Positions 1-64,000 of a DNA stretch of 64,000 bases are shown one piece after another (the stretch's first letter is position 1; each line of letters begins with the position of its first letter). The stretch is taken from the NCBI GenBank assembly GCA_963457665.1, contig OY735219.1, positions 40,538,477 through 40,602,476 on the forward strand, written 5' to 3'. Both the position numbers and the translations under genes were made by a program. The notes below the pieces were generated by a model, which ran no database searches, was not told the origin of the DNA, and was given only the letters and a program-made list of their open reading frames with translations. This stretch comes from Thysanoteuthis rhombus. Its lineage: Eukaryota > Mollusca > Cephalopoda > Oegopsida > Thysanoteuthidae.

Positions 1-191
1 ATCCAAACTTTCAAAGTCTTGTGCATTAATTCGCACGCAAATACAATATGGAAGTATTCTGCAAGTATCATTTTGAATAAAAATTGCAATTGGCCATTTC
101 TGGCGATTTTTCTAGCCATTTTTTTGCTTTTTTAAATGATTGAAATGTGGATGTTCTTTTACTAATATCCTACTTTTTAATGACATCACAA

Positions 192-525
192 TCATCATCA
201 TCATCATCAGTCTTTTAACATCTGTCGTTGGACATAGACCTTCCCCTAGCTTTGCCACAATTCTCTATCATGGGCGTCGCGGAGCCAATATTTCCTGAAT
301 TTGTCTAGTTCATCTCTCTATCTTGTGCTTTGTCGGCCTTGGTTTATGTGATCTCTGGGGATCTATGTTGTGAGACGTGATGTCCATTGGTTGTCTTTCA
401 TTCTTGCAACATGGCCTGCCCATTGCCATTTGAGTTTTTTTAATAGTTTTTATGATGTCACGGATACCCGTTTTCTTCCTTATATACTGTACTGTCTTGT
501 GATCTCTCTACGTAAGGTTGAGCTG
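192..525 (-). mobile_element. 3' end of RTE-type LINE
   Basis: On the minus strand this corresponds to the C-terminal coding end of the element seen at 5530-7555. The shared strings TTGGACATAGACCTTCCCC and ATTCTTGCAACATGGCC are obvious, and the copy ends in an (ATC)n tail at 192-208 (plus-strand reading). It lies in a SECISBP2L intron. Confidence 0.75.
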
Positions 526-683
526 CAACTGGTAAATGAAACATGGTAATTTCTGCCCTTCTCTTTCTGTTGTTTAACATAACCAGAACTGACCAACCAA
601 CAGATGTGTGGACTCATCTGAAAAAAAAAAAATTTTCTAATTTACTTTCATGTAACTTCTCTTCATTTATTGTTCATCCGTAG

Positions 684-870
684 CTGCCAGTGTAAAAGGT
701 GAGCATGGAGGTGCAATGACACCAGCCAGTGCAGATCTGTCCCCTGTCAGCCAAACATCTCCCATCAGCATAAGCCCTCTGAGTTCAGGGGTAAACAGCC
801 CCATTACAGGAGCCACGGAGAAAGATGTCAATCCAGCTGTTCTGAAAATCCACAGTAGAAGATTTCGAGA
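684..870 (+). CDS. SECISBP2L: SECISBP2L exon: linker and start of RNA-binding domain
   Basis: The acceptor is TAG at 681-683 and the donor is GTATGT after 870. A Ser/Pro/Thr-rich linker (SPVSQTSPISISPLSS) is followed by KDVNPAVLKIHSRRFRE, the N-terminal edge of the SBP2 RNA-binding region. The exon ends two bases into the Glu codon, which the next exon completes. The open frame continues past 870 only because the intron lacks an early stop. Confidence 0.9.
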
Positions 871-3800
871 GTATGTATACTTCTTGGACTTTCATAGTCG
901 TCATTGTTTATCTTAGAAATTTGTGAATCATTTTATCAAAATAATTATTCTATCAAAGATCATAACAGTTGTTTCTATAATCTATTATATTACATGGCTT
1001 TGTACTGCATAAATGCTGTACTTGAATTTTCTAATTACTTGATCTTGAATTCTTGAATCATCATTCATTTTAGTACATATAATGTGGACCTGTTATAACA
1101 AAGAATTTTCTTCCGTGCTATAATGAATTTTCTGTTTTAACAAATCTTGATTTGAGTCCCCCCCCATCCTACTTCTACAATACCTACCCTCATAATAAGG
1201 GCAGAAATGAAGAGAAAAGGAGTAATCTGGCAGGAAAACAGAATTTTCGAATTGTGACACCTTACCAGAAGGTTATATTTGGACAAAACTTATATACATA
1301 TGTAGCATAAGTAATCTTTATAGTGACAGATGGAAGGGAAAGGGCTGATGAGTTTTAATCTTGTGTAATCTGATTCAGTAGGGATCTTTTTATTTTTGTA
1401 CTTAGCCATTATTTTGATAGCTAAATTTAACATTTTCTAAATTTGGAGTCCATGCTCAAACCTCATTATAAGCAATTCTGTGTTAAATCAAACTGCTTTA
1501 CAATGGGTCTAAAGCGTAGTTTCTTTCCTTTAGTGATGAAATAAGAACTAGTGTATACTAAGCTGGGTGCTCATGTGTCAAACTCCTTTTACTTTTATTT
1601 CAGCTCAAGATGGTTACTGAAACTTATGTATTGTATATATAGTAAATAAAAAAATGATTAAAAAAATTTTAGTATGAATGTATCAGAATGAATATCTGTG
1701 AAGATAAATTTTGTCAGTTTGGTTTGGCTCAGTTTGTAATTTTAGATCACAGTGGAGAAATATTAGTTTTATCAATGTATTTCTAACATAAATTTTCGTA
1801 CTTATGTGAGACTCATCAACTTATCTCAGTCAATAAGAGACGCAACTACCAATCAGTTGGTCATGATTTAAAATCGCGGTTGGGGAATGTTAACTTTTGC
1901 TCCCCTAAATTTGGTGAGAATTGTTCTTGTTATTCTTGTTACAGTAGGAAAAAAAATTCCAGGTTTTGACTGGAGTTTGACAATAATTTTCCTTTGCTAT
2001 TAATTCTGTATCCTTGTGCTAAATGATACTATACAGAGAAACAGGAATCTGTTGGAATTACATATATAATCTTCATGTATCCTCAGTAATGAATCTCTGG
2101 CTATAAATTACTTAATATTGTTTTTGCCATATTTGATGAAGGTAACCAGTAGTTAGATTGTCGAGTCAAAACATTTAAATAGGTTGGATTCATTGAGAGC
2201 TTGAACAAGAGAAAACTTTAAAATCAAACTTCTTCATTGAAGTCAGATCTTTTCATTCTGCCTGTTGACAAACAGCTGGCAGAGAGTAAGCCTTTTGCTT
2301 TGGATCTAAGATTGCAAGTGGTCTGAGAATGTGTCATCTGATTTTTTCATATGGTTATTGGATGTCGAATCAGCTATCGTAGGTTGGTGCCTACTCACTA
2401 AATGGCTCTAATTTCTTCCCAACAAGAACCAAGCTTTTGTAAATTGTTTGTGTGGTCACTCTATTGAAGCATATATACTCTAGTTTGTGGAAAAGTTTTA
2501 GATTCTATTGTTAATTTCAGCGAGAGAAAAAGTTATTCCAAATTTTTATTTTTCATATTTTTTCAGAACAAGTACACTTTAATCTGTATTCTTCAATCAG
2601 TGATGTTTAAGTGATGACAAAACTGACTCATTTCCTGAATATGATTTCTTTTGAAAATAATGTACATACTTTTTCCTTTGTCAACACCAATTGCTGAATA
2701 TCTATTTTCTCTTGGTAGGTACTGTAACCAAATTTTGGACAAGGACATAGATGCTTGTTGTACTACTCTTCTGAGGGACCTTGTTTCATTTCAGGACAGA
2801 CTCTACCATAAAGATCCAGTTAAGGTAACTTTGGGGATTTTATTCTTTTGATCTATTTTTTTGAACCTCCAAGCTTAAAAATCAACAGGTTATTTTGTTT
2901 GTCAATTGTAAAAAAAGGGAATTTGCATTGATACTGTTATTAGTGACAAATCCTTATGTTATCACTTGATTGTTTCAATGAAATACATACATAGAATGTA
3001 AACAAATATATATTTTTTCTTTGTGGCAAACTTACTATTTATTTCTGTTTGTAATGTTTCAACATTCTTAATCAATAAATCAGGAACAAATCCACAGCCA
3101 CAAGACAACTCTGGTTTTAAAGATACCACTTCCGTAAAACTCCTATGGATCCAAAATTATTGACCCAAAACTCAAAAAAGAATTCAGAGAATTACAAGAG
3201 AAACATATAAACTGTCTTCACTTCACCTCCTCATCTAAATGCCATTCTATGTATCAAAAAATTGAAACTTACACCCCACTGTCATCTTGGTGTTTACCAA
3301 CTATCCTGTTCTTGTAGCAGTTTACATTGGTGAAACTAATAAAGAAAATATCAACAAAAGATCAATTAAAGAAAGTATTAAATACCAACAAAACAGTTTG
3401 AATGGAAATTTGTCAAACTCAGGGGCAATGGGACATAATAAGAACTATCACAGCCGATTTGATTACATCCCAAAACACCAAGGATACAACCAAATGACAA
3501 AAAGAGAAATGTGAGAGAAAAAAATTTATAATCACAATTGTGGATCGCAATGATGGAAAATTTGTAATAACACAATTGTGGCTCAAGCATTTGAAAAAGA
3601 TGATTAAAACATAATGTCATGAAGTTGACAAATTCAGAAAAAAATTGTAAGGTTTATTCAATTTGAAAATGGCGTTGGCTAATAATGAAATATAACAATA
3701 TAACAAATAAAGAAAAGTAGATAATACGTTCGCTGTAAAGAAAGAAAAATTATATTTATCCGATAATACCATGCTTTTAATAATACCACTAAAACTATAT

Positions 3801-6800
3801 GTAGAATGTAAATATGAATATATGATTCATTGTTACTAAAGTGATAAGTTATACACTCTTGGTGAGATGTATATGACTGAAACATTTCAAAATAATCTGT
3901 ATTTTTATCTTATATCTGGTAATTTTCTTTATTTTGAAATTTATTGCATCTCTACTTGTTTCTCTAGCCTCATTTGGCCTCTAGAGCAGCAATTTTTCAA
4001 CCAGTCTGCCTAAGTATAGGATGCATTTATAGGTGTGCTGCAATAGTTTTTATGAAGGTAGATTCTCCCTCAAGCAAAGACCAAGCAAGTGGTTCCAGTA
4101 TGGATACAAAAATATGATCATGATCAACAATATACTTTGATCATTAAAATTAATAAATTATTATTTGGTTTAACTTATGGAAACATTGTGATCATCATTT
4201 TCCTTCAAATGATCTGATCTATCCTTAAATACTGATGGTATGCCTCAACCATATTGGTGCCTGACTCACTGTGCCGTGAGATAGAGAAGGTTGAAAGTCT
4301 CTGATTTAAAGAAAGATCAGGGAAAAAGTAATTTGAATAATGCCAAACTGTTCCCCCCACATTTTTTTCCTTTCTTCGGTAAACATAAGATAACTGCCTG
4401 AAATGACTATATTTGTATAAAGGGAATATCCTGTACATTTGAAAATTTGTTCATATTTTGGATTTATTTTATTATTTCAACAGGCAAAGATGCGACGCCG
4501 AATCGTTTTGGGTTTGCGAGAAGTCACTAAACACCTAAAACTGAAAAAACTGAAATGTGTCATTATTTCTCCCAATTTGGAAAAAATTCAATCAAAAGGT
4601 TAGTTTCAGTTGCTTCATACTTTCAAATAATCCATAAATTGGTCCATAATAAGCAGTCAAGTTATCAAACTGGTCACTTGCATGGAATCCATTTTTTTAA
4701 ATGGTATTTTTTGTTGTTTTTATACTATTTAAGCCAGTTTTTCAAAATTACTTTTCTGTTTTTGTTGTTTCAATGATTTAATTGAATTTTTCAAGAAAAT
4801 TGGTATTTAGTAATTTGTTTTAAATCCCTGCTACTTAAGATGGTACTGTTGTCACTAAATTTCTTTTCTTGTGTATGTCTCAACTTAACAATGCCTTACT
4901 ATACTTTGAATGAAGTACCAAAAGATTTTTAACTTATAAAATTTATAGTATTGACATCAATGATCATAGGATACATTTTTGAATTGAAGTCTGTATTGTA
5001 ATAGAAGCAGGAAAAACTGCCTTCCCAAACCATGATGATCATATCTGTTGCCAATTTAGTGTTCATGGTAATTTAAGCAATCTTTCAAAGACCTCTATGG
5101 TGTTTGTAATTTGTCTTCTACTCTAAGCTTCTTTTTTTTTTTCTTTTTTTTTTTTTTTTTAAATTCTTTTTTTTTCTTAAATTTCCCTGCAAACTACTCC
5201 AACGCTTTTACTCTTTTCAGGTGGCCTAGATGATGCCCTGAATAACATTCTTAATCTGTGCACTGAACAGGATGTTCCTTTTGTATTTGCCTTGGGTCGT
5301 CGAGCCTTGGGGCGTGCTTGTGCCAAACTTGTACCTGTCAGTGTTGTTGGAATTTTTAATTATGAAGGATCAGAGGTCAGTCTGTTTTTCATTATGGCTA
5401 TTTTGCTATCATCATTTGAAAAATGTGATTTAACAATGGAGATAAATTTGGAGTAAAAAAAGAAATAGTTATCATTATAGCATAAGAGTGTGTGTGTGTG
5501 TGTGACTATATGATCTCTGAAAATAGTAAATTGACTTGGAAGAGCCCCAACCACAAAATGAAGAACGAAATAAACTGCATTCTAACAGACAAAAGCGACA
5601 CTGTCAAGGATATCCAATTCCTAAACTAAGTCAACATAGGAAGCGACCACAGAATGGTAAGGTGTAAAATACAAGTAAATACCAATAAAGAACACAGAAA
5701 AATATTCCCTCCGCAACCACCAAACATATCAAAAAAACATGCTCGATCCTTCAAGCTTGAACTGAAAAACAGATTTAAAATTCTCACTGATGAAGAAAAC
5801 ACCGACATCAAAGTCAACAACAAAATGATAGCATCTATGATAGAAGTAGCCACTATATTTAAATCGATGAGCACACAAACCATCAATAAAATCTCAGATG
5901 AAACCAGGAATCTCATGGAAAACCACAGAAAATTCAAGCTATTGACAACACCAACAGAGAAAATTGAAGATACCAAACTGAATAAAATGAGAAGAAATGA
6001 AGATAAGACAGAAGATACACGACAGCAGTTATCGAATTAACTCTCAAAAAAAGTTGGGGCTTCAAAGCTATAAACAAAGGCTTAAATTTTGGATGAAAGC
6101 AAATTAGTAGCATACTTGGGGAAAATGGAGACCTGACAACAGAGACAGGATTGTCAAGAATTTTATCAAAAACTCTATTCTTCCAAACAAGGACTTCAAA
6201 AGAATGAACAGTATATGCAAGATGTGAACAATGTACTTGAGGGTATCCCAGAAGTAACCTCGCGGGAGGTGAAACAAGCCATCAAACAAACAAAAAAGAA
6301 AAGGTCCCACAACCAGATAACATCTCCATCGATCTACTCAAAAAAGTGGGTAAGATTGTCTCTTGGAAACTGGCTATTCTATTTAACTTATGCCTAAAAC
6401 AAAGTAAAGTCCCGAATAATTGGAACGCTGCACAAAAATCATTAACAACTGAATCACAAAAACACCAAATGAAAACGAACCATGGGAGCAAGTTGGCTTT
6501 TAAAGAAGCTACTTGACCATGGACCACCTGCATTCAGTAGATCAGCTGAAAGAAAAAGCAGCAGAATACAAGCTGCCACTAGCTGTAGAATTCATTGACC
6601 TCAAAAAGGCCTTCAACTCCCTAAGGTCATGAAGGCCATCACTCAATAAGGTGTAGATCCTGTATACATCAGTGCTGCAACATGTATACAGTCACAGCAG
6701 CTCCTTTATCAGCCTACATAAAGACTCTGATCCCTGTCAGCTCCAAAAAGGGGTAAGACCAGGTGATACCAGCTCACCCTAATTCTTTACAGCCTGCCTC

Positions 6801-9641
6801 TAGGTGATCTTTAGAAACGTAGACTGGTAGAATAGAGGAATCAAAATAGATGGTGAATAACTGAACAACCTCAGCTTTGCAAATGACATTGCCCTTTTCG
6901 CAGAGAACCTACACAACCTCCAATTGATGATGAATGAACTGAATGAAGAAAGTAGGAAAGTTGGCCAACACATGAACTTCAGCTAGACAAAGATCATGTG
7001 TGACAATCACCCCGGAAATAACACAAAGATCAGAATCAAGGACACAGAACTGGAGAAAATGAATCTCCATGAAACCCTAAAAAAAAAAGAAATCAAGCAA
7101 AGAATCACCCTTGGATGGCAAACCTTTGGCAGAGCAAGCTCAACCTTCAAAAACAAGATCCCATAATCCTGAAAAGAAGGGTATACAACCAATGCATCCC
7201 CCCCAATAGTCACTTATGGAACTGAGAACCATGCTATGTGCCCATGAAAGAATCTTGCTCAACCTCACATGGAGAGACCACAAGACAGCAAAATATATCA
7301 GGGAGAAGACAGGAGTTTGCGACATTATAGAATCCATTAAAAAAAACTCAAATGGCAATGGGCCGGGCCATGTTGCAAGAATGGCAGATAACTGATGGAC
7401 ATCACAACACACAGTATGGATCTCAAGAGATCACATGCACAACCAAGGCTGGCAGAGTATTTAATGAGGAGACAACCACGCGACACCCATGATAGAAGTG
7501 TGGTGAATCCTAGGGAAGGTCTATGTCCAACAATAAACATTAAGAGACTTATGAATAGAAGAGTTTGGTTTTGAAAAATAACAGAAGTTGAAATTTGCAA
7601 TTAATCCTTTGCAAAAAAAGGAATATTCTGTGTATATTTCTGCAATAAAATCCCACCCTCTTAACAGAACATCTGTAATTACAAACTCTTTCATGTTGAG
7701 AATATTTTCTTTCCATTTCATAAAAGATCATTTTAAGAATTTATGTCTTGGTCATTTGTTATTTCTCTGATATATTTTTTGTGATTTTAAATCAAAACAT
7801 AGACACTAAAACAGTCACTGAAACTATCCTCACGGGTTTCTACTGTTTTTAAGTTAGTCTGATTGGTTGGCTGTTAGTATGTAGCTAGAGGGCTGAAATT
7901 ATAAGCATTCACTCCTTATGTCTCGGAACTTTCTTTTTTCTTTTTTTTTTTAATTTCTTTAAAAATTCCTCCCTAAATAGGTTTTTAGTGCGGGATTTAA
8001 TTTCAGTTTATGTTAATACCAAATTAGTCCCTTAGCTTGTGTCTATTCACATTTGTTTTTAGTTATTTGGAAATGCATATGTTTTAGAGATAAATGCCCA
8101 ACAAAAGGCAAGAGAAATAACTTTTCCCATTTTTTGTAATTGATCACCCTCAACATGGTATTGCCTTATAGTTTTTACTGAGAACCTGTTTTACCATTAT
8201 TTTGGATATTGATCTTTGTAAAAATGTAGAAAAATTAACACATCTCTTTCCACTTCTTTTTTTTCATCCTAATAGCTAGATAATTTTGCCAAGTGTTAAT
8301 CTTTTTTCAAGTACATATTGATATAGATATGATAAATGTTTTTTTGAATGCAGTGCTAGATTTTGCAAATCATTTCTTCAGTTATAAAATAACAAGATAG
8401 AAAAATGAAAATTCATCTTATATATTTTTGATGTATACACTTTTTTGGGAAAAAATTCTACATACACTATTTCATTCTTCTTTTTCTGATCTTATTTGCA
8501 GGAAAATTTCCGGAAGCTGATGGAACTAACAGAAAAAGCTCGTCAGTCTTATGTGGAAATGGTAGCCATGATTGAAAAGGATATCCAAGAGAACATCCCA
8601 CAGATCTATTCCAACACGGCCCAGATCTTTGCTCACATGGGCCACTCACGAACCCCGTCTGGCTGCAGTGGAATCTCTTTTGCCAGTAGTATATTGTCCG
8701 AGCCCATCTCGGAGAATTATCCTCAATCAGAACCTGAAACCGACAGTCGGGGCAATGAAATCGCCAAAAGAGAAATCGCAGGACGTGAGTCAGAGATGAA
8801 GATCTCCCCACTTTGTCTGAATCAAGTGTGCGTCTCCTCCATGATGGGAGATATTGATGATGGAAATGAGGCTGACACAGAAGACTGTAATGACCCAGCC
8901 ACAAGTGTTCAAGCCAACAGCATCAATAATGTCAATCTTGAATCTTTGTCTTCTGCTGATGTTGACAGAGAGGACAGTGCTGATGAAGAGGATGACATCG
9001 GCTCTGGGAACAACTCCATGTTCCAAGAAGCTCTGGGTGAGCTCCCGCACATTGACTCTATCCACTCGGCCACATATGAGCTAAACACCGAGATCTTGTC
9101 CCAACATTCAGTGCGCACAATTGGAGACACCAGTGAAGTAATGTCGACCCACTCATCCAAGACAATTGGCGAGGGTAGCTCCACCATCGTAACTGATACC
9201 TACTCTGAGCAAGGCCAGCTCGACAAGACGGCTAACTGTGCGGAGAGCTCCATTAATCTGACCAGAGTGAAAACTGTGGAGAAAGACAAATTGATTCAAG
9301 ACTGGGTGAAAGCTTCTCAGACCTGCATCGATGAAGATGGGGAAAGCAGTGAGCAGGAAACGGCAAAAGAGGAGGAGGAAGATAGCTGTGCCAGCAGCTG
9401 TGGTAGCGACAAGGATTTGGTTGTTTTCCCCGCCCTCTCCTCTTCACCTGTGGCCATGGCTTTAGCAACGGGTGTTAAAACAGCATCTCCTCTTCCAGGC
9501 AATATTTTAGAGTGTAATGTCAGTCCTTCTATTGGCAACGGTGTACATTCTGTAGCCTCCGCTACCACAAACACAATGACTGTTCCATCCACTACTTCAG
9601 CCACTACTGCCACTGCTGTTTCATTTGAGCTTTCATCATAG
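684..9641 (+). CDS. SECISBP2L: SECIS-binding protein 2-like, 3' part (five exons)
   Basis: Coding exons 684-870, 2719-2824, 4484-4598, 5221-5375 and 8502-9641 join in one frame across four GT-AG introns and end at TAG. SBP2-family proteins bind the SECIS stem-loop in selenoprotein mRNA 3' UTRs through an L7Ae-type domain that recognises a kink-turn, and recruit the factors that insert selenocysteine at UGA. Visible family marks are HSRRFREYCNQ, FQDRLYHKDPVK, LGLREVTKHLKLKKLKC, VIISPNLEKIQSKGG, VPFVFALGRRALGRA and VPVSVVGIFNYEG. The tail after the RNA-binding domain is about 350 residues, acidic and Ser/Thr-rich, which suits SECISBP2L better than SECISBP2, though invertebrates may have a single ancestral gene. 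The N-terminal half and most of the SECIS-incorporation region lie left of the window. Confidence 0.93.
871..2718 (+). other. SECISBP2L intron with SINE-like repeat
   Basis: This intron has no coding potential. The stretch around 1540-1990 is homologous to 41320-41790 and includes a degenerate tRNA-like unit (listed separately). I recognise nothing in the remainder. Confidence 0.6.
1540..1990 (+). repeat. tRNA-related SINE-like repeat, copy 1
   Basis: It aligns with 41320-41790 over its length: GGCTCAGTTTGTAATTTTAG versus GGCTCAGTTGGTGAGAGTAC, TTTCTAACATAAATTTTCGT in both, and CTACCAATCAGTTGGT in both. The tRNA box signals are eroded in this copy. Confidence 0.6.
2719..2824 (+). CDS. SECISBP2L: SECISBP2L exon: RNA-binding domain, helical entry
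   Basis: The exon is bounded by acceptor TTGGTAG and donor GTAACT. Its first G completes Glu, then the frame reads YCNQILDKDIDACCTTLL and FQDRLYHKDPVK, the well-conserved helical segment just before the L7Ae fold in SBP2 proteins. It ends in phase 0. Confidence 0.92.
3050..3640 (+). pseudogene. GIY-YIG relic of a Penelope-like element
   Basis: One frame reads GVYQLSCSCSS at 3289-3321 and the next reads VYIGETNKENINKR from 3320. Both are the start of a GIY-YIG nuclease domain of the kind fused to Penelope-like reverse transcriptases, split by a frameshift near 3320. Weak downstream similarity (NSLNGNLSNSGAMGHNKNY) fits the rest of the domain. The fragment is dead and lies in a SECISBP2L intron. 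Confidence 0.6.
4484..4598 (+). CDS. SECISBP2L: SECISBP2L exon: L7Ae-type domain, first half
   Basis: The acceptor is TTTCAACAG and the donor GTTAGT. It encodes AKMRRRIVLGLREVTKHL and LKLKKLKCVIISPNLEKIQ, the strand-helix region of the L7Ae/L30e fold. The exon leaves one base (G) that forms the first Gly of the GG pair with the next exon. Confidence 0.93.
5221..5375 (+). CDS. SECISBP2L: SECISBP2L exon: L7Ae-type domain, second half
   Basis: It follows a long polypyrimidine tract and CTTTTCAG. It encodes GGLDDALNNILNLCTEQDVP, FVFALGRRALGRACAKLVP and VSVVGIFNYEGSE, completing the kink-turn-binding fold. The donor is GTCAGT and the exon ends in phase 0. Confidence 0.93.
5487..5504. repeat. (TG)n microsatellite
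   Basis: About nine TG units, just upstream of the RTE LINE. Confidence 0.85.
5530..7555 (+). mobile_element. decayed RTE/BovB-like LINE, endonuclease tail through RT to 3' end
   Basis: The end of an apurinic-type endonuclease is readable as NEINCILTDKSDTVKDIQFL then NIGSDHRMVRCKIQVNTN. A 128-codon open remnant (5654-6040) follows, then frameshifted reverse transcriptase fragments (PDNISIDLLKKVGKI, LSFANDIALFAENL). The 3' end has the LINE-family string REGLCPTINIKRL. Many stops and frameshifts show it is dead. It sits in the SECISBP2L intron before the last exon. Confidence 0.8.
7850..8205 (+). repeat. dispersed repeat family A, copy
   Basis: Key strings: ATTCACTCCTTATGTCT, TAGGTTTTTAGTGCGGG, CCCAACAAAAGGCAAG and TTGATCACCCTCAACATG. 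Homologous units lie at 15295, 22385, 38690 and 44695. Non-coding, about 370 bp, SINE-sized. Confidence 0.7.
8502..9641 (+). CDS. SECISBP2L: SECISBP2L terminal coding exon with acidic Ser/Thr-rich tail
   Basis: The acceptor is TTATTTGCAG. An ATG six bases upstream, at 8496, is inside the intron and is not a start. The first about 40 residues (ENFRKLMELTEKARQSYVEM) finish the conserved region. The rest is predicted disordered: acidic patches (DREDSADEEDDIG, ETAKEEEEDS), a small internal duplication (HSVRTIGD and HSSKTIGE), DKLIQDWVKASQ, and a closing Thr/Ser/Ala-rich stretch before TAG. Its GC content is clearly higher than the flanks, as expected for coding sequence. Confidence 0.93.
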   Translation, partial: ENFRKLMELTEKARQSYVEMVAMIEKDIQENIPQIYSNTAQIFAHMGHSRTPSGCSGISFASSILSEPISENYPQSEPETDSRGNEIAKREIAGRESEMKISPLCLNQVCVSSMMGDIDDGNEADTEDCNDPATSVQANSINNVNLESLSSADVDREDSADEEDDIGSGNNSMFQEALGELPHIDSIHSATYELNTEILSQHSVRTIGDTSEVMSTHSSKTIGEGSSTIVTDTYSEQGQLDKTANCAESSINLTRVKTVEKDKLIQDWVKASQTCIDEDGESSEQETAKEEEEDSCASSCGSDKDLVVFPALSSSPVAMALATGVKTASPLPGNILECNVSPSIGNGVHSVASATTNTMTVPSTTSATTATAVSFELSS

Positions 9642-9879
9642 ATTCCATCTTTCTTTTGGGTTTTTTTATTGTTTTTTTAAATTTAATTTAATACTGTAGC
9701 TGTCACAATTTCTCTGTGTGTATAACCCATACACTTGTTTTCTGTAATAATTTTATTATTTATTTTCTTTAAACTTTCCCTCCTATTTTATTTTCCTTAA
9801 GAACATAATTTATGTTTTTAGTTTTTAATAGAAAATCTATATGATATAAATGATTATATATAAGACGGAAAGCAATAAT

Positions 9880-9885
9880 AATAAA
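9880..9885 (+). terminator. candidate proximal poly(A) signal
   Basis: An AATAAA hexamer about 240 bases after the SECISBP2L stop, in a very A/T-rich context. It could end a short 3' UTR isoform. Such hexamers are frequent by chance in this base composition. Confidence 0.3.
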
Positions 9886-12800
9886 ATAGTTTTCATAGCA
9901 GAACTACAGTGAGATTGACTGCAACATTTTTCTCTTATAAGAAATAGAATTTGTCATCAAGTGTATATTGATGAATATCTTAATAGTACAGTTTTTTCGT
10001 TAGTATACTTTATTTTCATAAAAAAAAAATAAAACTGATGAATTTATAATAATTTTACAAGTGCTATTATTTATAAAATATCTTAGAAATTAACTCGAAT
10101 GATATTTCAAGAAGTGGTTACAATATAAAACAAGCTGAAAACTTTTTCATCTGTGATTATAATTTCAGTGGAAGATTGGATAAGCAATGCTTAAGCTTTA
10201 AGCATTTTAATCCTCTTGGATTTTATGCCTCAATGCCAGCTCGACAAGAGCAGCAATTATAATATTTGTTATGCACAATATAGATATCTTTAAAAAAAAA
10301 AAACACTGTAAAGAAAAAAGATGAAATATTATTTTCCCACCTGATTACATTTAATGCATCAAGTAAAATTAGAACTGTCATTGGCTGGATTTTATTTACA
10401 GAAAAGTAGTTATGGTTAGAGTAGAACCTTTTGCTTGAGTAAAGCTTGCCAATTTTGCTATGTTACCATACTTGAAATAAGCATGCTTGTAAGAATTGTC
10501 ATGACAGAGCAGCATAAGTTGTCTCCCTAGCTCTGCTCATCACTATATTAATTTTACATTTTTTTTCTGTTATGAGGCTTTAGGTCTAAAAGATTATTGT
10601 CCCAAGTTGTCTGTTTTTGTCATTTTTCCGCTACGAATTTCAAATCAGATCCTTTCAAGTTGATATAAATGTTCTAAGTGTGATAGTGCATGTATTGATC
10701 TGCCTATTTTGTATTATCACTACAAGAATTAGATAGGTCACTGGCCTTCAGCACTGATTTATAATTCTGCTTTTTCTGTGTGAACTTAATTCTAATCACA
10801 GTTGTGCAGTTCAAACCATTACTTTACACAAAGACTGTTTATGTTGGTCTTTTTTTGAAATCAAAGGCTACCAGCCACGCATTGATATAGACATTCAAAT
10901 CCTTATTTTGATACTTGTGCAAAATGATGTCAAATTTTTTCCTGATAAAGTCACATTTCTGGATGGAGGGGCAATGTGAGAAATTCCAAAATTTTATTTC
11001 CAGTAAACTTTTTGAGTTGAAAGACTGACAGAAAAGTCATGAAAAGTAAGTCTTTCTACTTTATTTTTTTTATTTTTTCCAAATTTTTAACATTTTATTG
11101 ATAATGAAATTTTCTTTTGGTTCTAAGCATTCCCCACATTCATTTATGTTGCAGTTGCAGACTTTTCTTTGGCAATTTGGTTGTTCAATATTCTGTTCTA
11201 ATTTCTCCAATTCACTCTCTTATTTTCTTTTACTTTTTTTTCTGTAGTTTCCCCAAGTGTGAATGCTTGACTTAGTTGTTATTGTTGCTGTATATTGAAG
11301 ATATTATAACCTTGCTTTAGCACAATGTACCTTGGCCAATGTTACAGTAGCCCTAAACTTGGCATCAGTGGTACTACAATAAATAGCTGTTCTATATGCT
11401 AACCTAATGTTGTTATCCTTTGCTTTGTACTGAATATAGTTTGGGTGATACAGATTTTTTTCTTACTAGGTGCCCCAACCATGCATTGTAAAATTAATCT
11501 TTTTCATCCCCCGTTTAAACTTCTAATTCCTGTTCTGACTTATATTTTAGATAGCTGGGCAAGATTTATAAGATCCTGTTACCAGTATTGTTGTGTTTTC
11601 TTTCAACTTTCTAAATCATTAACTCTTCCCCAATAAGGAATGAATTGATGAACTCTTGTTCTGCTCTTCAGAGAATCAATGACTCCATGGGCGTTTCCTG
11701 GATGATGATTCTCTCAAAGTTCTATTTGTTGAGAATATTTCAAAAGAAATGCTAGTTATCAACAAACCTTGCTGGAAATATCATCTGTCTATCAAATTAT
11801 TTTTGAGTACGTGTGTGTTTATGCATATATATGCTGCTACATATCTGCACCTACGTATATTATATGCACATACACATATATACATTGAGTAGTGTTTTGA
11901 CATTGGTGACAAATTGATTTCTTATCTTGCTTCGTCTTCTAATGTTAATTTCTTATAATGAAAGAAAATCTTGATAACAATTCATTCCTCAGAGATTTCC
12001 ACATTCAATTATTACAATTATTAGCATTGGTGAATTTAGTGACAACTTAATCACAAAAAAGCTAAGTTTTAAATAGAAATGAAGTTCTGTTTTGAAAAAG
12101 GTATAAATCAGATTTCAAGTCACTGGTCTGTGGATCTCTTAAAGAGAGATTACTTGGTTTTGTTTGGCAATTTAAAAAAAAAAGATGCATTTATGATATT
12201 TTGGAAGTGTCAGAAATTTCAAATTCCAATTACTTTACTCAAACTTTTTCCTAATCAAAACTAATGAAGCTTTAGTATAATTTTTTTTTTCTAAGTATTT
12301 CAAAATTCCTTTCTAAATTGACTGTCAGTAAAAAAAAAATTCTCATTTTTATCAAATATTTTTAAAAAATTGAAAATTATTCATAGCACCTAGTCATAAC
12401 CATCTTTTAGAGTTAAGTTTGTATATAATTCTATTTTTTCTTTTTTTTTTTTTTTTGATGTAGGATTTTTCACCAAGCTCATCTTTTTACCTTGTGATCT
12501 GGTCTTCATTCTGTGGAATTTTGTTAATTGAGACCTTTTCTTTGATAAAATCAAAAATATTCCCTCAAAGTTTTGTTGGTAAATTTTAAAATGCATATTT
12601 CTGCCTGCTTGTTTGGTACTGATTTTTTGTAATTTTTTTTTTTTAACCAAAGATTTTTGCAAAAAAGGAAGCAACATAAATTTTTTTTTTCTGAATTGCC
12701 TCTTTTTTGCTGGTTCGAAGCCCCACCCATAAATCCTTTTGCTGGATGTGTGAAATCAAAAAGTCTCATTCTGTTGGGGTGAGGAAACAAAAACTTGACC

Positions 12801-15294
12801 TTCCATTCGGAGGATGCCACAACAAATATTGTTTTATTAAAAAAAAAAAAATTTGTCGAAGAATTTCAACAATATTTATTATAGCACACTAGCAGTCAAT
12901 TATCTTTTGGAATATTGTAATTGAAAAATTTTTAAAAAAAGAAAGAAAAGTGAATAGTTGTCTATGTGTGGCCTTCTGACCAGCATTTTATAATTGTGCT
13001 GCTGCATGAAGAAGACCCCTTTCATCACCCAACCCCTTGTCCTAGCTTTGATACGATTTTTCTTCCTTGTCTTTTCTGGCTTGACCTTAGAAAAGTCCAA
13101 CTGCTTCTGGACCACATTTAACTTGCCTGGTCAGTCTTTTTAGTAAATTAAGCCCTCAATCTGAAAATGCCATTTATTCTTTGGTCAGCAGTTAGTTTAG
13201 CTGTTGCTATGATCAAATAGATGCTTGGAAAGTGGTCAGTTTGTGGCTTGAGTATTACATTTTTACTGTTATTTTTATATTGCTCTGAGTGTGTTCACTT
13301 AAATGTCTTGTCATGTGTGATATTTGTAGTAATGTTGCATCTATAATCATATTGTACTACTTATCAAACCTTATAAAATACAGTAGTACAGAAAAAATAC
13401 GCGGCCAATTTAACTTTTTATTGGGTTATTTGTTAGATTTAATTCTAACATATAATTTAGATGGAATACATTGGAATGGATAAATTTGAAGAAAAAAAAG
13501 AAATATATTGGAAAACTGTTAGGATTCATTTAACAGCACTTTAAAATACTTTTTTGCATGGTATAAATATATAATATCTAATTCATCTAACTTGAAATCT
13601 TAAAACAGCCATTGTAAAGATAAAAAATAACACAATTTATTATAGTGTTCTAATGTAATGATTCATGAAATCAGTTTGAGTACACTGGAAAAGAAAGTAA
13701 TTTTGTGCACAGAAGTTATGATTTAGCAAAAAAAGAAACTGAGATTGGTCACTATTTTTGTATTCCATATAAAAAGCATCCTACTTTACATTTTTACTCT
13801 TTTATATAACCTAATGTAAGTATCATTAACTATGATGCTGTAAGTGAGTCTGTAAGATGTACAGATAAAACTTACTATTGTAATGATTTAAATGATGCAG
13901 TACCCAATTGTGATAATTTCTTTTATGTCCGACTATAACTTTTGAGTGTTATCACTGCTGTCTGGTTGCTAGTAGTTTGTACTAGTTTTGGTATATATTT
14001 CTATATCTTTATATTTTTCCACCTTTTATGTTTACTTTTTTTTTTTTTTTTTCTTGAATTTTTCCTGTGAAAATATATTTTTACAACATAAAAATGAAGA
14101 AAAAATGTACAGAAGCAAAATTGAATCTGTGCTTGCTTATGATGAAAGAAGATGGAACATTATCATTTTATTGTTTGTTCAGATTTGGGAGTGTTTTATG
14201 AATTTTTATATATGCTGACTTGATAACATTCAAAGACTTCTTGCATGAAAAAAAGCTTTTTTCATTTTTATTTGAGTATGTGTGTCTGCTGATACTGCTT
14301 GTCACGGTGATTGAGAAATGATGGGCTTTGCTTCAACCAGATATTTTAGATTTTTTATCCTCTCTTGTCTTATTTAGCTTGGCTAAGTAAATCCTTTTGT
14401 TTTTGTGCTGTTTTTGTTAATTTAACAATCAGATATTCTGCTATATTTGTCAAATTTAATGGAAAAATCACTAAATAAAGATCCTGTAAACTAATTATTA
14501 CCTGAAAATTAAGACTTGTATTTAGAGATTTTGAGGTATCAAGGCATCTGATTGCTATGAAAATAATTCTTTTTAAAAGAAACAAAAGTTAGAAAGCTAA
14601 TATTCTAGGAAAAACAGTTTGGTCACTTCTGTAAGTTTGTATCTGAACTGTTGAAATGACATTAAATGGAAATAAAGAATCCTTAATTTTTAGAGCTCAA
14701 ATCAAAACACCGTGACATGCAGTGAGGCTTATACTTGATTAGTGAAATCGTTTTTTTTTTTTTTTTATTGCTATTTATGCTGAAGGACTGTTCATTCAAT
14801 ACTTATCTTCTCATTTATCTTTGTCATTGCGCTTTATTCTGAGACTGAGTGGCTAGATTTGGCTAGCTGCTATGACGCCTTTCTTGAGTGCAAGTCTTGC
14901 ATGAATTTCATTGCTACAAACTTTAAAAAATATCCACTGAGCTTTGTTGATATGAGGAGTTTTAGCAAAAATAAATATCAATATAATGTATTATAAATTC
15001 TGGTTTTTAAAGCATTTATTTTAAAAAAGATAATTTTATATACAAATGGATTACATTTTTCTTTTGTCATGCCTTTTATACCTTCTAATATTCTTAATTT
15101 ATTGCATTTTATCCAGTAAATTTTCTTTGATTTTAAAGAAAATATCACAATTTGAGAGGCTATTGCTAGTTTTTGATGGTAATTGATTGACTCAACCAGA
15201 ACTTTCTTAGGCTCTTTTTTTACTTTTTATTCTTTCTTATTATTAGATATTAGAAACCATTAATCTAAACGGTCAGCATTGGTTTCTTCAGGTT

Positions 15295-15665
15295 TTAAGT
15301 TAGTTAGGCTGGCAATGTATGTATCACACATATAGGCTGCGCCATTAGAGTTAGGTGCTGAAAATTTAAACATTTACTCCTTATGTCTAGAAAAAAATGG
15401 TTTTGTTTTGTTCTGTTTTTTTTTTTCTTTTTAAATTTCCACCTTGATAGGTTTTCAGTGGGGGGCTCGATTCGCAATGTAAGTTTATATTAAATTTGTC
15501 CTTTAGTTTGTGTCCAGCAGCATCCACACTTGTTTTTTGAAAATTTAGACATTTTTAGTGATTGTTTCCCAACAAAAGGCTACAGGAGTAACATATTCAT
15601 TGATCACCCCAACATGGCATGCAGCCAAAGATCATTGGTCATGTGGTGGTTTCTATTGAGTGACT
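15295..15665 (+). repeat. dispersed repeat family A, copy
   Basis: ATTTACTCCTTATGTCT, TAGGTTTTCAGTGGGGGGCT, CCCAACAAAAGGCTAC, TGATCACCCCAACATGGCAT, and TTCTATTGAGTGACTAACCA at the right end. Well preserved relative to the others. Confidence 0.7.
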
Positions 15666-18315
15666 AACCAGACCCGTTTCTTATTCCATTTTTGTAAAGT
15701 ACTTTTCCCAAAAACGTACGTACATCTCCGCATGAATATGAAGGCATTTGATCACGCAGACACAACTACAGAAATCATTTATGAAGATTTTTCTTTTCCA
15801 GATTGGTTTCTGTTTTCCCCATTTCTATCAGCCTATTCTCATATCACTGAGTGACGTGGATTACTTTCCAACTGCTTACATTTGTTTTGAGTTGGTAAAT
15901 GGAATTCAGAATCAATTTTTGCATATTGGCCAAAATAAGTAGAGAATACACTGATCAAGATGTTATGAAAGCAGAAACAGTACTGAGAACAATAATAATA
16001 GCTTGAAAATCATGTAAATGCTGAAGATGCTGCCACCTGTAATGTTCCAAGCAAAGATGCTTTAAATGTGGTCAAAATATAAAGATTTCTTTTGAAGCAG
16101 AGTTGTGCTCAGAGTTAGGAAGGCATAAAGATGATTGCTTTTTACAAAAGAAGAAATGGTCCTTATATAAATCAGAAATGGTTGATTCTTGAAGTGTGTG
16201 TGTGTGTGTTTTTCAATGCAATAGTCTGTAATCTTTGAATTATTGTAAAAGTTCAAATTAATGATCCTTCTATTAAGTATATAATATATATTGTATATAT
16301 ATATACACATCTTTTTTTATACAACATGGGAGGATGGTTTTAAGATACATCCCTTATGTTAAGATCATCTGTGGTTTGATTACGGAATATTTTTCTTTAA
16401 CTTGGGTAGAAAAGGAAGTGACTCTTCTGCTGTATTTATCTAATTCAACTACAAACTCTTATCCATTGTAAATCTTGTGATACCGTTTAAGGTCTTTTTT
16501 TTTTTTTTTTTTTTTCAAATTAATAGCAAAAAAAAGCAACAATGGCTAGAGGAGATTGTTAACTATTTGTCTAGTTCTCAGCAGATAAAGCTAAGGGAAG
16601 AATAGACAAGGTATGCCATTTCTTGGTCTTTCTCAGACCGAAGTAAGGCTGTTGTAATCTCTGTGTTAACTGTTAATGTTATGAAATTATCTGGGTAGAC
16701 AAGAAAGAAAAATAGGAAATTCTGGGTAGATGTTTGTCTGTCCCTCCCTCATCTTATCCTGTACCCTTGCTCCCTGAATGTAAGGTAAAGGCTTTAAAAC
16801 TTCCAGAGTTATTTCCCAGATGCTGAAGCATCACTCTAGCCCAGATGTTCTGTTAGATCAGTTTTTTCTTTTCTTGTTTCGATCCCAAGGTATAGAAAGG
16901 TAGTTTCTGTCACTTCCACAGTTTCAATGGACCTCTCTAGAATTGGGTATAAACCTGGCTACAAAGGGGTTTCTTCAAGTAAACATTATTATTATTGTTA
17001 GTAATAGAAATTATAAAAATATTTTATGGTATTTTCTGATTACAGATAACAATCTGTCAACCTACACAGTAACATATTGAAACAAAAGATTGTCCTAATA
17101 AAGTATATAAGATGAATGATAAAATAACCAGCAAAGATTAGAATATACCAACTTTTGTTCTGATAATCTAATTTCTTCTTCCCATTTTTGTTGTTGACAC
17201 ATTTTGGCCGATACATTCTAAAGCTCTCTTCAGACGTAATATCTGTAAAGGAAGAGTCTTCTGTATCAGTCCCTTTCCTATGGATGTTGCGTTTTACATT
17301 TGAAGAGGGCCTTAGAATGAATCGACTAAAATGTTGTCGACAAAGATGGGAAGAATTGATCGAATAGTCCAAACAAAAGTTGGTATATTAGTGACTCTTC
17401 TCAAAGTTATAGACAAAAGATAAGAATATTGATCTAACCAAGTCCTTGGGCTGCATTGATATTTCAACACTTGAGTGTAGAAACTTTATCTAATATCTGG
17501 TTTTACTTCTAATTTTTAAAATCATTGTGTTGTCAATCGTGAGTCATTTAAATTGCTGCTGCTAGCCTTTTATTCTTTTTTGTTTGTTTTTTTTTGTTTT
17601 TGTTTTTTTACCAAGCTGTACATTATTTAGTTAATCTGTTTCCAGCCTCTTATGTTATTTATAAGATTTTTTTTTTTTTTTTTCTGAGATGCATGACATT
17701 TTAGTGCGGACATATAAATCTATTTTCTTACTTCTTGAACTCTATTTCTTACTCTCACCGACATGCTAATGTTTCTGATTATCTCCCCAGTTTAACTAAC
17801 TGTGCCCCTCATTTTTGTGCTGTGATAATTTCAGCTGGCTTGAAATCGAAAAACTTTTAGAAACTCAGCTAAACATTACACTCTCCATTTTCCTTCAAAA
17901 TAGCTTGAAAAGTAGCAAATATCCCTACCATAATGTATAAACTGTGGACCTTGGAGCTTTTCATGACTTGTTAAAATGACAGCTACTTCTGATTGTTTCT
18001 TTGTACATCTGTATAGTTTGAACATGAAATGTTGCTCTCCATAAACGAGCTTGTTACTGTTTGGGCAAGTGACAGCCAAAAAGAAAAAAATAACTGCCCT
18101 GGCCCCCCAGGTTAATGTGCCAACCTTTCTATTTAATGCTTCTACTGCATTTTTTCTTTCTTTCTACCTAGTTTGTCCAAGGGTAACTGTTGTGGGCAAA
18201 ACTTTCTAAGGAAATGAAAGCCTTTATTTGTTCATTATGCAGCACTCCCAACAGGAGAGAAGGCTTACTGCAATATAACTCATATCTGCCACTGCAGCAA
18301 TGTGTATGGACGCTG

Positions 18316-18321
18316 AATAAA
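18316..18321 (+). terminator. candidate distal poly(A) signal
   Basis: AATAAA is followed within 40 bases by TG-rich sequence (TGATGTCTGCTGCATTG, then TGTGTTTGTTTTTC), the usual layout of a cleavage/polyadenylation site. It sits where moderately complex sequence gives way to simple A/T-rich DNA. Confidence 0.4.
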
Positions 18322-19484
18322 CTGATGTCTGCTGCATTGTAACAATCAAATGTGTTTGTTTTTCTTTTAATAATGTTTAATTTTTACTGTGTTTGTTTGT
18401 TGGGTTTTTTTTTCTTTACGAAGTGTTCAGCCCCTGCTGTCTTTCCCCCATCAAGGTCAATGGAATCTACCTACATCAGAATATGTTTATAGCCATGTAC
18501 CATTTTGTAGATGAAGCATGCAAAAACTCAATAATTGTGTTAATTTAGGGGTTTTTGAGGTTAGATGTAAATAATCCTACTAGATTTAAAGTCTTTATCT
18601 TTACATTTAATCTAATTATCGCCTTCTGCTCATATTTTCCAGGGAAAATTTTATTTTTCACCTACATATTCATGAACCAACTTGAAAAAGTCATTTTCTA
18701 AATGGATTTAAAAAAAACAACAAAAAAAAAATACTTACAACCCAATCTTTGAGAATCCTTTTTCCATTGTTACTTTGGTGGCGTTTCGAATTTTAGTAGT
18801 TTATAACCTAAAAAAATCATTATATTCTATTAAGAAAAAAAAATGGGGTTTATAAGTATATAACCCTACTGAGTAGTTTACTATTGTACAAAAAATTACC
18901 CCATTAAAAGAGTAAAGAAATGTTGCGTTTTTATCCTCGGGGAAAAGATAACATAAAAATAAGACGTTCATAATGGTTCGGCAAAATGACTATGATTAGA
19001 GATATTTTCATTGTTTATCACTGCTAAATAACTTAGAAGAAAGTTGCTCAACCTCTGATCAAAAAGAATATGAAGTATTGCAAAGATAAAAATGACAAAA
19101 TCAGATGTAAAATTAAGACTACTATTTGAAAACCAGTTTTAAGTGCTGGATTTTCAGCTAGTCCCTACAGAGGGCTTCAAAACCTTTTTTATTTTATTTT
19201 ATTTTTTTTTTTAAAGCAACAAAAAGTGGAGGTTGCATTGTTCTCAAGTAAATATGGTGATAAATATTAAATCCATGAAATTCAATATTTTGTAATAGTA
19301 GCCCTTTCAATCAATCAGTAATTTACTTGTCAAAGTAATCTGATTAGTGGTGACATATTTTCATTTTTGTTGAAAATGGCGTTACCAGCTTCTATACCTT
19401 ATGACTGACTATACTTAAGGTTTGTAATCCTGATTCTCTGTAGCAATAGTTTCTGTATTTTATCAGACTGAGGGTCTACAACCA

Positions 19485-19862
19485 TTGTATCCTCCTGATA
19501 GTCACCTGTGGAGCTGAAACATGGAACCTAACCAAACGATTGACCCCTTAAACTGAGAAACATGCACATGGAGGAATGACTAAACAGTACAGAATATTGA
19601 AGAAAAAACAGGAGTCAGAAATATAGAATCCATTAGAAAACCCAAATGGTAATGGGCTGGTCATCTTGCAAGAATGTCGGACAGCCAATGAACATCATGA
19701 CTCAAAACGTGGATTCCAGAGATCATATAAGAAACTGGTAGGCGAAATATGAGGACGTGACTAACTACATAAGTTCAGAAAATAATGGCTTTGCAATGCT
19801 CATGGTAGACCTTCCCCCAGACCTCTCTCAGTCCAATGATAGATACTAAGAGGCTGTTGATG
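19485..19862 (+). mobile_element. 3' fragment of RTE-type LINE
   Basis: It shares with 7190-7555 the strings AATGGTAATGGGCTGGTCAT, CTTGCAAGAATG and GTAGACCTTCCCCCAGACCT (the same region, diverged). It is 5'-truncated and intergenic. Confidence 0.7.
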
Positions 19863-20834
19863 AAGGTTGACATCAGGCAATTGAATCATGGTAGTGCTCC
19901 TTAATTTTATGTCAGTTTGCATATCAGATAAACAGACACCAAAATAAAAGTGACAATCGTATCAATATAGTTAGATGAGTGTATTTTTGTTGTATATTGA
20001 TTCCAACAATATCAAATTATGACATTTAGGAGAATCTACTTCATCCATAATGGCACGATGCAGAATATGAGCTTATTTCTGATGAAGCTGCATAGGCGAA
20101 ACATAGGAATTTTTAATGTCATAGTACTTATTATAAAATCACTGAGGCTCCAGTGTGTTTTTGGGTGTTTGTTTGAGTATTCAAGAAGAAAAAGTATCTC
20201 ACTAATAAAAACCAAATGAGCTGAGAAATTGGTTTAACAAAAATATTTACATGCATGAGTGTGATGGATTGTTATTTTAGTTATTATTTTTTATATTTGT
20301 CCTCACACTTCATTTATTTCTACCAGTTGATCTAAAATAGAAGAATCAAAAGGTAGAAGACAATAGAATCATTAATCAGTTCCTTGGCAAAGAATTAAAT
20401 TGATAAAACATTAACTGAAAATTTAGTGAAGCTGAAAAGAAAGTAAAATTGCAAGATCCAACTCACATTCAGATTGTCTTATTTTTTTTAGCTTTATTTC
20501 ATGTCAATTGTAACAATTTCAAAAACTAAGAATATCATGTATTCAAAGTTCAGCTTCATTTTTAGCAACTTTGTTTTTTCTCTTCATAATTCAAACTAAA
20601 AGAATTTAATAGCTCCAAGATAAGCTTTTTCCAATACAAATCCACAATTTGTCTGAATTTTCTAGGTGAGGGATTATCATTATGTATAATTTTTTTTTCA
20701 GACTCATCCTCAGTTTGGTTAATTTCTTGAACAAAACGTTTCAGCAGTTGAACCCTACGGCTAACTTTGGGTGATAGAAGAGTGTTTTTCTGATTGTTGA
20801 GAATGACCTCAAGGGTAGGAAGAATAACCATGTC

Positions 20835-20905
20835 ACCTGAAGATGAGTACAACAGCCAAAACATGTTCAAGAGATGAGTCAAGATGAGGACAAAGGTCTG
20901 AGAAA
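20835..20905 (+). repeat. degenerate copy of the foldback/hammerhead-like family
   Basis: ACCTGAAGATGAGTACAACA, GCCAAAACATGTTC and CAAGATGAGGAC follow the same order as the motif and flank in the 43.2-kb element (GAGTACAACGGCTGAAACG, CAAGATGAGGAT). A reverse-oriented fragment lies at about 20735-20790. Confidence 0.4.
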
Positions 20906-21374
20906 AACTTTACCTAATCAAATCCAGTACTTTTCAAAATTTAACTCCATATTGTTCAGTCAATATGAAAGATTTTGACAAGAAACAGAAAAGAAGTCTG
21001 TACGTTTGTTTCCATAAGCAAATTTATTTAGCTTTTATTCTGGCTCTGAAATTAGCAGAATATTTATGGAAAGAATATTAGTTCTTGCTTTTGGTAATAA
21101 TTTCATAACAGGGAAAGTATTTACTTCATTTTGTTTATCTGAGCATTTTTGGCTCACAAAACAGCCATATCTCATTTTCAAGGATTCTATATAATTTTTT
21201 TTTTTTTTTTTTTCCCCCCAAGAAATAAATCGAGTGAGAGAAACCTATAAAGGATCATTAAATGGCAACTGATTCACGTAGTCTTGAAGAATATGTGACC
21301 TCAAAAGTATTAAAGGAAAATCTTTCTTATACTTGTTGATTATTCCTAAAACGGAGAAAGCCGCAGACCACTTT

Positions 21375-21545
21375 GGGACAGTGTTTTTGATAACCATAAC
21401 TGGCTGATAACAGTAAGCAAAGGATATCAAAATTGTAACAATTTATACATTTTTAGAAAAAATAATGATTGATATGAACATTTTTATATTAATTTCAATT
21501 CATTTCAAGTGAAGTGTTTGGGACTGACTGATTTTGATAATATTA
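21375..21545 (+). repeat. dispersed repeat family C, copy
   Basis: CTGATAACAGTAAGCAAAGG also occurs near 26455 as CTGATAACACTAAGCAAAGG. GTTTGGGACTGACTGATTTT matches TTCGGGACCAACTGATTTTC at 27180. Confidence 0.5.
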
Positions 21546-21914
21546 TCCCGTATTATGCTAAACGACTTCCTCTGTATTGAAAGAAAAGAAAATGTATATC
21601 ACCATCTCTGCCTAGAAATGAATCACCATAGCCAAGTTGCTTCATATTTCTGACAAAATCCACTCTATAAGTTCTTATCTCACCGACACTCAAGACTTTA
21701 TTTAGCCCACCTATCTCATCCTGGCTCTTCAGGCAGTGATACAAAGTTATGTAGAGCAAGAAATGATTCGATGAGATCAAAGGCACGAACAGGAATGGGT
21801 GTAACAAAACCAGTAAGACAAAAAAAGATGTTGAACCCTCTAGCACCCTCTAAGGAAAAAAAACAAATGAAAAAAGATGAATTTCCCAAGAATAAAACAG
21901 CCGTTTTTAAAAGG

Positions 21915-22080
21915 TGGCTCCTGGACTACACATGGAAATTCTCAAGGCTCCATGCCAAATATTAACCAGGAGCACTGGAATAAACTAAGGGACAAACAAA
22001 TGAATGGATAGATGAGTGAAAAGGGAAGAATACCTCTAGCCTATGTTTTTGTTGTTTGGTCAGGTTGGTAATCGTAACTA
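21915..22080 (+). repeat. dispersed repeat family C, right part
   Basis: CTGGACTACACATGGAAATT, GATGAGTGAAAAGGGAAGAA and CCTCTAGCCTATG are shared with the inverted copy at 38500-38640. Confidence 0.55.
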
Positions 22081-22384
22081 CGGGGGTTCAACAAACTTTG
22101 AGTAATTTTGTCTGTATTAATGTAGTTCAATTTTTGGAAAGAATCTTTTCAACAGAGATAGTTGTTTCTATAAATAACTGATGAAGTGCCACCCTGGATT
22201 CTGGATTTATTGATCCTCAGTTCATCCATGGAGTCACCCAGCATTTCCCATGTCTTGCCAGATATTTCACCCATCTCTAAAAATCACTCATTTCCTCTTT
22301 CTTGAGGATGCCATCTCATGCCTCAAGATCCTGATATCTTGGGTAGCGAATCAGAAACTGTCAAGATAAGTTTCTTCAATTTTT

Positions 22385-22765
22385 TTAGTTGATCTGGCTG
22401 GCCATTGATCTATCTTGTGTAGGTCATACCAATAGAGCCAGAGGGCTACACATTTAAACATGTGCTACATATTATGTCTACAAAAAACTTTCCTTTTTTT
22501 AAATTCCCTCCCAAATAGGATTTTAGTGGCGGGTTTAATTTGCAATGTAAGTTTATGCTAAATTCGTCTCTCAGTTATATCCATCGGAGTTGCTTTTTTT
22601 AAAATTTGGACTTTTTAAAGACCCAACAAAAAGCGAGAAATAACCTATTCATTGATCACCTTCTCTTTCCAATTCCTTAATTGATCAACACAGCCTGCTG
22701 CCAAAAGGCATTGCTCATGTGACAGTTTTTATTGAGTATAACTAACCAGATTCGTTTTTATATAA
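22385..22765 (+). repeat. dispersed repeat family A, copy
   Basis: GATCTGGCTGGCCATTGATC, AAATAGGATTTTAGTGGCGG, GACCCAACAAAAAGCGAG, then TTTATTGAGTATAACTAACC. Intergenic. Confidence 0.7.
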
Positions 22766-25587
22766 ATAACTTCAACTTCTTCCTATTCTCTGTTATTGGC
22801 TGAAACAATATACAATACTGATATCTCCAAAGTTGTCTGAACACAGTTCTATATAAATGTGAGCATAAATCATTTCTGATCAAATATATTTTTAAAATAT
22901 ATGGTGCCATAATTGGTAGCATCCACTGAACATTAATATTGTGCAATATACTTTCATGTAAAACATTCATCAAGCAGTTGAAAATAATTTATACTTTAAC
23001 ACAATCTAATACTTTCAAGTATTGAGGGGAAAATTCTGATTCTGTTTTCAATTGGTTGAACATTAATATTACTTCAACATCAACAGTATTGATAGTAGCT
23101 GAAGCACCACCAAAGACAACGATAGTGAACCTTTTTACTGTGTCAAAATTTTGATTTTTCTAACAATCATGCTATCATAGTTCATGAACATGTATTTTAG
23201 TTTAAGGTAAATGTATATAGATAAGTGGCCTATTTTTCTAATACAATTAGAAAACCTGGAGTTTAATAGAATAAAACTGGAAATTTCAAAATATTCTATT
23301 GGAACTAGGAAAAAATTAAATTTTGATTTCATTCAACATCCACTGTGTGTCACCAAAATAACTAGGGTGTGTTGCTTCTTACTTGCATATCAGTTTCACC
23401 ATCACTAACCTGAGACACGTGATAATATTTTTCAGATTAACAAACTGACTCCAAAACAAAAGTTGCATGTATTCTCTGAAATTTTTGAATGTGCAAATAT
23501 TGAAAGAGTGAAAACTGATCAATATTCATTTGAAGGTTTTTAGATTTTGGGCATTACATTAAAAAAAAAAAATTTGAAAAATGGGTCAGTCATTTTTTGT
23601 CGATTTGTAATAAAAGAATTTTCTTTTACATTTTTTTCGTTGAAAATAGATGTTCCCAGTATTTAGAATTTTCAACAAAATATGTTATTTCACAAGTTCC
23701 TTACTGATCTTGCCCCAGCTATTTTTTACCTTTATCCAAATTTTTAGTTTTTTTTATATAAGTCAAATTCAAGAAAAATAATGCGTTACAATACTTCATC
23801 CAATAATCATGAAAAGATTGCATTATTATCTTCTATTTCTAAAAACAAAATATCGGCTTGGTTGTCATGGGAGTAACAAGAAAAAAAGAAAGACAACATT
23901 CACTTCCAGTTGACTTTTCCCTCTTTCAAAAATAAGCAGATTGGCAGCATTGAACCCTTTTCTAAAATACAAAGGTGATCATAAGTTTTGGTAGATTGTG
24001 TTATAGATGGATATTTTAGAAAAAAATTATCTGCATGATCAATCATTGTCTTCAACAAGCTTGCCATCAAAAATTGATCTGATGATTGGAATTGTTTTGA
24101 TCGATCACCACTAAATAAGCAAACGCTTATCTTCATACTCGACCTATTCATTAGAGTATAGTATGATCTCGAATATTATTTTTGTAGTTAAAATTCAATA
24201 ATATATCATGTTTTTTCAATACTTTATACTTGTTACCCATATGTTATATATATATTTTTTTTCTGTTGAAAAAGATTTTTAGAATAATAATAAAATTGAT
24301 GAGAGAGATGTGTAAACCATAACAATATGGAATGTCAGATCATAGTTTATTTATTTATCTACTATTTTCTTATTCATTCAACTGGAGTGGGTTAAATGAC
24401 GTAATTGAGTGCTGTCAATAAGCCTATTTCAAGTACATTCAATATATTACTGAATTTTAGCGACAATAATAATATTCAAGATTGCATTGTACTCAAGTAA
24501 ATAGGTTAAGAATGAAAATGATAAATGTAGTTTGTTTAGCAGTAATCGGAATAGCCCCATTCATCAGACCAATGTTTGAAGGCAGATTTGTTAAACTTTG
24601 CCATCTATAACTTTGAGAAGAGTCATCAACATTCTAAATTCAGTTTGTACAGTTCAAGTCCTTCGTGTTCTTGATGTTATCCAGTTTTTGCCTAATCCAT
24701 ATATAATCTATGCAGAAAGAGGAAAAACCTTATTTCTTCCGAGATAAGGTTCTTCCTCTCACAAGTTATACACCTGACAAAGGCTTAAACGTATAGAGAA
24801 CATGAAGGAGGGGTTCAATTATCCAAATAGAATTTGGAGTGATCAATCTTCCTCAAAAATCACCTCTTTTCCTAATATCTACTTGTTCCACGGTCTATAG
24901 TATTAACTGGAAAATATGAGAGAGGAGGATGTGCTAGTGGGAAAAAAAAAAAAAAAAATTTCTGTCCTCCCAGTCAATTGCAATTAATAATAGTGTATGA
25001 ATGAACAAATTCAAAAGGGAATGAGAAATTGAACTAAAATACTATTTTCTTATCTAAAAACTTTACCCAAGATAAAATCACAGAAGCAGAGGTTCAATAA
25101 TAGAAATACTAAAATAAGCCCCGATAAAAATGAAATTCTTACTTGAGCTAAGCATCACAAATCTGAAGTAGATTGCTTTTGACTTAGCAAATACTGGACA
25201 GCATCATTGTTGAATAGTCATTGAAGGCCTTCACTTGTAGGTACCACTCAAATAAGCAATATTCCAGGAAAAAAAATTTAAAGACTATGAAATCAAATAC
25301 CATTGAAATTTTCCAGTCTGATATATTATGTCAGAAATGATTTTTCTTTCAACTTAATGGATTTGAGAACATTTTTTCTCACTGAATTTTTCATTTAGAA
25401 GTGATTTAATGTGTACAAGGGAAACAATCATGTAACTTTGCTTTGCCTGTAGCCCCAGAGCAGCAAATATGCTTCAATTACCTTCCTTCGGCCGTCATAG
25501 TAAAATAGGAAAAAAGACTGGATTAAACACAGATGATAACATTCAAAGAGTTTTTCAGACAATTGAACTCCTTCTTATTTATAGTAT

Positions 25588-25635
25588 TAAACACAATGTT
25601 TCGGCCAATCCATCTTACAGCCTTTTCCAGGTGAA
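25588..25635 (-). repeat. degenerate hammerhead-like motif
   Basis: On the minus strand the order is ACCTGGAAAAGGC, a loop, then TTGGCCGAAACATTGTG. The CTGATGA box is mutated, but GGC/GCC pairing and GAAAC-TTGT are kept. It is the same family as 26045-26100 in the opposite orientation. Confidence 0.4.
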
Positions 25636-25699
25636 CTATCTAAATGTGATGATGGTGAACAGAATTTTCCAATGATAGCAAGGCTATAACAATAAGTTA

Positions 25700-26155
25700 G
25701 GGTGGTACCTCTTTCATTCTTTGTTCAGCCAATATTTCCATACCTTGTCCTCGTTGAATAACAGTATCCACATTGGGTTGAACTCTATACTTGTCTGACT
25801 TATACACTCAGTCGACATGTTGTGGGCTTCCACTTTGATTTCCCCGAGTTTCCAACTTTTGATCCCTGTCAACGTCCAAGTTCTCATTATAAGAAACTTT
25901 TTGGTAAAAGCAAACAGATTATACAATGCAAGGGAAGCAACTCAAAAGTTGACACCAAAAGCACCACCCTGATATACTATAAAGGTATGTGACTTGTCCA
26001 ATCCAACCAAACGTGCTCTCAGAGTAATGATTTCACATTCTAGAACCAACAATACCTGATGAAGGCCGGAAGATACACGGCCGAAAAGTTGTCAACAAAT
26101 GAACACGTAGGCAAGGAAAATAATTCAATAATATCATACATAATGTATGAAGATC
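25700..26155 (+). repeat. dispersed repeat with hammerhead-like motif, copy 1
   Basis: The right half (about 25915-26150) aligns with 51895-52130. Shared strings include ATGCAAGGGAAGCAACTC versus ATGCAGAGGAAGCAACTT, and TATCATACATAATG in both. The motif near 26056 is listed separately. It may be the terminal repeat of a Penelope-like element. Confidence 0.6.
26045..26100 (+). ncRNA. hammerhead-ribozyme-like motif
   Basis: CTGATGA (26056-26062) and GAAA (26083-26086) flank a perfect 5-bp stem, GGCCG (26064-26068) with CGGCC (26078-26082), closed by a 9-nt loop. A GTC triplet follows at 26091-26093. Conserved CUGAUGA, stem II, GAAA and an NUH site are the hammerhead core. Stem I pairing is poor, so activity is doubtful; type I hammerheads with a tiny stem III are known from Penelope-like elements. 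Confidence 0.45.
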
Positions 26156-26394
26156 ATGAGCATTCAAGATATCTTTTCTCAAACCGGAATTATGTTTTAG
26201 CATGAACAGAATTTACAATTCAACCATGTAGTTTTCATAGTGAAAATGACACATCATTATCATCGATAGTCTTGAAATTTCTGTCTAAAAATTTTTTCAA
26301 GTAGAATCTAAAAGATTATTATATTTTTTTATACGCAATTAAAACAAAGATTAATTAAATAATAATTTTAAAAAATAATGCTGTAAAATCATAT

Positions 26395-27240
26395 GTAGGA
26401 AGCTGCTCATTGCAATCACTATGAGACAGGATCTTTTACATAACAATAACAGACTGATAACACTAAGCAAAGGATACAAAAATTGGAACAATTAGCATAA
26501 GTTTTTAAAAATTCATTGTCATAAAAAAACTCTAAATTATAAAATTTTCATAATAATATTTAATTGATTTCCTCTTTTCAAATAAACGGTACAAATACAA
26601 GAGCGAGGTCGAATGACTAAGACAAAAGGGTTATTCCCCTTGGATATTTTTTTTTCCTAAATTTACGAGGCTAGACAAACAAGAAAATGATTCATTACAA
26701 AAAGGTTCTAAATCTCACTGTCATAACTGAATATTGAATAAATTAATTTTATTTAAAGAAGTATAATAAATTATTAATTTCTAAGACTACAACTTACTTT
26801 AGACTCAATTTTTAGTTGCTTTTCAATCTATTAATAGTCTGGAATATAAGTTACAATAAAAATTTACTTGCATGGATTTATTTACTTTTTCTGGGGAGGC
26901 AGAGGGGACAGAATATCAGTTTTGTGGGCTTTTTTTCAGATAAAAAATGAATTTAAAATATCTGTATATATAAAAGATGCAATAAAAAAGCAACTAAAAT
27001 AATTAAGACAAAATTTCTTCCGTCAGTGGATTCATTTACTATTTCTTCAATTATTGACCCATTTAAAACTTTCAAAATCTACATCTTTTGCGCATAAAAA
27101 CATTAGGTCACTTTCAAGGGGAATAACTTTTTTGTCTCAGTTGTTGAACCCCCTTCTTGTTTTAGTACCAAATGAAGTATTCGGGACCAACTGATTTTCA
27201 TAGCAATAACCATTTGATAACATATTGATGAACTGCCTGC
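26395..27240 (+). repeat. dispersed repeat family C, spread copy
   Basis: The 26410-26490 part matches 21375-21445. The 27150-27235 part matches the reverse complement of 37775-37855 (GGGACCAACT, ATAACAT). The A/T-rich sequence between them is of uncertain membership. Confidence 0.4.
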
Positions 27241-27534
27241 TCTGTATCACAGGAATCAAAAATGCCACTGGGCTTATAAATAATCAAATCCAATTGGATT
27301 TTTAATGTTTAATTTATGGTGAGTTTTTGATATTTATTGAGCTTAGCTTTGTATGGTACAAGGCCACATATGTGGGACATCTAGTGAGATTTGATCTCAG
27401 CAGTAATAGTCTATGAAACTACCTTACTTACTTACCAATTGAATTCTAGTTTTGTGCTTCCTTCTGGTTGAATAAAAACTTTAATATTTTATCTTACAAA
27501 ACAATATCATATAGAGTAATCAATAAGTGGGTCA

Positions 27535-27930
27535 CATTTAGAGGCATATAGTGCTTTACACCTTGGATGTGCTGAGTACAAAAAATGTAAAAATACTTTA
27601 GTGTCTGTAAAAAGTTACAGACAATTGAAGCTTTCTTCACATGATATAGGGAAGGTGGAAATTACAGAATTTGGATCAGACACTATTATCAGAAGATAAT
27701 AGTGTCAAATCAAAACTTTGTTTTTCTCTCATTATTTCTCTTATTTGTTTGCAACATCGAATAAGTGAGGGTGTGAAACTTTACAACTTACAATCGGGAC
27801 CACATTCCCTACATTGTAACAAAAAGGCTTTAACAGTCAGTAGCTTTTTACCAAATTGAAATATTTTCGTGTTTATGTGCATCCACAATACAGAGCACGC
27901 CCAAGATACAAAGCATCATATGCCACTGAC
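27535..27930. mobile_element. MITE-like element with long inverted arms, copy 1
   Basis: The arms of about 120 bp (27540-27665 and 27790-27925) are imperfect reverse complements, including CTTGGATGTGCT versus AGCACGCCCAAG and AGGGAAGGTGG versus CCACATTCCCT. The whole unit aligns with 48705-49095. No transposase is seen, so it is non-autonomous. Confidence 0.65.
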
Positions 27931-28639
27931 TATATGTATAAACATTTACAAATGTAAACCAGAATTAAGAATCATGGGATACCATGCTTTTTGCTTGAGT
28001 ATTTGCTTTGTTCAAGTAAAATTAAAGATGTACCATAAAGAATGAGAGTTGAAACAACTACGTTTCAGATAATCAATAAACACGATGTACTCTTGAAATT
28101 ATGGTTGTAGGAAGAAAAGTCATAGAAAAAACTTTGGTTTCTTTTCTGGCAAGGAAAAAAATGTCAGGAACTTTTTTAATGAAATGAGTAATATTCCAAT
28201 TTGTTCAATTTATAGTAATAGAATAAAAGATATTTTGAAATGAAATAAGTAATATTTGTGATAAAGTAAATGCAGATGAGAAAAGTCACAATTGATTTGT
28301 ATTGATAACAAGTAATATCAACTTTATTTAAATATTACTTATTTTATTACAAATATTACAAAGATCAAAAAAATATTCCATTGTTATACATTCAGTGTTG
28401 TTTAATTTATGGTTGGATGGGAATTTATCATTTGATCAGTTTAGTTCAACATTTTTCTATCAGCAACTTTCAACTTTTGTTAACAAATTAGAAACACTCA
28501 GTCCAGAATGAAAAAAAAATTGTGCTAAGAGGTGTGCAACATGCAACCAATCAGAGTTGAAAAAAAAGCAAACAGTCAATAAGGAAATGATATGGTCAAA
28601 TCTAAAGCATTTCTAGTAATCAGTCAGAAAATGTTTCAA

Positions 28640-28820
28640 GCTGTATGGTGCTCCGTGTGCTATATGCTGTGTGCTATGGATGCATAATTAGGATCATCTT
28701 CCCTCCATTGTGCCAAATAGGCTTCAACTGTCTGTTGCTTCTTACAGACACTAAAATATCTTTACATTTTTGTGCATCTGCAGCACACAGCACACCTGAG
28801 ATTCAAAACAAACATATGCA
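28640..28820. mobile_element. partial MITE-like element, copy 3
   Basis: It carries one arm of the 27.5-kb family (CTTCCCTCCATTGTGCCAAA, GTGCATCTGCAGCACACAGC) and part of the other. It is truncated. Confidence 0.5.
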
Positions 28821-29204
28821 AATGGTTTTAAGAGGCATTTTACAGCCTGGGAGTGTAAAACCATAACAATAATGGTTCAAAAATAAAAATGAAGAATAAA
28901 TAAATTTCTCACATTAGCATGTAAGTGGTGTAATTATTTCTCCAAAAGTTAATGTAATAACAATTTAGAGGTTCAATCAACAGCCGCATATATGTACATA
29001 TATTTGTAAATATCTTTACTGCTTTCAGGTAGAGGTTGCTTTATCCATAGTGATTATGCTCAATATTTTAAATTTTGAAATACAGCGTAATCAGTTCCAT
29101 GCCACTGCAATCAACTCAGTTGATTGTGCTGGTGCAAAACTGAGCAGTATCAACAAAACTGCAAATACCTATATAGTACTGAATTTTATGTGTATACCCA
29201 TTCA

Positions 29205-29207
29205 TAT

Positions 29208-29260
<53 letters not shown>
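29205..29260. repeat. (TA)n microsatellite
   Basis: Nearly pure TA dinucleotide run with one interruption. Confidence 0.95.
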
Positions 29261-29261
<1 letters not shown>

Positions 29262-29473
29262 AGGTTGGCAAATCACCAACATCACCAATACTGGTATATT
29301 ACCAATGGAAATTGCCGTTGAACAGACAAAACCTTGTATAATCAACAGAAGCATGGTTTGTAATCAGGGATGTCACCAGGATCCCCGCCCCCAACAGGGG
29401 GAGTGGGTTGATCATCCAGCACTCATTCAGACAACAAAAATCTATGTGTGGGTTTTTTTTTTTTGGTTTTTAG

Positions 29474-29767
29474 GGATTTGTCAGGTTGGGTTGGGTATGG
29501 AAATCACAAAGGAGGAAGTATGATAGAGCGGAGAGAAGGTACAGCTATGGATTTGAAGATTGGGACCAAAGAAGGAATCGGTGGCAATACGAAGGCAAAA
29601 GAGAATACGACCAAAGTGAAAGAGAAGCAAGTAGCGCCTCTCCCCAAACACATAGACAGGAAAAAGAGAAATTGACAAATATTCAGTATTGGGCCTCACC
29701 TCCACCTGCCTGTCAATTGATGTTAAACATTTGTAAAGTTTATGATGAAAAAACAAAGAAGCGTTAA
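29474..29767 (+). CDS. candidate terminal exon or gene fragment, unidentified
   Basis: A strong acceptor-like tract (13 T, GG, five T, AG at 29472-29473) is followed by 97 sense codons and TAA. The product is very charged and aromatic: KYDRAERRYSYGFEDWDQRR, NRWQYEGKREYDQSEREASS, then QYWASPPPACQLMLNICK. The base composition stands out against the flanks. I cannot name the family and see no convincing upstream exon between 18.4 and 29.4 kb. It could be the last exon of a small gene or a captured gene fragment. Confidence 0.35.
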   Translation, partial: GFVRLGWVWKSQRRKYDRAERRYSYGFEDWDQRRNRWQYEGKREYDQSEREASSASPQTHRQEKEKLTNIQYWASPPPACQLMLNICKVYDEKTKKR

Positions 29768-31416
29768 AAAGTGCTAAAAATGTTTAATTGCACTTTCTCT
29801 AATGACTCATTTTCTAAAATACACATAACAGTTCATTCAGTCCATACAACAAAAATAAGAACCTGATATATTTTTCAAAGAAAACGAATCCTTCTTTTGA
29901 AGTAAATGGGTTGTTGCCATTTCATACTTCTTATTTCATTGTTTGATTTGGGACCAAAGTCAGGTTAAGAAGGTAGTGAACCCAACACGTATACTTTTTT
30001 CTATCAAATCTCAGATTTCATCTTTTTAAGAATATTTGAGATGATTTCAAACATTCTCTTTTCAAGTGGATCTTCTTGTTGAGACATTTCTAGTTTAAGG
30101 CTTAAGACTTAATGAAAAAACTCAGAAAACCAGTATTGGTGTCTTGGAAATTGTATTGTTCACTAATTTTCAAAACTGGTATTTACCTGTATTTAAATAC
30201 CAGTTTGCAAACCCTAACATGTATATGTGTGAGTATGTTATAGTTTGGCTTTGCGAACAAAGATTTGAATATATTTTCTGTTAATCACCTTTTTTTTCAC
30301 AGGAGCAGTAACAACACAACAGGAAACCAAAAGTATTTAGCAAGTTAAGATAGAAGTTTCCCTCATTTGGACAAGTAAACTACCTTGATCCTTGAAGGAG
30401 TTCCTATTTGACAACCTTTGATCACATTTTCTTTCTCTTTACAATTGTGACATAACTCAACAGTAAGTTTGTTGTGATCAGAATGAAAAAGAAAAGAAAG
30501 TGAAGATAACATGGCAAGAACAACAATTCAAAGTAGGTTTGCCTTGAATCACAAAGATGAAGACTCAAGGTAGATGTAGAACTTAAATTATTCTACCATA
30601 CCCTTTCCCTTTGCCAAAAAAAGGTCTCTGCATTCCTGATTAAACATTCTTCAAAACTTCCCTTAAGGATAGGTATAAATAGTCTGAATAATTTACTTTC
30701 TACAATTCATCCTCTTATCATAATGTTCAAGAACTAAATATGATGATGAGAATTATTTAAAAAAAAGAAAACATACATACATGAATACATATACATGCAC
30801 ACACACACACAAGTACAATTGTTCAAGAGATTCAGCTTATATACAGAAACTTTGTTCAAAATAAAAATTCATTATTTTCAAGAAAAACAAAACAAAAAAA
30901 TTCTTTCTTCGTTATATTACAAAAATATAACATAGCTTATAACCAGTAAGATATACGACTTCTGTTTCATCTTTGCTTTTTTGTAAATCTGTCCATGAAT
31001 TAAAAGGGTGGGTACAAATTAATATACTGGCTGTAAGCAACCTTTTTTTTTTCTTCACATAATATAATAGAGACGTGTGTGAGAAAATAAAACATTTTCC
31101 TACTATGGAAGCACTAAATAGAAACAAAATAGAGCTCAGCAAAGGTAAAAAATAAAATATGTTTTAAAATATAGTGTTGCTTCTGATGGCCAAGCAACAC
31201 TTACTGACAGCAGTTGTAAGGCAAACAAAAAATTTTCCAGATCTATACTAAAATATTTGCATAAAGGATCATGTGATCTTAACACAGATACATTGTTCTC
31301 AGATGATAATAATAACAACAACAATAACAGTGATTAATTTCATGGCTGAAAAGCTCAGTTTTGCAATTGATGGTATTTGAATCGGTATCCCTCAAGTCTG
31401 ATGCTTTACAATTAAT

Positions 31417-31793
31417 TCATAGCAAATTGCAGGATCCGCATCGCCATGAAAATGTTTCAGAGTTTTGGTTAGTGGCTGGTGGTGTAGTTCTTGGGTAATG
31501 AGTGCTGTGTGTGGGAAACTGCTGAGTGAGGTTTGGATTACTCCCTTGTGTGGTCAGGTAGTGCTGGAAATCCATAGGAGTTGCATTGGAAAGTGTTTCT
31601 TGCACTGAGCTCGAGATAATTTCCCCCTTGTTAGGTTCTTTATGACTAACTGTGCAGTGGACTGGCATAGCAGGGTCTCTTTGTGTTGAACTGCTTGTTT
31701 CTGGTGCTGAATAGTGAGAGATTCGTTGAATGATTTCATTATATTTATCCTCGAGGTCAGCATGGATTCCTGTACCACCATGGCCGCCTATAC
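31417..31793 (-). CDS. ROCO terminal exon: low-complexity tail and stop
   Basis: After the acceptor TTTCAAAG the frame reads GIGGHGGTGIHADLEDKYNE (end of TIR), then about 100 residues rich in Ser, Thr, Gln, Asn and Pro (SAPETSSSTQRDPAMPVH, PTHSTHYPRTTPPATNQ), ending RCGSCNLL and TGA. The open frame extending upstream to 32049 is intron read-through. Confidence 0.88.
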
Positions 31794-34700
31794 CTTTGAA
31801 ACAGAAGAAAGAATAGGTACACAAAAGTTTTCTCACATAGTCATTTTTTTGTAATGGATTTAGATTTATATAAAAATTATCAATCTTTACTTTGAATACA
31901 TATTTCATGTTGAGAGAGATGAAAAAGACTGAGAATAAACAAGATGAGGATTTGGGTTGAAAGCACTTATTAGGCCTTTGCATTATTGGTGGGCTGTTTA
32001 GCACAATGGTAGGTGAATCAGGTAAATTGCTACGGTGAAGCAGCCCCATTGTCTTTAATTGTTTATTCTATCTACGTTGTCTAATTTAAATGGTATTTTA
32101 ACCATGTAATGACAGGAAATAATTTCAGTTGGTTTTTATATAATATAACGCAATTTATAATTTTGTCGGACCAATGATTTAAATGATATTTTAACCGTGT
32201 AACGTCAGGAAATCATTTCAGATAGGTTTCTATATAAAATAATGCAATTCATAATTCATTTTATCAGACCAAATATGTCTATTCCTTGAATACCTGCATA
32301 GATACATATATATATATATATATACATATATATAGATATATATCAACTTGAAGTTTTTCTATGTAATTAGTATTCTTAAAAAGGATATCATAACTTGGTT
32401 TGTATGCAATTCAAGATTAAAGCGGACACAATGGATTTAATATTCACATAGGTGAACACTCAATAGAAGCAACACAAAAAAACGAGTCATGTCCGTTGTT
32501 ATATTCATTGATTCCTCATCATCAAATACGTTTTTTGGGGTAACCTACATTAGTAAGCCCTGTTAAAAAAAAAATGATGTGTAGTATGAAATAGCATCCG
32601 TATACAATACATTATGATAATACCTTATATAAAATAATAAACTACATGTAGTATGACACAAACTATATATTAAAATCATAGCTGAAGGGGATATAGTGTT
32701 TGATCAACACTGCTGGGGAGCCATGTTAATATAACTGTTTTGTTTTTAAATCTCCAGAACAATAACATGGAAAACAACTAATGATCCCAATAAGAAAAAT
32801 TTATACATAGTCCCATAATATCTAAGTCTGTGTAAAATCTATGAATTACATTAATAGATATGAGGAAATAAGTTACTGAAATTGCACAAAAAAACTTTAT
32901 AAAAAGAGTTGTTTTTTTTTAATGTTTAGTGCTTGAAGCTGTAAAGCTTTCTAGACCAACCATATATTTCCTAAATATGTTCAGGGTTTTCTAAAATCTA
33001 GAAAATGGTATAATTTGAACAAATATCTGTTGAGATATTTAACATATAAAGATACGATAAAAATCTGTGGCAAAATATCTGATTTTAAAAGGTAATCTTA
33101 TTTGATTAAATTTCTTTTTAAATGAACAAAAGTTATCAGTCAGTAATATTAATTATAAATACTTTCAATAGACTGAAATAATAAATTGAAAACATAGCAG
33201 TTATAAATCAGTCTAAAAGAAGACAATCTAACTGTTGGTAAGCATGTTTTTGGTTTGTATTTCTGACTTGTGAATGGGAAAATAGATGAACATATATGAT
33301 TTGTACTTCTTGAGATCAAAAGAGACATCATACAAGGTGGAAAAGGAATACAATCAGGACTGGCAGGAATTTCAAGCATCATCGGCAAGATTTGAAAGGG
33401 TTTTATACACCCCTGGTTGTATTCTATTTTTTTTCAGTTCGGAGTACAACTCCAAGACCTAAGTGACCATCTGATGGTCGGATCAGCCATGAATACAATT
33501 ATATTACAAGTAGTTAGTATTCTTTTGTTCATTTGCTCTATCAGGGGAGATAAATTGTCTCCTTTTGAAATCTTGAATTTAAACAACTCTCTCACTCTAT
33601 CCTTATATAGTACTGAACACACAAGTCATACTTACCTTTCATGTTGATATATAAAAGGTTTGAGAAAATTAATGCCATACCACCAGGTGGTGGCCATACC
33701 ACAGTCTCAAACATTACAGGTAGAATTGGCTTGCGTAGTAAATCTGCAAGGCTCAGTTCGCGGCTACAGTGCTTGGAGACAATATATTTTGGAGTGATAC
33801 AAGCTATGACAATCTGTAAGAGAAAATCAAACCAAACAACTAAATAACTCAGATGTTTGAAATTACTATTCTTGTTATATCATTCAGACCTGGAACACAT
33901 ATAGGTGGGCTTTAAATTTTGTGACCATCTTGAATATAGCAATCATTTTGAATAAATAATGAGGTCACATGATTATTATATTTTTATATTTCTACTATAA
34001 ATGAAACCCATATCTTATAACCTTCAAATTGACAAATCAGTTCCAAGGGTTTCTTAGAAAATGAGAAAACTCAAATCCATCCATCATGTTCTTGCTTTGT
34101 GACCCGTAAAAAACTCCAGGTCTGATTGAGTTGAACTTATGTTTTAAATTTAATGAAAAAGAAGCAGTCACATCAAAAAGATTCTTTAACTTGTCTAAAT
34201 AACGTAAAAATGCTTCGTTAATTGATAGCCATTGTTCATAATTATTAAATTCAACACAAATGTGAAAAATAAAATTGTTCGTCACCTGGCTTCCCCACTG
34301 ATCAAAATTATCCACCATGCTTCCATTATGGCTTAAGCCTGAACATATATTGAATTGAAGTAGTTTTTTTTTCTCATTATCATTAGATTTCTCTTGCCTT
34401 GTTTCAAAGACTAACTGACTAACCCTGAGAGAAAGATCATCTTCTGTGGTCTGATTCATCAATGATATCCTATGTACACATAGTACCATTCTCTTTCCTC
34501 AATGGATGTCATTTTACAACCTGGTATTGGAGAAATACCACAAAGATATCAAAAACTAATTAAATTGCTTAGAGCATGATTTTCTGGGTTCTCTATCAGT
34601 AAGTACACTTAGAGGTAACAGGTTTGCTGAATAATAAAATTGTCATATGAGAGAATTCAAATTCAGGCAGCCTGGTGCACAGACCTACATACCAACTTTT

Positions 34701-37700
34701 TACAATAGTCAGTTGTTGAGTTATCACAGTGTATACACACACATGGAGATTTCTAATATTTTAGTAAGGATTCAACTCTAGTAAATAAAAACTTTGCTAA
34801 AGGTTTACAGATCAGTTTTAAAACACTTGAAGAATGATAACTGTTTTGCACCTTGCAGTTCCGTATACCATGTTCTATCTTGTTGTAGAGTTGGTCACCT
34901 CCACCGAGCTGCCCAATATCCATCCAGCAGGAGTAACCAGCTCTCTCAAGCCTGTCCCACAATGCTTGTACCTCATCTTGACTGTCCCATTGGTAGCTTA
35001 TGAACACCTGGGGTGGTGGGGCACACCCTGCTTTATCTGTAATAAAACAGTTTTTATTTAAAAAGGTACAAGAATTTATCCATTTTGTTACTTCAGAATG
35101 AAAACTAATATTATATCAATCAGCATTTTTCTTGTGATAGTAATAAACAAAAAAAATGAAGAACAAAATGAAAATAGGTCTGCTTAGTCATTCAAAAGAA
35201 ACCGTCACTAACCAATGTCTTATGGCAGCATGCTGTGTTGAGGGTGATCAAATTGGGTAAATAGGTGATCAATGAATAAATAACTTCTCACACCATCTGT
35301 TGCACTGTTACACTGTCCTCTGTACAGCAATAGCAGATTAGACCAGGGTTGCCATATTGAGCTACGGGGGGGAAAAGACCTGAACTTTATCCCCAAAACT
35401 TATCCAACACAGGCACTGGAATTCTATTCAATGAATAAGAAGTGACTTGACATTGAGCTTAATGACTGTCAAGGGTGGCTTTTAATTTGTTTGTAGCTGC
35501 AATGATTAATTTTACCAGGTTCAAAATTATTGTTAAACAAGAGGAAAATTGATCTGTGTTACTTACTTTTATGTTCATGCATAATTTCAATAATGTCATA
35601 ACGAGACATCTGCTCCAGAAAGGTAAGCATCACATCAACTGACACCTGAGTGTTTCCACTACTTAGAATCCAATCAGTGAGCAAAGCCAGAGACGGATTC
35701 AAATCATTGTTGAACTTTTCCAACTTGGATTTCTTATAACCTTTAATATATAACAGTAATAAAGATGGTGGTAAAGTAGATAAACACAAAATGATACAAA
35801 GAAAGAACGGTGGAAAGAGAGAAATTGACAGATGAATAGGTGTTGGGTATCACCCCCTACACTTAATTTGGATCAGCCTGAGAAATCCTGTAACTATGTG
35901 AGATATAGATGATCTGTATAAAACTGAGAGAGGGGGAATTTATTCCAAATCCAAGTGAGTAGATAGTAATTCACTTGAAGTGTGAAACTCAATCGACTGA
36001 GTGTCAACTAGAGAAAACTGACTTTGTGCTGAACTAATATTGAAAATGCAAATTTGCACTGAACTTGTTAACACTATCTTACATAAGACTTTTCAACACC
36101 AAACCAATATTAGACCCAGTTTGCAGTGGCAGTACACAAGAAAAGGTTAGAGATAAGGCACCCACTGTACAGCAATAACAGATTAGACCAGGGTTGCCAT
36201 ATTGAGCTACAAGGGGAAAAACCTGACCTTCATGTCCAAAACTTACCCAACATAAGCTTTAGAATAGCATCAAATTTGAATATTGAGCAAGTCTAGAGGC
36301 AGCCTCAAAAGGCTGGTATCGAACCTCTGCCTCCAGTCTTATTTGAGTTCCATAATCAACATTATTCCAATGACTATGTTGGGTAAATCTCAGAGATAAA
36401 GTTCAGGTCAATTCTCTTTGTAGCTAATTCTGGCAACCCTGAATTAGACTTGTAGGTTACACTGCTATTGAGATTGATCTCTTGTTAAAGTCTAACTTTA
36501 TGGCCTTAAACCGGACTAAACCATAGAAAATGTTTACACAATCAATACTTTATAAACATTCTTAGATGAATTATTTATTGAATTCCAATCTGATAGATGA
36601 GATATATATTAAGACTGTAAAATAGTTTTATGGTAATTTTGGCATAAGTTGCCATAAAAAAGAAGTTGAAATAGAAGAAAACAGATGAGATTTTTTTTTA
36701 GTATAAGTTGCTGTTTGTTGTAATCTATTCAAATGAAGAGTCATTATTAAATCTATTGATGACGCAATCATTTACCAAGATGGTTGGCTAAGCAGATCCA
36801 GTCTTGATTTTCCATTCCACTGTTTAATAATTTAGCAGCACTTTTTATCCACTGTGGTAGTTCTGGTAATTCTTTCTCTATATTCCCATTTGACCCTTCC
36901 AATGATATGTCAGGCAAAATTGGTTTTTTCAAGGCTGAAAAAAGGCAGATTGGTATGAAAATAAACACACAAAAAAAGGGGAAAAATGATCTGTACAAAA
37001 TCATCAATTTCAAGGGAAATACCAAATAATATAGTAAATTCAGAAATTCAAGACTGATTTTTTCTATTGGTTGAATCTTGAAGAAGGGCATTACTTGGAA
37101 CTTGATATTATTGTTTAATTTTTGAGTAAAAAAACCCCTCTATGAACATCCCAAACTATTTACTTTAGAAATATATGTATAGATCAAAATACACAGATAA
37201 CATACTCAAGTGTGTAATTAAAAAAACGAAAAACAAGAAAGCCATTTTCTCTACACATTGAAAGGGATGTATGTGCAAAATTTCAACTTTATACTATGAA
37301 TGGTCTAGGCTGGGCTAAGTCCAGATAGATACATACATATAAATGTCAGAATACATGAATAACCCAAACCCAGCAACAGTGATTGAACTGGTCTCTAGTG
37401 AGTGGCAGTGATTATTTACAAGCTTATCAGCACAGCACATGCATCCCCAGACATATTCCAAACATACCCTTTTGGACCCCCCATTCAAACGGAAATATAA
37501 TGTATGTTTTTAGTACCCAGTCCTCTTCTCAGAAAAGTGCATGCCCATGCTTATTATTACCAATTGAATAACTGTCATTACGGAAACATTTTAAAATCTC
37601 CAAAAGAAAAATAGCCTCACCAACTGATGATGGATTAGGGAACCACTTTTGCACAAATCCAGATTTCACTCTTCGATGGCCACAGCAAACCACCTGAAAA

Positions 37701-40700
37701 TACAAAAAAAATTAATTATTACACACAATTTATTATAAATCTACACCAAGTGCTATAGTAAATTATATGATAAAGAGGAAGCTGCTTATTATAATCACAG
37801 ATAATGTTATCGAAAGATTATTGTTACCAAAATTAGTTGGTCCCTAACACTTTATTTAACAAATGTAACCATCAAAGATGGCAAAAGATTCTATTTTTTT
37901 TAATATGTTCCTGTTTGTGTGTTCCAGTGCTCCTGGCCATACTATTTTGTCTATAGAGAAAATTGGTATTAGTATTCCCCCAGACCCCATCAAAAAATTT
38001 TTTGCTATTCCTGGAAAAAAAACAAACTTTTTGGGGCCTTATTTTGACGGGAATCTAGATATTTCCAGGTGTTTCTTTTTTTTTTTTTTTTAACTTTATT
38101 TTACATGTTTCAGTGGAAAACGCCAGTGATGTCATAGATAGAATTTATTCTGACCATATTTATTCTTCAACTGAATTTTTTTTACAATTTAAAAATTTGA
38201 CGTTTATCTTCATAATTAAAGACTTTGTCCCAAAGTGAACACAATGGCCTCTTCTGTATCATTAATGCTTTAGTATCAATATTAGCCAGACTCAAATGAA
38301 ATTTCTTTACCATCCTTATTTGAACCCTTTTAAACATTTAAAAATTCAACATCTGCACAGTAAAATTTACTTACTTTTTCTTCTCACCAATAAACATAGA
38401 GGATTATTGTTTTTCCTACAATACTTAACCTATCAGACTCCTCAAAGATTTTAAAGATTTCAAAAAGTTTAAAGCAGATATTCCATTAGTCTTTTTCCGG
38501 TTTTATCACTGATCCAACCAAACAGCAAAAAACATAGGCTAGAGGTATTCTTCCCTTTTCACTCATCTGTCCAGTCCATCTATAACAGTGCTGCAGGTCA
38601 CAGTTTTTTGGCACTGAACCATGAAAATTTCCATGTGTAGTCCAGTAACCAACTTATAAAAATGGCCTTTTCATTCTTTTGAAACTTGTCTTTTTTCACT
38701 TATTTTTAGTCAATTCAATTCATTTTTGCTTTTTGAAAATTCAGACATTTTCAGTGATCACTACCCAATAAAAAGCAAGAGAAGTAATTTATCCACTGAT
38801 AACCCCTTTTCACAAATTTTTTTAATTGATCATTCCACCACAGCATGCTGCCAAAAGATATTGGTTGTGTGATGGTTTCTATTGAATGATTATTGTTTTC
38901 CCATGAAAATTTAGAGCATGCCTTTCTTACTTGATATCAATAATACTAAATTGTGTACTTGACTCACCTTTTTTGTAAGGCACTCATCAAGATCCAAGAA
39001 ATGAAGACATATTTCTTGAGCACAAGCAATTTTATGATGGAGATCACAGGGACGCCCACACGGGCAACTCACGCATGTTGTATATGAGATACGCTTCATC
39101 CACATTTCACGTAAGTTCAGCAGAGCTGAGTCAAGAAAATTTCGCACCTGATCACAAGTAATCAAAATTTTAAATTTAATCTTAATCAAAAATACTTCAA
39201 ATACATACATGAGTTTTCAAAATAATTTTAAAAATGTATATATATGAAATCATGTAGTGATATTATGATTTTAGATACAATATTTGACGGTATATAAGAC
39301 TTCACTTTCTTTCTCCAAAAAATGTCTGAAAAGGTAAACGTGACCTTCATTGTCCAACCTTACATTGGCAGGAATTAAAAAAACTGGGTGATGAATAAGA
39401 ATAATTCAGGGAAATGCATTTAAAAAAATATTCCCTGTTGTTATAAAAAAGGTCTTATACACATCAAATACAGTGTTTTTATAATTAAGTCTAAAATATA
39501 AAATAACACCAGAAATAGACAGATTTAGCTTTATCATACAAAACAAAATGAATCTACAATCAAATACAGTTAAATCCAAAATTAGGAAGTAACCACATGC
39601 TTTTTAAAAATGTCCGATTTGTCAAATTTGGTCATACTTTTTTCACTGAGATAACATATTTTGTAATGAAATGTTACATTTTGAATAAAATGAATTTCCT
39701 CCTATGACTTTTTAGAAAATACTGCATGATAGCAGTGGTTTTCCTTACATAACATTTCATCTCAAGACTTTATATTCAATCACTCTTTGAAATAACTTGA
39801 GTTAAATATCAATTTTTAAAGAAACTTGAAATTAGAAAACTTGAATGATTAAAAATAAAAATAAATCAGCTTTATGCTCCTTAGTGCTGATCCATACATA
39901 AATAACACATAATTTTTTATGGCTAGATGCTAGTTTACAAGATTGTATAAACTTATAAACTTGCATTCAAGTGTTAAGAGAGCCAAAGCTGCACAAAACT
40001 TACTTCATACACATTTTTTTAGAACAATTTAGATAGTTTAAAATCATCAGTTAATAATTTTTTGATGAGATGAAGACTAGGTCCTATAACCAAGTACAGA
40101 GCTTTCTGTCCCCTGTACTGGCTCATTGGATATGTCTTGGGCTAAATAGTCTGATGAAGCCCATTCCTCTTCAGGCCTCCTTAACCTAATCTTTATGCCA
40201 AGTGCATAGGCATTGAATACCATTTTTCAAGTCTTTGGTATGACTTTGCCACGGATTTAACCTTTGATTTACCAAACCAGAGGTGAGCATTCTACCACAA
40301 GGCCTTGGTGATTGGCGAAATGAAGAAAATTATTGAATATAGACCTGCATTTCATGAATCATTTCCAACAAAAGTTAACAATATCTGAAAATCTAAATAG
40401 TACATCAAGTCAAAAGATTTTCATAAATACCTTTGCCACTGCATGTGGGCTGGCAATGAGGGGTGCTTTCTCACCTTTATCATCAATGTACACACCATCC
40501 TCTCTAGATTCAGTCACTCGCATAACAACCACCTGCCAACAAAAACGTTTAAAGAGTAAACCACTTTACTTACTAAGGAAATCTAAGATGATTCTAGTTT
40601 ATACAGGTATACTTTGATTAGTGCACTTGATTTGTTCAAAAATTTTCCATATTGTTCAAAATTGCACTGTTCCAGGTCTTATGATAATTCAATACGTCCT

Positions 40701-43700
40701 TTTTTTTAGCTTATACTTAATTACATTATTTTGTACAGATCAAAATTTTGTACTACATCAAAACCCTCAAAACATTCATGGTATCTATACTGCTTCAATC
40801 TTTCCAAGTTTATTTGTTCTATGTTATTCAAGTTGTAGCATCTGGTGGCTTCACAGAAGATAAAGTAACAGCAAGTCCCCCTCAATACTCAAAGAATCAC
40901 CCTAGTATTCTAACTGATTCTAATAATGCTGTTGACTGGATCATTTCAATTTTTCGATGGATTTCCGATTCTTCCAACTTTTTCACAAGGCTATCTAGTA
41001 CTATTCCAATGGGTATAATTGGAACTTTCAAATTTTAAATTCTCTTCAATTCTCTAGCAAGTTCCTGATATTTCAGATCCACATTATGAGTTGAGATGAC
41101 CAACGGTTATATAACATTCTTGCAACATGAAGCTCATTGCTATTTGAGTTTTTCAATGGATTCGATGATATCGCTGACTCCTGTTTTTCCTTCAATGTAT
41201 TATGGTGCTATTTTATGGTCACTCCATGTGATGTTGAGCTTGATTCTCTCCTGGGCACGTTGCATGGTTCTCAGAAGATGACTCATAAGTAAATATATAA
41301 TGATACAAGCCTAGCTGCTGCAGGGTCAAACTCCACTTCTACTTCTATTCCAACTGAAAATGATTACTGCAACTTTTTCATTGTATATATGATGAATCAA
41401 TTTGTCTATTTGGCTCAGTTGGTGAGAGTACCAGTTATCAATCACCAGGTTATAATTTCAAATCACAGTAGGGAAATATCAATTTTGTAAACATTTATTC
41501 ATTAGAATGAAATGAGCCCTTTTCTAACATAAATTTTCGTAGACATGTAAAATTCATCAATTTAGCTCAATCGGTATAGAGCTACCTACCAATCAGTTGG
41601 TTGTAATTCAAAATCATGGTAAGAGGCTGTAAATTTTATATATTTATGTGAACGGACAGACAAATACCGAAGAGTTTACAACCGTAAATTAAGTGTTCTT
41701 ATTCTTAGTGATACTGCAGGAAATCAAAGTCAATTCAAGACTTGGACTGGATCTCAGGAATTTAATTGAATGAAAATTGCAGAAAACATTTCATTGTTTT
41801 GTTTGGATACTTTTCAATCAAAAATTGTAGAATTATGATTTTTTTCATACTATTTGTATTTTTTCATTTTAATAAATGGAATTTTCCATTTTGATTTTCT
41901 TTGCATACAGATTCATGATAGCCACTGATGCTGTTACAGAAGATAAAAAATCTGTTGTAAATTCAATGAACCAAACTTAATACAAAAGGAGAAGCTTAAT
42001 TACCTTGATCTTAGCATGAGAACTAGGCATCATTTCCAAGACAAAGTCATGTTCACTGTCAAGGAAAAGGCGGGCCACCCTGTAATACAGATAAGGTTCA
42101 CATCCTCCACACTCTTGAGACCAGCGGATTGCATGGGTCAGTATTCGATGGAATAAAGCCTCTAAAATGAGAATTAAATGGATAGTACATAAAAAATTTG
42201 ACAACAAAATATCAACTCATATTTCAGAAAAAGCATGGTTTATCTCATGCAGACAACTATCAATCACTGGTAGTGTATTCATACCAATTGGGTACTGCAC
42301 GTTCAGGAGACAGCGGTGAATGTTTAGAGGTGAATTCAGAAACATTTTACTGCAATACCGTCCATATCATACAAGAATTGTAAAAATGCAATAATCAGAT
42401 GCAAGATTGTATATAATAGATGGCAAGTCATATATCATTTTGAAGGTTATAAGATATATTTTATGGCAAATTTAAACATATATAATTGTTATGTGACCTT
42501 ATTATGTATTCAAAATGATCGCTATATCTAGGTATTTCATCCATGTGTCTCATGAAATTTGAAGTTCACCTATGCGCGCTACCAGTCAGAACAAGTTATT
42601 ATTGTGAGGAAAAACATAGAAAGATTTCTCTCATGATTCAAGTGGTACACAGATGCTACACATCAAAATTATCTCAAACATTCTATTTTGAAATATCATG
42701 AAACAGATTGCATATTATACATTCCTGGACAAAAATGGATCAAATGTATATGTATATGGGCTTGGCCTATTTTTTTACCCAGAAGTGTATATATAATGGC
42801 TCTGTTCTATCATCAATTCCTGATCACTGACAATCCTTCTATTTCTGATTTTCAATGCACACCATAAAGACGGAGACACAAAACTTGCTCAAATGAATTT
42901 TACATAAAAATTGTAAAACTTAGTTGTTAAATCATCAAAAACCTCTTTTAGGCAGAAATGTTACTATAGTGATTTTCACTCATTCAATGGGAAAGTGCAA
43001 CTTTCCCATTCTTACTACAGTACCAAAAGTGGACAATTAGAAATTCTTCTGTAAAGAGGAAAGGGTCAAAATATATCCTGTAGACTAGAGGTCTTCAAAA
43101 ATTTAACTACTTGGTTACCTTTTTCAATATTCAAATTTTCAAAGGAATATTTTTATTTCTATTATCATTCGGACTATCCTCATCTTGGTTGTTTTTTTTC
43201 ATACAACGTTTCAGCCGTTGTACTCAATGGTCTTCATCAGGTATCATCTGGTAGGTCTGGGGGAAGTAACGAACTGAAACCCTTTATTTAATTGACAGGG
43301 GTATATAGATCGCACCCTCCTCTTAGCAGTAGTAGTATTTTCAAATTATTATTGTCTCACACTGGGATTGAACCAGGAACCATTAGATTACTTGCAGTAA
43401 TTCTGTCTGATTCTCTAACCCATACGCTATGTGGACAACCGGTGCTAATTTTTAGGAGCCTTAAACCTCAGGTGGCAGTTTTTGATATTTGAAGTTACTG
43501 CCATCTGAGGTTCTTAAAAATTAGCACCAGTTGTCCACATGGACAGATAGCGTATGGGTTAGAGAATCAGACAGAATTACTGCAAGTAATCTAATGGTTC
43601 CAGGTTCAATCCCAGTGTGAGACAATAATAATTTGAAAATACTACTACTGATAAGAGGGGAGTGTGGTCTATATACCCCCGTCGGTTAAATAAGGGTTCG

Positions 43701-43858
43701 GTTCGTTACTTCCCCAACACCTACCAGATGATACCGTACAACGGCGGAAACGTTGTATGAAACCAAGATGAGGATAATCCGAATAATAATAGAAATAATA
43801 ATAATACCTCATCTCAAAAATTCAGAGGGTTATTTTTAATAAACAATTTTCTCTTCAA

Positions 43859-43903
<45 letters not shown>

Positions 43904-46900
43904 CTAGTGGATTTTTACCTTGTTTATGGAATCATACACATGTACATGAATCAAAATAGGAAATATACACTTGAATGGAAAAGTAAGAATAAACCTTACT
44001 GAGATAAAATAAATATATAGACAACTACTGACTAATAATGTTAAAAAACATAGATACTTTTAATTAAGAAATTAAAATGTTAATTTTTTCTCATATAAAA
44101 AGTAAAGAAATAAAATAAAGACATGTAAAAGCTATGAAAGGATTGTTTATGCAATGAAGAGTAATCAAATATATCATAAAAATGTTGTTTCGTTTCACAG
44201 AATCTTGGTGTTCACTGAAACACAGTTTGGATACTGCTACTCAAGGTACAACTATGAAAATATTTTGTTTAGGTTTTCTAGACAAATAGAACCAAATATT
44301 GAATGATCAACTTTTCAAATTTATATTTGCTACATCTATCCACCTGGTATATGCGTTTAGTACTTGCAATGTTACTATGTATGTAATCAAGTGAATCGAA
44401 ATTCTTTTTATCTTAATTTTGTAACTCTGCCTGTGATATGGGTTATATAAACATTTAGTTGTGAAATAATTTTATGATCTTGAGTATGCAAATTATTTGA
44501 AAAAATTAATTAGGTTCTTATAAAATTAATTACATGCTAATGTTTCTGTCAATGTAATTTGACTTTTATTTTGATATAGTAAGATTGCTTATATGTGTCC
44601 ACCAACTGTATACTTTACATTGTGCAGACAATATTCAATTTGTTATCAGAAATCATCAACCAGAATTGACAATATATGTTTTTTCAGTCTTTAAGTGATG
44701 CTGGCTGGCAATGTATGTATGCATGTATGTGTGTATGTGTTTCACTTACAGGCTGTACCAATGGAGCAAGAGGGCAGTTAATTTTTAAAAAATATATCTA
44801 GAAAAAAAATTTTTTTTTCAAAATTCACCCCTGAATAAGTTTTTGAATAGAGGCTTCAATTTGCAAAGTAAGTTTATGCTAAATTGATCCCTTAATTTGA
44901 GTCCGGCAGTGTTCATGCTTGTTTTTTGAAAATTTGGTCTCCCTGCCCAACAAAAGGTAAGTGAAGAAATTTATTCATTGATCATCACTTTTTCAATTGC
45001 TCACCCTCAACCTGGCCTGTCACCAAAAGACGTGATAAATTCTACTGAGTAACTAACCAGATCAGTAATATTTTTTGTTTGATCTTAAAGCTGTATTCTT
45101 TTCATAGTAAACACTGGCTGAATTATCTCAAACAGGTAATTGAAGAAATTAAATTTTATTTGCATTTTGTCATGGCTTACCCAAACTAGAAACATAAAAC
45201 GTTTATAAATGATTAATACATAAAATATTTGCAATACCCACAAAAGGTAAAAGCAAAATCACAAAATTCTATACCTGGAAGGAAGCCAAGAAAATTTAGA
45301 TAAAATGTAACATCTTCCGAATTTTCCATGTACAGTTTTTTCTTGTCTCTAACAAGATGAAATCGGCCAGGTACATAGTAACTTGCTACCTTTGTGTTTT
45401 CAACCTGTAAACATAAAAGATTTAGCTTAAGAAAAGATGCTTCAAATTATACTTAATTTTTTTAATAAAAAAAAAAGGGAAACAAGATTCAAAATCTTGT
45501 GCTTATCATGTTATTTCATTATTTACATATTTATACACAGTATGGCCATAAAATTCAAATTTGTTTTTTTCCAGGGGGAAATGACCTTACGCTGTTGAAA
45601 ATTGAAACTATATCTAATGAATATCCTTATTATAATTGAGCCAAATTGAATATATGAAACCAAAACTGCTGCTACTATGTGATGAAACAGTGTGCAGATG
45701 TTTCGCCAATGAACGTTTCAGTTACATGAATAGACATTTTGTAGGAAAATCTTTTTGTTGTTTTAAAAAATTCTTTCTTTTAAACTATTGATTAGTCAAC
45801 AAACGTTACATCAAAATGTCATTTGGGTTTTACTTTTGAATCTGTATACACATCAACAACATGAATATTGTGCCTAATTTGTTACAAATTCTCTATACTA
45901 TTCAAAAGCATACTCTTCAAGATCTTATTATAATTTGATGTGTTTTTTCAGCTTAGATACATTAATTTGTACAGCAATATCTGAATGGTACTTCATCAAA
46001 ACTGCACTATTTCTTTTCGTGTTGAAAAAACATAACAAAAGAAAGCACTTAATCATAAATTGATTTAAAGTAAATTTTATACTATTTTTTTCATTTTAGG
46101 TTAAATCTTGAATCTGTATATTTATTATGTCAAAACATTCTTTTTTCAAATTGTGAAAAAATTAAACTTAATATGTTGATTCATTAGAATAGAAAAACTA
46201 AAATTTGAATTTTATTCAAGACTAGCCAATGCTTCTTAAACTGATGAGTGAAAATATTTTAGAAGTGAATGAAACATGAATGATCTAATTTACTCAGATA
46301 TGTATATTTTTCTATACTTAGAAAATTCATTGCAATCAAAATGGTTGCTGTTGAAGGGACGTAGAGCATTCAGTTTCATATGTTTTTCCTCTCTACCAAT
46401 GACTTTTGAAAGTAGCAGGATATTTCCCACATTTACTCAAATGTAACCATTCAGGAGAGATAGAATGAGCTTATGATATAAAATGATAAAATTACACACA
46501 AGAAAAAGAAGATAAGAAAGATAAAAAAAAAAAATTTAGTCGCAGGTGAATGAAACTTAGTGATAGACTTGAGGATGAATAATATGGAATTAGTTTAGGA
46601 ATCACTGAACTAACTGAATAACCCATCCATAGCATTGGTATTTGGCTAGTATTAACAATGGATTAAATCCTCACTGCTAGTCTATAGCTATATATAACTT
46701 GTCATACATTTGTTTTAATGCATAATTGAATTCCAAACTTTATAAACCATTCAATCACTGATCATTTTGGAACGTGCAGAAGAAAGATATCTCATCAAAT
46801 GACTAAGATTTTGATGAATTGCTAAAGAGCATTTTTGTAAAGGACTGGACTTCATGGTATATAGAGCATTCTGCTGTAGTATTCATGTATAAATATATAT

Positions 46901-49900
46901 CTGTCCGTCATACATATTTCAGTTACTTCCCTCCACTGTAGCCAATTTACATATTTCATATCTAAATTTAGATCCATAGTTAATTTGAATATTCTATAAC
47001 TGAATTTGGATCTTTGATTTTAGATAAAAGACCTATAATCTGTATTTTTCAAATTCATTTTTATAAGATTTCTCGAGAAGTGATGAACCAAACAACTCAA
47101 CACTGCAATGCCTCAAGTGCTGACTAATATATATTTTAAATGTCAACTTTGTACAATGGCCAGTTGTCAAGTTATCTCAGTGCATACACACAAATATGCA
47201 TGCACGCACACACACACATTTCTTTAATTATAGTCAAGTGAGTGTTTTGAGTGATAGAAGAAATAAGTGAAAACAATAAAACATTATGTTTTTGATAAAA
47301 GTGATCAAAGAGACCCACCTTTGAAGGCATGCGCTTGCATATGAGATCAAATTTCTCCAGTAATCCAAGAAGAGCCATTTTTTGGTCCAAGTCATCGGCC
47401 CAAAGATGATTCACTAATTGATCATCAAGGATTCCATACTTTTCTAATTGTTGCCATTTGTCAATGAGAGTATTTTTCTGAAATATAAAACATGATAATC
47501 AATTGAAAGTTTTTAGAGCATTAGATTCTTACCCTAACAATATTAGTATTGAGTAAATTGTCTTGAGTATGAGATAAAGACCACTGCTTGTCAGAAACTT
47601 GGGATAATTAAAACTGTGCAACTTTGCATTTGCAGAGTTTTATCAAATCCAGAATACCTTGCAATTAATACAGTGTGGGTAATATGCAAGAATTTAAAAT
47701 CAGAATCTCTAATTTAAAATTATATAAATTATCCCAACTATCAATTTCATGTATACTGATTTAAATTTAGAACATACAGGTCTACAATGAAGCAAGGCTT
47801 TTCATAAAGGAGAAAACTATCTAAAAATTGATAATGATACACAATATGTCAAAGAATAGACCATGATATATTTTGGTATCATTATTGGTTATTGCAATAC
47901 ACAAATGAATCAAGATTATACACTAAAATATAATATCCATACCTCACATAAATGAATCATTATAGTCCCCACATGTACAAGAACAATTATCTAAAAAAAT
48001 ATAGGTATTTAAGTAATAAAATCTAGAAAAAGATATCCTAACATAGGGAATTGATCAAAAATGACCATAAAGATCCCAAAAAGCTATTTTTTGAAGGAAA
48101 AAAAATCAAAATGGTGGTGTACACAAGCACATTTTCAAGGCAATAGCCCAAAAATGTGACCAGGAGAGTCTGGACACACACAGACAAGTAAAAGTACAAA
48201 GCAGGTCATTTGTGGGACTATGTTGATTCAATGAGAATCGATAAGGATAGATATAAAACAGAGAGGTTAAAATATGGATATTAACAGAATATATAAATGG
48301 CATCAAATAAACACCAAACATTTCAAGGAATCATGAGTAAATGCAATTGAATATAACTCACCTGGTCAACTGGTTGTCGTGCAGTGATAATTCTTTTGAA
48401 CATGTCTACCAACCATTGGGGGCTTAGGATGACCAGGTTCTGGAGAATGTTGTCCACTGTACCCGAGCCTCCGCCATAATAAACAATCAAGCCGAGGTCA
48501 TGGTAGAACTCAAGCATAGTCTGGACTTCATCCTGGTCTTCAATGCCAAGATCAGTGGCCAAGTCTGTTATCTGGGGGTGGAAAGATACAACTGTTTATT
48601 GGCACATAGAATTAGTAAATGTTCTCAACTGACTTGTTTAAAAAGTAAAATTTTTCAATATAATCAAGTAGTTTTCATGATAAATGGTTTATTTCCAATT
48701 ACATATGGAACTTTGTACCTTGGGTGTGCTGTGTTCTACTGATGCACAAAAATGTAAAAATTATTTTTGTGTTGGTGAAAAGCAATGGACAGTTGAAGCC
48801 CTTTTGGTACAGTGAGGGAAGGTGACCCCAATCGTAGAAATAAAGAATTAATGGAAAATAGAATTTGGATTATTATTATCAATTCTCTTATTTCTTTTTA
48901 TTCGTTCGATGTTTATAACATCAAATCAACGAGGGTGTGAAACAATATACAAATTATAATCAAGACCACCTTCCCTACATTGTAACAAAAAAGTTCTTAC
49001 TGTCTGTTTCTTTTCATAGACATTAAAATATTTTTGATTTTTTGTGCATCTGTAGCTCGCAGCACACCCAAGATACAAAAGAATCATATGCCACTGTTTA
49101 TTTCATGAAATGATCACTCTTTATTAAATCTGTTTGATTCAAATGACAATGGGAGATGAGTATTTACATTTCACAGTAACTTTTAAATATGTTATGAGAG
49201 ATTGGTAGGGGTGAAAAATGTCGGAATGGTTATTCATTCTCTCAAAATATCTATATTTCCTATGGCAAAAGAAAAAGCCCCCAAATCAAAATCATACGTT
49301 GGTTCAAAGTAAATTGTATGTTTTTTTGTCTTTTTACTTTATATTTATTTTCTTAAAATATTTGTATTCCATATTGCGAAAAAGTTAAACACATGTTGAC
49401 TTATCAGAATTGAAAAAATGGAATTCTAATTCAATTTAAAACTAATTGATTCAGAATGGTATCCAGCTAGTATTAACAATGAATTCCATTCCCACTGCTA
49501 CTCCATAAAGATAGCTTGTATGACTTGCCATGCATTGATTTTAATCTATAATTGGATTCCCAAACTCTCAATATGATCAAGTAGTTTTCATTTATATAAA
49601 GAGAAAACTTTCAAATTCAAATAGAAAAGCTAAATGAAAAAATTGTTCCAGAGTTTCTTCTATACAATTTGTTCATATATCTAACTAATCACTTGTTTAA
49701 ACTATTTCAAATGAATTCAAATGCTAAGAACTTTAATGAAAGTGAAGATGACCTTGAATCTTTCTTTTTCTTTCAATACTAATTTGCTAAGTAATTAAAC
49801 ACAAGTCCAAATAAGACTGATTCACCAAGAGGATGATTTTGAAAACTAAGCTCATCAGTTAAGCCACGAGACAAGACACAGTCAGACACAAAATAATTCA

Positions 49901-52900
49901 TGGTAAAAGTATAAATGTCCAAACAGAAAACAGAGAAAAGTAATGATCTTTCTTCCTAAATCAAAACAAAAAGTATTTATGCTTTCAAAATTGCCTTTAA
50001 TCAAAACATCAACAATTTTTTTTAACTGAGAAGGATCTCAGTTGAATGTTGCCTTTTGTAGTGATGTTTGATATATATGTAGGTAAATTAGAAAGTCTGG
50101 GGCCTAATGATGAAAATGAATTTATTTTACATAAAAACATATTTTTCCATATAATCTTCAACCTTGTCAATGCACTTAATCCAGGGGTGGATATCATTTA
50201 CATAAATCAAACAGTATACAGTGATACTCTTACACCCATTTAAATTTAGAAAGAAGAGTGTATATTTCAACAAAAGAAAAAATACTTCTATTATTTTCCA
50301 ACTCATTTTTTATTGTCATTTTGTGATCTCTCACCTGATCTACACATGCATAATTATTAGCATTTTCAACAAGCTGAGTAATGACTTGCTCAAACTGAAG
50401 CCACCGTGTTGGAATCTGCTCTCCCATGTATGACTCTTGCAAGGCTGACTTTTGGATTTGTTCTCGTAAATGGCATATCTGAAATAAAACAAGAAAGGAT
50501 ACTATGTTCATGTAATAAAAATGAAAAATACAGGCAAACCCCACCATAGGCTATTTCAATCAATGCAAAATCCAGTTAGTACGGTTCGGATAACTGCAAA
50601 AATTTCCTGTTTTACGCATGTGATTATTCAGTTACTGCAAAATCTTTCAGAAAAATTTGGGATCTCTCAGGAAATATCAGGAAAAATCTAAGAGCCCAAA
50701 ATGAAATACACATGCAAAAATGACTGACTAAGTGTACTTAGTTATTCTTAAAACACATATTTATGTCTTGTGGACAATCTGAAAGGACATGGATTCATTG
50801 TAATTATTCCTATTAATTCTATTAATTACTTGACACAAAATTATTGATGAATTCCTTGAGCAATAGGCTCTGAAAGAAGGGATCAAATTTTGGGACATAC
50901 ACAACACTTGTGCTGGAATACTTATCTTCACATTTTTGGCTATTTCATTTTTTCATAACAAATAAAAACTTAGACCATTATGCAGCTGATAAAATTCTCA
51001 TTCCACTCTGTATGAATATAGGGCTTTATATATGTGTATATATACATACACATATATATATATACATACACACACACAAAATATATTGGTAAAATATCAT
51101 CAGTATGTGCTGAAATAATTATCATCATGTTTTTGTCTGTAACTTCTTTTACACAACAGATACAAATTAACAAGATACATTGTTAGAAAGCTGACAAAGG
51201 TCTCCTTTCCAGTAATATATCATGTCATCTGTACAAACGCTGGGTTTTGTGACCTAAAAACATCTTAGAAAGATCAAATTGGGAAATTACATATAAAAAA
51301 AATTCCACAAAGACCGGTTAGACCCCTATTCTGGTCTTTATTGGCTGGCCTAATTGTATTTCTGGGAAAAAAGTTTCATATTTGAAAATATGAAAAAATA
51401 TAATGAACATTAGTTTGGGAGTTTTACTTATGGAGCTTTGTGAAATCTCAGTTAGACTTATAGTTATGTTTATTCTTCTAACTTGACGAAAAGTTTATGA
51501 TAATTATTAAATGATAGAAGAATAACTATTTCTCCCATCCTTGAGGAACATGAGCAGGAAAAACATAAAAATTAAAACAGACAGAGTTAATGAATTACCA
51601 TAATATATTGAAACAGACAATATGACTTAGTTACATCATTCAATATAGGCAGAGAGAAAGTCAAATACTGAAAAATATGATGTCTTTGAAAAGATGACAT
51701 GAACAAGGAAAATATGAAACCAAGATCAGGAATGAGATGAAAGCAACAAGTTGTTGGATAACAGAAAGGAACATAATAGAAAAGCAGAGTCTTCATTGAA
51801 CCTAACAGCATGCATGAACTAGAAGATGGACATGATATGCAAATCCATTTGGGAACCTCTCATCATGAGGGAATTCTAAAAAATAAAAAAGCCAACAGAT
51901 CATCCAATGCAGAGGAAGCAACTTGGAAATTGACATAACTCCAAAGAAAAAACAAACAAACCCAAATGTGACATGTCCATTCTGAATCATGCATACACTC
52001 TAAGAAGTAACTACACCTTCCAGAATCAACAACACCTGATTAAGGCTAGAGAGAACACGGATGAAATGTTGTAAACTAATGAACACATAGATGGGGAAAA
52101 TAGTCCAACCATATCATACATAATGAAGTTGATAAACAATTACAAAAATACTGCAAGTGCCAAAATAATGGAATCTATGGATCTTGTTTCAAAAGATTTA
52201 TATCTCTACATGAAAGACTCACTTAGCAAGTGAAAAATTGCTTGATGCAACAAGGAACCCTGAATGGATGATGAAAAAGGAAGATACAAAAAGATGTTAA
52301 AAAGGAACAATAGAAAATAATTATAGCCAATAGCATACTCTCTTTTCATGTGGAAAATCCAAAGAGGTTAACATACTGAGGAAATTTTTTACTCAATAGG
52401 AAGGTGAGGACTTCTATATAAGCAGCAGAAGGAATGTAGAAATAAAACCAGGGGATCAAATCATCAATTATTGACTAGCAATTACCCGTAAAAAATGATG
52501 GGGTTATTTATGTATGGATAGGCACCAAAAAACAAAGGTGAAATCCTTTTTAATAATTCAAGTATTCTAATTCTTATTTTATTTTCAAGTCCTAATCAAA
52601 CATCTCTTTCAGTCACTTACATATTCTTTTCTTTTAGTTCCAAACATTCAGCAATTCTGTGACATATTATTAATCGATAACAGCTAATCTCATTTAAAAA
52701 CCATACAATAGTTTTTATAAGCTGTGTTAATCTATTTCACATGGACCAATCCTTTACAACTTTTAGGTTATAACAGGAATCGGACACAACAGAAATACAT
52801 GCAACCATATAATCAAACATACTGATTTGCATATATGGTTATTATATGGATAGATTAAAAAATATGAAAGGAGTAAAAGCAAGAGGAAAAATCTGGAAAT

Positions 52901-55900
52901 GACAGACACCAAAAAAGCTTGTGCCATAATTCCTCAACTCTAGACCTAAGAATATTCAACAGAACATTTGGTCAGTTTTATATAAAATGTAATTAACACC
53001 TGGAAGATAGAGCTAAATGCAAGTGGAAAATCTCTAATTGATATCAAGAGATATCTTTTTAAAAGAATTGCTATTCCTTCTACTCTTGATAATAGCAGTG
53101 ATATTGACTGATTTCTCATGGGATTCTTAAAGGGATTATAGATTCGCTAATTCATCAAAAAGACTCAACTATCTGATGAACATGGACAAACTGAAATTAT
53201 TTGCCGAAAATGAATGAATTAGGAACACTTGTCAAAAGAGTCAGAAAGAATTCAATTGCTGAAAAATGAAAAGGATATCAAATGAGATCACTACAAGAAT
53301 CTTGGAATATTCAAAAAAGATTCTTTTAAACAGGATGAAATGAAGACAAAAGCTAACATCAGGAGAATACGGAAGATTTTGAAAATGAAATGAGATTTGA
53401 TAGCAGAAATATACTCAACATTATCAACCTTTTAGCGTCTATCCTTGGACATAGACCTTCCCCCGGATTTACCAAACCTCTCTATCATAGGCCTCGTGGA
53501 GCCAATACTAAGCTGTGATGAAATAGACAAGTTCAGAAATATATTCAGAGGCATTGAAAGACAGCATCAACAGTAAGATATTCTGAATCCTTCCTAGACT
53601 TTACAAGAGAAGAATTGAGAACTTTCAATCAAAGAACTAGAAATTCAAAGACTATGCATAAAGCCCTACACAAATGATGTCAATAGATTTTATATCTAAG
53701 GGAAAGATGGAGGTAAAGGATTCGTCAGCATTAAAGATTTTGTAGACTATCTAAAGAGTAGTGGAATTTGCACAGCAGAGAAAAAAACGAAAGAGATAAT
53801 AATTATGACAGCAAGAAACTGCAACAGAAATGACAAAAGACCAAAAAATCCTGAAAAACTAAAAAAAGAACTAGAAACTAAAAATGAGGAGAAAAACGAA
53901 TTCATGGAGAATTCAAGTGAGAAAAATAAAGGAATTTGATTGTGAAAAGGGACACCTCAAATGGGAACAAGAATAACTGATAATAGCAGCTCAGAACAAA
54001 TGCATTAAAATGAACTACATCATAGTTAGAATAGATGAAATAACAAATGTTGCCAGTGCAAAGACAGAGATGAAACTATACAAGACATAATAAGTAAATG
54101 TAGCAAATTAATCAGATAGTGTATAAAAAGACATGACTCGGTAGGAAGGCCAATCTTTTGAGGATTGTGCAAACAGCTTGGATTTGACTATATTCCCTAC
54201 TTTTTATTAAACTAGGGGCTGTTGTGAGAATAGAATAGAGAGTACAAAAAATTTGGTGGGGGGGTCAAAATTCAAACAGATTACTCTGAGACAAGATCTG
54301 ATCATCAAAAATAAAGACAAAATCTCTAGCCCCTGCCAGAGAACTAAACAAATCATAGAATATAAAGATAACAACTGCACTCTTCACTGTTGGAATTTTG
54401 GAATGACCCTAAAGATCCTAGCAAAAAAATTGGAAGGAATAAGAACCAGAGGAAGAATTGAAACTATTCAGCCAACAGTATTATCAAAATAGTAAAGAAT
54501 ACCGAAGAGAGTATGAGTATTAAGAAGACTTGTTATCACTTAATCCTCAGTGAAAAATACCAAATACTTTTTTTCTTTAATTCACTGTGTGCAGTATATT
54601 TTAGCACTTCAACTTTTTATCAAATAAGAAATAGGGTTGCTGGCAAGATCTGAAGTGAACGTGAGGGACTATGCGGAGAAACCAGGATCACCTAGTCCTT
54701 ATAAGATATTGTGTTTAAGACTATGTACAGAAGACTTGTACTTAAACCCATCTACTTGGGACTTGCAAACGGAATATTATGATGTCAGTTGGAATCTCAA
54801 ATTTGAATATTTAAGATTTTCTGAATTCAATTGAAGCGTAGGACATTTCAAAGAAATAAAAAAAATCAAAAATAAACTCTTATGATTATACTGGCGACAA
54901 GTCTTTTCTTTACTTGAAGGAAGAAAAAAGTTGCATATGTACATTAGGTAACCAGACAGAACTGCTTACAGTAGCAGTGTCTAGCACTATAAATATAGGA
55001 GACTGTTACTATTGCTTAGTCTTTTAAGCCTAAAGCTGTACATAGTGATTCTTAAATTGGTGAAAGCAAAATTTTGACAATTACTCTGAAATGATTTTTT
55101 TATTATGATTTTTCATTTGTTTTTTTTTCTTACTTTTTATCAGTTCAAATATATAAAAAAAGCATTTTGCACAAAGTATAAAAATGGTGAATATATTTAC
55201 CTCAATATCTTCTCCTTCATTTAAATAATTTTCTACAGCAAAGAAAGGCTTCACAATATGCTTATAATAAGGTTTTCCAACCAAGAACTGATGCAGTTGA
55301 CCAAACTTTTTTTCCACCTGAAAGAGAGAAAAAATAAACATTTTAATAATTTAGACTGCGCTTGTATTGTTTTCAAAAGAATGTATTTTCTACAAGTTTT
55401 ATTTGGTTGACAAAAAAAATACATACAACAAGTTGATCAAAGTTAAAAGAAAAATCCAAGCAGGAACTTTTTCATTTTTCACCTCACTATCAACATCTCT
55501 CAAACAAACAAAATAAGCTTCAGACAATGTAAACAGAAAGTCCTATGTTAATTAATATAATAATGAGTGAGTTGGTTCAGAAATTTGAAAATATGGAGAC
55601 AGGTAGCAGCGCAACTTGAGTCACAATTCAGATAAACCAACTCACTAAAGGGTAGAATCATTGCAAGGATTTGAATACAACTCTTCTTGTAGTATATATA
55701 TGGGTTTCCAACTTTTTGTTAACCCATCTTGCAATATAAAATGAATATCTCAACGTATCTGGATTAATGACTTGTTGAAAAACATATCAACTGAAAAGTA
55801 TCAGAAACTGGTGGAAATATCTGCCCTGAGGTTGGGATTTCCAGGTTAGTTCCAGTGGAAGGCATAAATTGAACTTTTGTCCCAAACGTCAGATCCAAAG

Positions 55901-58900
55901 GAGTATCTTAATTCCATACTTCTGGTTACAATGCATCAATTTGGCTACCTATATACACAGATAAATGGAATCAGTTTTTCTGTATCATATACATGGATAG
56001 ATACATGGGAATCGGATCATTATTATCTAGGAGAGCGCGAATGCAGATCTGACAATATTATTTTTTTAAATGCTCAACGATAAATATGCGAAAGAACATA
56101 CTCCGTTGTCCTATAAGTAGCCACAAGACAATTGGTGGCCATAGCTCTAATTGTCTTTGATTTTTGCTAAAACAGATGTATGGACAGAGATTTAGTAAAT
56201 TTTTAGGTAAATCTGAACGTTACCCAACACAAAATAAGGGATCAATACAACATATCTATATAGTAAATCAAACAAACTTTAAAGAAGAAAAAAAATTATT
56301 TGCTCAGAACAGGCTCTGAGGTCCTATTAGTGCACACAGAAAATTTCATGGATGTATTTTGTGTGGTTTCTGAAATTTACTATCACAAACAGATGGACAT
56401 ATGAATTATAGTATGATAGTAACATTTTACTCAAATATGAATGTAGCCAGACACAATAAAAGGGATCAATTTAGCATAAACTTACAGTGTAGATGAAATC
56501 TCCAGTAAAAAATGGAGGGGGGGGTCAGAAACAAACTTGCTAAAAAATGATCCATAACGAAAAAAATTGGGTGGACATAGCGCTGACCATTATTGATGAC
56601 AGCTGATGGGCAGGTAGACAGACAGATAGACATTTGCTAAATTATAGTAAGATGAGACAGAAAATTTTTAGAAAAGTGTGAACACAGCCCGACACAAAAT
56701 AAGTGACCAATTTAGCATTGATTTACATTGAAAATTGACACCCGAACTTTATTTTAAGGGGAACTTTTAAAAAGTAACTTGTGAAAAACCTATTCAAGGA
56801 TTTCATTAGTACTTAGAGAAGAACTCATGTGTGGTTTCTGAGTTTTTTTCAAGTAAACTGACAGACGTTTTTTAATTATAGTAAAGATAGTGAATTTTCA
56901 GGTAAGCATGAACACTACGGACATAAGTTAAATGACTGATAAATTTTCACTGTAAATTGACCCCCTCCTTCTTGATTACAAACTTATTTGTAGAGAAGGG
57001 GGAATTTTAAAAAACTTGCTAAAAACATGTTCCATAGTCCCATAAATAACCACAGAAAATTTGCTGGTGATAGCTTTGGCTGTTCTTGAAGGTTCCAATC
57101 ATGGATGGATGGACAACTATTAGATGAATTATAGTAACATATTGCAAAGTGGAACATTGTTAAAAAATAAAGGTAAGGAAAATAATGTGAAATCTTGATA
57201 AATTAGAAAATGACTGTATGTATAGGAGATCAAAATATACCTTTTTTTCTGATTGATATAATTAATGTTATATAAGCACAATCCTACCCTCATGAGTAGT
57301 TGTTGCCCTCAGTGGATTCATCATAAGACCAAAATTTAAATACAGTACACTCCTATATTCATGGCACCCTTGGGATGCTTTACTGAAAACCATTGTGTAT
57401 ATACTCCAAAAGTTGTCTTTGAAAAATGTCTTACATTAACATTAATGTTAACATTGTAAGCATTAAACAAATGTTGAAAAGAAATCACTAGTGTCAATGG
57501 GATTGGTACTTATCAGATTTCTGACTGCTTAAGTAAATGTGGTCCATCTTATGCCTGATTACTGAAAATTCTGATGTCCAGACAGTTGATTTGAATTCAT
57601 GGATTCATTGATTTCACTGATGATTGATTATTGGAACACTTTCAGTAGAACAATAATTTTGTATATCGCCCTAAAAACGATATAATTAAATCATACGTAG
57701 CTTTTGAGGGTGTTGAATTTTATAGAACTGAGCTTTAGCAAAATTCTTTATGACTAAATTTTTCATATCAAACTGACCAAAGAAATCGCAATCACTACAG
57801 AAATGACAAGATTCTCTGCTAATAGAGAATCTTTAGAACTCAGCAGATAACGGAAATCCATAGCTACACACAGAATGGAAACATTCTTGCTGTCATTGAA
57901 CTCCTAATTAAATCTTACTACTTACACCAGAAAAGATTAATGTAACCACATAAATATCTAATAGCAACCTTTATTTTGCGTGAATGGAGTTGTTCACCAA
58001 TGATGTTGAAAACAACAGGCAAACTTTGTGTATTCAACCTTTTTTTATTCATTTTTCTTGTTATTGGGCAATATAAGGCTTGGCTCCATAGGCTAAGCCT
58101 ATATTTCATGTCATAATTTGTCTTAAAAGGAAAGAAGAATAGGGAATGTGTGAATGTAAGTGCAGGACTAGGGTCTAATTTGCATAATAATTGTGGAGCC
58201 TGCACTGTCAGCCAATCACAAGTAATCATTAGTGTCTCCCCTTTATATATAATAATAAGATTTTTCTATTGATAAGAAGCCAGCCATTTGCCTTAAATCA
58301 AGTGTATGGAGTGTACATCTTAAAAAAGAGTGCTGTTATAACAAATTTGCTGGTGGATTTCATATGAAGTGTATTAATAATGAGAAACCAAAATATACAT
58401 ATATAACTGAACTGATTTACAGGCAACATCATATCAAACAGGTGTTTGTAATGATTGGGTTCACCAGTGTACAATGGCAGGAAGCACAAGAACAGTAACC
58501 ATGTCTCTCTTCATTTTGTATATTCAACATATACCTGAGTAATCTAATAGGCTTTTCCACTAAAGAGCACAAATATTCAATATTTTTAGCAGGAAGAGTT
58601 AAGAATCACATATTTTTTAAAAACATCTGACTTGTATGAAAATAATTATAATAGTATTACAAATGGTATATATTAAGTAATATTTTTGAACAACAACTCA
58701 CAAAGTCTATCTTTGTTGGAGTTATCTGTCAAAGGTTGAATGTAAATCTGTCATTCAACTCTTTTAGTGATGCAAACTAAGAAAGCTTTTGCCATGTTGT
58801 AGGCAATGCCCTTCACCTTAAATATTTCTCAATAAAAGTGATAAATAGTAACCTTGGCTTAAACACTGAAGCATTGCCATAGCACAGCATCAGCTTAAGA

Positions 58901-61900
58901 GTTTTTGAGCTGCTGTCAGTCAAGTACAAACATCTTGTGATGAAAATATTGATTAATGTTGGGGCTGAATAGAAGCTATTAAGTGCTACCTGTGGCCGTG
59001 CCAATGAGTGGAACAACAAGGTGAGACTGATAGTATAAATGAGATGTCAATGAATTTTATCAAAATGAACAGTAAGTATTCCTTGAGTAGCTGATTTAGG
59101 TATATAAACACCACCAAGATTACCATAAAGAGGGTATTTGTAAACATGATTATGGCATTTGATTTTTCCATGAAGATGCCCAAGAGATTTGGAGTGTAAG
59201 AAATAATATCCAGATGTGATTTAGTACTTGAAATCAGAATAGAATAAAATATGTATAAATTCTTCAAAGAACATTTAAATTGATACCAGTTAAAAGATAC
59301 TGAACCATTCTAAGGTCTAAGGTTACCTCTCTCTCATTTTGTTTATTTTGTTTCTACATAAAGTTATCAGAGTTCAATTTTTGGTCGACTGAAATTTATC
59401 AAAGATAAATGACAATTTCAGTTAGTGTATTTTTCAGTAAAAACACCAAAAAGTTGTGAATGTGCCAACATTTTGACTAACTTAGAGGAAAAACGATAAC
59501 AAAGAGGGAGGGTGCAACAGAAAAAAACAAATACAATGCCTCTGATCGGATCAACTAGACATTCCTACTTTGTTGAAAGCTAAATGAACAGGCTTGTGCA
59601 AAGAAACTGCCAGAACTTAGCTTTGAAAGCGCAAAAATATAAATAGAAATACATAAGGCCTTTCCAGGATATACACTAAAGAGAAAAATGACCCCATTGA
59701 ATTCCTTGTAATCAAGGGGGAAACCAAATGTGGTCAGCATAAGATGGATGCAAAGGTTAGTTTTCAGTTTTGATATAGAAAATCAGTTCCAAATCTCTAA
59801 ACAAAACAGACATCAAAAGCATATTCACAAAAATTAAATTATGACTTACATCAAAAGGAATTCAACACTATAACATGCACCATTCCTTTTGTGTATTTAC
59901 TTCTTTAGGTCATTGGGTGCCTTTCTCCTTCTTTAGGTCATTGAGTGCTTTCTTCTTCTTCTTTTGGTCATTGGGTGCTTAGTAAATCTAATCCAATGGA
60001 ATCTTAGTTCAACTGCCACAATTTATTTTCATATGAATTTATACATAAGTATAAAAACTCACCACACAAAATTAATCTAACATTGAAATGCACAGAAAAA
60101 TATAATAATTCCTTCAGATATGTCATATATAGGGGAGGTGTGGAATATTGGAAAGCGGGGTCCCCTTTGAAGGGTTTGGAAAGAATATCGTAATTCCACT
60201 GACTGGTGGCTCCCTCAGTTATAATCATGTAGATGTCCATTATTGTTGTTACAGAGACATTTTTTAAAAAGTTATTCAAACTACACAGTTGCAAAGAAAT
60301 TGCTGACATAACTTGTCGCCACCTTCAAATTGTAAGATGCAGTTAATCCTTCCCTTTCTTGGCATTCTGAGGAAATGATATATGATAAGGGGCAGTACCA
60401 AAATCAAACTTCCATTAGATGTAACCCTGACCAAGAATTGTGTAAACTGCATTCTATGTTCTTGTGGCAACAAATATAAAGGTGAGACCAACTGTTCTTT
60501 AAAGGCAAGACTGGAAGAATGAAAAGCTATCATCTTTGGAGAGACCACTAAGTCACACTAGGCAGATCACATAAGGAGAGAAAAGGGAAGTCACCAACTG
60601 ATACGAGAAGACACCAAAATATTGAAATGAAACTCGGCTTAGGAGTAAATCTTTTCACAATGAAGGTCATAGATATGAGGCAAACAAAGGAGGTTATCTG
60701 AGGTCATTTTTAGCCAATTTTCTAAGTTGCTGGATACTAATTTACACCTATGAAACAGAATGGATGCTGAAATTTGGCATAGGGTTACATCTTCATAGTC
60801 TTTGGTGAAGGTCATTGGTAATATAAGATTGGCCAAAGGGGTCTTATGAGGTGAACAGAGATCATTTCAAGCCAACTGAAACAATTTATGGCATAATATC
60901 ATTTGCTATGAAGAAACACAAATATTTTTGACCTCCCAAATGGTAGAGCAGATAAGGTCACATTCATCACAAATGATGCTGTCATTAAAGGTTACCAGAG
61001 ATCTATTTTGGATTAAGATAACTTTTTTTTAGCAGTTTTACTGGAAAATAATTACATTCTTGGAGGTTGATTAGTATGTGGGGTTAACCTGGGCAGAAAT
61101 AGATAACAGAATCAAGGATCAGCAGAGGTCAAATCTAGACTAAAATAGCTTCTTTCAATGTGAATCGAAATCTGAGGTTAACTTGCACAGAAAAATGATA
61201 GGATAGATGGTGCTGACCTTCAAAGTCATTGGAGGCCAGCACAGGTCAATTTGGGATAAACATAGCTTTTTTCCAGACAAACAAAAGAACTTTAGGGACT
61301 AAAAAAATTAGTCTTTTTGTTTTGTTGGTAAAAAGTTGTTCAATCCTGAAAAGCATTTTTCAGACAAAAATTCTAAAACTGTACCATGATGAAAGTGAAA
61401 ATCTACCAAAGTCACTGACCTAAACCTAATTTCTCCATACCTTTCCCATGGCCAGATCTATATTGGTTGTTCAAGAGTTGGACTCCAAACAATTTTTTCA
61501 TACTGGCACGCAATGGGCAAAGCACTAAGGTTGTGTATATGAAAACCCTGTCAAAATAAGGAATGATATCATTTGTTCTATTTTGTGCATCAAAAATTTT
61601 TTTCCTTAGCAGTTACTTTTTATGAGCAAATAGTATAAATAATCATTTTTTTGTTTCCATTCGTAGTGTTGTGTAAGGAAAAATATTATGAAGAATATAT
61701 TTTTTCCTGTGTTATGTTTGAAGTTTTTTTTTCTCCCAGGTAATACCAGGTATAACTGCTAGTATTTTCAATAAAATACAGACCATAGGCAGACACACCT
61801 TATGATGATAGTCGACCCTGTCATAGATTATGGTGAAGTACTACAATTATACACTTAGCCAACTCCAACTACTATTGTGTCTCACTACAATAAAAGGGGA

Positions 61901-62125
61901 TTAGTGTTTTTTTTTAATAAAGAAAACGCTACTTACCAATTGTTTCTGGATCTCTAAGTCTTCATTCAGGCTATTCCTATGGGTGCCAACAATAAATATT
62001 GGCGGTGAAAGTGTTGTATTAGTGATTGAATTCTTTGTATTTTCAGCAGCGTGGACATGGATGGACTTCATCCAATAATCAATGTAACCCAGACTGGACA
62101 TTTCCTCAGTCAATATTTCTACATC
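31417..62125 (-). CDS. ROCO-family protein with Roc-COR, Cys-rich, Death and TIR domains (5' partial)
   Basis: Fifteen exons with GT-AG borders join without a frame break into 844 codons plus TGA. Fragment residues: about 1-63 Roc GTPase C-terminus (SPPIFIVGTHR, the base-recognition region), about 64-320 COR, 404-488 Cys-rich, about 510-597 Death domain, about 609-722 TIR, 723-844 Ser/Thr/Gln-rich tail. ROCO proteins are GTP-regulated dimeric scaffolds (LRRK, DAPK1, MFHAS1 families); DAPK1 also ends in a Death domain. Death and TIR domains are adaptor modules of innate immunity and cell death, and some TIR domains cleave NAD+. The P-loop and any N-terminal repeats lie beyond the right edge. 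No symbol is given because I do not know an established name for this architecture. Exon structure certain; function inferred. Confidence 0.93.
31794..33635 (-). other. last ROCO intron
   Basis: A/T-rich intron. Two stretches at about 32090-32165 and 32170-32240 are near-duplicates (ATGGTATTTTAACCATGTAA and ATGATATTTTAACCGTGTAA). Nothing else recognised apart from the (TA)n run. Confidence 0.6.
32303..32342. repeat. (TA)n microsatellite, interrupted
   Basis: TA dinucleotides with C and G interruptions in the last ROCO intron. Confidence 0.85.
33636..33813 (-). CDS. ROCO exon: TIR domain, second half with putative catalytic Glu
   Basis: It encodes IVIACITPKYIVSKHCSREL, SLADLLRKPILPVMFETVVW and PPPGGMALIFSNLLYINMK. 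The Glu of SREL (codon at 33757-33759) falls where SARM1-type NAD-cleaving TIR domains have their catalytic Glu. The acceptor is CTCTTACAG, the donor GTAAGT, and one base is left over. Confidence 0.93.
34037..34489 (-). CDS. unidentified 150-codon open frame inside the TIR intron
   Basis: An uninterrupted ATG-to-TGA frame of 150 codons lies within the intron between the two TIR exons, on the gene's own strand. The sequence looks protein-like: HICVEFNNYEQWLSINEAFL, LRYLDKLKNLFDVTASFSLN, IRPGVFYGSQSK. I do not recognise the family. An in-frame stop lies just upstream of the ATG; an overlapping frame starting MTSIEEREWYYVYIG suggests a longer, frameshifted ancestor. By base composition I estimate about 0.1 such frames expected in the window. 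It may be a decayed retrocopy, a nested gene or a skipped exon. Confidence 0.35.
   Translation of the reverse strand: MVLCVHRISLMNQTTEDDLSLRVSQLVFETRQEKSNDNEKKKLLQFNICSGLSHNGSMVDNFDQWGSQVTNNFIFHICVEFNNYEQWLSINEAFLRYLDKLKNLFDVTASFSLNLKHKFNSIRPGVFYGSQSKNMMDGFEFSHFLRNPWN
34852..35036 (-). CDS. ROCO exon: TIR domain, first half
   Basis: It encodes PPPQVFISYQWDSQDEVQAL and GYSCWMDIGQLGGGDQLYNK. VFISYQW is TIR box 1, and WMDIxxLGGG is the BB-loop region in the form common to invertebrate and bacterial-like TIR domains. The acceptor is TTATTACAG; the donor is GTGCAA, weaker than its neighbours. It ends in phase 0. Confidence 0.93.
35200..35290 (-). repeat. dispersed repeat family A, short inverted fragment
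   Basis: The plus-strand reading GGCAGCATGCTGTGTTGAGG and GTGATCAATGAATAAATAAC is the reverse complement of the family's right part. Confidence 0.55.
35322..35415 (+). repeat. single-arm copy of the 36.2-kb foldback repeat
   Basis: ACAGCAATAGCAGATTAGAC and GGGTTGCCATATTGAGCTAC match the left arm at 36165-36255 almost exactly. Confidence 0.65.
35567..35740 (-). CDS. ROCO exon: remainder of Death domain
   Basis: It encodes GYKKSKLEKFNNDLNPSLAL, LTDWILSSGNTQVSVDVMLT and FLEQMSRYDIIEIMHEHK. The LGxxxxxLxxF, NPSLALLxxWI and LxxMxRxDIIEI positions match helices 3 to 6 of a Death domain. The acceptor is ATATTAAAG and the donor GTAAGT. Confidence 0.92.
36160..36475. mobile_element. foldback SINE-like element with tRNA-like box B
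   Basis: The left arm 36160-36258 (AGACCAGGGTTGCCATATTG) and right arm 36370-36475 (CTGGCAACCCTGAATTAGAC) are imperfect reverse complements. The spacer has, on the minus strand, GAGGTTCGATACCAGCC, a good Pol III box B. It lies in a ROCO intron. Confidence 0.6.
36776..36934 (-). CDS. ROCO exon: linker and first Death-domain helices
   Basis: It encodes LKKPILPDISLEGSNGNIEK, a Pro/acidic linker, then QDWICLANHLG, which matches the W-LA-LG motif of Death-domain helix 2. The acceptor is TTTTTTCAG, the donor GTAAAT, phase 1 at both ends. Confidence 0.9.
37621..37693 (-). CDS. ROCO exon: end of Cys-rich segment
   Basis: A short exon of 24 codons plus one base: VVCCGHRRVKSGFVQKWFPN. The CCGHR motif probably closes the Cys/His cluster of the preceding exon. 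The acceptor is TATTTTCAG and the donor GTGAGG. Confidence 0.85.
37770..38640 (-). repeat. dispersed repeat family C, inverted copy
   Basis: 37775-37855 is the reverse complement of 27155-27235. 38500-38640 is the reverse complement of 21915-22075 (GATGAGTGAAAAGGGAAGAA, TACCTCTAGCCTATGTTTTT). It lies in a ROCO intron. Confidence 0.5.
38690..38900 (+). repeat. dispersed repeat family A, 3' part
   Basis: CTTTTTGAAAATTCAGACAT, CACTACCCAATAAAAAGCAA, GCATGCTGCCAAAAGATATT, TTTCTATTGAATGATT. Only the right two-thirds is present. It lies in a ROCO intron. Confidence 0.65.
38968..39147 (-). CDS. ROCO exon: Cys/His-rich segment
   Basis: 60 codons: VRNFLDSALLNLREMWMKR then TTCVSCPCGRPCDLHHKIAC and EICLHFLDLDECLTKK. 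Cysteines and histidines cluster as CxxCxCxxxCxxHH with further Cys downstream, which could bind zinc. Invertebrate ROCO proteins often carry a comparable Cys-rich piece after COR. Phase 0 at both ends; donor GTGAGT. Confidence 0.92.
40065..40325 (-). repeat. tRNA-derived SINE-like sequence
   Basis: On the minus strand CTTGTGGTAGAATGCTCACC resembles a tRNA box A region and AAGGTTAAATCC a box B. Non-tRNA sequence follows to about 40065. Spacing between the boxes is tRNA-like. Confidence 0.5.
40431..40532 (-). CDS. ROCO exon: post-COR strand region
   Basis: 34 codons: VVVMRVTESREDGVYIDDKG then EKAPLIASPHAVAK. It continues the beta-rich region after COR. Phase 0 at both ends; acceptor TTGGCAG, donor GTATTT. 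Confidence 0.9.
40610..40800 (+). repeat. dispersed repeat family B, left fragment
   Basis: Homologous to 45880-46030 in the same orientation. It lies in the neighbouring ROCO intron. Confidence 0.5.
41090..41282 (-). mobile_element. 3' fragment of RTE-type LINE
   Basis: On the minus strand it matches the RTE C-terminal region (ATTCTTGCAACATGAAGCTC and GGTCACTCCATGTGATGTTG, plus-strand reading). It is truncated at both ends and lies in a ROCO intron. Confidence 0.65.
41320..41790 (+). repeat. tRNA-related SINE-like repeat with two tRNA-like units, copy 2
   Basis: Unit 1: TGGCTCAGTTGGTGAGAGTA (box A-like) and GGTTATAATTTCAAATCAC (box B-like). Unit 2: TAGCTCAATCGGTATAGAGC and GGTTGTAATTCAAAATCA. 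The units are about 170 bases apart. It lies in a ROCO intron, antisense to the gene. Confidence 0.6.
42004..42161 (-). CDS. ROCO exon: C-terminal COR half
   Basis: It encodes ALFHRILTHAIRWSQECGG, CEPYLYYRVARLFLDSEHD and FVLEMMPSSHAKIK. The FLPxALFHRLL-type helix followed by a beta-rich segment (YYRVARLFLD, FVLEM) is usual for the end of COR. The acceptor is CATTTTAG and the donor GTAATT. Confidence 0.92.
43153..43799. mobile_element. foldback element with about 300-bp arms
   Basis: The left arm 43153-43478 and right arm 43498-43799 are near-perfect reverse complements around a spacer of about 19 bases. Each arm includes a tRNA-like unit (box-B-like GGTTCAATCCCAG, right-arm reading; AGCGTATGGGTTAGAGAATC near box A) and a hammerhead-like region. 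The right arm lacks 16 bases in the motif and has an 8-base insertion. It lies in the ROCO intron 42162-45274. Confidence 0.85.
43196..43245 (-). ncRNA. hammerhead-ribozyme-like motif in foldback arm
   Basis: On the minus strand CTGATGA (43240-43234) is followed by AGACC, a loop, GGCT, then GAAACGTTGTA. Stem II is short with a bulge, GAAA is intact, and a GTA triplet follows. The element's other arm has lost 16 bases including CTGATGA. Confidence 0.4.
43861..43902. repeat. (TA)n microsatellite
   Basis: Pure TA run of 42 bases just right of the foldback element. Confidence 0.95.
44695..45065 (+). repeat. dispersed repeat family A, copy
   Basis: GCTGGCTGGCAATGTATGTA, GTTTATGCTAAATTGATCCC, TGCCCAACAAAAGGTAAG and TACTGAGTAACTAACCAGAT. 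It lies in the ROCO intron before exon 45275-45404. Confidence 0.7.
45275..45404 (-). CDS. ROCO exon: COR domain, second half
   Basis: 43 codons plus one base: VENTKVASYYVPGRFHLVRD and VTFYLNFLGFLP. The YYVPxRF motif is the conserved start of the C-terminal COR half. The acceptor is GTTTACAG and the donor GTATAG. The leftover G joins AG of the next exon to make Glu. Confidence 0.9.
45870..46790 (+). repeat. old dispersed repeat family B, longest copy
   Basis: The part at 45900-46030 is homologous to 40630-40780, and 46070-46760 is homologous to 49300-49590 (with gaps). Shared strings include AATTTGTACAGCAATATC versus TTTTGTACAGATCAAAAT, and GGCTAGTATTAACAATGGAT versus AGCTAGTATTAACAATGAAT. 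Non-coding. Confidence 0.55.
47319..47477 (-). CDS. ROCO exon: COR domain, middle
   Basis: 53 codons: LIDKWQQLEKYGILDDQLVN, HLWADDLDQKMALLGLLEKF, DLICKRMPSK. It matches the COR segment that precedes the variable loop. Phase 0 at both ends; acceptor ATTTCAG, donor GTGGGT. Confidence 0.93.
48362..48571 (-). CDS. ROCO exon: COR winged-helix-like part
   Basis: 70 codons: LGIEDQDEVQTMLEFYHDLG, LIVYYGGGSGTVDNILQN, LVILSPQWLVDMFKRIITA. The xxxLxPQWLVDMFKxII string is strongly diagnostic of COR. The acceptor is CCCCCAG, the donor GTGAGT, and the exon is phase 0 at both ends. Confidence 0.95.
48705..49095. mobile_element. MITE-like element with long inverted arms, copy 2
   Basis: Same structure and order as 27535-27930: CTTGGGTGTGCTGTG, then GAGGGAAGGTG, a central GAGGGTGTGAAAC, CACCTTCCCTACATTGTAAC, and GCAGCACACCCAAG. 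It lies in the ROCO intron 48572-50334. Confidence 0.65.
49290..49600 (+). repeat. dispersed repeat family B, right fragment
   Basis: Homologous to 46060-46760 with a large internal gap. It ends near TTGGATTCCCAAACTCTC, compared with TTGAATTCCAAACTTTAT. Confidence 0.5.
50335..50478 (-). CDS. ROCO exon: COR domain, start
   Basis: 48 codons: ICHLREQIQKSALQESYMGE then QIPTRWLQFEQVITQLV. The YMGEQIPxRWLQFE string is a hallmark of the COR N-terminal half. The acceptor is TTTCAG, the donor GTGAGA, and the exon is phase 0 at both ends. Confidence 0.93.
51026..51085. repeat. mixed (TA)/(CA) microsatellite
   Basis: Alternating TATG, TACA and CACA units; an imperfect array in a ROCO intron. Confidence 0.8.
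51890..52135 (+). repeat. dispersed repeat with hammerhead-like motif, copy 2
   Basis: Homologous to 25915-26150 and in the same order. The ribozyme-like core is mutated here (CTGATTA instead of CTGATGA). It lies directly before the decayed LINE at 52190. Confidence 0.6.
52190..54490 (+). pseudogene. decayed non-LTR retrotransposon, RT core to C-terminal region
   Basis: Frames shift repeatedly, but the order of RT-family blocks is clear. KKGTIENNY-like sequence near 52290 is RT entry. GKSLIDIKRYLFKR near 53030 is the block before the catalytic motif. MDKLKLFAENE at about 53175-53215 is a damaged catalytic box. Next come FKQDEMKTKANIRR, LDFTREELRTFNQRTRNS, GKDGGKGFVSIKDFVDYL (near 53700), then LIIAAQNKCIKMNYI and LEGIRTRGRIETIQPTVL near 54440. 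The layout matches a LINE type widespread in invertebrates, whose clade I leave open. It lies in the ROCO intron between exons at 50478 and 55201. Confidence 0.75.
53432..53535 (-). mobile_element. short RTE-type LINE tail nested in another LINE
   Basis: The plus-strand reading CTATCCTTGGACATAGACCT and CCCCCGGATTTACCAAACCT is the reverse complement of the RTE 3' end. It interrupts the second LINE at 52190-54490, so it inserted later. Confidence 0.7.
55201..55317 (-). CDS. ROCO exon: Roc-COR junction
   Basis: 39 codons, phase 0 at both ends: VEKKFGQLHQFLVGKPYYKH then IVKPFFAVENYLNEGEDIE. This matches the Roc-COR linker region typical of invertebrate ROCO proteins. The acceptor is TTTCAG and the donor GTAAAT. 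Confidence 0.9.
56095..57135 (-). repeat. tandem array of about 230-bp diverged monomers
   Basis: The module 'cacaaaataagggatcaat' recurs at about 56227, 56452, 56692 and 56921 (diverged). The module 'catagtcccataaataacca' recurs at about 56105, 56318, 56553, 56795 and 57032. Spacing is about 215-242 bases, with five units. The first module is the reverse complement of the middle of family A, so the array is built from that family in inverse orientation. It lies in the first visible ROCO intron. Confidence 0.65.
57140..59900 (-). other. part of first visible ROCO intron, nothing recognised
   Basis: A/T-rich DNA without exon-like segments. The 103-codon minus frame at 57918-58229 has no protein-like character I recognise. 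Confidence 0.5.
59901..59980. repeat. short minisatellite
   Basis: Three units of TTCTTTAGGTCATTGGGTGC with short CTTCTC spacers, at 59901, about 59929 and about 59961. Confidence 0.85.
60290..60640 (+). pseudogene. second GIY-YIG relic of a Penelope-like element
   Basis: The plus strand reads NCILCSCGNKYKGETNCSLK then ARLEE and a stop, followed by AIIFGETTKSH and ADHIRREKGSHQ. This is the C-S-C-G-x-x-Y-x-G-E-T start of a GIY-YIG domain, with the second Tyr-Ile-Gly changed to Tyr-Lys-Gly, plus its helical continuation. It lies antisense in the first visible ROCO intron. The minus-strand frames here (60004-60309, 60276-60548) are shadows. Confidence 0.6.
61937..62125 (-). CDS. ROCO exon: C-terminal part of Roc GTPase domain
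   Basis: On the minus strand the acceptor TTGTAG precedes GATGTAGAA and the donor is GTAAGT. The 63 codons include EEMSSLGYIDYWMKSIHVHA and LSPPIFIVGTHRNS. The strand ending VGTHR corresponds to the guanine-recognition (NKxD-like) region of Roc. The exon starts and ends in phase 0. Upstream exons with the P-loop were not found up to 64000. Confidence 0.88.
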
Positions 62126-62374
62126 CTACAACAGACGGAGAGAATCAGCTGTAAAACTGGTAGTAAACAAATTAGCAGTAAAAAAAAAAAAGAAAGGGTA
62201 TTTGCTTTGTTAGACAAAGAGTCTAATATTCCAATAACATCCTTTATAGAAAATAATACTGAAGTGACAAAACATGAAAAGGGATTTTCTTTATGATGAA
62301 AACAAATTCAAACATGTTCTTTAGAAAAGTTAATCAATAGATACAGCAGTTTTTATTTTATAACCAGGATGATT

Positions 62375-62725
62375 TAATACGCCATGAACCTAACCAAGAG
62401 ACAGACCTGTAAACTGAGAAGCATGCAACGCGCGCTTGAGAGAATCATGCTCAACCTCACATGTCTGAGACATCATAGAATCTATTAAAAAACTGGAATG
62501 GCAATGGGCAGGTCATGTTGCAAGAATTGCAGACAACCGATGGACATCATGACTCACAACATGCATCTCCAGAGATCACATGCGAAACTGAGGCTGGCAG
62601 AATACAAGATGGAGACATGAACTAGACGAATTTAGAAAATACTGGCTCTGCGATGCCCACGATAGAAAATTTGGTGGAAGGTCCATGTCCAACAACGGAC
62701 GATAAAAGACTGATAATGATGATGA
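62375..62725 (+). mobile_element. 3' end of RTE-type LINE
   Basis: The stretch carries the usual strings CTCAACCTCACATG, AATGGCAATGGGCAGGTCAT, GTTGCAAGAATTGCAGACAA and GGTCCATGTCCAACAACGGA, and ends in a TGATGATG-type tail. Together with the other copies it defines a family that is almost always 5'-truncated. Confidence 0.75.
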
Positions 62726-64000
62726 ATAGTTGTTCGATTACTATATAATGAGACAGAATTCATTTGATTAATGTATACACAAGATTTGAGATTTTAGACC
62801 AATGAAGAGGCCAATCATCTTGTATTTTAAATAAAATCAAATTCCTCTGAAATTGATGTTGCTGATAATTGTCATTATAATTTTTGTCATTTTCTTTGGC
62901 TATTATAATCATCACTTTTGGTGCCAACATGGTGTTTGTAATTGTTCATTTTTAGAGTTTTTCATTGATATTTGGTTGCCCCCAAAATTTGTATTATTTT
63001 TATTGTTAGTGGCATTAGGAGCACTTAGTTTTAACTGGATTCATTCGAAATGATCACTTTTGATTCTATTGTGACAGCTGTCATATCAACATGCATTTAA
63101 AAATTTATCATCAAAATTGACCTATTTTTGTTTATCAATTTTTATATTGAAGATTGAAGAAAAAAGCAACCATTTTGACATCAATGTTATATGATGCAGG
63201 AGATGGCCAACATACTCAAAATATCCAAATCAAGTGCTGAAAATCATCAATCCACTTGATTATGTTGGTCACTTTAATGTGTGGCTTGTAAATTGTTAAG
63301 CTGAAAAAAACAACTGGACCATATTTTTCGTGTGTGATATGCTATTCAGACATGACAAAAATGTTCCTTTTTATTTAAACAAATTGTGATGGACAATGAA
63401 AAGTGGATCCTTAACAGCAATTTGAAACACAAGAGATCATGAGGCAAGCAAAATGAACTACTACTAACGAGAGAACCTCCTATTATGAGCTCCTTCTGGA
63501 AATCCAAACAATTGATTCAAACAAGTAGTGCTCCCAATTAGAATAATTGAAGGTAGCAATTAACAAATGGTGTGCAAAATTTGTTAAGAGAAACTAGTGA
63601 TATTTAATCTAAGAAACACTCTCAGACAAGATATTTTTTGGTGACCGGTAAAAAATTGTTTGAGCTTGACTGAGAAGTTTTCACTCATCAACTGTATTTG
63701 TCAGATATTTCACAATTGGATTACCATTTATTGCGGTCTTCACAAAGTTTTGTTAATGGAGAAAATTTCAATTTTCTGGAAAACTTCAAAAGGCATCTAG
63801 AGCATCTAGAGTTCTTTACAACAAAATGTTTTGGGAAGATTAAAATGAAGATGAAAAGTTGGTAGAAGATAGTGAAACAAAAAGTTGAATATGTTGTTTA
63901 AGAGAGATAACATTTTTAAATATATTTTATTTCTTTTTTACAAAATAACCTGAACAAAATTTTTGGTCAACTGATATTAGATACAGCAGATTTTTTTCCT
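62726..64000 (-). other. right end: upstream ROCO intron, nothing recognised
   Basis: No splice-bounded coding block on the minus strand resembles a Roc P-loop exon, so the preceding exon lies beyond 64000. Confidence 0.5.

Follow-up and report, generated by a model that had tools for sequence, protein, structure and literature searches.

A Candidate Squid Member of an Invertebrate Family of Neuralized-ROCO-Death-TIR Proteins

A stretch of 64,000 nucleotides from the genome of the squid Thysanoteuthis rhombus (the window) holds part of a minus-strand gene whose predicted product, completed with upstream sequence, reads in the order Neuralized (NHR), Roc, COR, Cys-rich segment, Death and TIR. 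On balance, it seems probable that this gene belongs to an invertebrate family of that architecture and represents it in squid, and that its product would act as an immune or cell-death scaffold controlled by the Roc-COR module and equipped with a TIR domain of the NADase type. Modules that are better known from separate proteins are united in such a family on one polypeptide: a sensor-like domain and a GTP switch, together with a Death adaptor and a TIR of the type that cleaves NAD. Were the TIR domain active, this would be an animal ROCO protein that drives an NADase, linking the switch family of LRRK and DAPK to the TIR chemistry that SARM1 has in common with bacterial defence. To the family, the squid gene would add a seemingly intact cephalopod member, found in one copy, whose two oddities are a G4 motif reading THRN and a C-terminus reading CNLL.

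Gene Structure

Exons were called by combining open reading frames with splice signals and phase. Fifteen of them occupy positions 31417..62125 of the window on the minus strand and make up a single open frame with canonical splice sites: the acceptor is AG in 15/15, the internal donor is GT in 14/14, and all 14 junctions agree on one frame, for a total of 845 codons including the stop. A first-pass annotation of this stretch had proposed 15 in-frame exons encoding the C-terminus of Roc, COR, a Cys-rich segment, Death and TIR in a single chain; their coordinates, strand and number hold, and the common frame, together with the Pfam matches to COR-A, Death and TIR_2, supports the chain. Because the window edge falls inside the gene, the 100 kb upstream on the same contig were analysed too (the 177 bases shared with the window are identical). 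Positions above 64,000 are extended window coordinates and lie upstream of the part of the gene found in the window. The modelled exons are given below, the basis of each assignment in brackets.

112842-112335, minus strand: upstream exon, near-complete Neuralized (NHR) domain (phase, Pfam)
80270-80108, minus strand: upstream exon, P-loop GKAKVGKTS (phase)
73660-73497, minus strand: upstream exon, Roc switch I (phase)
70575-70282, minus strand: upstream exon, G3 part of Roc, same frame as the window exons (phase)
64788-64690, minus strand: upstream exon, same frame as the window exons (phase)
61937..62125, minus strand: C-terminal half of Roc, G4 motif VGTHRN at 61990-61973 (splice sites, frame, motif position)
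55201..55317, minus strand: end of Roc and linker toward COR (splice sites, frame)
50335..50478, minus strand: start of COR-A, IPTRW (splice sites, frame, Pfam)
48362..48571, minus strand: core of COR-A, where PF16095 also matches the raw genome (splice sites, frame, Pfam)
47319..47477, minus strand: end of COR-A (splice sites, frame, Pfam)
45275..45404, minus strand: COR-B region, assigned by position without a Pfam COR-B match (splice sites, frame)
42004..42161, minus strand: COR-B region, assigned by position (splice sites, frame)
40431..40532, minus strand: COR-B region, assigned by position (splice sites, frame)
38968..39147, minus strand: Cys/His-rich segment, possibly metal-binding (splice sites, frame)
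37621..37693, minus strand: end of the Cys/His-rich segment (splice sites, frame)
36776..36934, minus strand: first half of the Death domain (splice sites, frame, Pfam, Death comparison)
35567..35740, minus strand: second half of the Death domain (splice sites, frame, Pfam, Death comparison)
34852..35036, minus strand: first half of TIR (splice sites, frame, Pfam, TIR comparison)
33636..33813, minus strand: second half of TIR; the Glu at 33759-33757 aligns with the Glu of NADase TIRs (splice sites, frame, TIR comparison, motif position)
31417..31793, minus strand: last exon, with the end of TIR, a Ser/Thr-rich tail, the C-terminal CNLL (31431-31420) and the stop (splice sites, frame, motif position)

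Joined to the window exons, those at 70575-70282 and 64788-64690 give a 17-exon part of 976 codons including the stop, with zero internal stops. The NHR, P-loop and switch I exons are in turn mutually in phase. The phases of the exon ends at 73497 (switch I) and 70575 (G3) are incompatible, so that at least one short exon or an alternative splice site is absent from the model; a 20-base candidate exon at 70946-70927 was not accepted as the link, and no other in-phase exon bridging the two ends was found. The NHR exon, about 48 kb past the window edge and 32 kb from the next modelled exon, is tied to the P-loop exon by phase and by a published domain combination, and this remains a gene model rather than a transcript; its start codon, a suitable ATG, is a guess. 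As modelled, the gene counts 20 exons over about 81 kb.

Judged from random stretches of window introns with matched lengths and phases, the chance that all window exons would be open is about 10^-23, a rough figure, as it does not allow for the choice of the exons among numerous open frames, and as the stop was included in the last one; the domain matches described below are stronger evidence for a gene. GC content is 42.6% in the 20 modelled exons vs. 31.2% in the window introns, and by codon position it amounts to 52/35/40% in the 17-exon part. A fragment resembling a LINE reverse transcriptase was recognized by eye at 77168-78262 (extended coordinates, minus strand), within one of the gene's introns (6.4 kb). 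Elsewhere in the window, a plus-strand gene with exons in 656-9638 is likely, which would stand tail-to-tail with the ROCO gene; its frame 5181-5453 matches Ribosomal_L7Ae (7e-7) and presumably resembles SECIS-binding protein 2.

The Neuralized, Roc, and COR Domains

Pfam profiles were run on the spliced protein parts. This domain search had been named as a check in the first-pass annotation, and COR-A, Death, TIR_2 and the G3 part of Roc all score above their cut-offs. The N-terminal upstream exon matches Neuralized (E 1.6e-40, 138.9 bits), and this match (C22:40650821-40651273) is the best of 17 genome-wide. The Roc profile PF08477 is found in two pieces, both upstream of the window, namely the G3 part (E 9.7e-9, 35.9 bits), which passes the cut-off of 27, and the P-loop part (E 2.3e-5, 25.1 bits), which falls slightly under it; Roc within the window starts after the G3 part and bears G4. 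The Roc motifs include the P-loop GKAKVGKTS and the G3 sequence WDFAGQ. COR-A follows directly after Roc (E 4.2e-17, 62.8 bits vs. a cut-off of 35.3), and the COR part matches structures 4wnr and 3dpu, which we take to be archaeal and bacterial Roco proteins. The Pfam COR-B model gave no match in the spliced protein at E 0.1, although it does match the paralogue on contig C345. No Pfam model matches the Cys/His-rich segment that separates COR from Death, and the Pfam matches of the spliced protein include neither LRR nor kinase.

The G4 motif of ROCO proteins usually reads THxD or NKxD, which is usual without being strictly defining, and in Ras-like proteins the G4 aspartate selects guanine. 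Here G4 reads THRN and departs from this pattern, the two other COR-A loci found in the genome having THSD and THAD. Given the role of the aspartate, its replacement by asparagine may alter nucleotide preference, and THRN may weaken guanine binding. Since squids edit their RNA heavily, editing of the asparagine codon, AAT at 61975-61973 (minus strand), was considered: an A-to-I change giving GAT would restore THxD. The preceding base is G, however, which is a poor context for editing.

Several themes of the literature bear on these modules. In the available portion of one study, Neuralized is counted among the domains of eukaryotic immunity and is characterised as SPRY-like, with a concanavalin fold (PMC8195603). 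The same study describes prokaryotic relatives in which at least 24 different C-terminal domains occur, passages of another assign AP-GTPase-COR proteins to bacterial conflict systems (PMC7159879), and the effect of nucleotides on adjacent ROCO domains is discussed in excerpts of a third, where LRRK2 and DAPK1 differ (PMC4104024).

The Death and TIR Domains

The Death domain passes its Pfam cut-off at residues 654-726 (E 3.2e-8, 34.0 bits). It is closest in sequence to the Death domains of p75NTR and NRADD (1.4e-6 to 3.1e-5), MyD88 being reached at E 1.4. The TIR domain matches Pfam TIR_2 with an E-value of 2.1e-24 (86.8 bits) and Pfam TIR with 21.2 bits. Its best solved relatives are the TIR protein 3h16, 7uxr, the NAD(+) hydrolase AbTIR (8g83), 7uwg and the CRISPR-associated Cat1; SARM1 ranks next, with weak E-values of 0.009-0.16. 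MyD88 is absent among the 23 solved sequences listed up to E 1 and, with the TIR query trimmed shorter, among the 27 listed up to E 10. The second half of TIR alone gave 0 matches against the PDB up to E 10.

In all five bacterial TIR alignments examined (that of SARM1 not being among them), the Glu of the motif CSREL faces a Glu, which we take to be the catalytic residue of NADase TIRs; the aligned stretch stops 1-2 residues past this position in 4/5. The TIR domain thus resembles the NAD+-hydrolase type, a sequence likeness in which the kept Glu does not prove NADase activity. The TIR part also has three NCBIfam matches, all well under cut-offs. Of its nine PADLOC matches, bSEFIR (1e-13) ranks first, and models for TIR-argonaute, SAVED-TIR and ThsB are among the rest. 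The C-terminus reads CNLL, a CaaX-like sequence; as such ends can be prenylated, this one could be a prenylation site.

Copy Number and Molluscan Setting

The genome searched comprises 2.73 Gb on 514 contigs. Twenty of contigs C1 to C48 have measured lengths of 30.5-94.6 Mb, against 0.74 Mb for C49; with the others placed by their size-ordered numbering, C1 to C48 look chromosome-sized. At E ≤0.01, a query of Death plus TIR gave at least six matches, a lower bound as 10 candidates were scored; five of them fall at the ROCO gene, and the remaining match is weak (E 0.007, 42% over 38 residues). The gene is apparently intact, and it is the only copy found among the 10 candidates. Two other ROCO loci consist of long single open frames: L001 (C11) reads LRR-Roc by eye, and L003 (C345) is LRR-Roc-COR by Pfam, with COR-A slightly below cut-off. 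The latter looks MFHAS1-like, which would place it in a group that excerpts of PMC4104024 ascribe to deuterostomes only. The genome has 48 TIR_2 matches, of which 15 form a single-strand array at C34:2946573-3207301 (L020-L038 in part) with a spacing of 13.6-16 kb in 10 of 14 steps. A weak TPR match, short of its cut-off, is present in the frame at L020, and the array may consist of tandem TPR-TIR genes.

The first-pass annotation had framed its case in vertebrate terms, a framing contradicted by the hemocyanin arrays of molluscan type found in this genome. The tyrosinase/hemocyanin model matches the genome 66 times, and 57 of these matches, on C32 and C25, show the molluscan arrangement in which single functional units follow one another in runs. 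For one unit (L079), the best match (636 bits, 331 residues) is to "Hemocyanin subunit 1", chain 6r83_1a, which we take to be the hemocyanin of the squid Todarodes. Over 64 residues, L080, L082 and L083 each differ from 6r83_1a at 2, L078 at 9 and L079 at 11; three of the five units compared thus match at 62/64 residues, and a vertebrate origin is ruled out by these arrays. A decapod cephalopod is the reading that suits the data best; the hemocyanin matches and the number of chromosome-sized contigs, squids having about 46 chromosome pairs, favour a squid over an octopus. A separate feature of C25 (56608286-56626269) is a series of nine hemocyanin-unit matches about 2.2 kb apart, identical in E-value and in their 464-codon frame, which is either a very recent expansion of units or an assembly artefact. 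Toll-like genes with two cysteine clusters, a protostome type of Toll, were also read from open frames. As the host is an invertebrate and the architecture has already been recorded in invertebrates, the claim of novelty falls. What stands of the earlier interpretation is the single chain and, as a reasonable reading, the combination of a switch with Death and TIR; what does not is the argument for novelty, which was built on a vertebrate setting. The Neuralized domain lay beyond the stretch that had been annotated, and the NADase-like type of the TIR went unmentioned there.

Proposed Mechanism and Alternative Explanations

From the types of the TIR and Death domains, the WDFAGQ motif and the ROCO literature, we infer a chain of events in which NHR senses, Roc-COR switches, TIRs cleave NAD+ and Death signals. 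The NHR domain, with its SPRY-like fold, would sense either some ligand or a host component that has been damaged, upon which the Roc-COR module would alter its dimer state according to the bound nucleotide. This change could cluster the TIR domains, which would then cleave NAD+ or form a cyclised product, while the Death domain would recruit or assemble more death-fold partners. The CaaL-like C-terminal motif may tether the protein to membranes, and the likely outcome would be an innate immune or cell-death signal. The fuller version strikes us as rather improbable: a signalosome in a single chain, where the Roc-COR dimer, through its nucleotide state, would directly gate an NAD+-cleaving TIR beside Death, a prenylated end would provide the membrane tether and the G4 Asn would shift preference away from guanine.

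A minor share of probability goes to a MyD88-like adaptor, whose inactive TIR would dock onto Toll receptors and whose Death domain would recruit kinases of the IRAK type, with Roc-COR merely tuning assembly. The order Death-then-TIR is that of MyD88, Toll-like genes can be read from frames in this genome, and an Aplysia ROCO protein (LOC101861518) has been classed as MyD88, as far as the available text goes (PMC9334734). The sequences point the other way, as the TIR domain matches NADase-type TIRs, with MyD88 missing from the matches listed, and the Death domain is nearer to p75NTR/NRADD than to MyD88. It is less likely that the protein is a non-immune neural or developmental regulator, with NHR binding a Notch-ligand or lipid partner and TIR acting as in SARM1 during axon degeneration. 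In its favour are the occurrence of NHR in Neuralized, the presence of SARM1 in the list of TIR matches and the finding of one copy, with no expansion in the style of immune genes; the SARM1 matches are weak, however.

It is also unlikely that COR and Death-TIR belong to separate mRNAs, and very improbable that two adjacent genes, NHR-ROCO and Death-TIR, have been misread as one. The words AATAAA or ATTAAA occur eight times (7 + 1) in the two introns from the first Cys-rich exon to the Death exon, where about 7 would be expected from composition, and zero times within about 1 kb past the final stop codon. Yet every junction from 70575 to the stop is in phase, including that from the Cys-rich to the Death exon, and the first Death exon offers no in-frame ATG ahead of the domain, its first Met being residue 659, inside the Death match. 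Moreover, neuralized, Death and TIR_2 are co-listed for oyster and centipede in the part of the source available (PMC5094078).

Comparison with Known Systems

Searches of the open-licence literature turned up no experimental work on a Neuralized-ROCO-Death-TIR protein, and the main texts of two papers (PMC7075850, PMC13142454) contain no ROCO, Roc, COR or neuralized. The architecture itself is known: as described in the available part of PMC5094078, the oyster Crassostrea gigas and the centipede Strigamia maritima have a Neuralized-Roc/COR-Death-TIR_2 combination, most similar to NG3 of the anemone, with neuralized replacing kinase and SH3. The squid gene, compared by description only, shares Neuralized, Roc/COR, Death and TIR_2 with this combination. 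It has Roc/COR-Death-TIR in common with NG3 (kinase, SH3, Roc/COR, Death, TIR), which carries kinase and SH3 where the squid protein has Neuralized. In Aplysia, the accessible text of PMC9334734 reports two Toll-like proteins with ROCO and a MyD88-like protein with ROCO, LOC101861518, classed as MyD88 by its domains; its results name one such MyD88-like gene and its discussion two, and, for the TIR/COR proteins, the Fig. 6 legend names an NHR domain. As described there, LOC101861518 resembles the squid protein in being a single molluscan chain with ROCO, Death and TIR (PMC9334734).

Among more distant systems, MyD88 has in common with the squid protein the order Death-then-TIR, but its Death and TIR sequences are of other types, and membership in MyD88 was rejected on this ground. 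To our knowledge, MyD88 has neither Roc-COR nor NHR. With SARM1 and the bacterial TIR NAD+ hydrolases, the squid TIR shares its sequence type and, with the bacterial ones, the aligned Glu; SARM1 has ARM and SAM domains beside its TIR and the bacterial enzymes carry bacterial partners, whereas the squid protein has NHR-Roc-COR-Death. LRRK, DAPK1 and MFHAS1 share the Roc-COR core with the squid protein, which is without Pfam matches to LRR or kinase, and we know of no TIR domain in these three. Against this background, what the squid gene would add to the oyster and centipede architecture is its modelled N-terminus, an NADase-like TIR with an aligned Glu, a Death domain of apparent p75NTR/NRADD type, the THRN and CNLL motifs, and the finding of a single copy.
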